From NCBI GenBank assembly GCA_949752735.1, contig OX457040.1, positions 1,454,554 to 1,518,553 on the forward strand: DNA of 64,000 nucleotides, read 5' to 3'. Both the position numbers and the translations under genes were made by a program. The notes under the pieces were generated by a model. The model saw only the letters and a program-made list of their open reading frames with translations, was not told where the DNA came from and ran no database searches. Source of the stretch: Lumbricus terrestris. Taxonomy: Eukaryota; Annelida; Clitellata; Crassiclitellata; Lumbricidae. Of the stretch, positions 1 to 64,000 are shown piece by piece (position 1 is the stretch's first letter; each line of letters starts with the position of its first letter).

Positions 1-439
1 GTAGATATCACGTGGTTTTGACTTGCTTTGCAGCTGAGTGAGCCATCGATATTAATAGAACTGGATTGCGCTTAGTCTATGCTCGCTGCAGAAAAATGTG
101 CGGTCGGCGGACAGAAGCCGAGATCTATTTTTAGATCATGCCGCCATCTTAAAGCTACAAGTCTTCAGATGTGCGCTTGATATCCTGATGTCTCGATTAA
201 AACCTTCGGTTACAGAACATTTCCAAATTCATTGCAAACTGACCAACTCTTAGTTGTTGCTTAGTTATCATACTACGACTTGAACAAATTATTATAATGT
301 GTTGTTTTCCAGTAGGCTTTTTGCAAGGCTCCAAAAACAGCGACCTGGCCATTGCCGACTTCATTTAAGCACCAATATTTCAGCTGGTCTCTTTGGCACA
401 ATTTCTGGGGACGTTTAGAATTTTCTGAATATGCATTCA

Positions 440-672
440 TTCACTCCAGAATTTATATAACGCTTCTTCGAGGGACTGCTCAGAAGTTTGTATGCGTACT
501 TGTTATAGCGCCTCTTCAAGCTCACTACTCAGAGGCGCTCCCGAGTCCCGACTACAGCGCGGACACTGCATCGGAGTTTCACGCCAAAGCGCTGAGCAAT
601 TACGAGTGAAGGAATTTCCCAAGATCCCTAAGCGGCGACTTGAGGCGGATTCGAACCTGCAACACGTGCTCT
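440..672 (-). mobile_element. tRNA-derived SINE, minus strand, head truncated
   Basis: Read on the minus strand, a Pol III B-box-like GGTTCGAATCC near 641-658 is followed by a body that ends in a TATAGCGC tail near 505-540. The same body recurs at 51790-52010 with a fuller tRNA-like head. The tail matches CR1-like LINE 3' ends elsewhere in the window. The short open frames across this stretch are by-products of the repeat, not genes. Confidence 0.6.
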
Positions 673-680
673 AGCATAGT

Positions 681-1785
681 GTTGGGCTCAGTAAAAAGTC
701 TCAGTAAGAGCCCCCGGAAACAGACGTGGCTCCTGTGGAGCCCATTCCAGACAACGGCCCACCACGGAAAAGGCTAAATTCTGCATGGTTGCAGTTGGCC
801 TAATTATGGAAGTGGGGTACAAATCTCCATCATGGTAGAAATTTGGTATGGAGGCTATTTGTATGGACTGCAAGGCCAGGCTATTGTGCCTTATTGTATC
901 GAAGCCCTTCTAAAAACTTAGACATCAAGTGTTATCGTCATGGTATTCCTAATATAGCAAAGCATCGGCTATAGTTCTTCCTACCCCAAAGTCCTAACCT
1001 GCATCTCACAGTGATGGGTGGGGTGAACAGCTGAGCAGCAGATTGCCCAGTGGGGCTGTCAGTGGCAAAAACCTCTGACTGAAGTGATTCACGGGGTGGA
1101 CAGGCTCACCGGAAACCATGAAAAACAGCTGGCCAACGCAAAAGGTGCTGGAAGGATACCAAAGGCCGTAGCTGGGGGGTGTTTTAACATTAAGAGAGAG
1201 AGAGAGGAATGATCAACACCTGAAAAAAGACCAAGAAACCTCAACACGACTATGCACCTAAATCAAAAAGTGGGCTCCAAGTCAGATTATCCCTGGGGAA
1301 GTCAAAGTCCTCGCCACTACTCCTCAGCTGCACCAGGGATGCACCAGAGTGTAAGGTGACAGGACGTAGATCCATGAACTTATGGGGGAAATTAACCCGC
1401 ATACCTTGCGAATCACGGTTCTTTTCCATTGTAGGGGATATAATCTGCTGAGAGTGCCAGGATCACCCAGGTGACTGTTTCCTATATCAGTTATCTGGTT
1501 AACAGGCATGTAGTAACACACACATTGAATCGGCTTAGCCAATAACTCGTGAATTTATTACAGGAAATAATTAACATACAAAAACATTGCTTACAATTGA
1601 TTAAAATTGCTCTTCTTGCATGTAAAACAAAGTGTTCTTTAATTACATCAACAAATTGCAAATTAAAAACTTGAAATATTACAATGGTCACTTAAAGACA
1701 CATAAATCTCAACATCAACTAATGTCATTGCAAAAACATTAGCATCGTATTACAATATCCATTTAGAAATTCAAGGACACTTGCA
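681..1785. other. no gene seen; probable repeat debris
   Basis: No exon with recognisable protein similarity or convincing splice sites was found. The part around 1000-1200 has the feel of 5' LINE sequence and contains a short GA run, but no family could be named. The rest is AT-rich and unassigned. Confidence 0.4.
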
Positions 1786-2840
1786 CTAATAAAGTAACAG
1801 AACCTGAAAGTCTGTGCACCCCCGATTTTTCAGCGAAATGAACTGGCTCCCAACATTTGCTACCATTTCATCCTCTGCAGTTAAAGTTAAATGACATTCT
1901 GCACACTTAATCTTCCTCTTCACCATTCTTACAACATAACCAGCAATGTATGACACTACAGCCTTCTTGTACTGAGACAGAATTGCTTTATTTGGAATGT
2001 TCACATAATCATGGTCGCTGGTTAGTGGTACATGAGGCTGTAGATCATACATGCGGGCCACTGACATGTCTAGAGTATCCTCTTGTAAACCCTGAACTGG
2101 AATAGAGTCCAATGTTACACTCAATATGGTAGTTGTGTCCTGTACTGTGCAGTTTCCCAAGCCACCTTCTACATTATGGCGCATCAATAATCTCTTGTAT
2201 GCTGCAGTAAATTGGCGAACTGTAGGATTATTATTGGAGCCGCAAGAAGATCTAACTGCACCAAAAAAAGTTCCAAGTGGCCCTGACTTAATTTGTATGT
2301 CAAAAGATACTTAAGAGGAGAGTTGGGGTTTCCAACCAGTTCGTTGAATATTGCAACAGAGCAAATTAAGCCAAGAAATGGAGTTCGTCGTTTTGTCTGA
2401 TACATTGGAATCCCTTTGTCATTTGTTAAACCAGCTAAATAAAGCTTTGCTTCCTCAAGGAAAGGTTTCCAAATTGCTTCATTAGAAGACCTCATTGGAG
2501 CTTTGAAACCCTTGGCCAAAGGATTGCGGGAATTAAGAATATCAAACAAATGATCAATTACACGTAAAAAGTGAACCGTAGCCTCAGACCCCATAAACTG
2601 AACAAGTTTCAAATTCTCACGACAAAAATCAATGGCATCAGCTACACTGGCACTCAGTGTTTGAGCAGCTAAATTGACCTTCATCTTCTGCCTATTCCAC
2701 ATCACATGAGCAGTTTTTAACTTAGTGCCAAGTCGCAAACCCTCAAGCTGCTGTAATTTGTACAGCTGCTCAATATAATTCCAGTTAATTTTACAACCCT
2801 GTTGATCTTTAAGAATTCCATAACATGCAAAGCAATAGGC
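1786..2840 (-). pseudogene. P-element/THAP9-type transposase, C-terminal part, frameshifted
   Basis: Minus-strand reading gives the C-terminal region typical of P-element and THAP9 transposases: a KDQQGCKINWNYIEQL segment, then KMKVNLAAQTLSASVADAIDF, the LLTYKLSQGHLEL block and a final YIAGYVVR motif followed by a C-x2-C pair. The frame breaks near 2260-2275, where a run of seven T (minus strand) would need eight to keep frame. The downstream half continues in the next frame from about 2187 to 1786. No THAP zinc finger or N-terminal half is recognisable upstream, and no terminal repeats were found. A single homopolymer break could be a sequencing error, but the missing 5' half argues for a dead remnant. 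P-like transposases cut and paste DNA in the nucleus; this copy is probably inactive. Confidence 0.8.
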
Positions 2841-3929
2841 AGCACATTCCTACCAATTCCAAATGACAAACACAAAAACAACAAAATAACCTTAGAATGC
2901 AATTAATTTTGTGTAACTCATAATCACAGTTTCTTCTCAGCTGAAATATTCTTCAGCATTTTATAAAGATGGCGCCAGAAATAACTCAGAAGAAAATTAA
3001 TGCCATCTCGGCAAATTTGCAAATCATGCTCCAGTTCATTACCGCTATAAGACAACAAACGTGTTACGGAATCACAGCAACGTAGGCAAGTACTCAAAAG
3101 TCCATCGAGCACCGATTCAGAGTTTGACGTAACCAATCACGTTCCATGCGTTGAATGGAGTAAACAAGAACCTAGGAGCCATACCGGCAGAAAAAAACAA
3201 CAAAGCAACCAGTAACGGCAATCATCACAGCTTTTCATAATCGAAATTCCATTTCGAATGGAACTACAAAGCGCACTCATCAGTGAATTGAAAATCTGTG
3301 CCGTGCTTTGATGACGTAGACACAGAGGTCTAACAACAAACCCCTGTTCACCCGTGGCATCGAACTTAGAAACCACTTCAAAGTTCAAACAGATGATGAA
3401 AGAAATCTGGACCATTCATTGCCAAAGAATGCTTCAGCAAATTCATCTCACCGGATCCTTGTGAATAAATTCAGAGCAGAATTCATGTCCTGAAAAAACC
3501 CCAGAACAGATTATTATACCTTATAATATCTAATGAAACTCAACAGCTCTGTTAGCACTAATAAACTTGGATGAAGGATGTGTTTACAGACAATACAGAA
3601 TAACTGTAGAGTAGAAGCTTGAACCTCACAATCAAAATCTAATCCTAAATATGACAAAACATTAATGGCGCAGAACAATTGTGCATGAAGGACATGCTCA
3701 AGGCCCCTGCACATTAATTGCCTCACGCAAGGCTCAAAGCCACACCATCTGCATTACGCTCTAATCAATCGACCACTGCGCCACTTCTGAAAGATGTCTG
3801 GTTGCATTTTGTCATAAAAAAGAGTTTCCTTACTAGAATGTTTTATACACTTACTAACATTCATCTTACATTACTTTTCATTTATATTAATTACTATACT
3901 TTATTATTACATCTATAGTTTTATAGGTT
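2841..3929. other. no gene seen
   Basis: Minus-strand frames at 2924-3136 and 3137-3415 are open but show no recognisable domain. They could be eroded 5' parts of the neighbouring P-like element; the sequence does not settle this. Confidence 0.35.
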
Positions 3930-4006
3930 ATACTGCCTTAATTTATCGATGTCCGATTGTGTGTTTGCAAATGGAATAATAAAGACTATACCTACTTACT
4001 TACTTA
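3930..4006 (+). mobile_element. LINE-like 3' end with (CTTA)n tail
   Basis: The sequence around TTTGCAAATGGAATAATAAA ends in CCTACTTACTTACTTA, the form of a non-LTR element 3' end with a short tandem tail. The element's 5' extent is unclear. Its tail stops 27 bases from the FZR1-like exon that lies on the other strand. Confidence 0.5.
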
Positions 4007-4033
4007 ACATGACTAGAATTTGGTGATACAAAC

Positions 4034-4330
4034 CAGTTCACCGGAGTGCTTCGACCAATCCAGGTTGCACACTTGTGATCCGGTGTCAATGCACTGAAGT
4101 GGTCGACCGGTGATCGTGTTCCAGAATCGGATTCGTTTGTCCGCTGTTCCGCCTCCGCTTGCCAGGAGTCCGTGTTGATGCGGCGACCAGGCGATTGCCT
4201 TAACAGCGGCCATGTGCTCCGAATAGATCTGAACGGGATTGATACTACGCGTGTTCCAGGCGTACAGTTTGTTGTCATTGCCAATGGACGCTAAGTGCTG
4301 GTGATCAGACGACCATTTCAAACCGCAGAC
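4034..4330 (-). CDS. fzr1: Fizzy-related (FZR1/Cdh1)-like protein, one WD40 exon
   Basis: This is one internal exon of 99 codons. Reading runs from acceptor GCGTAG (4331-4336 on the complement) into VCGLKWSSDHQHLASIGNDN, then AAVKAIAWSPHQHGLLASGG, IRFWNTITG and QCIDTGSQVCNL, ending at SKHSGEL before a possible GTTTGT donor. These blades match the WD40 propeller of Fizzy-related/Cdh1, the APC/C activator that recruits mitotic substrates in late mitosis and G1. Phase is 0 at both ends, with no stop or frameshift. No flanking exon was recognised on either side within the window, so this may be an exon isolated by long introns or a displaced gene fragment. The family assignment is strong; whether the gene is functional is open. 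Cdc20 is a less likely alternative. Confidence 0.75.
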
Positions 4331-4336
4331 CTACGC

Positions 4337-5580
4337 AATATCAATATCAACATAAATATGTTGAAATAATGCCATAGCATTCTGCCTCATCACCAATTCA
4401 CCATACAACCTAGAAAAGATATTTAAGGTCATACATTTTTAATTAAATTGCAGCAGGCAAACCTGGTGTAGATGGGATAAGGTCTCCAACTTTTATTTTG
4501 CTACTCCACAATGCCCGCAGTCACTCATCTATTTATGCTGACTTCATGCGCAACGTCAATGCACCAAAATGCTCTTGCCTGACCTGTCACAAGCGTACTC
4601 AAGCAACACCATACATGCATGGAGATTTCTCATCTCTTTTACGTGATGTCTGCTATCTGATAACAGAACCTTGCTTAAACATGTATTGACCAACTCCTGC
4701 CGAGTTGATGTCGTTAACATAAAATAATATCGGATAGTACGAGACGAACAAGGCCGATCCGGGACTAACAAGGCCGATCCGGGACGGTTGGGTTGGCAGC
4801 TCTAGTTTTGGATGGCTTGGGCCGTTTCAGGGGCAATATGAGTACTCACTACTCACAAGTGCGTATTCAAGTTCTTTCATTCACATTAAGTCTAATTATC
4901 CTAGACGCAACAATTACAAATCACGTAAGCGAATTGTTAGCAGCAGAGCGGGGATAGTTTTGTGTTAGTTAACATGCCCAAAAATGTTCCCGCTATCAGT
5001 AGTTTAGCAGGGGTAGGCTTGCGTCCTCGAACACAAGTCGTATTAATTTACATTTTAATAACGATCAGGTTCACTAGACAATAAAATAATCAGTGAAGAT
5101 GTTACTCACCGATGAAACGACTGTGTTGTTCCTTTAATTTGCTGCTTACAACAATTTATAGCCGCGCAATAAGGCATTTTGACGAGTAATATCAATATCG
5201 ATTATATCGACACACTTGTAGTTCCAAGATGGCAGGTCGCCGACCTCACTTTCGAGTTTACTAGCGCAATCCAGGTCTAAATATAGATATCGATGGAGTG
5301 AGCTGACGATCTGTCATTAGGCCTATATGGCGAATATTTAAAACAAATTTGATTGATTTCATTGTAATATTTGTTGGAATTTTTCAGATTTGTTTGCAAG
5401 CATTAAAAATGTGAAAATTTTAAGATGTGCAAAATTATTTTTCTGTGAAAAATACCGTTAATAATACCGTGGGTGACATTTACATTTGTCAATGTACATT
5501 ATATTGGCATGTGTATGGCGTAGGCTACCGTTTGTTCCGTGATGTCGCTAATAAGTAGCCTAAGTTAAAAATACAAGAAC
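4337..5580. other. no gene seen; short duplication
   Basis: Unassigned AT-rich sequence. A 20-base unit (AACAAGGCCGATCCGGGACT) occurs twice head to tail at about 4747-4785. No FZR1 exon upstream of 4330 was recognised here. Confidence 0.4.
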
Positions 5581-5769
5581 ATTTTTGGGGGTGACTTTGG
5601 CCGATATTTGGGGTCACTTTGGTCCATATTCTAAATTACTGTTGACGATGAATATATTATGTTTCTGTCAAAATTAATAAATGCATTTGCTTAAACTTCA
5701 CTTTCTATGATATTTTGACTGGTTTTTGGTTGAGCATAGCTGCTTCTTCTTCTTTTCCGTGCTCTGCCC

Positions 5770-6336
5770 TTAGGCAGGTTCGAATGTTTGACGTCTCCAT
5801 TCTTCTCTGTTCTGCGCTTTCATTTTCAGCTTCTGATAGCCATCTTTCATCATCCAGTCTAACAGTCTTTGTCTTGGTCTGCCTCTCGTTCTTTTTCCAT
5901 CCATTTTCCCCTCTATGATTGTTCGCAGCATCGAGTCTCCTCTGAGTGTGTGCCCGATCCATCTTCTTTGTCTTTCTCTAATTGTGTGTATCATCGCTCT
6001 CTTTTCTCCGACCCTTCTCAATACCTCCTCATTGCTGATATGATCCCTCCAGCTGATTCTTTCTATCCTTCTCCATAACCACATTTCAAATGCTTCAATT
6101 CTCTTGATGTCTTCCATTCGCATAGTCCATGTCTCTGATCCATATAACATCACACTCCATACTAAGGTTTTTATCATTTTCTTTTTCAGCTCCTTATTGA
6201 TTCCTCTTCTCAGTAGCTCTTTCCTCTTTTCAAATGCATCTTTTCCTAGTACAATCCTTCGCATAGCTGCATACGGTACCAATTCTTGAAAGGTGACTTT
6301 GTTATAGGACCTAGTCACATGTACGAGGGGGGACAA
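5770..6336 (-). pseudogene. LINE reverse transcriptase, C-terminal fragment
   Basis: The minus-strand frame of 188 codons carries [35 protein letters not shown] and [14 protein letters not shown] followed by [12 protein letters not shown]. This is the C-terminal region found in many animal non-LTR retrotransposon polymerases that lie downstream of the catalytic YxDD domain. The catalytic core is missing, so this is a 5'-truncated, inactive copy. It lies inside the 5585-7050 block and is therefore probably younger than that block. Confidence 0.85.
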
Positions 6337-6834
6337 TTTCCTGGTATGGTCAAAGCACTAAATAAACGAAGAAATCAAATCATCTGTTTAGCTAGAAGTG
6401 ATATGACCTGATAGCAGCAATTTTGAAAATTCCACCCCCAAAGAAAACATCTGCACGAGAATTGCTCCAAGTCCATTTACTGGAAAGTAAATGGAATTTG
6501 TGGACATTTCATTAGTCAGTTGACTTCTCACTAATCTTTTACAAGTCTTTTATACGTACCGGCAACAGTACCATAGTCATTTTGTGTTAGTTTTAAGTGT
6601 AGATATTGTTCAAAGTGATTCACTGAGATTGAAAAGCAGATGGAGTTCACGACCATTTCAATTGTCATAATAATGACTTCGCAGTAGTCCTTTACAAGTC
6701 TTTTACAAGTACCAGTACCAGTACCAATGTCATTTTTGTGTTAATTATAAGTTTATATATCTTTTAAAACACATTCCTTGGACCAAAGTCACCCCAGCAG
6801 TTGGTCGACTTTGTCTAATAACGGCAAAATCACT

Positions 6835-6877
6835 GTGGGCCAAAGTCACCCCACCTGATGGGGTGACTTTGGCCCAC
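6835..6877. repeat. perfect 19-base inverted repeat, 5-base loop
   Basis: Arms at 6835-6853 and 6859-6877 are exact reverse complements (GTGGGCCAAAGTCACCCCA and its complement) around CCTGA. They carry the same word found at the edges of the enclosing element, so this may be two ends of related elements meeting head to head. Confidence 0.9.
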
Positions 6878-7344
6878 CCAAAAAGTAACAAAATAAAGGT
6901 TCAAATGTTATCACATAATTTTTTTATTGTACACATCTACTCTCTAACCCTATGCACTGCTAATGAAATTGCTAGATCAGCCATATTCAGTCACATTATC
7001 GTTTTATTATAAAAACAAGTTGAAAATGGGCCAAAGTAACCCCGTTTTACGGTACCACGATAGTCTAGTATTCTATAATTAGTCAGACATAGTTAATTGT
7101 TAAGAATTACAATATTATTATTGCTACTTCTGCTGCTAATGCTTTTGTTGCAGGTAGCTCGTTAGTAGGATGAGTGTTCCTTAGTGTCTTAGCTTTATTG
7201 ATTGTAGGCCTACTTGCTCATTGCTATTGCTGATCATTTGTGTTCGAGTGAATTTATGACGTGACACCGCACTCGTGAATAAGCTGGTGCTCTTCTCTTG
7301 CATGTACAGTTTTGACACTATATATGTACTAGATGTGTAACCCG

Positions 7345-7870
7345 GCGTTGCCCGGGAAATTTATGGTTTTAAACACTATACTCCACTGTGGTACCCAACG
7401 TTGACCGCTAAATTTAGGGTTTTCGCCAACCCTCTACCCCACCCCGCTTCCCCAAAAAGCCAAACGTAACATGCCCCGCTAGGGAAATTATTACTGGGCT
7501 TGTATGACGTCATTCGGGCTGTAGACTCTTTTACTGAAGCTCGATACTGTTTACCAACGCGTGAGCGATGAAATCTGTTTTAAAACGCTTCTGTCTTAAA
7601 ACGCTAATAACTCGAGTTCTAAAGTGAAATTTCGGGTTTTAAACACTTCCCCACTCTGGTACCCATCGTTGACTGCTAAATTTCGGGTTTTCGCCAACCC
7701 TCCACCCTACCTCGCTTCTCCAAAAAGCCAAACGTAACCCGTCCCTGCGGGGCGCTACGGATATTATTACTTGGCGGGTATGACGTCATGCGGTGTAGAC
7801 TCTTGAGTTACGCGCTTGTGGGATCAATTACTGATGAAATCTGTCTTAAAACGCTAATAATTTTTGTTTT
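7345..7870. repeat. two-copy tandem repeat, period about 268 bases
   Basis: The stretch from about 7350 to 7620 is repeated from about 7620 to 7870. Shared blocks are GGTTTTCGCCAACCCTC, CAAAAAGCCAAACGTAAC and CTTAAAACGCTAATAA, with scattered differences. A GC-rich CCCGGCGTTGCCCGGG word precedes it at 7340. There is no coding content. The stretch 7871-8376 holds nothing recognised. Confidence 0.75.
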
Positions 7871-8376
7871 GAACTGAATTAAAACCTGAAAATAGTCAAT
7901 CTGACCTTATAATTTGGGTAAGAATCGATTTCAAAGTTTTTTTTAAACCGACGCTGTTTCATTTCCGAGCCTATTCTGCAGGGGAGAGTCAATTCTGTCA
8001 AAAGCGTACAAATAAACAAACATATGGAATTTCTGCCTTATAATATAGATAATTGTATATATACGTCTCTTGACATTATTTGATGTCAGCGTAAGTCTCT
8101 GTTGTCCGGTGTCAGCAGCCAATATTGCAGTTCGGGCAATGGAAGTTCTGTGTCCTCCAATCGCCTGATGTTTACTCCAATCAAGACCCGGTTTATTTGA
8201 CACACACAGCATGTTGTAAACATTTTACCTGGAGGTATTCCTTTCTCCAGAGTCGTTCTATCGGTGTTGGGTTGAGATTGTTCTTGAGTAGCTGCTCTCG
8301 GATGGGCGCTATCCCTGGATTGAACTCAAATGCATATTATTTTTTGCTTCAAAGCGCGTGTGTGTTTATGTTGCAG

Positions 8377-9099
8377 TACCTGGAAATTCGTTACAAGTCC
8401 AGAGCTGTGCGAGTTCTTGGAGTCCTGATCTACGCTCTGCGATTTGTAAGTTTTGCTAATTCATTCCAACATTCAACATAGTCTATAATTTAACTGAACC
8501 TATCACGCCGATATATTCAGCCCGATCCAGTCGTATAGTGTGCAGCGAAATCCACGTTAACAATATTCAAATATAAGATGCTTCAGGATCTTTAGAGGTC
8601 ATTGCAAGGCCCTCTGCACTAACTAAGATATATAATTATGTCTATTTTACATTGGGCCGAATTCTGTAAGTAAAAACGAATATCTTTAGCCCAGGTCTCA
8701 ATGAAATTGTGGGAGTTTTCAGACATAATACAATAATCATTGTGGCAAGAATAGGATCCTATGCGTTATCATTATCATCTCGTGATATACCATGACCGAA
8801 TCTCGAAAACTCTTACCAGAAATATCGGTATTAATTATAATAATTATAGTATCTCCTAGGAGTACGTGAACATTTGCCTGCATAATACATGTAATAATTA
8901 TAATCATTATAATATTATATGCTACATATATTCACGTATGAGAGAAGTCAAGTGTTTCGGCTGTAAAGTTGGTGAAAAAGGGTCTGGAATTATTTGATGC
9001 TGAGTACAATAATTCGATCTGTCAACTCTTGAAAGTCAATCGCATTTTAACTAACGAATCAGCAGTCATCTGCAGCTTGACTGACTACCATGATAATTT

Positions 9100-9155
<56 letters not shown>

Positions 9156-10516
9156 TCCTTTTTGATTCCATGACCATTTACCATGCAGAATTTAATTTGT
9201 CTTCTTGAACTAATATTTTATGACTACGGTTCCACTTGTTGAAACGCGCGCCCTCAGCCGCTGCTTTTGATATTACGAAAACGAAATGGAAGTCATTGAA
9301 ATGGTATCCTAATTATATGACATTTGTTGCGTAGTCTTCCTTACTTTTTAACTATCTTGTCTGTCCATCGAATGTCTATGTATCTTTCTCTTGCTCTTTC
9401 TGTCTCCAGGTTTGCCTTTAGGTCACGTGTCAGTGTCTTCTCTTTTTCCTTCTGTTCTGTTTTTAACTATCTTGACTGCCCATCGAATGAATGCGCGTGA
9501 AAGCAGGATATCTGTTTCTAGCAATAAATGTGAATTTATTATTCTTACAGACTATTACAATCGGACTTGTTATGTTTGCACCTGCTACTGCCTTCACTGA
9601 AGGTATGTTTTCTCATTGTATGCATAATCCGATGAAGCGCTATAGCATTGCTAGGTAAGAATATTTACTGAACATAATATTATGAATGCAGATTCACGAA
9701 TTTTTGCTTTACCAGCCTACTTTCTGTATTTTTATAATTCTTGTTGTGTGAATATCAGAATTCTGATCCCGATCTGAATTTTTTCAAGCATTAAATGACT
9801 AAATAATCGTCCTATGGTCTACTCAAACACATGTTTGAATGTGTTTTGTTATGCATGAACGTGTATGTATGTTTGTGTGTGTTTTTATGCATGAACGTGT
9901 ATTTTGTATGTGTTTTGTTATGCATGAACGTGTAGGGCTATGTATGTTCGCGTGTTTTTGTTATGGTCGATCGATGACGGCGGCGCCAGAAGATTGTTGT
10001 GATGTCTGCTCACTAAAGTTGACTAAACCTGCGAATACACTGAATGCTTTCCGCATATTATCTTTACATTATATGCTTGAAGTCTTGCAGTGTATTGGCT
10101 TCCTATCACTGGACACGTCGTTGACTGCAGATTCTTTCTTGTCTCTAAATCACAGCTGGGCAATGTCCCTGGCCTATGTACCTACAAAACTATATGCGGG
10201 AGCCGGTATCTTCATTTCGTTGCGTTCTCTGATCACCTTGTATGTATGTATGTATGTATGTATGTATGTATGTATGTATGTATGTATGTATGTATGTATG
10301 TATGTATGTATGTATGTATGTATGTATGTATGTATGTATGTATGTATGTATGTATGTATGTATGTATGTATGTATGTATGTATGTATGTATGTATGTATG
10401 TATGTATGTATGTATGTATGTATGTATGTATGTATGTATGTATGTATGTATGTATGTATGTATGTATGTATGTATGTATGTATGTATGTATGTATGTATG
10501 TATGTATGTATATATG

Positions 10517-10550
<34 letters not shown>

Positions 10551-10612
10551 TGTATGTATGTATGTATGTATGTATGCATGTATGTATGTATGTATGTATG
10601 TATGTATGTATG

Positions 10613-10643
<31 letters not shown>

Positions 10644-13600
10644 CTATGTATGTATGTATGTATGTATGTAACTATGTATGTATGTATGTAACTATGTATG
10701 TATGTATGTATGTATGTATGTATGTATGTATGTATGTATGTATGTATGTATGTATGTATGTATGTATGTATGTATGTATGTATGTATGTATGTATGTATG
10801 TATGTATGTATGTATGTATGTATGTATGTATGTATGTATGTATGTATGTATGTATGTATGTATGTATGTATGTATGTATGTATGTATGTATGTATGTATG
10901 TATGTATGTATGTATGTATGTATGTATGTATGTATGTATGTATGTATGTATGTATGTATGTATGTATGTATGTATGTATGTATGTATGTATGTACATGTA
11001 TGTATGTATGTATGAATGTATGTAAGCTTGATGATTTTTACGTTGTTCTGTTGACAGTGACTGGTCTGCCTGTGTGGGCTGCCATAGTGGCGACTGGTGT
11101 CGTCTGTGTCTTCTATACAACCATTGTGAGTATTTGTCTTCTACATGTATCACCATTGTGAGTATTGCTCAATGCCAAACAATTCTAAGTCTCAGTCCTT
11201 AGATTGGTTCATGTGTAGAAAAACTGAATAATGACAATCTCCCATGTTACTATTACTATTACAGTGAAACCGACAAATGATAATACAAGTTACCCACTGA
11301 TTGTTTATTGTCTTCAGGGTGGCATGAAGGCTGTTATTTGGGCGGATGTATTCCAAACTGCCGTTATGATTACTGGACTATTAGCACCGATAATTCAGGT
11401 GAGTCATTGGTTTGATATTCCGCCAGGTTCACAAATCTGATAATAATTATCAGCTACTTTCCCGGAGAGCCATGGAGTAAGCGATTTCTATTGTCCTTCT
11501 GGCTTACAGGCAGGGCCGTTTTTAAGGTTCTTCGAGTGTCGGTGCAAATTGTTACAGCAGGGGCAAAGTGCCGTTCGGCAGTCTTACAAGATTAATAATC
11601 ATTTGCAAAAAATCCGCTGTTCAATGGGCTAGCCTACGTGGTTTGTCAGTTGTGGCCATTGAACAGCGCAGTGGTGGGTCAGTAAGCAAACACGCAACGT
11701 TAGTTAACTTAGTTAAATTAATGTTTTCTTACATTTACTGATTTTACAAAAGGTTTAAGTAACACCGAGACTCGCAAAAGACATTTGGCCAATGGTAACA
11801 AAACTCTCGGTTCAGGGGCATTCGGTGCACCGCACCGAATGGACCTATGTTATGTTAAACACGGCCCTGCTTACAGGAACACAACGGCGCATCATAATAA
11901 TTATGGGTTAATCACTGTGCAGGTTAATTGATTCGATCTGACGTCGTCACTGTCGTTATTGCTATTACCAATAATATTCAAAGTAGGTTGCAGACACCAC
12001 AAAACTAATATTTGTATTGAAAATTAATTATATTAATGGTAATAAGTAATGTTATTATAACGATGACAATTAATTATCGTAGGTCAATTAAAATATTCTT
12101 GTTGTTCTGGTAGTAGGCCTAAAGCTAGTTGACCAGTAGGCTAATAAAGACAATTACACAGTGTGAGAATTGCCGAGATTTTTTGAGGGGTTCCAACACC
12201 CTATTGTTTCTTAGCGTCTCGTAATAAGGTCTTCTCTTCACACCCCAAATTCACGTGGATCATAGTCTGACTCATCTCTGTTATTTTCTTTAATTCTCAT
12301 ACTGCCTTGACAACGTTACCACTGACAATAAAATACTAAAGCTGATAATAAAAATAGTCGCAGATAAGTAGGACGCAATTGTAAGCCGCTTTAGAGGCCT
12401 TCACTCTGAAATACAACGCGATCTTCGTGAGAGTGATCATAGAAACCTTGCTTTGAATATTTGGGGTAGGCTATAGTTATTGCATGTCACGTGGTGACAT
12501 GAATAATTTGTGTTGTCTAAAGTCGGCCTACACCTGAGAATAGCTCACCTAATAACTAGACTCACGAAGCCGGTTTATTTAACAGTGTCTTGTCATGCTT
12601 ACATTTCTTTTATAAACGTGGCATTGCCAGGGCATTTTCCGGGAAGGGCCTATACATGTAGAATCGTAGATGATACCATAATGTTATGTTTGTGGTGCAA
12701 CGAGTTTAAGAGTAATATGTTTGAACATTTCAATGTGATAGTGTTACATTGCAATACTAGGATACGTTGCGATAGGTTACACTTCGAAAATCTCATACAC
12801 GTAATCAAATACAGTACATTACAATCCAATTTACAATTCAATGCAATTCATTACGATGCAATTCAATACAAAGAGCAACCAACATCAGCATGATAGTTGG
12901 ATTTCAAAACAACACTCAGCCTGTTAAAATAGCGAGTTGTTGGTCCCTTAATATCCTGATGAACGTGACCTTACCGTTCTTCTTCTTTTTTCCATTTCCA
13001 CAGGGATGTATTATGACCGGAGGAATTGGAAACGCATGGAAGCGCACGGAAGACAGTGGAAGAATTGAATTCTTTGAGTAAGAATTATTCATCATGAAAA
13101 GCTCAGATCCATTAGCTACTGTCTGCTATAATAATAGAGTATGATGTCGTTACAACGTACATGTAGTTTGTCTTGCTTATATGCAAGGCTTCGTAAAAGA
13201 AATACCTTACGGATGTAAAGTAATGCAACGCATTCAAAAATTTCTGTCTAAGAACAGTGGAGCACCCATTGGAACACTCAATAGAACACCCAATGGAACA
13301 CCCAGTGGAACACCCAGTAGAACACCCAGCAAAACATCCAGTGGAACACCCAGTAGAACACCCAGTGGAACACCCAGTAGAACACCCAGCAAAACATCCA
13401 GTGGAACACCCAGTAGAACACCCAGTGGAACACCCAGTGGAAAGGTTGGCGAATCCCTTTAGCCTACCATGGGCGAGGGGCCGATGGCGGGTAGTATTCG
13501 AAAAACCATAAATTTCACTATTTCCACATCGTGACAGTTTCACAGCTCTATTCACCTGAAACCTGCAGCTGCAAAAAGTGCAACAGCGAGATCCCGTTCC

Positions 13601-16600
13601 ACACCGTCCCTGCAGGGGCTGGGGTGTGGGTGCGGGACTAAACTAAAATTTTCTGGGTCACATCTATTCACCTCAAAGCTTCCAGTTTCGCAGAGAGCCA
13701 CCATGACCACCCTAGCCACCTCTTACTCTGGGGAGGGGCGGGAGGGAAAAAACCCGAAGTTTCCCGAGCGACGTCGGGTACGGTGCCCCATATTAGGGCC
13801 ATATATAATAAAAGATAATAGGACAGTTGGCAGCTATTTTAAGGTTGCCTAATCGCACTGTATCGAACTTGCACTAGCAAATGAATTCAGCTTCTCCTGC
13901 GATTTACTCAAAGGCATTCTTTCAGAGTTGAAAAGAATTGTCTGATACATCAAACCACTTCCTCCTCAGCTGCACCTGATCTAGTTGTCTTTGGTCCAAT
14001 TATCATCAATTTTTACCGTTTGACCTTTCAATCAGACGATCAGCATAACCATGTCTCACCTGAACCACCAGTCTCATTCCGTCTAAGAATATTATTATCA
14101 ACCGTCCGAAATGGTCTCATTAAAAGCATTTTTTAAAATTATGGAAAATAAGCTGATTTGGGTGTTGAAGATATTATCCAGAGATTAGTCTTCCTACGTC
14201 GAATGTGTCGTCTAAAAACCGGATACAGGAAAATCTGCAAGAACGGAAGAAGCGTTTATGTTTTTATGCGTCCGGATATAATTTCTGGTAATTAATTATT
14301 GGACGTGAAAGTGACGTACGTGCTTTGTTATCCGCTCACCGTTGAAAGATTGTAGTGGCAGCTTCTGTCATATCAACGCAATTGACTTTTGTCGTCAGAG
14401 TGTGATTTATGTCATGAACCAATCGCAGGCTCCACTGCTATTATAACCTCAGATTAAATCATAGCCTATAAATCATGCGAATAATTGTGATATACATCAT
14501 ATGAATTGTGAGCATTTTTACGGAGCCGATGAAAACGTCCATAATCTGTAATTGCTATTTTGATAGCCTCAATCCGGATCCGACCGTTCGACACACCACC
14601 TGGACTCTTCTCATCGGAAACTTCTTCAATTGGCTTCCCAATTATTCAGTGGACCAGCAAATGATTCAGAGATACGCCTCGACAAAGAGCATGAAGCAAG
14701 CCACGATGTAAGTAAAATATTATGCCAACAGCAGATGCAAGTAATCGGTATGATCAGAGAAGACGCAAGTAATTAATGTGTCAAACTGAGATGCAAGTAA
14801 TCCATATGCCAAGAGGTGATGCAATTAATTGATATGTAAAGAGGAAATGCAAGTAATCGATTTGCAAATCGGTTACTTTTCCTGTATCTCCTCTTTACGT
14901 ATCAATTAATTGCAAGTAATAGATATGCCAAAGAGGAGATGCTCAGATGCAAGCCATTGATATGATGTGAGCAATCCAAATCTCACATATTCATATTATC
15001 TTCCTTGATTGTTTTAATTGTTAGGTTAAGCTTTTGATATAGTTTGCAACATTGTGCTCAAAGTTAATTACTATTTTATGATCTCAATGTTGCGTGCTTC
15101 AACGACTAAAGAAATATTCAAAACAAAACCATATTAAATAATAAGTCGGCCAATCAGTCTCAGTCATTTACTTACATAGGCTACATGTAACTTGGCTTTT
15201 GAGTCACGTACATGTATCTTGATTGGGTGGAGTGTTGTGCTTGTATACTGGGAAGAATACGGACTTCAATCTTTTCTCTGGAGGTTAGTGGGTACGGACC
15301 TTGTGAAAGTAGCCTACACTGAGCACATTACTCAGCGTCAACAATTCCCTTTAAGTAAGACAATATATAAATATTTTGTTATTGTACTGAATGCCACATG
15401 AAACCAGCCAGTCAACAATCCACTAATAACTGATTTAATAGGCAGTCAACCAAAGACTTATATAGCCAGTGCAAATACGTAGCCTACTCACTCATTCAAT
15501 CAGGCTGTCAGTGTTTCAGTCAGTCATTGAGCAAATTATAGCCAGTAATTCTGCTCACATTAAATCGGCAATTTCCCATTTCGTTCGCAGAGCTCTTTTA
15601 CTCAACGTACCTGCGATACTTCTGATGATAACGTTGAGCTCATTACTCGGGGTTGTCATGTACGGATACTATGCTCCAATGAAGTGCGATCCATTCAAGA
15701 GCGGACGTGTTAAAGACCCAAATCAGGTAACTGTTATCAATCAATCAATCAATCAATCAGTCACTTAATCAGTATCAATAGCCAGTAAACAGATGCAATT
15801 ACATTAAAAGTATACAACTGATAGCATTCAATAATTATTTAATGACAGCTGTTGTGTACTTTATTATTCGAATATAATGTAGGCCTAATGACTTGCTAAG
15901 TATAGGCCTGCTTATTATTGTTAAACTAAAAGTTTAACGAAATCTTATAACTTCAACAGCCGTTGACGTCTTTACAGGTAATAATAGATTAAATTGTATT
16001 TCTGTTTTTTTCATCGATTTTCCCTTCATTCGACGATTCATATTTTACTTGGTACTTAGTCCTTCCCGTGCAGGTCTGCACATCGGGCAACGCATCTCCT
16101 CCACTCCTCCCGGCCCATCGCCAGCTCCCTGGCTTCGTCCCAAGCCAAGACATCTCCAAACGCCTCAAATCGTCTCTAACCGTGGCCAGCCAGTTCTTTC
16201 GTTGTCCTTCTGTCTTCCTTCTTTCAGTGACAATGATCAATAAAAACTCTCAAAATATAATCAAGTAATCACATTTAAGGCAATGACGTCAATTAATAGC
16301 TCAAATAATGCAATAGCTGTAAACAAACCACTCTCAACGCACGTAGCCTACTAGATAGCCTATGGATTGGATAGCTGAAATAATAGATGTTAATTAGTCA
16401 CTCTTAGATCCTCTAATAGCTTTTGCTTTCTTGACAGTTGGCACCGAGATTCGTAATGGACATCTTCTACTTCGCACCTGGGATACCTGGTCTCTATCTT
16501 GCCAGTCTCTTCGCAGGTTCTCTCAGGTGAGCTGCATTCTTTTATGCTCAGGTTGGCAGGTTCAAGGTTCTCTCAGGTAGGCTGCTGTCAGATTCCAAGT

Positions 16601-19600
16601 ATGTGGAATCCGATTAAGAGGGACATGAATATCGTGTAGGGAGTTTAGATCAGAATCTGTTATCAGGACTAGCAGGATAAGTTATGCGATCGCTGAGTTC
16701 GTGGTGAATTTTTAGATTCATCTACCGACGGAACCAGGGACTAATAGCAAAAAATAGAACATCCCACGCGCTCCATTACGTTTTACCTGTAGCCTATTTA
16801 TAATAAACTGGAGCAGTAATGGGACCAATTCGAACGTATTAATATTATACTTGGCTAAAGAATCGTTCGGCGGAGATAGTAGCCACTGTCCGTTAATGCT
16901 TTGCGGTGAAGCTTAGTTTACTGTGTTGAAGAGTAAGGGGAATTGGTGGAGACAATAATTACTGAAGAAGGGAGGCGTATTGGTAAGTGGACAATTTGAC
17001 GAAGGCCACTGGTTTACTAGACAGCATTGATGTATGAAATACATTGCTGGGAAGAATGCATGTAGATTGGTCAAGTGTTTGTGAGATGAAAATGCTGAAG
17101 GTAGAGCCTGTCTTGTCGCTTCAAGAATTTATTCGTGTTTTCTTTAGTTCCGTCTCGTCGATGTTGAACGCCTTGGCGACTGTTATCTGGGAAGACATCT
17201 TCAAAATGTTTCAACCAGCGAGAGAAGCTTCAGACAAGACTGCCACGATCGCAACTAAACTCCTAAGTAAGCGCCTTGAAATTAGTCAGATATTTAGACG
17301 CCTTTTGTAATTGGTGCAAATAAACGGTTGTCGGTCATTCATTCATTCATTCAGAAAACTTACATAGCGCTCCTTCAAGAAGCCTACTCAGATCCGCTCC
17401 CAGCCCAGCCACGGCTGAAAAGATAGGTTTTGAACAACTGGTTGACAACAGGCAAATTATTTCGAGGTAGTAAGCATACTGCAAGCGGGTGTCCATTCCA
17501 TGTGGACGGCCCAACAACCGAGAAGGGTCGACGCTGTCTGGTAGCAGAGCGGGTTCGAGGGACCAGCAGCTCCCCATTGGTCGAAGAGCGTAAAGCTCGA
17601 CGGGAGGCTATGTCAGAGGCAGGGCGACAGATATCAGATAAGTCGGTTTTTGATTAGTCATTTTTGTTATAGATCTATTAGGCCTACATGTACTTGTTTA
17701 AAAGTGATATTTAATGAGTTATCCGGCATCTAGACATAGAAAATGACTAAATTTGTTATTGGATACCGATATTAGTGAAAAGCAGCACACTATAATATTG
17801 TTATGTGCTCATTGTTTACAGCTTAATCGTTGAAAGTAACTCATGGCACTGCGCGTAATAGAATAGATCCATTGTTTTTTCTATTGTTTCTTTTTTTCAT
17901 TCATTCTCTATGCATGACATTGTGTCGACCAACTGTGCAATGAATTGAAATTCGATACGTTGCTTTTCTTTGAAGGTGTCGTCTTTGCTGGTAGTGGAAT
18001 GGGAATGGCTTACGTCTTCAGCAAAGTCGGTGGAACAATTCTTCAGGCAGGTTGCATTAACCGCTGAGTTTGTTCGTCCATGAGAATGCATTTGTCGCCA
18101 GAGCCAGCTTTCAGTTGCTGCTGATAAATGTCGAAAAAATAGGAACATAAGAATAGTCTTTATTTGACCAATTGTTGCTATTTGAAATTTGCCACTTTTG
18201 GAATCTTTCTGTCCGCCTGTTTGTATGTCTGTGTGTATGTCTGTGTGTATGTATGTGTGTATGTCTGTCTGCATGTCTGTCTGTGTGTATGTCTGTGTGT
18301 ATGTCTGTATGTATGTCTGTCTGTATGTCTGTCTGTATGTCTGTTCTTAATTTCCTTCTTTGCCTTTTTTTGACAATTGTGTTTTGTCCCTTCTAAAACA
18401 TATCTTAAGGCGCTTATGCACTAAATGAATCAGATCCATGCAAAAGGTTGATCGAGACAGTTTGATAGGTTCCCATCTTTGATTATTCATTGTCATGTCT
18501 CGATTCGATAGAAATTACGCGTGACTAGAAACCACGATGCAGTAGTTTCAAATTAAAACGTAATAAAGTTGTCTATATTATTTTACATTAAATTTTTATA
18601 ATTTACCGTGTTGTTTTTTCTTTCAGATGTCGCTGGCCTTCAATGGAGCGGCAGTTGCTCCCATATTTGGAATCTTCATGCTGGGATTGTTCTTTCCATA
18701 TGCAAACTGGATCGTAAGAATCTTTCTATTGTTCTGCAACAGTACTTCTGGAGCACAGCTTTTGGGATATTAATAGCAATATTGTCATACAGCTCTGAGA
18801 TAATTATTATTAGTAATATTGACGCGCCGCGTTGGGGATATTCATAGCAATATTGTCGTACAACTTTGGGGATATTAATAGCAATATTTTCGTTGGACGT
18901 TTCGTTTCCTTTCCTTTCTGAAATACTGAAAAAGTTCTTAGTCTGTTAATTATATCCAATTGTATTCTAATTTACATTACTGGTCGGTTGGAATGGCAGA
19001 AGGGCTAATTTCACCCGGGCAGAGCTACAGAAATTAGTTTTGAAACACGTGAAAGGTCATGAAAACATTCATAATAATATTATAGTAATAGTTAATATTT
19101 TTATTGATAATTTACCATTGCATAATGATACAGATTTAACACTAATCCTAAGAAAACCTAACATTAAAACTAAGAAAATGGGAAGTCAAAAAAAGATACA
19201 AAGTTCGGTTAATTAATTTGGGGAATGCTAAGACCTGTGTTATTGTAGGGAGCTCTTGTCGGTGGAGTCATTGGCTTCGCCTTACCGATGTGGATCAGCA
19301 TAGGAGCCGCTGTGGTAAAGCCGCCCATCTACAAACCGATGTACTATGACGTCGAATGTTGCGAAGTCATTCCAAGCAACTTCACTTCATTATATTTCTC
19401 GACGGATTTCAACACTACGACTACCACCACCACTGATCCAGAAGTGTACGATTTACTTGCTCACCCGTGTCTGCTAGAAGGTTTTTTTTAGTTTTGCGAT
19501 GCATTTAGGATATCATCTTCGACATCCAACATTATTTCATTCTTGTTAATTATTCATGTTCTTATCCTGAAAATGCTGAGCTCTCGACAGGGCCTAGCTA

Positions 19601-22308
19601 GGCTGTTTGCGTACTGCTTGTAATGTAATGTAAATGGTAATTTATGTTGCGCCGCTCACAGCCGAGATCATTCAGTAGCCCTCCCCGTGCGAGAACCCCG
19701 AGAGAGAAAAGAGCCTTTAGAAGAAAAAGAGAGATGTAGCTATAGCGATCTAGAAAGAAGAGTCCTACGCACGCAGAGTGGTGGGAATGGAATTCCATAA
19801 GGAGGGCCCAATGAAGGCAGGGGATCGAGTTTGAGCAATAGGCCTAGACTAAGTGGTCCTTGCTCGTGGGCAGACCTGTCCATACTCCATAGCACAGAGA
19901 GGTGGACGAGAAGATAAAGAAAGAAAAGAATGGCTAATAATAGCATAGCTACTAATAATATGGCTAATAGGCTAATAAAATAGCTATTAATAATCGGGCT
20001 AATAATAAAATAGCTATTAATAATATGGCTAATAATAAAATAGCTAATAATAATATGGCTAATCATATTATTAATATGTTATGTTTGCAAAACAGGTCCG
20101 GCGTCGCGCAGCTGTACATGTTATCCTATCTCTGGTACACAATTCTCGGAATACTAACAACAATTATCGTTGGACTCTTGGTCAGCTTCTTAACAGGTAG
20201 ACCATTGTTCCTGTGAATGTCCATAGGACTGCATAAAATAGATATGCTTGCGAGTTTGTATGCGTGAACCTAAGCTGAGCTTTATTTGTGTACATGTATG
20301 TTCATGTAAGTTATGCGTTTTAGAGCAAATGTACGCATGTGTAGGGTACATAATTATATCATTCTCGATAATATACAATCATGAACGTGTTTATAGCTTA
20401 TAATAATTATGTGTGTATGTCGGATTTTCAATAATAGAAATTTGTTTCAGGTGTATGCAACTATGCACGATATATTTATGTATCTAGTTCTGGATATTAT
20501 GATGTTCATTGATTGATTGATTTATTTATTTATTTTATGGACTTACATAGTGGCCTTTCAAGAAGCCTACTCAGGAGCGCTCCCAGCCCACCTTGTGTGC
20601 TAATAAGCTTACTCATTGTATGTATGAATCTTTTGACACGCGAACTTCGTTCTGCGTAACTTTAGTTTTAACATGAATGAACAGACTATTCTAGTTATTA
20701 ACTTCTGTCTTGCGTCATTACTTATAGGAAATAAGATCCGCAAGTGAGTTTACCAGCGGTGTGATCTATTACAAGAAACCTATGAACTTTCAGTGTCTGG
20801 GTATCGTACCATGGCTTATAGCCTAAACTAATGTCTGCGTTTGTCAACTTAATTGTTGCACTGCGTTGCAGGTTACACAAAACCAACGGATGTCAACCCG
20901 AAACTTCTCATTCCTTACTTCGATACGTTCTGGTGTTGTTTCCCGGAATCATGTCTATCGATATTCAGATGCGGAGTCGACTACAGCAAGGTAGACGCCT
21001 TCCCTATACGCCGCCAGGGGTACATTTATGTACGTCCATATAGGCAACGAGTTGTAACAGTTGTAACTCAATGTAAAGTCTTGGTTTAACTTGATACAGT
21101 AGAATTAAAATCTTCCAAAGGAAGTGGTAGCAGCTAAGTCGAAAATCATTTCCAGTGAACGAGAACAGTTGAGAAGCAGGGTTGAAAGTTATTCGGTACC
21201 GTCCAAAGGGGATACAATATCAGCCAAGATTTCAGCCCGAATACGTGAGAAAAGTTTATTCCTCGCAGATCTGAAGGACCCGTAGTTTAGAAAGGAAAGT
21301 GCAAGTGAGAACGCCCGTGTACTTTCGTAAATCGGAACCTTACTCTAGGTAGCTTCTAAGTAGCACTGCTCAACCACGAATATTCTCTTACTTGCTAATT
21401 CCGATGGAAGCGAGAATAAGACAACACCGGATGGTGCAATCACCACACGTGTCATACTCTTACGGACAACCCTTTCGACTCAACGCAGCGCTCGTGAATA
21501 AGCTGGTGCCCCGCGCTTGACTTTCGAGTAGCGCTTTAGAAGGATTACGATTACTATTACGAATACGTGCTGTTCCATTACTCGCCCCAAATGAGGAAGT
21601 CAGAGCGCTCTCTCGTGCAAGGGTAAACAATAGAGTTCGCCCTGCAGTGGGGGACGATCGGTTCTTATTCGAATGACACATTCCGATTATTATTCATGTC
21701 TTTGAATGTAGTATTGTAGACACTACGTGCTTTTGAGTAATGTCGTTTGTTTGTACACCAGAATCAGGTCTGAAACGGATAACTAGCCTAAAGAGAATTT
21801 CATGCGTACATGTTTACTTAACTGCAGGAGAGTATGGCTCAAATAATTATAGGCCTACAGCAAACTTACGCAACAGTTCAAAGACTGAATACCGGTAGTT
21901 CAACAATACTGCTTTAGGCTATTGCATGGCAATGTTTTTGCCAATAATATATACTGGGCTGAAAATTAACGAGACTTGACTTCAATAGTTCGAACGTTTT
22001 TTTCTTTTCTTGCGCAGGTGGAGGATTCCGATTCCAATTCGGATAACGTGGATCAGACGAAATGTGCGGACATGTTTCACGACATTCCTTCTGTCTATCC
22101 CGAGGTTCAAGTTGACTCCGATGAAAGTGACTGTAATAAAACACCGGATGATGCAGTCACCACAAGTGTCATAGACTCAAATGATCAACCACCTGTTTTG
22201 AGAAGGAACTCCAGTCATTCCGTATCCAATCACCGTAACACCGGATGCGACAACAACACCTACGAATATTCCGACAGACCTAAAAAAGTGAAAATTTCAG
22301 AAGTATGA
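8377..22308 (+). CDS. slc5a8-like: SLC5-family sodium/monocarboxylate symporter-like, copy 1, exons 2-16
   Basis: Exons: 8377-8445, 9551-9602, 11058-11125, 11318-11398, 13004-13077, 14567-14707, 15591-15726, 16438-16526, 17148-17266, 17976-18046, 18627-18713, 19249-19445, 20096-20196, 20872-20990, 22018-22308 (stop TGA 22306-22308). These give 564 codons without a frame break and align exon for exon with copies 2 and 3. Key motifs are YLEIRYKSRAVRVLG, GGMKAVIWADVFQ (family hallmark), QQMIQRYASTKSMKQAT and AGSLSSVSSMLNALA (the TM8-like Na+-site region). An acidic-Cys segment (FWCCFPESC) follows the last membrane span, and the tail ends in SEV. By family, it would carry small monocarboxylates or similar anions with Na+ across the plasma membrane. 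Exon 1, which holds the start codon and first spans in the other copies, was not found between 1 and 8376. Intron 11 uses a GC donor (18047). Substrate cannot be read from sequence; SLC5A5, A6 and A12 are alternatives. Confidence 0.88.
9099..9154. repeat. (TCA)n microsatellite
   Basis: About 18 uninterrupted TCA units lie in intron 2 of copy 1. The serine-rich open frame over it is an artefact. Confidence 0.95.
10240..11025. repeat. (TATG)n array of about 785 bases
   Basis: A nearly pure TATG tetranucleotide run lies in intron 3 of copy 1, ending 33 bases before exon 4. Breaks include TATATG near 10510, GCATG near 10576 and three TAACTATG variants at 10641-10696. It creates long open frames of repeating YVCM (and THTYI on the complement), which are not genes. 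Confidence 0.97.
11511..11869. mobile_element. hAT-like MITE with perfect 8-base target duplication
   Basis: The 359-base element begins CAGGGCCGTTTTTAA and ends TTAAACACGGCCCTG, which are near-perfect inverted ends. The flanking octamer CTTACAGG is identical on both sides (11503-11510 and 11870-11877). Eight-base duplications and CAG...CTG ends are hAT hallmarks. There is no transposase; it is non-autonomous. It lies in intron 5 of copy 1. Confidence 0.88.
13255..13445. repeat. 12-base minisatellite
   Basis: About 15 units of GGAACACCCAGT-type sequence lie in intron 6 of copy 1. Variants AGAACACCCAGC and AAAACATCCAGT form a 60-base higher-order repeat. The TPSGTPSR-type open frames across it are by-products. 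Confidence 0.95.
14700..14960. repeat. degenerate GCAAGTAAT repeat with large imperfect palindrome
   Basis: Directly after exon 7 of copy 1, a roughly 33-base unit containing ATGCAAGTAAT recurs several times. Between about 14818 and 14910 the arms TGCAATTAATTGATATG and its near-complement face each other and could form a long hairpin. Confidence 0.7.
17330..17645 (-). mobile_element. CR1-like LINE 3' end
   Basis: On the plus strand a (ATTC)n tail is followed by ACATAGCGCTCCTTCAAG and GCTCCCAGCCC. This is the reverse complement of a non-LTR 3' end that recurs throughout the window. It follows exon 10 of copy 1. Only the 3' untranslated part and perhaps the last codons remain. Confidence 0.6.
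18218..18345. repeat. TCTG/TATG low-complexity array
   Basis: Mixed TCTGTGTGTATG and TCTGTCTGTATG units lie in intron 11 of copy 1. No coding meaning. Confidence 0.9.
19920..20075. repeat. AT-rich tandem repeat abutting exon 14
   Basis: Units of GGCTAATAATAAAATAGCTATTAA type run to about 20 bases before the exon 14 acceptor (20095) of copy 1. The acceptor there has only a weak pyrimidine tract. Confidence 0.75.
20510..20600 (-). mobile_element. CR1-like LINE 3' tail fragment
   Basis: (GATT)/(TTTA) tail, then ACATAGTGGCCTTTCAAG and GCGCTCCCAGCCC, in intron 14 of copy 1. Same family as 17330-17645. Confidence 0.6.
21440..21570 (+). mobile_element. LINE/SINE 3' tail with GATTAC repeats
   Basis: The stretch CTCAACGCAGCGCTCGTGAA...GCGCTTTAGAA...GATTACGATTAC matches the 3' end of the LINE at 31620-33195 and a copy at 29545-29745. 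It lies in intron 15 of copy 1. Confidence 0.65.
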
Positions 22309-22411
22309 CCGACTCAGAACTGCGGTCTATAACCGTGTTGTTCACCTAAATATATTCGGATCCGTTGTAGCCTCAGAATGCACTTTTATCATCCAAATCG
22401 TTTTCTCAATA

Positions 22412-22522
22412 GTAGGACCATTCCCAGAACAATAGGAAGACTATTCCCAGATCAATAGGAGGGCTATTCCCAGATCAATATAAGGACTATTCCCAGATCA
22501 ATAGGAGGACTATTCCCAGATC
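22412..22522 (+). repeat. about 21-base tandem repeat in the 3' flank of copy 1
   Basis: Five imperfect units of the form AGGACTATTCCCAGATCAAT begin about 100 bases after the stop codon. They may lie within the 3' untranslated region. A candidate AATAAA poly(A) signal occurs much further on, at 23045-23050. Confidence 0.8.
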
Positions 22523-22704
22523 CACAACAGGGAGCTGTATTCATCCTAACAAATTATTACCATCGCCTGAGCATTTTTTGCACGACGCCGAGAACAAATT
22601 TATTTTTACTAGCACCCTTAAATACAGCTACCCGTGCACTAGACAATGACTGGATTTTTATAAAAACAATAACAATGTCTATCATTATTATTTTGTTTTA
22701 AATA

Positions 22705-22705
<1 letters not shown>

Positions 22706-22747
<42 letters not shown>
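22706..22747. repeat. (TTA)n microsatellite
   Basis: About 14 units lie in the spacer between copies 1 and 2. Confidence 0.95.
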
Positions 22748-23524
22748 GAATAATGTCGTCTGAGAACATGAAAAGATTTTGATCCATGGTGATGCTATTT
22801 TACTAGTACTGATTTTTGTCATGGAAACGGGAATATTCACATAACTTGGTAACATAATTAATTGTGTTCGTTCAGGATTTTAGGTCAATGCTTACAAGGT
22901 TTTATCGCTTCAAACGTTATTAACTCAATGATAAAACACTGCGAGTGACTAGCAAAGTTATAATAGCTTCATTTCTTATAAGAACAGCGCTTATATTTTT
23001 AACCATATATAGGCTATGCGTATAACCTAGTACAGAAATGTTGTAATAAACAACACGATTTTATGATTTTATTTTGTAATGTTTAAAAATAATTATTAAT
23101 AATAATACTAAAAATGCTACGACTACAAATAAAAGCTTATATTATTTTATACAAGCGACTAAGGACTGATAAACCCACCCTCTTTTTTAGGATAAACTTG
23201 CGCCACCGCTTGCAATATCTTTTAATCTCTATACTACAGCAGCAACGTATTTAAGTACTGGTACTGGTAGGCTATGCGATGAGAAATTAACACGGTCACA
23301 CAACCGGATCGGCTGTCACTGCATCTGATTTATGTGATGGGCCTTAGGCTACACAAACCAGACTATAACTAGGAAGCTCCCTTTCAAACTCAATAGCATA
23401 TGAAAGGCCGCAGAGAACAGTGTACGGGGTCTCTGTGTATGTTCAAAGGATTTTCTGACATCGGATCTACATTGAATGTGATCAACAGTCAGGCATTTAG
23501 TGTGGTTTTCGTTGAAAATGTAAA

Positions 23525-23735
23525 ATGTAAATGTAATCGCAAATTTATATAGCGGCTGTGTTATGGCTTCGACCCTGAGGGTGATATCCTTCACCACCGC
23601 TACTCCACGTTTATATTGCGACCGAGCCACCCGCAGTAAAGATCCGAGAAATTAATCTCTGACCGACCGGGAATCGAACCCGGGCCGCCGGCGCGGCGAG
23701 CGGGCTACCAACCCACTCGGCCACTCGAGGAAACT
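23525..23735 (-). mobile_element. tRNA-derived SINE, minus strand
   Basis: Read on the minus strand, an A-box TGGCCGAGTGGG (complement of 23712-23723) and a B-box GGGTTCGATTCC (near 23669-23680) form a tRNA-like head. An unrelated body follows and ends CCGCTATATAAATTTGCGATTACATTTAC. The head alone could be mistaken for a tRNA gene. The attached body and repeat tail make it a SINE. Confidence 0.75.
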
Positions 23736-24469
23736 AGTAAAGCATACGATGCAATGTAAAACATTAAATGCAATAAAATAAAGCAGAAGAATTTAATACC
23801 GTACCATACAATTCAATTCATTTGGATAGTTAATTAGGCCTACAGCAATATATTAAGGAGGCCCACGTTAGTACCGGTACTATAACAAGTGTACATATAA
23901 TTATATTCGTCACCAAATTGAGCGGTATCACAATATTATATAGGACCTAGACGTACATGTATCCTAATTCAGTGACAGACTAACAGTCTACCGGTGAAGT
24001 TTACGAGGCCAAAACTCGTCTCTCAACAGAATAATAATAATAATAGCCTCCTAGGCACAATAACATCGCACATGTACATAACATAATAATAGGTCTAATA
24101 GCTCGTGACAAACACGAATACCAGTCCAATCTAGCACTGGCAGTCGCTAATAATAGAAGAGCTGACACTTGGTAACTACCTTGACTATATTAGGCCATTA
24201 TGGTCATTACCCTCACCATGTTTAGGTCAGAGGACTATTCTCAGGCTGGAGAAGTGCTTGAATATAAGTGATGTTTTAGTTTTATAGCGATAGGCGTCCA
24301 AGTCAGTGCCAGTGCAGTGCCAAAAGGTTTTACGACCCAGTGGAGACTATTCAGAATGATCGGTCGATCGTATGCGAACGAGTTTTTGACAAAGTTGTTC
24401 CAGAGATAAGGTAATTCATCACTTTGTGGCTCTAACTTATTCGTCCATTATTATTTGTCAACAATGCGA

Positions 24470-24735
24470 CTTCCAGGTTAGCATGAATTCTTTTGATCGA
24501 TCCAACTTCCATTTAATGAAGAATTTATTTAAGTAATCCAACTTCTATTAGAGCAATAATTTTTCATCAATCCAGCTCTTATTTCAATAACATTTATTTC
24601 TTTATATCGCTGCAACTCCAATTTTAAGCAAGAATATTTTCTGTCAATCCCACTCCTATTTAAATAATTAACATTTTCATCAATCCGACTTATGTTTAGA
24701 GAGACCTCTTTTCGTCAACCCAATTTGTTTTCGAC
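24470..24735. repeat. degenerate tandem repeat, about 50-60 bases per unit
   Basis: Phrases such as CATCAATCCAACTTCTATTT...AATAATTTTT recur about five times with much divergence, upstream of copy 2. Function unknown. Confidence 0.55.
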
Positions 24736-25032
24736 CAACGCTAAGACCCACGTAGCCTAATGCCATGGCAAATATTTTATAACACTAAAACGATACCCGA
24801 ACACAACATAAGCCTACTTTGTGAAGAATCAGACAGTTTATGTGTTTCATTGGAAGAAAGTATTTCGACGAACATCCGAATTCATTTGTTTCTGCTCTTG
24901 CTAGGCATCACTTTGCTACGATAATCGGACTTTCAATGCTATGTTTTAAATTTCAACGTAGGCCTACTAATCAATATATTGATCTGAAAAATTAGGTCAT
25001 AGCCTATATGTGCTTTTGCATTTAATTTGGAG

Positions 25033-25092
25033 TTAGTTGTGGCAAAGTGGACACGCTTTCTGGCGGTACTCATTTCACCGACTCATCACAAT
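25033..25092 (+). promoter_or_regulatory. shared upstream block, copy 2
   Basis: The sequence around GTGGACACGCTTTCTGG...TTTCACCGA...TCACAATGA aligns with blocks at 41217-41276 and 53980-54041, each 350-580 bases upstream of an exon 1. Conservation among paralogous 5' flanks in otherwise diverged DNA suggests promoter or 5' untranslated sequence. It might instead be residual duplication homology. Confidence 0.45.
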
Positions 25093-25393
25093 GATCTGAA
25101 AACATACAAAGCATAAATAATTGAGTTTAAAGGGATAGACCGTTAAATGACAGATTCGTGACTTTCCACGGAGTCCAAGGATCTCTCGTGTGATGTGCAG
25201 CTGCGTCAAAATCAGGACAACAGAATGCAATAAGCTGACAACACAAGCAGCAGCAGCTGGTAAAAAGAACTAGGACGAGACGATGGTACATATAACCAAG
25301 AAATAGCAAAGCAATGGTAGTAAGTACATAACAATCACTACTTACGTTACTTTACAAAGAAAACGACAGAGGTTCTCAATAAGGATTTCCAAG

Positions 25394-28149
25394 ATGGCGT
25401 CGACCTGCGAGGGAGTACCACCGATTCCAACCGGAAGTACTTTCACCGTCTGGGACTACCTCGTCTTCTCCATCATCCTCGCCCTTTCCGCCGCCATTGG
25501 AATCTACTACGCCTGCTCCGGTGGAAAACAAAGAACAACTCAGGAGTACCTGTTGGCTGATAAGAGTATGTCGACAATTCCGGTATCACTATCGATGTTT
25601 GCCACGTTTATCTCAGCGGCTACCCTGCTCGGGACTCCAGCGGAGATCTACACACAAGGAACGATGTACTGGATGACTGTGTGGGGTGTCATGTTCACTC
25701 CCATTTTCGGTGCCGTCATCTTTGGACCGTTTTTTCATCGACTGAAAATTCTCAGCGCATTCGAGGTATTTTTCAGATGACCTACTTCGACTTGCTTTGA
25801 CGATAAGGCATATCTAAAACTATCAATAAAACTTTATGACATTTTGTGCATAGATAGAAATATATCTGTAGTAAGCCTATTCATCTTCACAAAATACTGC
25901 TTTTTGCATTAGTAAGATTATGCGTTATGGTACGAGGTTTAATTATTCTAAAAAATTAATATCTATGGTGCATTTGTCTGTAATTGAAATTTCTCATGGA
26001 GTGGTAGGCCTATTCTGCCTTAGCCTATAACTGTAGCGAGTCCAGCCATTGTGTTTCACACAACTGTCAAAGAATGGCCATCATCTGTTAGCTACTGTGA
26101 ATTTGCTGTGTGTGTCAGATTGTACATAATATATGATATGCCTACTTTCCGCATGCACGTTGACATGACATGTATGTTTGGCAATTGTTTGCACATCGAA
26201 GGTATGCTTTACATTATGTGCAATGCATTTGAGTGTATGAATTTGGTTGCGTTCCTCAGCGATTCGTCATTATTGTATCAAGTCACGTCATTCATGGATA
26301 CGCGCTGCCCAATGCCTTCACTTGTGTAGCCATAATAATTATACTTGGGTTATTATAATCCACGACTGGATGTAGACCTATGTTTATTTGCAAAATAATA
26401 ATAACTATTATTCTTGTAGTACCTGGAAATTCGATACAAGTCGAAAGCTGTACGAACCTTTGGATGCCTAATGTACGCTCTAAAACTTGTGAGTTTGGTT
26501 AATTCTTAATAATTATTATAGGGATAATAGGACTATTGCTGCTCTGGTGACTTGGATGTCGTCTAAAACCGCTTGCGTCTCAATTAGTCCAAGACTAAAT
26601 TTATTTGGCTTTGCACAAGAAGGCAGCAGCTTGCTAAAATCAATTTGGGTGACCTTGCTACCAAGCTACCTTTATAAGTAACTGTTCTCGCAACAACCAA
26701 TGAATATTGTACAATGTACATGATCAGCATGTGACTTCCAACTTGATGATAACCATACTCTGGTAATAGATCTATCTTTATCTAATTTATTTGAAACCAT
26801 TCCAAATAATGCATCGAAATTTCTATTAGGCCTAAACATTGGATGATGATAGGTGCCATTTTAATGCTATTTTGTATGCACTTTCGGATGCAGGCATCAA
26901 GAAACTAATTATTTGTAGATATAATCGTAAAAGCGTAATCTCCAAATTTCTAAAGCGTCACTCGAAAGCCAAGCGCATGAGCACTAGCTTATTCACAGCA
27001 CCGGCATTGAAAAAAATGAAATCGTTTTCAAATTGTATTATTTTTTCAGTATTCGATGTTTCTTGATGCTTTGCATAGAGCTGAATGCAGACGAAGAGAT
27101 ATGCATGTATGGCATACATGCAAAGCTGTTGGTATTTTTGCAGATCATTACAATTGGGATCGTTATATTTGGACCAGCCGCTGCTTTCACTGAAGGTGTG
27201 TGTTAAAGTTGGAAAAGGGCTAACATTAATTCATTCATTCAATAATTCATTCATTCTATGGACTTAGGCTACATAAGGCCCCTTCAAATCTACACTGGAG
27301 TGCTCCCAGCCCAGTCACGACAAGGAAAACAGACTAAAGAGATTTATGAGAGTATTGTCTGGAAACAGTTGCTTAAAGAGTTAAAGACGTCTTATAAAGG
27401 AAAAAGTTCACAGCAACTACATTGTATCTACGTTTAAGATTGCTCGTGCACAATATCTCTCATCTTTTAAAGCGTGTAGACCATAATAATATGCATGCAT
27501 ATAATTATGTGTTATATCGATATGAATGCGTAGATTCAAGGGTTAGGGAACTTAGGGTTATGGTTAGGTTTAGGTGATATTCAAAGCGACCTTTTTAAAG
27601 CCTTCCAAATGACGCTATATATGAGTTTAGATCTTGCGCATTGTCTCAGCCTGCCGCCTTTCTTTGACTGCGATCAGGGCTTAAAGTGTGCCAGGACGGT
27701 CATGGACGGGCGTCCTGGCACTTATTTTCGAGGGTGGACGCCGTCCTATGACTTATTTGGTTAGCACTGCCAGGACGGTCGTCTATGACTGCCCCAAGAC
27801 GGCGTCCATGCAGTTACGGACGGCCGTCCATGACGGTTGAATTGGTGTCTTTTTTTCGAAAATTTTGACGGATGACTAAAAAGGGTCATCAACTTTTTTG
27901 GCGGCTGAATAGGTTTCTTTTTCCCGAAAATTTTCTCCGTATACAATACAGCGTCCTGGCACTTTTTTACACTTTAAGCACTGACTGCGATGTTGCTATT
28001 CTGTTGACAGTGACTGGATTTCCTGTCTGGTCAGCAATCGTCACAATTGGTCTCGTCTGTGTCTTCTACACAACGCTGGTAAATCATGATTGCCTTCTAA
28101 TTATTGCAATGAGTCCACTGTACAGTCTTAATCTTTAGTTCCTTAGATA

Positions 28150-28186
<37 letters not shown>

Positions 28187-31100
28187 TAAAATAGTAATAT
28201 TGTATTGCAGACTGTCTGCTCTTTTAGTAGTTAAGATTGATGTTAATTAAGATTAGGGCCTACTGCATAACTTGTAGCCTACATGTGCAGCGCCGTGCTG
28301 TTGCAAGCGTTGCATTAAAGAAAAATTATTATTATTATTATTATTAGTAGTAGTAATAATAAAAAAATGATAAATAATGATAATAATGATAAAATAATAA
28401 TAATAATTATGATGCTTAAAGCAGCAACATTATGATAGATTTATCGCATCAAATACTTATTCACCTACATCTTCACGTCCGTTCTAAATCACAAAGTCAT
28501 TTGAACTGACAGACAAAATAATGTCATCAAAGAATCGCAGTTTAGCCGCTGTGAAGTTCTGAGCATCTGTAATATGAGCCGTTCGACAAATTCCAACCTA
28601 GAATGGAACTGGTGCCAAAATAACAACGATTATTTAATTGTCCTCAGGGCGGAATGAAGGCTGTTATTTGGGCGGATGTATTCCAATCTGCAATCATGCT
28701 TGCTGGACTTTTGGCATCGATAATTCAGGTGAGTAATTGGTTTGAACATCTTGCCATGCCAGCGAATCATCGTCACGATTCCAAAATAAATGTCGAGATT
28801 GCGGTTGTAATTAATGCATTCACTCAAATATTAATTTCAAGAATTTTAAAATAACGCCCGAACCAAAAATCCGGTCATTATGCGCTCCCAGACCTGTCAC
28901 GACAATGCAAATCGGTTTTAAAAGCAGCCTCTAAAACACTGACGAATCAACCTTAGGCCAATAATACCACATGTCACTTTAATTGTGTTAATATGGTGCA
29001 ATGTCCTACTTGTAAAGTTTGCGCGGGTTGAACTGGGAAAAAAGGAGCAAGGATGAAGATAATTATGTAATTTTATATGAACTGGTAATAATAACAGAGC
29101 TCTCTTAGCTAGAGTAGAATAAAAGCGGCAACAAACATGCGTGCCAACATAATGATGTTGGCCTGAATGACTCTACATAATGTGGACAATCATTGCAATA
29201 CAATGCGATGCATAGGCCTACAATGCAAGAATGATAAATACACCACGGTGAGTAATTATTATAATACTTTAAGACAGTGCAATAATATAGAGCAACGATG
29301 AACAGTTCAAAATAATGCACTTCAAGACATTTTCAAGGCAATAGGTTTGTAGGAAACCGAGATATCGATGCATAAACGCAATTGCAATGTAGATGTGGTT
29401 TGATGATTCTTTGCACCTATTTTCACAGGGTTGCATTGAGACTGGAGGAATTCAGAATGCCTGGAAACTTGCAAAAGATGGCGGACGAATTGAATTCTTT
29501 GAGTGAGAAACAATTCTGTACCAAATATTGGACTACTCTTACGGACAACCCTTTTGACTCAACGCATTTGATCCTGATCCTATGGTAACTCGACCCGGAC
29601 CACCACGGACTACTCTCACGGACAACCCTCCTAACTCAACGCAGCGCTCGTGAATAAGCCGGTGCCCCGCGCTTGGCTTTCCAGTGGCGCTTTAGAAATT
29701 ATGAGATTACGATTACGATACGATTACGATTTGTAACAGAAGATCTGTCAACCTTTCTTCATCACGATACGGGAGATTATTATTATTGTTCTATGTCCTA
29801 ACACAATGTCTCTGAGTGACAGAACAGTTACTTTACCAACGACCATACTAGCACCATACTAGCCCATCAATTCTGTTTCTCATTTAATCTGTGCTAAAGG
29901 TTCAATTTAAAATTGAGAAATCACCTTTACGTACTATGAATAATAATATTAGGCTATTACAGTCGTCTCTTTCTTATTACAACACCATTCAGTTACTGTA
30001 GTAGGCAAACCTCCACTAGTTGACTTGCAACTGAATCTCATCCTTATCTGCTTCAGCAATTTTAGACTATTTTTGAATCGCTAGCGCCAGTTTTGCATTC
30101 GAAGGCAACTCCTGAAATTCATGTAAAAAGAAACACCGACAAAAGAGGTGAAAGTCCTTTGCTGTCTGTTCAGTATTAGGGCCAATACGGATCGGATCAA
30201 TACCAGTAGCACCCTGTTACAAGTGCTATATCACCACGTTCATTGTCAAGACATGCTTTCAAAAATAACCTATTATATACATGGCTTTTCAAAACTGTGC
30301 ATAACTGCATTGTTACTCGAAAAGTTTCAACCCGGATCCAACCATTCGGCATACATTCTGGACGGTGATCATTGGAAACGTTTTCAATTGGCTGCCTTCA
30401 TATTCGGTGGAGCAGCAGATGATCCAAAGATATGCATCTACTAAGAGCATGAAACAAGCCACGATGTATGTTAAAAAACACACACTTAAAGTATTCATTC
30501 TTTCGATTAAAATATTTGTAGTCAGCAGTTTATGTCACAATAACATTGGTCACTGGTATTTTCTGACTATTAAAAAAATGAAATGACTTTGTATTAATTA
30601 TTCTTTTGGTCATTATATGTTTTGTGCGTAAGAACCGTGAGAACATTCTTCCCATACAATGCCTTTGCCGTATGGACATGTTCTTCTGAGTATTGTTCTT
30701 AAGCAGGACAAAATCAAAATAAGGTTTGTCTTTGTAGTAAAGCCATCCTCGTTAATTCGCTAAGTCACTTAACCAGTCAGTCAGCCAGCCAACAACTTAG
30801 TCAGTAAGCCATCCAGTAACTTAGTCAGTAAGCCATCCAGTAACTTAGTAAGTAAGCCATCCAGTAACTTAGTCAGTAAGCCATCCAGTAACTTAGTAAG
30901 TAAGCCATCCAGTAACTTAGTCACCCAGCCAGCTATGAGTTTTCACCAGAAAGTTGGTGAGTCAGTAAAAAATCTCACATCTCCGAACACGTCAGGAATT
31001 ACCGAGCATACATCATCCACACTCTTCATCCTCATTTTCTTGCCGTTCGCGTTACTGCAATTGTATAATCCGTCAATCGCATTCACCTATGGATGGCCTC

Positions 31101-34100
31101 CTGACTCTAGGACCGTTTACGGAGTGAACTTTGTTTACAGATCAACTTTGCTTTGATTGAGCTTGTGTGAAAAGCAATTTAAAGTGACTGAACACTATTG
31201 AAACTTGAGATGAAGCTTTTAATTAGCTTGAAATTATCTTAGATGTTTTATTAGTGCAATTATCAATGTTTTATTGCTTTGTCAGAGCCCTGCTACTGAA
31301 CATTCCTGGATTATTCGTTATAATGACGCTCAGCTCATTACTTGGAGTCGTCATGTACGGATACTACGCTCCTATGAATTGCGATCCACTGAAGAGTGGA
31401 CGAGTTACGAATCCTAATCAGGTAACTGCAATCAATCAAACAAACTCGAAGAATAGATCTGCAAATTAATTTCTAATCTCAGAAGCCGGTTGTTTGTTAA
31501 ATCAAGCGCTTTGACAATCGGGCTTAAGCAAATAAAACCGTTGAGCGGCTACGCTGTAGGCTACAAAGTGTAGATCCTACATGTAGATTGATATAGCTTA
31601 CATTCGTAATCGTATCGTAATCGTAAACTCGAAATTTCTAAAGCGCCACTCGAAAGCCAAGCGCGGGGCACCAGCTTATTCACGAGCGCTGCGTTGAGTT
31701 AGAAGGGTTGTCCGAGAGAGTAGTCCGTGGTGGTCCGGGTCGAGTTACCATAAGATCAGGATCAAATGCGTTGAGTTAGAAGAGTTGTCCGTGAGAGTAG
31801 TCCGTGGTGGTCAGGGTCGAAATTCCATAGGATCAGAGGGGCGGAACAGCTATTAAGGCGGGTGTCGTTTGGGCCGGGAATTGGAAGGTGGAGGATCAGA
31901 TGAGACAGGGTAAGAGTTCGTGAAAAGGAGTGTCTTGAGTTTTGAATGAAAAGCCCGAGGTGTGATGGATAGAGGAGCCTGGGGAAGGTGATGGTGTGTG
32001 ATTAGTAATGATGGCGGATGGACTGAAAAGGATCGGAATTCAGGAGGCAGTTCATTCCAAAGGCGTGGTGCTGAGATGGATATGGCTCGGTTGGAGAACT
32101 TGAGATGACTTGTGACCGGCGGTCGAGAAAGTGTAAGGCAGGAGGATGATCGGGTAGAACGGGTAGGTTGGATGGTGAAGAGTTCGCGAAGATAACTTGG
32201 CTGAGAGCATTGCAAGGAGTTGTAGGTTAAGGAGAGAACTTTGAAGTGGATTCGCTCTGGGATTTTCAACCAGTGAAGTGATTTGAGGATGGGGGTGATG
32301 TGATGATGTCTGGGTGTTCTGGTGACGGCTCTAGCTAGAGAATTTTGAATGAGTTGGAGGCGCTTAAGTTGTGAGGAGTCAAGGCTTAAGAACAGAGAGT
32401 TGCAATAGTCAAGTTTTGAGTGGACGATGGACGTCGCAATGGTAGAGGCAGTTTTGAAATCGAGCATGGGTCGGATGCGACGGAGGTCCCGGATGTGCAT
32501 GAAGCAGGAACGCGATAGGTTGGAGATGTGGTTAGAGAAGGAGAGATGCGAATCAAACATTACACCAAGATTGCGGACAGGAGCATCAGAAGTAAAGGTA
32601 AGAGACGAAGAGTTAGTCGATATGTGTATTGAAGGGTCTGGGATTTTCTTGATTTGGTCAGGAAGTCCAAGAATGATGAACTCTGTTTTGGAGGGGTTGA
32701 GGCAGAGGAGGTTGGAAGACATCCATTTAGAGATTAGATTGACCACATTGAGAAGTTGAGCAATGGAGGTGGAAAAAGAGCCTGGGGAGAAGGAAATGAA
32801 GAGTTGAGTGTCGTCTGCGTAGAGATGGTGGTCAACAGACGAGGATTTTATGAGATGGCTTAAAGGAGTGGTGTAGAGAATGAAGAGCAACGGACCAAGG
32901 ACGGAGCCTTGTGGAACGCCACAAGATAGTGGAAGGGGTTGTGAACAGTGACTGGAGGCTTTAACAGAGAAGGATCTGGAAGAGAGATATGACTGGAACC
33001 AAAGTAGAGCAGTGCCAGAGACGCCAAAAGAAGAAGAGAGACGGTTAAGAAGAAGATTGTGATCGATGGTGTCGAATGCAGCGGAGATGTCGAGGAGGCA
33101 GAGGCAGGAGACTTGTTGATGACTAACGGCAGAAACCAGTTTATTATACAGAGAGACAAGTAGAGTTTCTGTGGAGTGATCTGAATGTTCTGAAAGTAAA
33201 AAGTTGACTTTGACCGCTGGGGGCCTTTTACTTTCGGAGATTTCTGTACACTGTACACTGTGTAGGCTACAGTCTGCAAAACATTCTTTGCTACCTCACT
33301 AATAACTAATGATCAATAAAGCTTATGAATTGAATTGAAATTGAAATTCGCAATTCTCGCTGATAATAATATTATTTGTCCAGCTGTAAATTATAACTAA
33401 GTCAGCTGTCAATATTATTAGGTATTGGACCTATTTAAAGGAAGTGATAGCTTGCTGTCAATACTTAATATCAGATTGGATAATAGCTAGGCCATATAAA
33501 GCAATAGTTACTCTCACATCAGTTTGCTGCTGCTACCGTTTTGACAGTTGGTGCCGAGATTTGTAATGGACATCTTTCACTTTGCACCAGGAATACCCGG
33601 TCTATACATTGCCAGTCTATTCGCTGGTTCTCTCAGGTAAGCCAGTTTCCGTTTCTCTCAGGTACACTAACCTCAGGCTCTTTCAGATATGCCACAATAC
33701 CAAAGACATGTGGTTTAAATCTAACGGTAGACAGACATCCGACTGGTAACTCTACAGAGGTGGGCAGCTAATACATGCGTAGTTATTTCTGCCACCCTGT
33801 AGTGCCAGTAGTGGAATTTGGTTGCGACGGTGTCTTGCGTTGACTGGCACAGTACCTTGGTATTCGACTCTAATACACGATCCAAGAACATATTAAGAAC
33901 ACTGAACAATTTCCCTACGGTGTATAAGACTAACATTCACCATGAAAGAGACCATAGACTGCTGTATGTGTAAGTGAGTACACTATTGGATCTTGACGTT
34001 ACTTCACGGGGCATAATATATATTATACAGCCATCCTAAGAATAATAATCTCACGAAGTGATACCGTCGTTTGAATTGTTGAGTAAAAATGAGCGTTCGG

Positions 34101-37100
34101 ATGGGTCAGTGCATCTGTTCATGCTTTTGCTAGCACAAGCTCCTCAATGTTGAACGCCTTGGCAACTGTTGTCTGGGAAGACATCTTCAAAATGTTTCGA
34201 CCAGCGAGAGAAGCTTCCGACAAGAATGCCACAATCGCAGCTAAGTTGCTTTGTAAGTAAGCTTGGACGATTTTGTCAGTCGATCGATAAAAATACGTTT
34301 ATGATTATGATAGTAGTGATGCTAACACCGACGCGATTTAACAGACAATTCTGTTCATGGCATTTACAGATAAATTCAGAGCGGAGAGATAAAATATTTT
34401 GCTGGTTGATGTGCTTACAAAGAATGTGCAAAATGAAGCAATGATGATGTTCAATAGATATTGAAAAAAATAGTTTTGCAGTTTGATTCTTTAGGCCTAT
34501 TATGTACAGAGCATGCTTAGATGGGATCATGGTTAGTAAAGAAAAACGAAGGTCGGATATTTTGAGAGGTGCCTAGTAAAGAGCACACTCAGTCACGGAG
34601 AGCCTATAACAATATGACTCAAACGAAATTACAACAAACGTAACTGATTGAACACAGGGATGCAGCAGTAGCCTATCCTTTATGAAAGGATATCACAATA
34701 AATGTCGACTATTTCTGCAGCGGATTATAATTCTTCTTCGTATTGTTCTGTGAAGGCGTTGTCTTCGCTGCTTGTGGAATCGGAATGGCATTCCTCTTCA
34801 GCAATGCCGGTGGAACAATTCTTCAGGCAAGCTAAGTAGGCATGCGCCTATACCGTCCTTTTTATTTAGTTTTCTTCTCTTCCAATATCTTATAAACTCC
34901 ATTTTCTTTTCATGCGCCTCTATTAACGCTCACCGATGCTTAGCTTTCCAATTTTCCCAACTCTGGAACTACGCCTAACAAAGGAAACTTACCCATCATC
35001 TCTGCTATAAATAACCATCTAGGCCTGCCTAGGCTTAGGCACCAACTAGACATTAGCGCTGCGTCAAACCAGATGGTTATTCAATGACGGCAATTTGTTT
35101 AAACAAAATCGGGACACTACCTGACCAGATGCACTAATAGTTCACCGCGATGCTGGAAGGAAGGGAGACAGCAATGCCCCATTAATCCTTTCTCCGTTAA
35201 AAACTAGATTTGAAAGAGCTTAGACCTCATTGTATTGGTGAAATATACTATCGGATCACAAGAGAACAGACATATATCTCATAACATTTAATTCCTGAAT
35301 AGCTGAAACGGAAATGTTTTTCTCTGATAGACACGACGTATAGAATTTGACTTTTTTCTGATAATAATCGTTTAGATGATGATTGCGTTTAACGGGGCCA
35401 CAGTGGCTCCCGTGTTTGGAATCTATATGCTCGGATTCTTCTTTCCGTGGGTCAACTGGATCGTAAGTTTTCATCATTTCTTATTCCCTCTCGCTTTCCT
35501 TTATGTAACGTTCAGACTTTCATTGCTTGCCTTTTCTGATTTTTGAATCATTGAATTTGAATCATTGTGCAGAAACTATAAAAATGCAATGTTCATATTA
35601 AATAGGTAAAAAATGTTGAGGACTGTACCCCGTTTCCAATTGGTAGGCCTACAGGTAGAAATTTGCTCATAATTTTGTGCGAATCATAGATTATCACGAC
35701 AAGACTGGCGATAGTAAAACAGTCATTGTCTTTAAAAATGATATTGTCATAGCTGTTGCACGTATTTTCAGTCAATAATTGCCAAATTAATTATCTGAAA
35801 TATTACGACAAATATTTGAAATCATAGCGTCAGTCCTAATAATTATATTTATTATTCATTTTTATCGCTATTTAGGCCTATTGTTATTATTATTATTGTC
35901 ATTATTGCTATTATCATTATTACTATAATCATTATTTTCAGTCTAACTCGGACAGGCATTATGTGCCCAAATGAAACGACGTCAATTAAAAGATTTGGAG
36001 TAAGCTTATAATTTTCGTCAGTCATTAACGGTTGTCTTTCATGAATACACACAAGCATAATTATAATTATTGAAATTCGTCTGACATTGTAGGGAGCACT
36101 GGCCGGAGGAATCCCAGGCTTTGCTTTTCCAATGTGGATCAGCATAGGAGCCTATGTGACAAAGGCTCCCGTCTATAAGTCGATGTATTACAGCATCGAC
36201 TGTTGTGACGTCACTACATACAACTCAACCCCTGCAGCAGATTTCTCTTCGAACTCCAACGTCTACACTGCGCCTACAACAGCGGTTCCAGAAGTGTATT
36301 ATTATTGATTACGTCGCTCATAATTTCCTATTTTCAAGTTGTAGAATCTCTTGTTTCTAAGGATTTTTCGCCCGAAAACCGTTCACCGCGACGTAAAACG
36401 ATCTACTTTCACGTTTTTTCTGCCAAAATCGCGGTCTTCTGCGGGTTCTGGGCGGCCAATACATTGCACGCTGCTGTTTTTACATGATGTGCTAGTTAAT
36501 GTATCATATAATTTTTTACAGTTTTCATTTCGGGGGTGTTCAAACACCCAAATTACCCCCTAGCTACGGCCTTGGTTTCATATCTGGATACTATTGACAT
36601 TGAGTATATCCTAACTCACTGAGCATTCAATTGTACAACATGTGCAATATTTGCTATTTAAATTAAAAAAACTGGTGTAGACAGCGCTTTTGTGAGGCGA
36701 GATAAAGGTGCTAGGTTATGTACCTGTAGTCTGTATGTGATGTTTGCAAAGCAGGTCCGGTGTCGCGCAGCTGTACATGTTATCCTATCTGTGGTACACA
36801 ATTCTCGGAATACTAATAACAATAATCGTTGGACTCCTTGTCAGCCTCTTAACAGGTATTCATGTTCTTGTCATTGCATGTTTAATACTATACTTTAAAT
36901 TGCATGTTTGTGCGTGTGGATATAATTATTTCAGTTTACAATAATAATTATGACTGCATCTGTGTGTGTATGTTGTGATGCATGCAAACACACTCGTTTG
37001 CAAGACTTTAATGATCTCACTCAAGTGAGCGCTTATGTATTTACTTAGGTTTTATTTGCATCGTTTGTGGCACCTATAGGCCTACATAATAATAATGACA

Positions 37101-38214
37101 ACAAATAATTATTTATATGACGCTGTAGAACATCCACGCCGTCACAAGGGCGTGCATCTACCGTGTCTAGTTGAAGCAGTGTGTGTAGCCGAACAATGTC
37201 TAGCTGAGGCTCGTGCCTCTGACGCATATTTTTTTTTAACTAGGTAGCCTATTTATCTTAATTATTATCCTTGCTATTATCGCAGGTAACACTGAGCCAA
37301 ACGAAGTCGATCCGAAGCTTTTGATTCCTTACGTCGATAAGTTCTGGTGTTGTTTCCCGGAGTCATGTCGATCGAAATTCAGATGTGGAATCGACTTCAG
37401 CAAGGTTGGACTAGACTATAATTATTGTTAACCCTTTGATGGTCAGCATGTAGGCCTACTAAAATGCATTGAAACATATGTAGCTGGCATTTAATGGGTT
37501 TTATATTGCGATGGTAAGATTAATATATAATCCATGTTGAAATAATGATGTCATAATTTCATCTGACGCTTAGGGATTTACACTGGACCGACGGCTCAAG
37601 AATACCTTTTTAAACCAAAAGTCATCCAGTTTGGTCTTCCGACACAAAATCAACAGGCAGGATGGGTGAAGAGTGTCCCCATGTTATGGTGTTTATATCC
37701 ATGCCTGAGTCGGAAATAGCAGATTTGAGACGTTTCTGGAAGGTGTTTGACAGTTTGGCAGATAATAAACCTAGTATACCAGCATCGACGCAACAGTTTA
37801 ATCTGTTCTCAGTACTTCTACTGAGAAATTCAAGGTCGATGTTGTGTTTTAAGCTATTAACAATAAATCTAATTATGTACTCCGGTCTTTAATCCCTCTT
37901 CTTGTTAGCAACGGATGTAACCTGCGAGCTAAACCACACAACTTCTCGTTACCTTTAAAAGATCTATTAATTTCATCTCATAATTTATAATCATCTAATC
38001 TCACCTGTATGAGCACATCTACTAACAAATTATATCCCTGCGTTGTGAGATGAACAATATTTTCTATTAAGTTGCGTCTGTGTCAGCTTCGCACTTCTAA
38101 TAAACGAATGTTGATTAATTGATTGATTAATTGATTGATTGGTAGGTTAATTGATTGATTGATTAATTGATTGATTGATTGACTGATTGATTGACTGATT
38201 GATTGATTGGTTGG

Positions 38215-38245
<31 letters not shown>

Positions 38246-38329
38246 GTTAATTGATTGATTGATTGGTTGGTTGGTTGATTGATTGATTAATTGATTGATT
38301 GATTGACTGATTGATTGGTTCGTTGATTA

Positions 38330-38368
<39 letters not shown>

Positions 38369-38689
38369 AATTGATTGATTGATTTTCTTTTTCTTGCGCA
38401 GGTCGATGATCCAAATTTTACCTCGGAACTCGAGGAACCAGAAGACACGTTGAAAGTGTTAGACAGTAAAACGAATATTATCTATGTCTATCCTGACAAA
38501 ATGAGCCTCAATGGATTTGGCCAGAAGCCGAGTCCGGGTGAAGATGGAAATTCAGAAAGTTTCCTTTCCCTAGATGAACCACCTGCTTCAATGGACATGT
38601 CTATTCCGCCTGTAAACGATGAATCGAACGTTGGATGCAACAATAGAACTTACAAATGTCTAGATGAAGTGGAAATGTCGAAATTATGA
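25394..38689 (+). CDS. slc5a8-like: SLC5-family sodium/monocarboxylate symporter-like, copy 2, complete
   Basis: Exons: 25394-25765, 26420-26488, 27144-27195, 28011-28078, 28648-28728, 29429-29502, 30325-30465, 31286-31421, 33548-33636, 34134-34252, 34756-34826, 35376-35462, 36093-36295, 36755-36855, 37286-37404, 38402-38689. They total 2070 bases, or 689 codons plus stop. The start is the first ATG in AAGATGG context. The N-terminus carries TVWDYLVFSIILALSAAIGI (first span), then the EYLLADKSMS and PVSLSMFATFISAATLLG segments. GGMKAVIWADVFQ and AGSLSTSSSMLNALA (Na+-site region) follow. About 13 membrane spans are expected for the fold. A Ser/Thr-rich extracellular loop with an N-S-T sequon (exon 13), FWCCFPESC (exon 15) and a tail ending SKL complete the protein. 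Intron 11 has a GC donor (34827). The length slightly exceeds mammalian SLC5A8 because of the long C-terminal tail. Substrate is inferred from family only. Confidence 0.93.
26945..27010 (-). mobile_element. short LINE/SINE tail fragment
   Basis: The stretch AAATTTCTAAAGCGTCACTCG followed by AAGCCAAGCGC and AGCTTATTCAC is a diverged piece of the GATTAC-tail family (compare 31620-31700). It lies in intron 2 of copy 2. Confidence 0.55.
27227..27320 (-). mobile_element. CR1-like LINE 3' tail fragment
   Basis: (ATTC)n, then CATAAGGCCCCTTCAA and GTGCTCCCAGCCCAG, in intron 3 of copy 2. Same family as 17330-17645. Confidence 0.55.
27675..27983. mobile_element. hAT-like MITE with perfect 8-base target duplication, next to exon 4
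   Basis: The left end CAGGGCTTAAAGTGTG and the right end CACTTTAAGCACTG are inverted repeats. The octamer ACTGCGAT is exact on both sides (27667-27674 and 27984-27991). A GC-rich CCAGGACGG motif repeats inside. No coding capacity. The right end lies only 27 bases before exon 4 of copy 2 (28011), so the element occupies the normal branch-point zone. Confidence 0.88.
28148..28190. repeat. (ACGATG)n
   Basis: About six hexamer units lie in intron 4 of copy 2. A short TTA/AAT-rich patch follows at 28325-28410. Confidence 0.9.
29545..29745 (+). mobile_element. LINE/SINE 3' region with GATTAC tail
   Basis: GGACAACCCTTTTGACTCAACGC occurs, then again in altered form about 80 bases later. CGCTCGTGAATAAGCCGGTG follows, ending in GATTACGATTACGATACG. 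It is the reverse complement of 31620-31830 and lies in intron 6 of copy 2. Confidence 0.65.
30770..30928. repeat. 24-base tandem repeat
   Basis: Six to seven units of AGTCAGTAAGCCATCCAGTA plus four bases lie in intron 7 of copy 2. Confidence 0.9.
31620..33195 (-). pseudogene. 5'-truncated non-LTR retrotransposon, reverse transcriptase
   Basis: A single open minus-strand frame runs from about 33195 to 31853. It contains LLDISAAFDTIDHNLL, CGVPQGSVLGPLLFILYT, the catalytic HLYADDTQLF motif, NPSKTEFIILG, and the thumb-like segments HSKLDYCNSLF and RLQLIQNSLARAV, ending in APRLWNELPPEFR. This order is typical of CR1/L2/Rex-type polymerases. The endonuclease and the start are missing, so it is a 5'-truncated insertion. 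The 3' region continues to a GATTAC-type tail near 31620, shared with several short dispersed copies. It lies in intron 8 of copy 2, antisense to the gene. The long intact frame suggests a recent insertion. Confidence 0.88.
38094..38390. repeat. (GATT)n array abutting exon 16
   Basis: About 290 bases of GATTGATT/GATTAATT units end within about 12 bases of the exon 16 acceptor of copy 2 (38401). The acceptor itself keeps a short pyrimidine tract, TTTTCTTTTTCTTGCGCAG. Confidence 0.95.
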
Positions 38690-39276
38690 TTAGACTTCCA
38701 CTTGGTTTTGCTCTGGTTCAGGCTTCAGATTCAGCTCTCTGCAAGCACTAATATCACCTGTGTGTTGTCATAAAACTCTAGACTCCAGTAGTTAGTTCAT
38801 AGGCTTAGCCTACCGTTGTAAGTCACTGCCAACGAGGGCTTTTACAAACCCACTCCATAAATTAATTGCAATAAAATAGTTTACATTTGAAAGTAATAAT
38901 TGCTAGGCCTACTAGAAAAGCCTATAAGTTGTGAACCGTGTATAGGCCTATAGGCTATTATAAGGGGCAGTCAGCTACTTTATAGTTTATACTCTTCGTT
39001 AGAATAAATGCGAGTAATCTTCGGAAGATGTCACTTCAGTCTGCTTAATATGTCTATAAGATTGTAACAAGCTGTGCCTGTGACTACTTGAACATTCAGA
39101 AATATACCGGTATCTAAAGTCTTCAAATTTCTAATAAGAAAACTCATTAAACGCATTACTACAAATTTGCATTAGTTTCCCGAGAGACAATAGTCCAAGA
39201 TTTCGAATAGCTTATCCTCTGTGGTACTTACAGAAAATGCAGCTACCTACGTTTGATAGCCTACTATTCTCCAGGG

Positions 39277-39521
39277 CAGTGGCGTAGCCAGGAATTTATG
39301 ATGGGGGAGGTTTGGGGGGTTTATGGCCTAGCCGGATGCCCTTTCTGGCCGTATTACAGTAAATAAAAAGGGAATAAAGTAACAAAGGGAATAAAGTAAG
39401 AAAAACAATTGTTACTACAACCATTTTTTTTATTTAAGTGGATAAATAACCTCTAAAAAACTATTTTCCCTAGGCCAATTGGGGGGTTTAACCCCCGAAA
39501 ATCCCCTTGTCTACGCCACTG
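39277..39521. mobile_element. hAT-like MITE, GTGGCGTAGCC type
   Basis: The element starts CAGTGGCGTAGCCAGG and ends GTCTACGCCACTG, near-perfect inverted ends. The flanking octamers CTCCAGGG and CTACGGGG match at six of eight. 245 bases, no frame. A related scrap with GGCGCAGCCACTG lies at about 41092-41106. Confidence 0.8.
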
Positions 39522-39964
39522 CTACGGGGTATATTCCGATATCTTCATTCAGAGAATCTAATGAGGAAATAGATGACTAGATGTTCTATTCGGTCTGTGA
39601 GTCTTTGCGTGCGACAACGAGAAGACCTTATGATGCATCGTCCATGAGACCATGACGACGATTCGTGATCATCGTGATAATTTCGAATCGTTTTCAAATC
39701 TTATACGCAATACTCGGCATGACCTCCACGAATTTTGACCTGGCACCGGACCGAACAAGGCAGCTCTGGCTATTGCGGACTTGATGATATAGCGCCGGTG
39801 ATAAGCTGGTCCTTTTGCGGGCGCTGAGAAATTCTCGGAGAATTACATTACATTATTATTACAACCGAGAGCGCAATAGAGCGGACTTTTCATTGCCAGG
39901 TAATTTTTCAGCACACCATAATTCTCAATTTAAATTGGCGGATTAAATACAGCAAGTCAGGCTT

Positions 39965-40200
39965 TTTATATAGCGTATCTTCAAGCTAAGCTACTCAGAA
40001 GCGCTCCCAGTCCAACAACGACTAAATAAGTCAGTTTCTTAAAATAGGCTATAAACCCACTGGTCAACGGTAGAGCGTCACCAGCATTCTGCCAGAAACT
40101 GCTCGCAAAAATAATATCAGCAGCAGGATTCAAATGAAAACAGATTTGCTGCCGACTTAGAAGCAATTTGTCAGAAATCTGGCTCGGTAACACGGCAGCG
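39965..40200 (-). mobile_element. CR1-like LINE 3' fragment
   Basis: TATATAGCGTATCTTCAAG...CAGAAGCGCTCCCAGTCC reads as the complement of the recurring LINE 3' end, in the spacer between copies 2 and 3. Confidence 0.55.
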
Positions 40201-40212
40201 GCTGAGACCGTC

Positions 40213-40323
40213 ATGATGATTAATAGGACAAATTCTGATTAAGAATGCTGTGATGATTAATAGGATAAATTCTGATTAAGAATGCTGTGATTATTGATAA
40301 GACAAATTCTAATTAAGAATGCT
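40213..40323. repeat. three tandem units of about 37 bases
   Basis: Each unit reads GATGATTAATAGGACAAATT followed by CTGATTAAGAATGCTGT, with few changes. No function apparent. Confidence 0.9.
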
Positions 40324-40341
40324 TTATGTGAGTGTTATACC

Positions 40342-40633
40342 CATAGGCGTATGGGAGATTTCAGTAGGGGGCAAAGATTAAACCTGCCCGAAAAAATCTC
40401 AAATCTCGTGGAAAATACTAACTTTCTCTAAGAAAAAGTTGACGACCTTTGTTTTAGTCATCAAACTTTTTACTATTTTCACGGGTCTGCTTGCCCGAAA
40501 AACGAAAACAGACTTGCCCGAAAAGTTGACCATCATTTTTTTAGTAATTTCTCGGGTCTGCTTGCCCGAAAACCAGTTTTACCCGAATTTTGGGGGGCAA
40601 TTTCACCCTGGACCCCCATTTCGTAAGCCTATG
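40342..40633. mobile_element. hAT-like MITE, CATAGGC ends
   Basis: CATAGGCGTATGGG at the left faces CGTAAGCCTATG at the right. The flanking octamers GTTATACC and GTTCTACC match at seven of eight. Internal TTGCCCGAAAA motifs recur. A relative lies at 57677-57930. Confidence 0.75.
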
Positions 40634-41216
40634 GTTCTACCAGTTTGAGAATAGCAGCTGTGGCGGAAGAGAGTCTCTTAGGAGTATCTGCAGGAATAGA
40701 CAGATCCGACTAGTAAATTTACGTGCTTAGATGATTTACAAATGTAATTGCTACCTGGATGCATAACGGTGCTCAAACTGTCATATACATCAGCAAACGT
40801 GGCCTATGTGATAATGAAAATACACCTGCTGCAATCTACTGCCAGACAGTAAATGTGGATTTAATGTGGATAATTTATTATAGCCTAATTATAGGCCATG
40901 ATGCCAAACGATACAATCATTGCAATGTAATTCAATTCAACGCAATGTGGTTAGTATGATAAAGACAATTATTATAGTCACTAGAGGCAATGATGCAATC
41001 CAGGTTAGATAACGGTTTAATGTGAAAATAAATGCACGTTTCTCTCACGATAGTAAGTTGTCGACGTTAAGCCCCCCGCCCCAACTGAAATCCTGGCGCA
41101 GCCACTGTACTAGGCATCACCAATGCTAACAATTATGATCCCGCTAACAGACTATAAAGTAATTCAGCTAAATTCAAGCGATATCATCGCTGTGATTCAG
41201 CATTTATTTTGCAATT

Positions 41217-41276
41217 AGTAACGGTGAAGTGGAGAGACTTTCTAACGGTTCTGGTTTCGTCGAATCGCCACATTGA
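41217..41276 (+). promoter_or_regulatory. shared upstream block, copy 3
   Basis: GGTGAAGTGGAGAGACTTTC...GGTTTCGTCGAAT is homologous to 53980-54041 and, less well, to 25033-25092. Further on, ACTAGGACGAAACAACAGG is present three times (41456-41510), while copy 2 has a single ACTAGGACGAGAC (25267). Promoter role is inferred. Confidence 0.45.
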
Positions 41277-41805
41277 TCCGCACAAATCCCAAACACAGAA
41301 ACACAGGACAAAAATAGAGAGGTAAATAATATGTCGCAGAGACAGATCTGTGAGACATATCCAGAATCTCAGAGTCAGTAGTTTGAAATGCGAGCGAAAG
41401 ACCACATCAGGACAGCGGCAGAAACGCAGTTGAAAAGTAGGAAGAGACTAACAAGATGACTAGGACGAAACAACAGGACTAGGACGAAACAACAGGACTA
41501 GGACGAAACCAGTACAACAAAAAGCCGAGATGTATGGGGTCTAGCCATCAAAACGACCGTAAAGCAACACGCAGGGAGGCAGAGACACTGTCAGACAGGT
41601 GCAGTGATAAATCTATAAGCCCGGCTAGACCCCATATTTTACTACGCACTCTGAAGTCCAGTATCTATTGAGCTATTATATGGGCCCACAAAGGCGTAAT
41701 AGAAGTCAACGTTATTGACCATACTCATCAACTAGCAATTATCATGTAATAAGAGTTATTCCTACGCGCCATAATAGTTTAAATCTGATTGAGTATTGAT
41801 CTAAG

Positions 41806-44800
41806 ATGGCGTCGACCTGCGAGGGAGTACCACCGGTTCCAGCCGGAAGTACATTCACCGGATGGGACTACCTCGTCTTTTCCATCATCCTCGCCCTTTC
41901 CGCCGCCATTGGAATCTACTACGCCTTCACAGGTGGAAGACAAAAGACAACTCAAGAATACCTTTTGGCAGACAAGAGCATGTCGGCAATTCCAGTGGCA
42001 CTGTCGCTCTTCGCGTCGTTCATTTCTGCGTCAACCCTTCTTGGAGTGCCAGCGGAGATCTACACTCAGGGAACGATGTATTGGATGACCGCCTGGGGCG
42101 TCATGCTTCCACCGATCCTCGGAGCCACCGTCTTTGGACCGTTCTTCCATCGACTGAAAATTCTGAGCGCGTTCGAGGTATTTGTTTATTGTATTGAGAG
42201 TTCAGAGTGAATTGTGACAATAATTTAAATTGTTTAAATTATCACAATTATTGCGCTCATTGTATGAACAATGGAATCATGATTATAGTCTGCGACGATT
42301 CTGGAATTAGTCTTAATTGCTAAGTTGTTTGCATACATTAATTTTTATTAAAGAATGCAATAATCTTATCAGATTTTTGTGATGGCGTTCAGGTGGTCTA
42401 GCATAACCGTAGTACGCCTATTAGTCTATATCTTAGCATGTTGGTATGCTTATTTGAATCTGCGTGATTCATGCTGTGTATTCTTGTTTTTTCCTATTTA
42501 TATTCATTCGATTATTATAATACATTTGTAATTCTATAAAATAATGATTTCTGCATGTGAGTGTATAATTGTAAATGTTCGTATATGCAGGCGCATGTTG
42601 TTTCTTCTAGTACCTGCAACTCAGATACAAATCGAGAGCCGTTCGGGTTTTCGGATGCTTGATGTACGCCCTAAAACTTGTGAGTAGAATACTGCGAATT
42701 ATTTGATGCATAATTTCTCCTTAGGTAGCTATTTTGGCTAAGCAATGCGAAAGAGAGAGAGAGAGAATTGGATTTGACTTTTAAAGAACGTCAAAATGCA
42801 AAAGTCGAATAGATTATGAATATTTATTGAAATTTATTCTGAATGAGGGCTGGAATAATATTGTCGTTCCTCCAGAGGTAGTGGTTCACAGACGAAGGTC
42901 AGTTTAGATTATGAAAGCCATGATGAACTAGATGCAGAGTAAAATTTTACGGTCAACTGTATCATTGCATCCTTTTGAAACAGTTAATCAGTTGATGAAA
43001 TCGTTCCGTAAGTAAACTTATAGTTTTACCATGTTTGCATGCTTATCCCAGACCCAGAGTCTTATAAAGAGAATGGACAAACTATTATTCGTTTGTTCAT
43101 TCATTCATTCATTCATTCATTCATTCATTATAGCGCATCTTCAAGAGAGCTAATCAGAGTTGCTCCCGACTCCAAAAGGCCAAACACGAACAGTATTGAA
43201 TTGAATAATATATACTCGAATAAGAGTACCAGGAAGCAGTCACAGCTGCTGGATATACAATTCCATTGTGTCGTGCCAGTCTTATCAATAGCTTCTTATT
43301 TACTATAATAAGGATGCTGAGTTTAATTCCTGCCTGGGGCGCCCACAGACCTTGATCCGGTATTCGACATATTATCTGGATGTCTCGAAGATTAATAAAA
43401 AAATATTATTGCGATTGTCATGTTTACATGTTAAGTGATTAATCTTACAGACGATTACAATCGGAATAGTCATGTTCGGACCATCAACAGCTTTGACTGA
43501 AGGTACGTTTTGCTTCGTCCAACGGAGTTAGTCGATGTTTTAAATTCATAAGAAAATAGTTGTGATGAGACGCGCTCGCCTAGCAGGTCATAAACTAAGT
43601 ATGTATGTACATGTATGTACAATGCTATGTATGTATGTATGTATGTATGTATGTATGTATGTATGTATGTATGTATGTATGTATGTATGTATGTATGTAT
43701 GTATGTATGTATGTATGTATGTATGTATGTATGTATGTATGTATGTATGTATGTATGTACGCATGTATGTATGTATGTATTTATGTATGCATGTATGTAT
43801 GTATATTATGTACGAATGTATGTATGCACACATCCGTAGGAATGTATGTGTGTATCGTATAATTTTTATAGCGTCCGTTGAAACCTGACTATCGCGACGA
43901 ATTTTTTTTCTTTCTGACCAGTGACCGGATTTCCTGTTTGGGCAGCCATCATTACTCTTGGATTCGTCTGCGTCTTTTACACGACCCTTGTAAGTCAAAC
44001 TTATTGTCTACCTAAATCTATTTTAGTCTGAAGTTTCTCATTATTTAGTGAATCCATATATCACGCAGAAATGACGACCTCACGATCATAAGCAAGACTG
44101 TGTCCATTTGTTTACATGATTTGCATTCGCCGTGCAACCAGGTGTAGGATGAAGGCTGAACTCTATAGACTGTGGATTGAGTTGCTATCAAATCAAACTA
44201 GCTAGATGTATAGCTTTTTTCATTTAATTGCAATCTAGAGTCCACCGTGTACACCATAGTACAAATCCAAATGCCTGCATACAAATGTATGTATGGCCTA
44301 AGTTATTGCAACTAACAGAAGCACCCATGATAGCCCTGCAAACGCAAAGTCAAGCCAACAACTGCATGCAAGCAAATCGTAAATGCTGTTAATTAATTAA
44401 CTGCATATTTAGTAGTAGAGACGTTCTGAACCTGCCAAAATTCGACTGATATGAGTATTATTACATATACACCGATGTCACTGTGTTTCTTTGTCTTCAG
44501 GGTGGCATGAAGGCTGTCATTTGGGCAGATGCGTTTCAGGCCACAATCATGTTGGCCGGTGCTTTGGCGATAATAATTCAAGTAAGTCCTACTTTGGTGG
44601 CCGTGAGTATAACATTATGACTGTCATTAAAATGAAATTATTTGAAACTTTTGCGACAAATTACTGTTACAACGGTGCAAATTACTCAGATTATACCGCC
44701 TCAATAGAATGCACAAAGATAATACTATTGAACAAGTGCAATGCAGTTTTTTTCAGCTATGATAGTGTCGACGATGCCTTGGTCCAGTGAAAGGAGGGCT

Positions 44801-47800
44801 GATGTTTCTTCGTGGTTGTTTCCATAGGGTTGCATCGAGAGTGGAGGATTTGGAAGCGTCTGGAAGCGTGCTGAAGATGGCGGAAGACTTGAATTCTTCA
44901 AGTAAGAAACGAGACGAATTTATAAAAACTAGAGTTAAATATCCGAAAGCTGCAATTGCTAAGCTCCTCGGCGTGAAACTCAGATGCAGTGTCAACGCTT
45001 CAGTCGAGAGCGCTTCTGAGTATCGACCTTGAAGGGGCGTCGTAACAAATGCACATAAAAACAATTTGTATTATGCACATTTATATGCATAATAATAGTA
45101 TCGATCATTAGTATGGTCTAATTGCTTTGTCGCTGTCATGCTAGTTTCAACCCGAATCCAACTATTCGACACACATTCTGGACGCTGGTCGTCGGAAACT
45201 TCATCAACGTGTTGCCGTTGTATTCAGTGGAACAGCAAATGATCCAGAGATACGCGTCGACCAAGAACAGGAATCAAGCGACGGTGTAAGTTGAGGAATC
45301 TAAAATTCCTGTGAACTTATTTATCTCGATTAACATGCTCTTGCTTAAATCAGGGGTTTTGTAGTGTGAAGTTTCACACAAAAAGAAGATAGTTCCAAAT
45401 GAGTTTGAGCAGCTGTAGGAGCATTTTGTGCAGTCAAAATTAGTTTTAAATGTTCATCGTCAATGAATGGGGAAAATGTAGGCTTTGGCCTACCACGGAG
45501 GATGAGAAAGCAGAGAATGGGAAGCGCAGGTCTGAACAATTTCTTTGATGAAACCCTGATTTAAGTCGTCGATTACGAACTGTACCATTTCTAGGATATT
45601 TGGCGAGGGGGAGGGGAGGGGAGGGGGAAGAAGAAGAAAAAGATCTATAAGATTCTTCTGATTTATTCACAGTTTCCTAACCTGTCTCGTTGCTTCAATT
45701 GCAGACACCACGTAGGACTGCTGAAAAGTTCATATTTCCTGAGTCGTTTTCTGTAGCTCCTGTTCATAAAAACTCCCCTGTATTTCCTCTCCATTAGAAT
45801 CAGTAATCTTATAAGTTGGTGGAACCGTGTATTGAATCTGGGATACTGTAAAAACTTCTTCCGTCCATCTAGGTGTGTATCCCTTCTCAAAAATATTCTT
45901 CTTCTTAGTTATTCTAACCTTATCACCAATTGAAAACTTTGGTATAATAGGTTCCGAAATCTCTTTACCGTATAAATTCATAAATACAGTTTTTTCATTC
46001 ACTTTCATACTAGCCTTGGCGGGAGTCATTTTAATCGAACCGTGCCTGGTATTGTTATAATTACCCACCATTTCATCCAAAACGTTGATATATCTTCTCG
46101 TCGAGTTAGCTGAAAAATATTTATACATCTTTTCTTTCATCGTTCGGTTCCATCTCTCAACGACGCAAGATTTTTCCTCATTCTCAGTAGAGTACAACTC
46201 AACCAATTTCCCAGTCTTGTCATTTCTCTGTGTTCGCAGGGCTCTGTTGCTCTGGCAAGCATCGTGGACCACGATGCTTGCCAGACGGTTGAACTTTTCA
46301 GCAGTCCTACAACCGATATTAATCTTATCTTCCCATCGGTTTTGTTTTGACTGAGCTTCTGCGAACTATCTAGTTCAGGCCACTTAGCTTTTGTGGAAAT
46401 GGTGAATCTCAGGATTTAATTAAAAATGTCTAAAGATGTTTGCATTCGTGAAACGCTCTCTGTTTCTCTGTGTTCGCAGGGCTCTGTTGCTCAACATTCC
46501 CGGGCAATTCTTCGCAGCAACGCTCAGCTCTTTGCTTGGGGTCGTGATGTACGGGTACTATGCTCCTATGAAATGCGACCCGTTGAAGAGTGGGCGAGTT
46601 AAAGACCCAAATCAGGTAGGCCTAACTAGAATAAATCATTCTCAAATCAAGTCGACAGTTGCCGATCAATATAAGATTATACAACTTTAGACTGTTCTTT
46701 TTAGCCAAGCTTGTTGGGTTGGGAGCACTTCTGTGTAGTGGTCTTGAAGACGCGCTATATACATCTCTTAAATTAATGAATAAATGAATGAATGAGTGAT
46801 TGTACCAACAACCAATCATACATTGTTTAAGTAATCACTGTCCATAAATGAATAATAGAGTTGTTTTCACTTGCAAATCAATCATTAGTTTAATCTGCTA
46901 TTGTTTTGACAGTTGGTGCCAAGATTTGTGATGGACATCTTTCACTTCGCACCAGGAATCCCCGGTCTCTACGTTGCCAGTCTATTCGCTGGTTCTCTCA
47001 GGCAAGTCCGTCAAGTTAGCCCAGGTTTCTAACCGTAGGCCTAATTCCCAGATAACCTACTTTCATCCAATGAAGATTGATTTGAGCCAATAAACAACGG
47101 GAATTTATAAAAAAAAATTATTAAAGAGCCTACATTATGCACCTTACCCATCAGTTCTATTTATTTACTTGTTCGTTGCAATAAAAACTTTTGATCGATA
47201 GACTGAGTAGTGTGTGGATGATATGGAAATCAATGATGAAGAGCATCAGTCATAGTATTTGTGACGGAAGAATGTTGCCTAAACGAAAGTTTGTCTTATC
47301 ATTTTGAGAATAATAATTTATTAAGACCGTGTCTTTTTAGCACCGTCTCGTCGATGTTGAATGCTTTGGCGACAGTTATCTGGGAAGACATCTTCAAACT
47401 GTTTCGACCAGCACGAGAAGCTTCCGACAAGACGGCTACGATCGCGACTAAGATTCTTAGCAAGTGCCTTATATTATTTATAGATGGTTAGACTTTAGCC
47501 TACTAGTTAACTAAGCGTTTGAAGAAGCAACCTTGAAGATAGTTTAGAAATCGCAGTCTTCAGTGCTTCATTCACTAAGCTTGCACATCTATATTTATAA
47601 CAGCGAGAAAGATCCTTTGTTTGCGTATACTTACAATGATTGACGAGTTGGTAGGTATTTCCATGTAACTTATTACTGGCTAAAGTCTACGTTAGATGCG
47701 ACCAACTACAGTAACTGTGTTGGCCTAATTCAATTAGGCCTACATGTAAAAAAAAATCTTAAGGCATTCATAAAAAACCAAGGCAACCGATGTGTAAAAT

Positions 47801-50800
47801 ATGTCGAATAGTTCTAAAATGGATTACGCCTACCATTATTTTTGTTCTTCTTGGTGTTGTTCTTTGAAGGTGTTGTCTTCGCTGCTTGTGGAATTGGAAT
47901 GGCATTCCTATTCAGCAATGTCGGTGGAACAGTTCTTCAGGCAAGCTACAATGAATTTCTGACGTTTTAGCTATGAATCAATCCTAAAGAGCTCTGATCG
48001 TTTGAAGTTTCATCATGTCTGTCTTTCCGACAACAATAAAAAAATTATTATCCTAAGCTAATTATTACGACAGTAAAGACGACTAGCTAATGAATAGCTA
48101 GCTACCAATTGAACTTGTTCTCCCGTGACACACATTTCGAAATCGCTACGAATAGCCTAGCCTACCAATGGCCTTCTAGTTGTCCCGCGCATGCGTGGAG
48201 CTACGGCCCAGTCCAGAAGCTTCGCATATGTTGGCCCTACTTGTTGGAACCGCCTTCCGCACAAGCTACGTTCTGAGCTTCTTGGCCTTTCTCTTCCTCT
48301 GTTTCGTAAACGCCTGAAGACTATACTGTTTGTTAGCGGGAGCACTAGCTTGGGTCGGGAGCGCCACTGAATCTGTGAGCGGCGCTATATAAATGTTTCA
48401 ATTACAATTACAATTATTGAGAAGACTCAGTTCTCACTGCGTTTATGTCACGCCTACTGATCTTTCTACCTCATTGTTTTCTCTTCTTAAAACTGTCTTA
48501 CTCGATCGGGGTGGACTGGGAGCGCACCTGAGTAGTTAACCTTGAAGGAGCGCTATATCAATTTACCAGTAAATAAATAAAATAAACAAATGCAGCGTCA
48601 GTGGTAATATTACGCGATTATCGAATTATTATAGCCTACGTCTACAATTTGTAATTCTTCGATTTCAGATGACGTTTATGTCACGCCTACTGATCTTTCT
48701 GCCTCATTTCTTATTCGATCGGGTTGGACTGGGAGCGCACCTGAGTAGATAACCTTAAAGGAGTGCTATATCAAATCGCCAGTAAATAAATAAAATAAAC
48801 AAATGCAGCGTCAGTGGTAATATCACGCGATTATCGAATTATAGGCGTACAGTTTGTACTTCTTTGATTTCAGATGACTGTGGCATTCAATGGAGCTGCA
48901 GTTGCACCCATATTTGGAATCTATTTGCTCGGATTGTTCTTCCCATGGGCCAACTGGATCGTAAGTTTTCCACTCTTCCAGTCCTGCTGGTTTTTGGCCC
49001 ACATTCAAGATGAAAGAAATTATTCTTAAAATCGTAGATTGTAATCCATCACGTTTACTGCATTCGTATAGGCACTGATTATAGGAGATAACGCTAAGAT
49101 CACTGAGCGGATACAACTTACAGATGTTGTATGGAAGATACAAGATACACCGGAGCCAATAATTGCAATTGGTAGATTGTCAGGAATTGATTTTTATACA
49201 AACAAAAGTAGGCTTAATGTCGATAATGATGACGATGATAATAATAAAAATTACAATAATGCTATTAATAGTTAAAACAGGAATAAATAGAACTCAGAAT
49301 TTTTTTTATCCTTTTGAAACTTTCACGGGGTTATAGAAAACTGCTCCACGCAAGATAATATTCATAGATGAACATAGGAAGATAGTATAGCAATTATTGT
49401 TAATTCTCATCATTGTTATTATGAATTTATTAAAAACTTCGCCTGGACCAAGACACGCTTCATGCCCCTATAACAATAATGATCAGAGCTTTAAAAAAAT
49501 TAAATGAGGTTAGAGTCATTAATACCAAGAATTGATTGGTTAACCAAAATGAAGTTTCAATAAGTCTAGGAACGACGTATGGTGGGTTTTAAAGGAAACC
49601 GGATATTAGCGAATCCTGTGATGCTGTAGGGAGCTTTGGCTGGCGGAATCCCCGGACTTGCTCTTCCGATGTGGATCAGCATTGGAGCCTACGTGAAGAA
49701 ACCACCTGTATTCAAAACGATGTTCTACGATGTCGGGTGTTGCGATTCCGCTGCGGACAACTCCACGTCGTCATACTTCTCTTCAACAACTGATTTCTAC
49801 ACTACGCCTACCACCACAGGTCCAAACGTGTACGATTCACCTTCTTGCTAAAAAGTCTGGCTTTTAAAGTTCTTGCCTGTCCAATGTCCATTCAATAGAA
49901 TGTTACGGTATCACGCCTATTAGCCTATTACGCCGTATACCTTTTAAAAGAAGTTTTGGTTAACCCTAGAGCGGTCGTCAGTATCCTGCATTCGCGAGAT
50001 GTCGTTAACACTGGATAATTTTTTTGTTGTTTTCGAATAATGCACTGGTTAAATCGATGCACTTCATACAGTAGAGCTGAACTATGATTTAAGCTCTAGC
50101 ATATCTGGTAGGGCCTACCCATCGCGTAGATGATGTACTCTGATGATGCTATAATTATATATCTATCTTGTGTGATGTTTGCAAAGTAGATCAGGAATCA
50201 CAGGACTGTACACTTTGTCCTACATGTGGTACACAACTCTGGGAACATTGACGACAATCGTCGTTGGACTCATTGTCAGCTTCCTGACAGGTAGGCCTAT
50301 ACATGATTATTATGCTCCATTGAAGCGTGTCTACATGCAACAATAGCAATGTTATTCTTTGCTGAACAATGCGATTGACAGACAGCAACCGGTTGCAGTG
50401 CACAGTTATGCAATTGAAACAATTCACAAGAACACAAATCACGGTAACCTCACATACGATTCGATTATGTAGACCTGCACGCATATTATATTCTCTCGGT
50501 GATACTGTTGTTATATTGCGATTGCGTGTTTGATATTGACTTGCTATCTGAGAAGCACTGTGTCTTAGGTTACACTAAACCAAGAGATATCGACCCGAAG
50601 CTTCTTGTTCCATACGTCGACAAGTTCTGGTGTTGTTTCCCGGAGTCATGTCGAGCGAAATTCAGATGTGGAATCGACTTCAGCAAGGTAGGCTCCATCA
50701 GGGCTTGTTCTTAAGGAATTTGTAGAACTGCACAACTCCTTCTTTCCTTTCCAATCATCCACGGTAAATTACTTAAAATCGGATGACAATGACCTTTTTG

Positions 50801-51500
50801 CTAGTTTTAACTTACAGAAGTGCTTCTACAACTGCACATTTTGCGCACAGCTGCACGTTAAAAAAGCCCTGGGCTCCATTCTGTCGGTTACCATGGTCCA
50901 TGCTTAATTTGATATAGCAACAATTCCCTGAAAAACGAGATTTTACTTTCCTTGATTTAATCGATTTACACTCTGGCTCAGTGAAATGTTTCCAAAAGAA
51001 GCGGAAGTAGCTTTACTGCGACAGATTATTTGAAAGTAACACTAATGTGATCTCATAATAGTCTAAAGATTAACTTTTAGCAAAACTGCTTCCTGTTTTG
51101 GGGTCACATTTTGTCCTCTGTGTAGCTTTCCTGAGGGGAAAATTTTGCAAATGAAATGACTTTCAACAGTTGTCTTCATTTCTTCGTCGTCTGATCGTTT
51201 CTTCTGCAGGCAGACGATGCAAACACCATATCGGAAATCGTTAATCAAAACAAATCCGATGGAGCATCATTCAACAGAGGAACGACCATCGCATGTGTCT
51301 TTCCCGAACAAATTAACGACGAAGGAAATAACGGAAGACAGAATCCTAATGATGGATATTCGGAAAGCGTTCCATCCACATTTCAACCACCTGCTTCAGC
51401 GGAGAATTCTATTCGTTCCTCAGCCAGTCACAGTGGCTCTGGATGCAACAACGACGCTCACGAATGCTTAGATGATGTTGAAGATGTTTCTCAACTCTGA
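41806..51500 (+). CDS. slc5a8-like: SLC5-family sodium/monocarboxylate symporter-like, copy 3, complete
   Basis: Exons: 41806-42177, 42611-42679, 43451-43502, 43922-43989, 44501-44581, 44828-44901, 45145-45285, 46480-46615, 46913-47001, 47341-47459, 47870-47940, 48874-48960, 49630-49829, 50190-50290, 50569-50687, 51210-51500. They total 2070 bases, 689 codons. Exon 1 closely resembles that of copy 2 at the DNA level. Motifs are TGWDYLVFSIILALSAAIGI, GGMKAVIWADAFQ, QQMIQRYASTKNRNQAT, AGSLSTVSSMLNALA and FWCCFPESC. The exon 13 loop carries N-S-T, and the tail ends SQL. Three consecutive introns, after exons 9, 10 and 11, start with GC rather than GT (47002, 47460, 47941). Intron 7 hosts a Polinton integrase fragment, and intron 11 contains a tandem duplication carrying a decoy exon 12 acceptor. 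The start codon is in AAGATGG context. The same family-level function as copy 2 is expected; substrate unknown. Confidence 0.93.
43083..43175 (-). mobile_element. CR1-like LINE 3' tail fragment
   Basis: (TTCA)n, then TATAGCGCATCTTCAAGAG and GTTGCTCCCGACTCC, in intron 2 of copy 3. Confidence 0.6.
43596..43858. repeat. (TATG)n array
   Basis: The core at 43627-43760 is pure and its edges are degenerate. It lies in intron 3 of copy 3, the same intron that holds the longer array in copy 1 (10240-11025), although copies 2 and 4 lack one there. Confidence 0.97.
44940..45055 (+). mobile_element. SINE fragment, plus strand
   Basis: GGCGTGAAACTCAGATGCAG...AGAGCGCTTCTGAGTA...CTTGAAGGGGCG matches the body and tail of the SINE at 51790-52010 in the opposite orientation. 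It is truncated at its 5' end and lies in intron 6 of copy 3. Confidence 0.6.
46223..46252 (+). repeat. 30-base copy of the exon 8 acceptor region
   Basis: Identical base for base to 46463-46492, which spans the pyrimidine tract, the TTCGCAG acceptor and the first 13 bases of exon 8 in copy 3. The copy offers a perfect decoy acceptor 240 bases upstream of the true one. Confidence 0.95.
46252..46284. repeat. perfect palindrome, 16-base arms
   Basis: Arms at 46252-46267 (CTGGCAAGCATCGTGG) and 46269-46284 are exact complements around one A. It adjoins the captured exon 8 sequence. Confidence 0.95.
46700..46800 (+). mobile_element. CR1-like LINE 3' tail fragment
   Basis: GGGTTGGGAGCACTTCTGTG...GCGCTATATACA...(AATG)n in plus orientation, in intron 8 of copy 3. 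Confidence 0.6.
48150..48425 (+). mobile_element. CR1-like LINE 3' end with last codons of the polymerase
   Basis: The plus-strand frame reads RLPHKLRSELLGLSLPLFRK then RLKTILFVSGS, the usual C-terminal end of CR1-type polymerases. It is followed by GGTCGGGAGCGCC, GGCGCTATATAAATG and an (ATTACA)n tail. It lies in intron 11 of copy 3 and links the recurring tail sequence to a LINE. Confidence 0.75.
48441..48878 (+). repeat. tandem duplication carrying the exon 12 acceptor
   Basis: The block 48441-48673 recurs as 48674-48878 with a deletion of about 28 bases in the second copy. Both end in a GATTTCAGATGAC-type acceptor, but only the second is followed by exon 12 (48874). The block includes a LINE 3' tail (GACTGGGAGCGCACCTGAGT...GCGCTATATCA). 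Confidence 0.85.
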
Positions 51501-51789
51501 TCGGACTTCTGAGTGCCTCAGAAAAAAGCATCCAATGGTGATCTTCAGGCTGGCTGCTGTTCTCTAAGAAACTTTAGTACCTTTTCAGTTCCGTCCTTTG
51601 TCGAATAATTATTATTATTGCCTTTCGTCGAAGCACTACATTATAAAGAATTCACTAATCTTCAAGCAGATTTGACACAGATCCGATAAAATATTAACCA
51701 CTCCGAGGGCTATTAAATTTCAAAACAATTCAACGCCGTGAAATAGTTGTAGAAATGCAATTATGGTTATTGCAAAAGCCAAATATTTC

Positions 51790-52010
51790 TGAACAGTTTT
51801 TTTTATAGTAACGGCAATGCTCAGAAGCGCTCGCGAATACAGCGCGGACACTGAAACATAGTTTCACGCCGAAGCGCTGAGCATTGAGAGTGAAGAACTT
51901 GCCCAAGGTCCCTACATGGCCGCTTGAGTTGAATTTGAACCTGCAACTCTCCGGCTGCAAGCAACGAACATACCCACTAAACCACCGTGCCCACAAATAA
52001 CCGGGCTCAT
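51790..52010 (-). mobile_element. tRNA-derived SINE, nearly complete
   Basis: On the minus strand the head GGGCACGGTGGTTTAGTGGG (A-box) and GCAGGTTCAAATTC (B-box) is followed by a body with CTCAGCGCTTCGGCGTGAAA and ends in GAGCGCTTCTGAGCATTGCC. Body and tail match 440-672 and 44940-45055. It lies in the spacer between copies 3 and 4. Confidence 0.8.
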
Positions 52011-52059
52011 GACGACTGCAGAGAAAAGACAGATTTCGGTTTAAAGACTGAGTCACTCA

Positions 52060-52675
52060 ACTGTTGGTTAATCTTTAGAAGCTATTGGAAGCGGATGATA
52101 GTTTACTTAGTATACTGACTAGTGATTGTTGACATGCAAACCCCACCAATGCCCATACCGGGACAGCATATAGCCTAATAGCAAACTAGCCACTGTTACT
52201 GCACGTAGGCTACTACATCATAAAGTTACAAACCATCGAGGCCAAAAGTAGCGATGTTACGCAGGGCATACATCTTGCCTTGCAGCGCTGTAAAGGTCAT
52301 AGTATATGCGTTTGAAAGTGCAAACCTTGTGTGAACGTAACCTAGGTCATTTAGTCTCCAGACATTAACCAATGTCGGGGTGATAACTGGAGCAAAGTCG
52401 TGATCTGTACGCACCCTCGGTCATGCCAGCAACATCTCAAAGGTCTCTGTTTTATGTAGTCAAAGATTACATGTCTCAGCCAATTGAAGCACTTAGAGTC
52501 GAGTTTGTTTGACACTCTGGCATCATGTTTAATGAAGGACATCAGATGTTCAAGCGGACGAAACAGATCAAGTGGAAGAAGGACGTTTATTTCAGGCCAT
52601 TTACTGTGATCTATTTCCGTCGTCCAGCAAGCTTGTGTGATTCTGCAGTCACTACACAAATCCACAATACAATTG
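52060..52675. other. unassigned sequence with open minus-strand frames
   Basis: Minus-strand frames at 52226-52414 and 52351-52692 are open for 62 and 113 codons but show no domain that can be named. They overlap in two frames, as a degraded mobile-element gene might. Confidence 0.3.
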
Positions 52676-52679
52676 TAAT

Positions 52680-53330
52680 TGTAATCGTACATTTATATAG
52701 CGCAACCCTTCAAGAGAACTCCTCAGATGCGCTCCCGACCTGATACCTAACCACAATCAAAGAGAATGGTTTTCAAACGCTTGCGGAAAAGGGGCAAAGA
52801 AATACAAAGAAGTTCATTGCGGAGACTAATAGGTAACTTATTCCAGAAAGACGGACCAACCACAGCAAAGCTAGGCCTACTATGTAGCACTGTGGAAGAT
52901 CGAGCCATAGGGACAACCAGGTCACCATGCGTAGCAGAGCGAAGGAATCTACGGCCTGGGATGGACAGCACAGGTACACAGAGTTCCATAAGATAGATCG
53001 GAGCTTGGCCTGCTAGGCAATTACGCATGAACATTAAAATCTTAAACTCAATACGTTTTTGCCTTGGCAACCAGTGCAGTTCTTCCCGGATAAAACTTGA
53101 TATATGCCCAAACTTTGGTATGCCGCAATCAGGCGGGCCGCAGCATTAAGGACAGATTGCAACTTATTAATGCGTGAGACAATTATAATGGCTGAGTAAT
53201 GCGAACCAATATCGACCAAATCAATGCACTGTGAAACAGTCCGATGCAAATCAAATACTATTAGACATCTTTCAAAAACAAATAGGGGGTCTACTTCACG
53301 GTGCAATACAACATACATGAAGTTGAAGAG
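52680..53330 (-). pseudogene. CR1-like LINE, C-terminal polymerase region and 3' tail
   Basis: Minus-strand reading gives SRINKLQSVLNAAARLIAAY, then in another frame RIEFKILMFMRNCLAGQAPI, AVVGPSFWNKLPISLRNEL and PLFRKRLKTILF. The 3' tail follows, with GTCGGGAGCGCATCTGAGGA and an (ATTACA)-type end near 52670. Frame changes and the missing catalytic domain mark it as dead. It defines the source of the TATAGCGC tail found in many short fragments. Confidence 0.8.
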
Positions 53331-53979
53331 GACGCAACGCGATACAATACACCAAATATGAATTCTTTTACTTGCAGAAGTCTGTACGATAGCCTACCGG
53401 TAAAATAATCAATATAAGCAAAGTCTGTTTAGCAAAGGTCTCATTCATTCTTGTAAACACACTACAAAAGCTGCTTAATGCTATCCTGGTCTCACGATCA
53501 TTGGTTTGAAGTGACAAATTTAACTATGTTTATTGTGTCTCAAGTCGGTTTAAGTAGACTTGGGGTAAAAACAACTTCAAGTGGCTTCTCTCTACCAAAT
53601 TCGACTTGGGGACAGTTGCGGTGAGCAGAACCGACCGACCCGACTTGGGATGACCAAGTCGACTGTGGTCGACATATTGGGGTCGACTGAGACTCCCAGG
53701 TCTAACTTGGACTGACCATTCACTTAGAAAGTCCGCCCTTAAGAACTGCGTTTATTAGGCTACCGCTGACCAATTAAACTTTGTTTCATAAATATCTCAA
53801 GTCTTTTTCTTGTGACGTGGCTCGATTTGGAGCGCTGCTAAGTAGGGTTCTTGAATGGGCGATATTTAAATTCATAGTCGGAGCGAAGGAGTTAGAGCAA
53901 TTCTCTATAAAGCGCATTATAGACTAATAGGCTATCCAAAGTCATCTAATGGTTCTGCACGCGCAATTGACGTGTGGTT
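53331..53979. other. spacer with GACTTGGG-rich stretch
   Basis: 53560-53710 repeats GACTTGGG and GGTCGAC words in a loose inverted pattern, resembling a degraded DNA element. A LINE tail scrap lies at 53820-53880. No gene seen. Confidence 0.35.
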
Positions 53980-54041
53980 ATTAAGGGTGAAGCAGACACG
54001 GCTTCTGGTGACTCTGGTTTTGTCGAATGATGACTTTGACC
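53980..54041 (+). promoter_or_regulatory. shared upstream block, copy 4
   Basis: GGGTGAAGCAGACACGGCTT...CTGGTTTTGTCGAAT aligns with 41217-41276. The spacing to the ATG (54415) is about 425 bases. Promoter role is inferred. Confidence 0.45.
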
Positions 54042-54414
54042 CTAGAGAACACAAACAAGCAAAAGCTTCAAGGCTCCTTAAAGCAATAATTTTTCAGATT
54101 CCTTAAAAGTCCAAGGACAACTCGTCTAGTCTCAGTTACGTCGGCAATTATAGGACGGCAATAGAAAAACAAAGCTAAGACACTAGAGGGCAGCCAGACG
54201 GAGGCAAGAAGCAGCGCCTTACGAACACATCATCAGTAACAGACAGAATCGGTCAGATATCGTACAATTGCAGGACGAAATTAACCCAAAACCGAGCACA
54301 GACGAAAAGGGAAAAACTAGGAAACCAAAAGCAGATGCACAGCGGACTTCAAAATCATTTCTAATTGTACTCAACGAACTTAGTAGCATCCGATTTTTCG
54401 GTGACTGATCTAAG

Positions 54415-57400
54415 ATGGAGTCGACCTGTGTGGGAGTGCCACCTGTTCCAACGGGAAGCACATTCACCGGATGGGACTACCTCGTCTTCGGCATCGTCCT
54501 CGCCATTTCCGCTTCCATTGGAATCTACTACGCCTTCACAGGTGGAAAACAAAAGACAACTCAGGAATACCTGTTGGCTGACAAGAGCATGTCGGCTTTT
54601 CCGGTGGCAGTGTCGCTCTTCGCCTCACTTTTCTCGGCAGTCACACTCCTCGGATTTCCTGCTGAGATGTATACGCAGGGAACGATGTTCTGGATGGGTT
54701 GGTTGGGTGTAGCGCTTGGTCCGATTCTCGGAGCTACCGTCTTTGGACCGTTTTTCCATCGACTGAAAATTCTCAGCGCATTCGAGGTATTTTATTGGAT
54801 TGAACGTATGCTTTAGTACCATCTTTAGCGACGAAGGAAATGGAAAAAATGTATACATAATAAGTATCTATAGAATAGAACCAGACGTATTCTAATTCGG
54901 AAAAGTTGAGAAAATTTAAGAGCAGTACGAAAATATAGAAGAGTGCATTTGCACTTGACGGTCCAACTGAATGGGACAAACTTCCGGACTTTGTTTGCAA
55001 ATCGTCTTCTTCGTCGCTTTTCAAGATAACCTTAAGACTTAAGTTATTCGTTTAAGAATTGTTATCAGTGGACTTTGTTTTTCGTGCAAAATTCTCTTTC
55101 GTCTATGCGCGTTATAAATGACAGCTTAATCATGACAAGAAAAATAATAGGCCTACATGTAATAAGAACAATAATTTTAAAAGGTGTTTTAAAGCCACTC
55201 TTTCTGTTGGTAAAGTGTTTAAGATAAAAGTCGCGAAGTAATTGCATAAGGAACTTCATTTCATTGTGAAGATTCGCCTACATGAACTCCAATCTAGCTC
55301 CTCGTGGTAAAGGTACCGTAGGTTGCTGCATGATTGTAGAGAATGTCAACAATTTCTTTGCGAACCCATATCAAAGACTGTCCCACGTCAGGTTTCTACG
55401 ATGAAGTTCAGATACCTTGCTTGTATCTTTTTATGCACGTACAATAATTGAACACGTAGCCTATGTATGTTAAATTTGTATGCACGTGTAATTCTTGTAG
55501 TACCTAGAACTGCGATTCAAGTCCAAAGCTGTGCGAATTTTCGGCTGTCTGATGACCATCGTTAAATATGTAAGTTTCGTGATTTCTACGCAAAACGATT
55601 CGTTTTGACATTCATTTTAATTTGATCTGATCTAATTAATAATATTAATTATGTCGACAGAGAAATTAGTTTGCATCTTTGTTCCATTCAACCGAGCCAG
55701 CCGGATTCTTTGAATTTCATTCTACATGTATTTAAGACCCCGTCCAACCTAATTCAACTCATAAATGTTATTTTTTTAGTTTTAAAACTCAACTGCCTAT
55801 GCCTACTTATCTCTTTTCACAGATCTGTAAAGTTTGCACACTAGTTAACTAATAAAGCCTTTGCTCTGTATAAAAACGTTTCTCTTATATGTGTATTAAA
55901 ACAAAACTTTCGGTTATATTCCGATTACTTACTTATTCACTTTTCAATTCGATGTTTATTCTAAGGTGACTTTTTGCTAGCATGGCAGGGCATAGGTCCT
56001 TTTGGAACTGTCTTTGAGTCAAAAATTGTAAGCCCTGTTTGTAACCTACTATAATTTATAACTGTTAAACTTTTTTTCTTTTGGTTTCAATAAAAAAAAT
56101 GTGGTATGGCCATCTTCAATATTATTTTAAGAGATTTGCTTAGAAACTATAGGTGTAGGCCCCTAATTCTTTTGCGAGGTCGTTTTAATATACACGTCTG
56201 CTTGCATTGGAATCCTGTTCAGCAAGGAATTATTTTCACTTTGTTGCTCAAAGTTGTTGAAACGTTTCATTCTGGCATCCACGAAACTTTCAAATGGTGC
56301 TTATTGAAGTTGTTATATTTGTGTATTCAAGACATTAGAATGGAATTCTAAGTGCTTAAGATTTGTTGAATACTAACCGCACCTGGATTCCTTAGTGTAG
56401 ATCTAATAAGCAATCACAAGCATATAAATGAGAATTTATTATTCTTGCAGAATATCACAATCGGAATTGTCATGTTTGCACCCTCGGCTGCTTTCACTGA
56501 AGGTATGTTTGTTTAGTCTGGAGAGGTACCAGCATTGTCTAAGAAAAGTCTTATGAAGACAGTATTTTAAAGACAAGAGATTAGATAACGTTGCTTTGAC
56601 CATCTGAATCGTTTGTATGCTCCATGCACTGCCTGTCTTACTTTGCATCCTCTGTCACTCTCGAAACTTATTCAACATAACAGTTTTCACATCTGAAATC
56701 TTTTCCTCAAGCAACGCGATCGACTCTTCATAATTAATCTAATGAATGTAGGATATACTTGCGTCGTGGCTTTCTTTCGATTCAACAACACTGTCATTCA
56801 TTCATTCATTTAGAGCATTTATATAGCTCCCGTTCAAGAAACTACTCAGAGGCGCTTCCAGCGCACCCACGAACAAAGAAAAAAGACTTGAGAGACTTGT
56901 AGAACCCAGCCTGATGGACCACAAGTAGAGAGCGAAGAGTAACCGGGAGGTCATTCCAGACAGTAGGCCCCACGACCGAGAAAGCACGGCGCTTCTTAAT
57001 AGCCAAGCGAGCTGTGTAATAGCAACAATTATTTATTAGTGTCGCCCTCCTTCTTCAAGCAGGCTTGGGACTGGCACTTTAGAGCGCAAACAGAGGTGGG
57101 TTAACCTAACAACTTGGAAGGGTGAGTCGAAGAGAAATCCCAGTTTTACTGTATACCAAGAGATTGTCTAATTATATACTTGTATATATATTATATTATA
57201 TATACATAAAAATATATGTAGATCTAATCGTTTTACTATGATAGATCCAAACACATCTATCTTATTCTCATCTATCAATAGGCCTACTGGCATGAAACAA
57301 TCGTCTTTAATGCGTGCATAAAGACATGCACTCTGTTTTTAGAAATTTCTGCGACGATTTAAAAAGAATAAAATCTCAAGGATAATTTCATACTGTTCTT

Positions 57401-60400
57401 GCTTATTTTTTGGTAAGCGGCGACAGTTTTTATTACTGCAATCTTCCTTTGTTCACAGTGACTGGATTTCCTGTCTGGGCGACAATCGTAACGATTGGAA
57501 TCGTCTGCGCCTTTTACACGACCCTGGTAAGTCATATTAATATGTAATTCTCGCATTCTGATTCATTCGGTTCAAATAATAACTAGCACTCGTGAATACG
57601 CTGGTGCCCCGAGCTTGGCTTTCGAGAAGCGCTTTAGATATTTGGAGAGATTAGCCTACGAATGCGATTACGATTAACCATAGGCGTATGAGACATTTCG
57701 GCAGTGGGGGGAGGGGCAAAGACCTCTACTTTTGCCCGAAAAGTATACTTTACATTTTTTGGCGGACCGCAAGTCGCCGACATTTTTTCCATCCATCGAC
57801 CAAATTTTCTGATGATCTTTTTTTAGTCATTTCGATTTCCCACCGAAAAAATAACTGATGACCTTTTTAAAGTCATTTCGTACAAATCTTCAGTAGATAT
57901 TACTGTTTTACCCCTGTTTGCCCGAAAAATAACAATATTAATATTATATTATTATGAAGTTTTTGTGTGTAAAATATACCGATATCTGTGTGACGTTTAG
58001 GGTGGTATGAAGGCTGTGATTTGGGCGGATGTATTTCAGACTGCAATCATGCTTGCCGGAATGGTGGCAGCAATCATTCAAGTGAGTAATCATTAATTTT
58101 GCAGGTTTGAACATTTCCAAAGTTTACCATTTCACCGATTCATTAAACAATCAAATCTATAGAGACTTCTGTTACGTTTCCGACAATGAACAGGTATAAT
58201 TATCTGGTTGACACACAATCAGACTATGACTAGGCCCTACTTGGATGGAGAAATACTTCTACGGCAACGACGAATCGCAGGCCATTCTTGAAGATATGAA
58301 TGACAATTCACTATTACTAGTGGCCTCCCTGTGTCAATGTAGTAAATTAGAATTACTTAAGTGATCGTTGAAATTGTAAATCTAAATCAAATCAACGTAT
58401 CAATTGGTAAAAAATCTACAACGGACCCAGGGCTTTTTTAACGTGCAGTTGTACACAAAATGTGCAGTTCTAAAATGGATTTGTGCACTTGTAGAAGCAC
58501 TCTGTGCCGTTAAAACTAGCAAAAAGTCATTGTCCTCCAATTGGAAGTGATTTACCATGGATGATTGGAAAGGAAAGAAGGGGTTGTGCAGTTCTAAAAA
58601 TTCCTTTAAAACAGCCCTACTACACATGTAGTAGGTCTATTTCTTGAGAATTTTTCTAGGCGTACAACTCTAACTCCCAATAGACCGCGTTGTAAATGGA
58701 TCAACCAATTAAAATCTAAAATAATTAAAATAAAATTCAAAATCGTAGACCCAAATTAAAGTCAAGTAGACCTAAATGATAAATCAGTTGAATTCATTTG
58801 ATTACACTGAGGCAAAAGAGTTTGCACTTAAGCTTGGTATAATGATCGTCTTGCTTTCTATTTCATCCGTCTAGGGCATCATTGAGACTGGAGGAATTCA
58901 GAAGATCTGGAAGCTTGCAAACGATGGCGGACGAATCGAGTTCTTCGAGTAAGAAACCAACAAACTTTACAGGACAGTCCGTTCCATGAGATCGGTATAG
59001 TAATATGCATACAGTCAAGACAGCCGAATGCAATGCTCTTTGCACAGTTATGCTAACACTTGACCCACGTGCGTCTCATCTGGTGAGTTAAGTTTAATTA
59101 ATATTACCGCATAACTTGTACATGTAGCCTAAAGCGCAGTGCATTTGCAGGCACTGAATTAAATAAAAATAATAATATTATTAGAAGGCTATTTTAACGA
59201 GTAACCATTCCTGCAATAGAGAATCAATTAATTAATTTAGAAATTGAAATTTACTAAGCCCATATCTAAATGACGAAGTTTATTCTGATTATATTCTGAA
59301 AGCTTCAACCCGGATCCGACAGTTCGACACACATTCTGGGCGCTGGTTTTCGGAAACTTCCTCATGTCTGGACCTTTCTACATGGTGGAGCAGCAAATGG
59401 TCCAGAGATACGCATCCACCAGAAGCATGAAGCAAGCGACGATGTAAGTATGGAATAAATCTTATATTTCAACGAATTCATTTCTCTGCATTGAAAATAA
59501 TCGTCTTATTTTCAATCGCACATCAGCATTTTTATATTTATCGAGATATTAATTTTAAGTAGATTGAAATTGTGACAATTCTGCTGGTATTTTGACTGCT
59601 AGAAGATAACGTTTGAAAAGTAATTTAAATTTTGAAGGCATTTCTTCTGCAATCTGCTCATGATCGTTGCGTTCACAGAGCTTTGTTGCTGAATGTCCCT
59701 GGAGTATTCATCATATTCAAGCTCGGCGCAATTCTCGGAGTCGTTATATTCGGATACTATGCCAACATGAAGTGCGATCCTCTGAAGAGTGGGCGCGTTG
59801 CTAATCCAAATCAGGTGACAACATAGTCGTAAAAAACTTCTTTTGGTTTTTATTCTACTCAGAAAAATACTGTTTCTTTTGATTTATTTTTCGTCTCTTT
59901 TTTGTTTATTTTATTTTTATGTGACCATCATGTCTGCAATTATTTTTTATTTTCATTTTCGTCCGATGCCTCTTAAGCTGTGTCCGTACCATTCTTTCGT
60001 GGATTCCTCTAGCCTTATTCAGGTCACTATTTGATCATTTCAGTTAATATTTATTAGTAAAGTTATGTCACTCATGTTACTTGCTAATTAAGATTAGGCC
60101 TATATTGAGTAAACAAAGTTTTAAATTTTATTTTTGTGTAGTAGGGTCACCCGGGGGGGGGGGTTATGGACACCCTGGGTGTTATGGCCACTGGTCTTCT
60201 ACAGCTAAATATGATAATATAATAAACTCTAATCTGTTTACAGCTCTATGCACATTCGTCCTTCACCTTTCAACTATAAATTGATGTCGCGATGGTAAAA
60301 TTCAGATATATACGCGTTAGTTTTTAAATTATCCAATTTCTCTATTATAGCTAACCATGATTATGAAAATTATATAAAAAGGTGCCTTTGGGATCTAAAA

Positions 60401-62408
60401 TTTTGAAGTTGGCAGTTTTATAATATTATAAAGGTTATTTGACAATGTATACGTGTCTTTAATTTCACGTTATGTGCTTCCTAAACGTGAGAAAGTAACG
60501 ATCTGATATACCATTGTTATTGGGGTGATATGGACACTGAGACACCGGGGTGATATGGACATTGTCCATATCACCCCGGCCGAATGTCCATACCTCCACA
60601 GCTGTGTTTTTTGTACGTAAAGAATGTTTTAAACAGACTAACTGATATTGGTATCGTTTAATTGCTTTTTTTATCAGAATTATTGCAAACAATGCCACGA
60701 GAGTTCCAAAATAGAAACATTAGGGTTCAGTGCATGGTCTTTAGACAATGCCAAATTAGCAGGTGCAGCAGTGAAGCGGTGAATTCATTGTATGTGCAAC
60801 TCAATGTAGACCTCCAGGAAGAGATCTAACATTTCGCCAATGTATGGGCAGCCTAATGTAGGGTATACCGGTGATGGCACTGGAACAATCCTCTGTCTCA
60901 TGCGGCATACAAGAGGAGTCACTGGGACCATCATCTATGTTAGTGTCGCTCAACTTACTGGAGGAGGCGCTGGATAAATAGTATGTGCCACTCAATGTAG
61001 GCCTACAGGAAGAGACATCTGGTATACCCCCATGGAATGTTTGAGTAGCTTAATGTACCGGCGATGGCATTGCCTATGTCTACGCTACTCAAGATTCCCC
61101 ATTGCCAGCATCCATGTCCGTGTCTTCAGATATGGACACAAAGTGCTGCCTTTTGTTCCGGTGACCAAAATTAATGTTCTCATAAAGTCAATGACCGTTT
61201 AATGTTTCTTAATAACTTTCATGACATTCAGGTGCTTTGGGGTGATATGGACATTAGTGGGGTGATATGGCCACCCCATGTCCATATCCCCCCAATCACG
61301 GGGTGATATGGACACTAAACAAAAATTCATTTTATGAATTTTTCACAAAAACCTGTTTATATTTTCCAGCATTTAATAACGTTCCAAGTACCTCTCCTAG
61401 AGTACTTTGAAATAGAATATTCACATTGTAATCTTTATTCAAACCTAAGCATATAATAGCCAAAAAGCTTAAGGGGTCCATAACCCGCCGGTCGACCCTA
61501 GACCCTATAAGATTTAAGAAAGTCCAATATTGGTTTTTGTTTTCCGTTTTTGCTCTTTTTCTCCATTTAAAATAAATAAAACAACGTCTTATCTTGTTTT
61601 TTTTCTGTTTTCGTCGTCTTAATCTTCTTTGGGTGACAGGGATCATTCAAACAGACTCCAGTCATATAAACAACTGCCTATCATTCAATACCGAATTTAG
61701 TGATGGCTCTAACTCGATTTAAGACTTACAACTGAAACAGGGTAATCGCTTTAGAAATGTACAACGCCTGTAACGCTGGCCTAATAGTCGCATACCAATT
61801 ATTATTATTCTCGGATCTTCAGACATCAGCTGTTTTCTTCTGTTAAAGTTGGTGCCGAGATTTGTCATGGACATCTTTGGCTTCGCCCCAGGAGTTGCCG
61901 GACTCTATATTGCCAGCCTCTTCGCAGGTGCTCTCAGGTAAGCTTCGCCAAGCTGCTACCAGGCAAGTGTTTTTCAGGTACATTCACAAATGCTGCTCTC
62001 AGATGCTATCATAAGTAAGCTTACATGGTTTTTAGTTCAGCGCAAGTGTAGGCTCGCATTCACGTTGCGACTTCTGAATGTTGTTCACGCACATTGGAAT
62101 TTTCCAGCTGCCTAAATTGAGGGTAAACGCGAAATGATGCAATGCACTGGCACAGCACAGCACCCTGGGATTCATCCATAAACCACAGATGGGTCTAAGA
62201 CTAGAAAAACGTATTCTGTTAGTGATTGGAATTACGAGTTCATTTGCGTTCGTGGCGTAATTGAATTTAGTCCGCATATTATAGCCTACAGGAGTCAACT
62301 TAGAATATTTCATTGCTGTCTTTTAACAAAGCCGTGTTTCATAGTTTTGGTGATTTGGGAGGAAATGATGGTGGCGAATAATAGGCTAATTGCAAGTCGA
62401 CATTTTTG

Positions 62409-62472
<64 letters not shown>

Positions 62473-63656
62473 GACGATTTATATAGCGCCGTAGCTCAGC
62501 CGAGGCCGAAGGAAAGGGCGCTGGAGAATGTTGATGAGTAGAAGATCTCTCTAATCGTTTCGCCTATCGAACTGTGTTTTTTTCTAGCACGGTCTCGTCA
62601 GTGCTGAATGCATTGTGCACCGTTGTCTGGGAAGATATCTTCAAAATGACGTTTCAGTCAGCGAGAGAAGCTACAGACAAGACTGCCACCATGGCAACAA
62701 AGATTCTCGGTGTGTCTGTTTTGATTAGTTAAGCAGTATCCACCATTCAACCTAGACATAATAATAATGATCATTATAGATAGCGCGGTTTAGTTCCTCA
62801 AAGCGCTGTCTGTAATAGTTCATTGTCTACCGCATTGTTTAATAATTGCTAGTGAAATAATAATTATTTAATTGTTGATGAGTTCATCGTACTGTATGGA
62901 TAAACAAGTCCTCTGCAGTTGACTGTGCGTGTTATTATTGACTCGCTAACACCATGCATGCTGACAATGTTATTAGCCTAAGGACTAGGGCCTACATGCA
63001 AGTTGGACTGTGTAACTCTAGGTAAATGTAGAAATCAATTTTACGTGTTATTATAACTAATGATATGCCTACATTTATTTCAGCATCATCACTACTTTAA
63101 AGAAAACCATAAAACGTCGTCAATGTAGGCATAGACCTTTTTTTCGATGAATGTTTTGTAAATTCTGTCTGGACAAAATAACACTGACATCGAAATCGTC
63201 TATAGACTATTATCCTATCAGCAGTTGTTGTACATAAAGATCATCTTAATATGCTTGTATGAGAAGACGGACTCTACAATGGATTGGATTATTCTTCTTG
63301 TTATTGTTCTTTGAAGGCGCTGTTTTTGCTGCGTGTGGAATCGGAATGGCTTTTGTCTTCAGCAATGCCGGTGGAACGGTTCTCCAGGTTAGTCACAGAT
63401 TTCATTTGTCTGTCGTTCCATCTTTCAGACGTCAGACAATAGACCAATAAATTGTTCATAATCTACTGCACTTATGTTTTTGTTATCATCGGCCATTGTT
63501 ATTCTTTCGTTGGTGTTTTTCTTGCGCGATTCACGAATCGTGAGGTTTGAACAAATTGTTTCATTTCAGATGATGATTGCGTTCAACGGAGCTTCCGTTG
63601 CTCCAATCTTTGGCATCTATTTGCTCGGAATCTTCTTTCCATGGACCAACTGGATC
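54415..63656 (+). CDS. slc5a8-like: SLC5-family sodium/monocarboxylate symporter-like, copy 4, exons 1-12 (continues beyond the window)
   Basis: Exons: 54415-54786, 55501-55569, 56451-56502, 57459-57526, 58001-58081, 58875-58948, 59303-59443, 59679-59814, 61849-61937, 62588-62709, 63317-63387, 63570-63656. They give 454 codons in frame. The start lies in AAGATGG context. Motifs are TGWDYLVFGIVLAISASIGI, GGMKAVIWADVFQ, EQQMVQRYASTRSMKQAT and AGALSTVSSVLNALC. This is the most diverged copy. Exon 8 reads FIIFKLGAILGVVIFGYYAN where the others have a TLSSLLGVVMYGYYAP-type segment. Exon 10 has one extra codon (KMTFQSAREA against KMFRPAREA). All its visible donors are GT, including intron 11, which is GC in copies 1-3. 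Exons 13-16 should lie beyond 64000. Different membrane-core residues may mean a different substrate; this is inference. Confidence 0.9.
56795..57010 (-). mobile_element. CR1-like LINE 3' end
   Basis: (ATTC)n, then TTTATATAGCTCCCGTTCAAG and GGCGCTTCCAGCGCACCC. The minus-strand frame further in suits the end of the polymerase. It lies in intron 3 of copy 4. Confidence 0.6.
57585..57676 (+). mobile_element. LINE/SINE tail fragment with GATTAC end
   Basis: CACTCGTGAATACGCTGGTG...GAAGCGCTTTAGA...GCGATTACGATTAAC matches the family at 21440 and 29545. It lies in intron 4 of copy 4. Confidence 0.6.
57677..57930. mobile_element. MITE relative with one visible end
   Basis: Begins CATAGGCGTATGAGACATTT and contains TTGCCCGAAAA motifs like the element at 40342-40633. 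The right end is not recognisable. It lies in intron 4 of copy 4. Confidence 0.6.
60145..61320. mobile_element. DNA-element-like block with GGGGTGATATGGAC repeats
   Basis: GGGGTGATATGGACA and its complement occur at least six times between 60160 and 61315. One perfect inverted repeat has 16-base arms around ATT (60545-60560 and 60564-60579). It fills most of intron 8 of copy 4. No transposase frame. The words resemble those of the 5585-7050 block but differ in sequence. Confidence 0.5.
62405..62535 (-). mobile_element. (AAT)n with a TATATAGCGCC tail
   Basis: About 21 AAT units are followed by GATTTATATAGCGCCGTAGC, the complement of a retroelement 3' end. It ends about 50 bases before exon 10 of copy 4. 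Confidence 0.6.
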
Positions 63657-63768
63657 GTAAGTTTCCCTCATCTCCACTTCCGCTGATCCTTAATGATCGA
63701 AATTCTCGAAGACGCAACTCGCAAGTCTCCTGACAACAATAATTAAATCATTTTACTGAATTGATTAA

Positions 63769-64000
63769 TTAACCCTAGGGCTACCAAGGGGGTGGTTGCC
63801 ACCCCCCCAAGGTTTTTCGCAAATCAAACGCGTTCCGTCTGGAATAAAATTTTGAAAAAATTAGCAGCTGTAGAGGGTTCATTGGGACACATTTTGAGCT
63901 AAAATGTTTGATGATACCCCTACCGTTCAAAAGTTACACCCGATATACCCAAGGTACCAGGGGGTGGATACCACCCCCTAGAATATCGTCTGTAACTTTT
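63769..64000. mobile_element. possible piggyBac-like end starting TTAACCCTAG
   Basis: TTAA at 63769-63772 is followed by CCCTAGGGCTACCAAGGGGG, the arrangement of piggyBac ends. Two GGGGGTGG...CCACCCCC hairpins follow (63788 and 63960). The element runs off the window, so its other end is unseen. Confidence 0.4.

What the first reader, a model, noticed from the sequence alone, without database searches (positions are those of the whole stretch)
8377..63656. Four-copy head-to-tail array of SLC5 symporter genes
Four paralogs with the same 16-exon plan, same exon phases and near-identical exon lengths lie on one strand with uniform 2.9-3.1 kb spacers. Reading frames are intact, so all copies may be expressed. 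A local expansion of a sodium-coupled monocarboxylate-type carrier suggests selection for dosage or for divided substrates or tissues.
Basis: partly seen in the sequence, partly recalled or inferred. Interest (0 to 1): 0.75.

Follow-up and report, generated by a model that had tools for sequence, protein, structure and literature searches.

The report
Large tandem family of sodium symporters
Four neighbouring genes for a sodium-driven membrane carrier turn out to be part of a family of roughly ninety loci in a probable annelid worm, whose sequenced members keep the sodium machinery but vary in the pocket that holds the cargo, so the worm may have evolved a toolkit for taking up different small molecules.

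Summary
In detail: four same-strand SLC5 (PF00474) genes with one 16-exon plan, identical phases and spacers of 3085, 3116 and 2914 bp. Only copies 2 and 3 are complete inside the window; flanking DNA completes copy 1 (its exon 1 lies 4.9 kb to the left) and copy 4, without stops. Copies differ at dS 0.72-1.0, so they are not haplotypes. This array has 15 exon-1 and 15 exon-7 loci, and an exon-1 probe finds 92 loci in the genome: four arrays plus 13 others. The proteins group with annelid SMCT-like carriers. Nine sequenced genes are under purifying selection (pairwise dN/dS 0.10-0.29) and keep sodium-site residues, but substrate-pocket positions vary far more than homologues predict; the NIS Trp255 column is Val in copy 3 and Ser in copy 4. 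I favour substrate diversification over plain dosage. SMCT expansion by duplication is published for molluscs (16 genes in razor clam), so this is a much larger member of a known kind. Substrates and expression are untested, and the species is unidentified.

The parts
8377..22308 (+). Copy 1 (gene D of the array), exons 2-16: 8377-8445, 9551-9602, 11058-11125, 11318-11398, 13004-13077, 14567-14707, 15591-15726, 16438-16526, 17148-17266, 17976-18046, 18627-18713, 19249-19445, 20096-20196, 20872-20990, 22018-22308. Exon 1 lies outside, at G000:C6:1449248-1449619.
   Evidence: exon 1; exon 13/14 junction fixed with the spliced relative P0001
1..8376 (+). Part of intron 1 of copy 1 (13.3 kb in all); carries a P-element-like transposon fragment on the minus strand.
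25394..38689 (+). Copy 2 (gene E), 16 exons: 25394-25765, 26420-26488, 27144-27195, 28011-28078, 28648-28728, 29429-29502, 30325-30465, 31286-31421, 33548-33636, 34134-34252, 34756-34826, 35376-35462, 36093-36295, 36755-36855, 37286-37404, 38402-38689; 689 aa.
41806..51500 (+). Copy 3 (gene F), 16 exons: 41806-42177, 42611-42679, 43451-43502, 43922-43989, 44501-44581, 44828-44901, 45145-45285, 46480-46615, 46913-47001, 47341-47459, 47870-47940, 48874-48960, 49630-49829, 50190-50290, 50569-50687, 51210-51500; 689 aa.
   Evidence: Pfam SSF PF00474 E 1.3e-46; SMCT1 7sl9 E 1.2e-135
54415..63656 (+). Copy 4 (gene G), exons 1-12: 54415-54786, 55501-55569, 56451-56502, 57459-57526, 58001-58081, 58875-58948, 59303-59443, 59679-59814, 61849-61937, 62588-62709, 63317-63387, 63570-63656. 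Exons 13-16 lie beyond the window, to C6:1522976.
14631..14633 (+). Copy 1 codon at the NIS Trp255 column: Trp
   Evidence: exon 7 model and alignment
30389..30391 (+). Copy 2 codon at the NIS Trp255 column: Trp
45209..45211 (+). Copy 3 codon at the NIS Trp255 column: Val
59367..59369 (+). Copy 4 codon at the NIS Trp255 column: Ser

Best explanation
The window is a stretch of a large, lineage-specific expansion of NIS-clade SLC5 (SMCT-like) sodium symporters, grown by tandem duplication, including inverted duplication. Shown: the genes, their common plan, intact frames, old divergence with purifying selection, retained sodium-site residues, and pocket positions that vary between copies while being conserved in homologues. 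Inferred: each protein uses the inward sodium gradient to carry a small solute, and the copies have diverged in what they bind or how tightly, giving the animal a set of carriers for different small anions or carboxylates, perhaps dissolved organic acids taken up across skin or gut.
For: SSF domain E 1.3e-46 and SMCT1 7sl9 E 1.2e-135, SMVT 4.3e-123, NIS 1.4e-111. 15 exon-1 and 15 exon-7 loci in this array; 92 exon-1 matches in the genome, 62 exon-7 matches, 60 of which pair with a distinct exon 1 upstream on the same strand within 60 kb. In the fetched 334 kb, 8 genes (B-I) have all 16 exons without stops and a ninth (A) is intact through exon 15. Pairwise dN/dS of the nine 0.10-0.29. Pocket test: 40 positions listed for human NIS in PMC7034854 (passage) are variable at 7 of 40 against 283 of 403 other sites in 13 homologues, but at 23 of 40 against 210 of 403 in 8 non-redundant array genes; 0 of 20,000 permutations as extreme; same result with 121 homologues. 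Trp255 column: Trp in 95 of 121 homologues and Met in 14; in the array Trp in A-E and J, Val in copy 3, Ser in copy 4 and H, Phe in I and K. Sodium-side columns Ser353, Gln263 and Tyr259 are constant in all array genes that have a letter there. A spliced contig from an unnamed relative (P0001, 82% to copy 1) has exons joined as modelled. The last three residues of genes B-I are S-x-L/V in 8 of 8, a PDZ-ligand pattern like the T-R-L of human SMCT1 (recalled), although exon 16 is only 36% identical in DNA between copies 1 and 3.
Against: Within the array the pocket is not more variable than the rest (23 of 40 against 210 of 403, Fisher p 0.62); the signal lies in the contrast with homologues. 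The pocket list comes from a homology model of NIS, and rat and human numbering were taken as equal. Restricted to sites invariant in the 13 homologues the test is only modest (18 of 33 against 38 of 120, p 0.024). Trp255 is not universal in the family. No substrate, no expression per copy, no positive-selection model was run. 32 of the 92 exon-1 loci had no exon-7 match, mostly in the C13 array where the exon-7 probe is at 33-42% identity.
Confidence: 0.6

Rival explanations
1. Dosage: many copies of one carrier with the same job, kept for amount; pocket differences are neutral drift after duplication.
For: Intact frames and purifying selection in nine genes; pocket no more variable than other sites within the array.
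Against: Overall dN/dS stays low while columns conserved in homologues change in the pocket; the changes are radical, e.g. Trp to Ser or Val, with Val91 to Trp in copy 4 and gene H.
Confidence: 0.17
2. Division by tissue or life stage: the copies carry the same or similar solutes but are expressed in different cells.
For: Unlinked upstream regions and introns that hardly align between copies; divergent C-terminal tails.
Against: Does not by itself explain the pocket changes; no expression data were available.
Confidence: 0.15
3. Assembly inflation: some of the 92 loci are uncollapsed haplotypes or mis-joined copies.
For: Two C13 exon-1 loci, 1842004 and 1904094, are identical in protein over 107 residues; genes G and H are 97% identical and in inverted order.
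Against: All other pairs of the nine sequenced genes have dS 0.5-1.0; G and H differ at dS 0.08 and at roughly 80-94% of DNA in collinear pieces, far too much for alleles of one locus to be likely. Most exon-1 loci are well below 95% identical to the probes.
Confidence: 0.05
4. Mostly dying copies: a burst of duplications now decaying to pseudogenes.
For: Some exon-1 loci are short or partial (C13:2350565, 10846181, 2187152).
Against: 91 of 92 exon-1 matches have no stop inside; none of the nine sequenced genes has an internal stop; dN/dS 0.10-0.29.
Confidence: 0.03

Closest known systems
SMCT1 (SLC5A8), PDB 7sl9
   Same: Best solved relative by sequence (E 1.2e-135 over residues 15-577 of copy 3); SSF fold family; sodium-side residues; C-terminal PDZ-like end (human T-R-L recalled).
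   Different: Not a one-to-one orthologue: in the tree SMCT1 and NIS fall outside the invertebrate proteins that hold the array (midpoint root); pocket columns differ between copies.
NIS (SLC5A5), PDB 7uuy, and SMVT (SLC5A6), PDB 26va
   Same: Same clade and fold (E 1.4e-111 and 4.3e-123); Trp255/Tyr259 are described as pocket residues of NIS (PMC7034854, passages).
   Different: Column 72 is Thr in most array genes and Gln in NIS; the Trp255 column varies within the array.
Mollusc SMCT expansions, e.g. 16 SMCT genes in Sinonovacula constricta (PMC11939762, passages)
   Same: Same family, expansion attributed there to tandem and dispersed duplication.
   Different: About 92 exon-1 loci here; pocket diversification not described in the passages seen; the razor clam genes were not compared directly.
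Single annelid relatives: Capitella P0005, Paralvinella P0044, Lamellibrachia P0048
   Same: Sister group of the array in the tree (99/94).
   Different: One protein each of this subfamily among the 120 listed of 602, so the array-I expansion looks later than the split from them; gene loss or incomplete annotation there is not excluded.

Membership tests
SLC5 / sodium:solute symporter family (PF00474) | SSF profile match over the core | tested here: met
   Copy 3: 159.8 bits, cut-off 22.8, profile 1-406 of 406
SLC5, NIS clade (SLC5A5/A6/A8/A12) | Groups with or scores best against A5/A6/A8 rather than SGLT or choline carriers | tested here: met
   375-457 bits for SMCT1, SMVT and NIS against 54-111 for SGLT-type and bacterial symporters and 37 for the choline carrier
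SLC5, sodium coupling | Conserved sodium-site residues (Ser353/Thr354 of NIS) | tested here: met
   Ser at 353 in 10 of 10 array genes with a letter there; Ser or Thr at 354. Coupling itself was not measured.
SMCT1 (SLC5A8) orthologue | One-to-one placement with vertebrate SLC5A8 | tested here: not met
   Array lies among invertebrate proteins, apart from SMCT1 (one vertebrate SLC5A8 sequence only, unrooted data)
SMCT1 (SLC5A8) function | Sodium-coupled transport of lactate, butyrate and similar | not testable with these tools
   Needs uptake or current assays
Lineage-specific tandem gene family | Several related, intact genes in clusters, closer to each other than to most outside proteins | tested here: met
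   15 + 17 + 42 + 5 exon-1 loci in four clusters; nine sequenced genes plus P0001 form one clade, 100/99

The most novel reading that the evidence does not exclude
The animal has a chemically diversified repertoire of about ninety SMCT-like sodium symporters, built like a receptor repertoire: one sodium engine, many re-cut pockets (a pocket tryptophan lost at one position and, in copy 4 and its inverted twin, one gained at another), serving uptake of a wide range of dissolved organic acids or inorganic anions such as halides across body surfaces.
Probability: 0.3. Interest if true: 0.8.

Novelty: new member of a known kind. Interest (0 to 1): 0.52.

Why it matters
Carrier families of animals are usually small (five NIS-clade members are inferred for the teleost-human ancestor; PMC9309457, passages). 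A natural set of dozens of paralogues with a constant sodium site and varied pockets would let the substrate code of SLC5 pockets, which includes drug-relevant SMCT1, SMVT and NIS, be read by comparison, and would make the old question of direct uptake of dissolved organic matter by soft-bodied marine animals testable gene by gene.

Tried and rejected
Haplotype artefact rejected by dS. Copy 1 as a truncated pseudogene was considered because exon 1 is absent from the window and rejected when exon 1 was found 4.9 kb to the left. A mini-exon between exons 13 and 14 was considered because the phases did not fit, and dropped when the spliced relative P0001 showed that exon 13 ends two bases later. 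My first exon boundaries were wrong in several exons (frames broken) and were corrected. The host was not identified: a COX1 search returned 8 proteins at E <= 1e-120, only one named (Octopus vulgaris, 83%), which neither supports nor excludes an annelid; the annelid label rests on the SMCT trees alone. Gene A's exon 16 and gene K's exon 12 are spurious matches and were not used; gene J has exons 2-4 under a run of N and no exon 16 found; K runs off the fetched DNA. In the trees I used 48 of the 120 listed proteins and 5; the 13 homologues were my choice, and the repeat used 121 of 130, dropping 9 longer than 760 aa (that set includes P0001, which belongs to the array clade). The first version of the pocket count had P0001 among the outgroups (15 of 40 and 299 of 403). 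The permutation tests draw sites, not evolutionary events. Papers: passages only were seen of PMC11939762, PMC9309457, PMC7034854, PMC13299470, PMC5237233 and PMC11037918 (the last gave nothing of use). Literature searches for SLC5 or SMCT expansions in annelids or by tandem duplication showed no report of this array; the library holds open-licence papers only. A structure prediction was not run: the spliced proteins are not contiguous in the DNA, and the solved relatives already fix the fold. Interim notes give rounder counts for the C13 array (about 45 and 23); the recount (42 exon-1, 19 exon-7) is the one to use.
Full report
What is in the window. Comparing the window with itself shows repeated coding blocks on the plus strand. 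Splicing them by conserved boundaries gives four genes with one plan. Copy 1 has exons 2-16 (8377-22308), copy 2 exons 1-16 (25394-38689), copy 3 exons 1-16 (41806-51500) and copy 4 exons 1-12 (54415-63656). Phases are the same throughout and frames are open. The spacers between stop and next start are 3085, 3116 and 2914 bp.

The junction of exons 13 and 14 did not fit at first. P0001, a spliced contig of 561 aa from an unnamed relative, 82% identical to copy 1, reads through this junction and showed that exon 13 ends two bases later. It also shows that an orthologue of this kind is transcribed and spliced as modelled in a relative.

What the protein is. Copy 3 matches the sodium:solute symporter profile over its whole length (PF00474, E 1.3e-46). 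By sequence the nearest solved chains are SMCT1 (7sl9, E 1.2e-135), SMVT (4.3e-123) and NIS (1.4e-111), far ahead of SGLT-type carriers. In a tree of 55 proteins the four copies and P0001 form one clade (100/100), inside a group with Paralvinella, Capitella and Lamellibrachia (99/94). So the host is probably an annelid. A COX1 search did not identify it. The array is not the orthologue of a particular vertebrate member.

The array is larger than the window. The window is G000:C6:1454554-1518553 of a 1.06 Gb assembly. I fetched C6:1344554-1678553, 334 kb with the window, of which two stretches of 5 kb read N. It holds eleven genes, A to K. D, E, F and G are copies 1 to 4. D's exon 1 lies at 1449248-1449619, 4.9 kb left of the window; its first intron is 13.3 kb and carries a P-element-like fragment. 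B to I have 16 exons each without an internal stop; A is intact through exon 15 (its exon 16 match is spurious); J has exons 2-4 hidden by N and no exon 16 found; K runs off the end. H is on the minus strand, tail to tail with G, 97% identical in protein, dS 0.08, with collinear DNA pieces at about 80-94%. This is an inverted duplicate younger than the other splits, whose pairwise dS among the nine genes A-I is 0.5-1.0.

The genome. Exon 1 of copy 3 (124 aa) finds 92 loci at E <= 1e-3, 91 of them without a stop inside: 15 on C6 1.39-1.76 Mb (77-100% identical), 17 on C6 1.92-2.39 Mb, 42 on C13 1.45-3.08 Mb, 5 on C13 10.77-10.88 Mb and 13 elsewhere. With exon 1 of a C13 member as probe, 67 of 95 matches are at 60% identity or more: the three other clusters plus two on C9 and one on C8. 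Three exon-1 sequences from these clusters were read and are SMCT-like and open. Exon 7, as an independent probe, finds 62 loci: 15, 17, 19 and 4 in the four clusters and 7 elsewhere. 60 of the 62 pair with a distinct exon 1 upstream on the same strand within 60 kb; 32 of the 92 exon-1 loci have no exon-7 match, most of them on C13 where the probe is weak. The tool says its counts are lower bounds for large families; on the other side, two C13 loci are identical in protein over exon 1 and could be a recent duplicate or an assembly duplicate. The 13 others include ordinary, distant SLC5 genes.

Selection and pocket. Pairwise dN/dS among genes A-I is 0.14-0.29, and 0.10 for G/H. Forty positions are listed as lining the ion pocket of a human NIS model in PMC7034854 (passage seen). 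In 13 lophotrochozoan homologues 7 of 40 of these vary, against 283 of 403 other sites. In 8 non-redundant array genes 23 of 40 vary, against 210 of 403. None of 20,000 random choices of 40 sites gave so large a contrast, and the result holds with 121 homologues. Within the array alone the pocket is not more variable than the rest (Fisher p 0.62), and among sites invariant in the 13 homologues the excess is modest (18 of 33 against 38 of 120, p 0.024). The clearest case is the column of NIS Trp255: Trp in 95 of 121 homologues and Met in 14 (the printed human SMVT chain has Met there); in the array Trp in A-E and J, Val in F (copy 3), Ser in G (copy 4) and H, Phe in I and K. G and H carry Trp at column 91, where D and E have Val. 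Ser353, Gln263 and Tyr259 are constant in the array. V293, another column that varies in the array, is named as an iodide-coordinating residue in PMC13299470 (passage).

How it probably works. Shown: a family of intact, old, selectively maintained genes with a conserved sodium side and a varied pocket. Inferred: sodium-driven uptake of small solutes, with the copies tuned to different solutes or affinities. The ends of B-I read S-x-L/V in 8 of 8 although the tails have diverged, which suggests that all are anchored by PDZ proteins at the same membrane domain; the PDZ reading is recalled knowledge. Uptake of dissolved organic acids across skin or gut is my guess for the physiology and rests on no call.

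Compared with what is known. The razor clam has 16 SMCT genes, and expansion in molluscs by tandem and dispersed duplication is published (PMC11939762, passages). Fused database models of two tandem units, such as P0002 (scorpion) and P0004 (brittle star), read, suggest that tandem SMCT genes recur in invertebrates. So the kind is known; the size and the pocket pattern are what stand out. Searches of the held papers found no report of such an array in annelids, which is weak evidence because the library is partial. In both protein searches only P0001 (75%) and P0006 (64%) among the 120 best listed are more than 60% identical to copy 3, and P0044 is at 60% over half its length, so this array clade looks lineage-specific.

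Noticed in passing
window 18047 and 34827 and 47941 (intron 11 of copies 1, 2, 3); 47002 and 47460 (introns 9 and 10 of copy 3); also intron 11 of gene C and intron 4 of gene I: GC instead of GT splice donors: 5 of 56 donors in the window models; intron 11 is GC-AG in four neighbouring genes C, D, E, F.
   Followed up: partly
window 31853-33295, minus strand: Open frame of 480 aa with a reverse transcriptase domain (PF00078, E 7.2e-23), inside intron 8 of copy 2.
   Followed up: no
window 1786-2849, minus strand: Frames matching TNP-like GTP-binding insertion (E 1.1e-41) and RNase H (E 7e-13) domains, a P-element-like transposon fragment inside intron 1 of copy 1.
   Followed up: no
window 23658-23732, minus strand: tRNA-Gly-like sequence between copies 1 and 2 found by ARAGORN but not by Rfam at gathering score; perhaps a tRNA-derived SINE.
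   Followed up: no
window about 10240-11020 and about 43600-43830: Long ATGT/GTAT microsatellites in the same intron (intron 3) of copies 1 and 3.
   Followed up: no
window 46224-46253 and 46464-46493: The acceptor and first bases of exon 8 of copy 3 are duplicated exactly about 240 bp upstream in intron 7, next to a short palindrome, a possible decoy acceptor left by an insertion.
   Followed up: no
G000:C6:1508293-1523227 and 1526587-1541840: Copy 4 and gene H form a tail-to-tail inverted duplication (palindrome-like) with a spacer of about 3.4 kb between the aligned arms.
   Followed up: partly
G000:C13:1842004 and G000:C13:1904094: Two exon-1 loci 62 kb apart that are identical in protein over 107 residues: very recent duplicate, conversion or assembly duplicate.
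   Followed up: no
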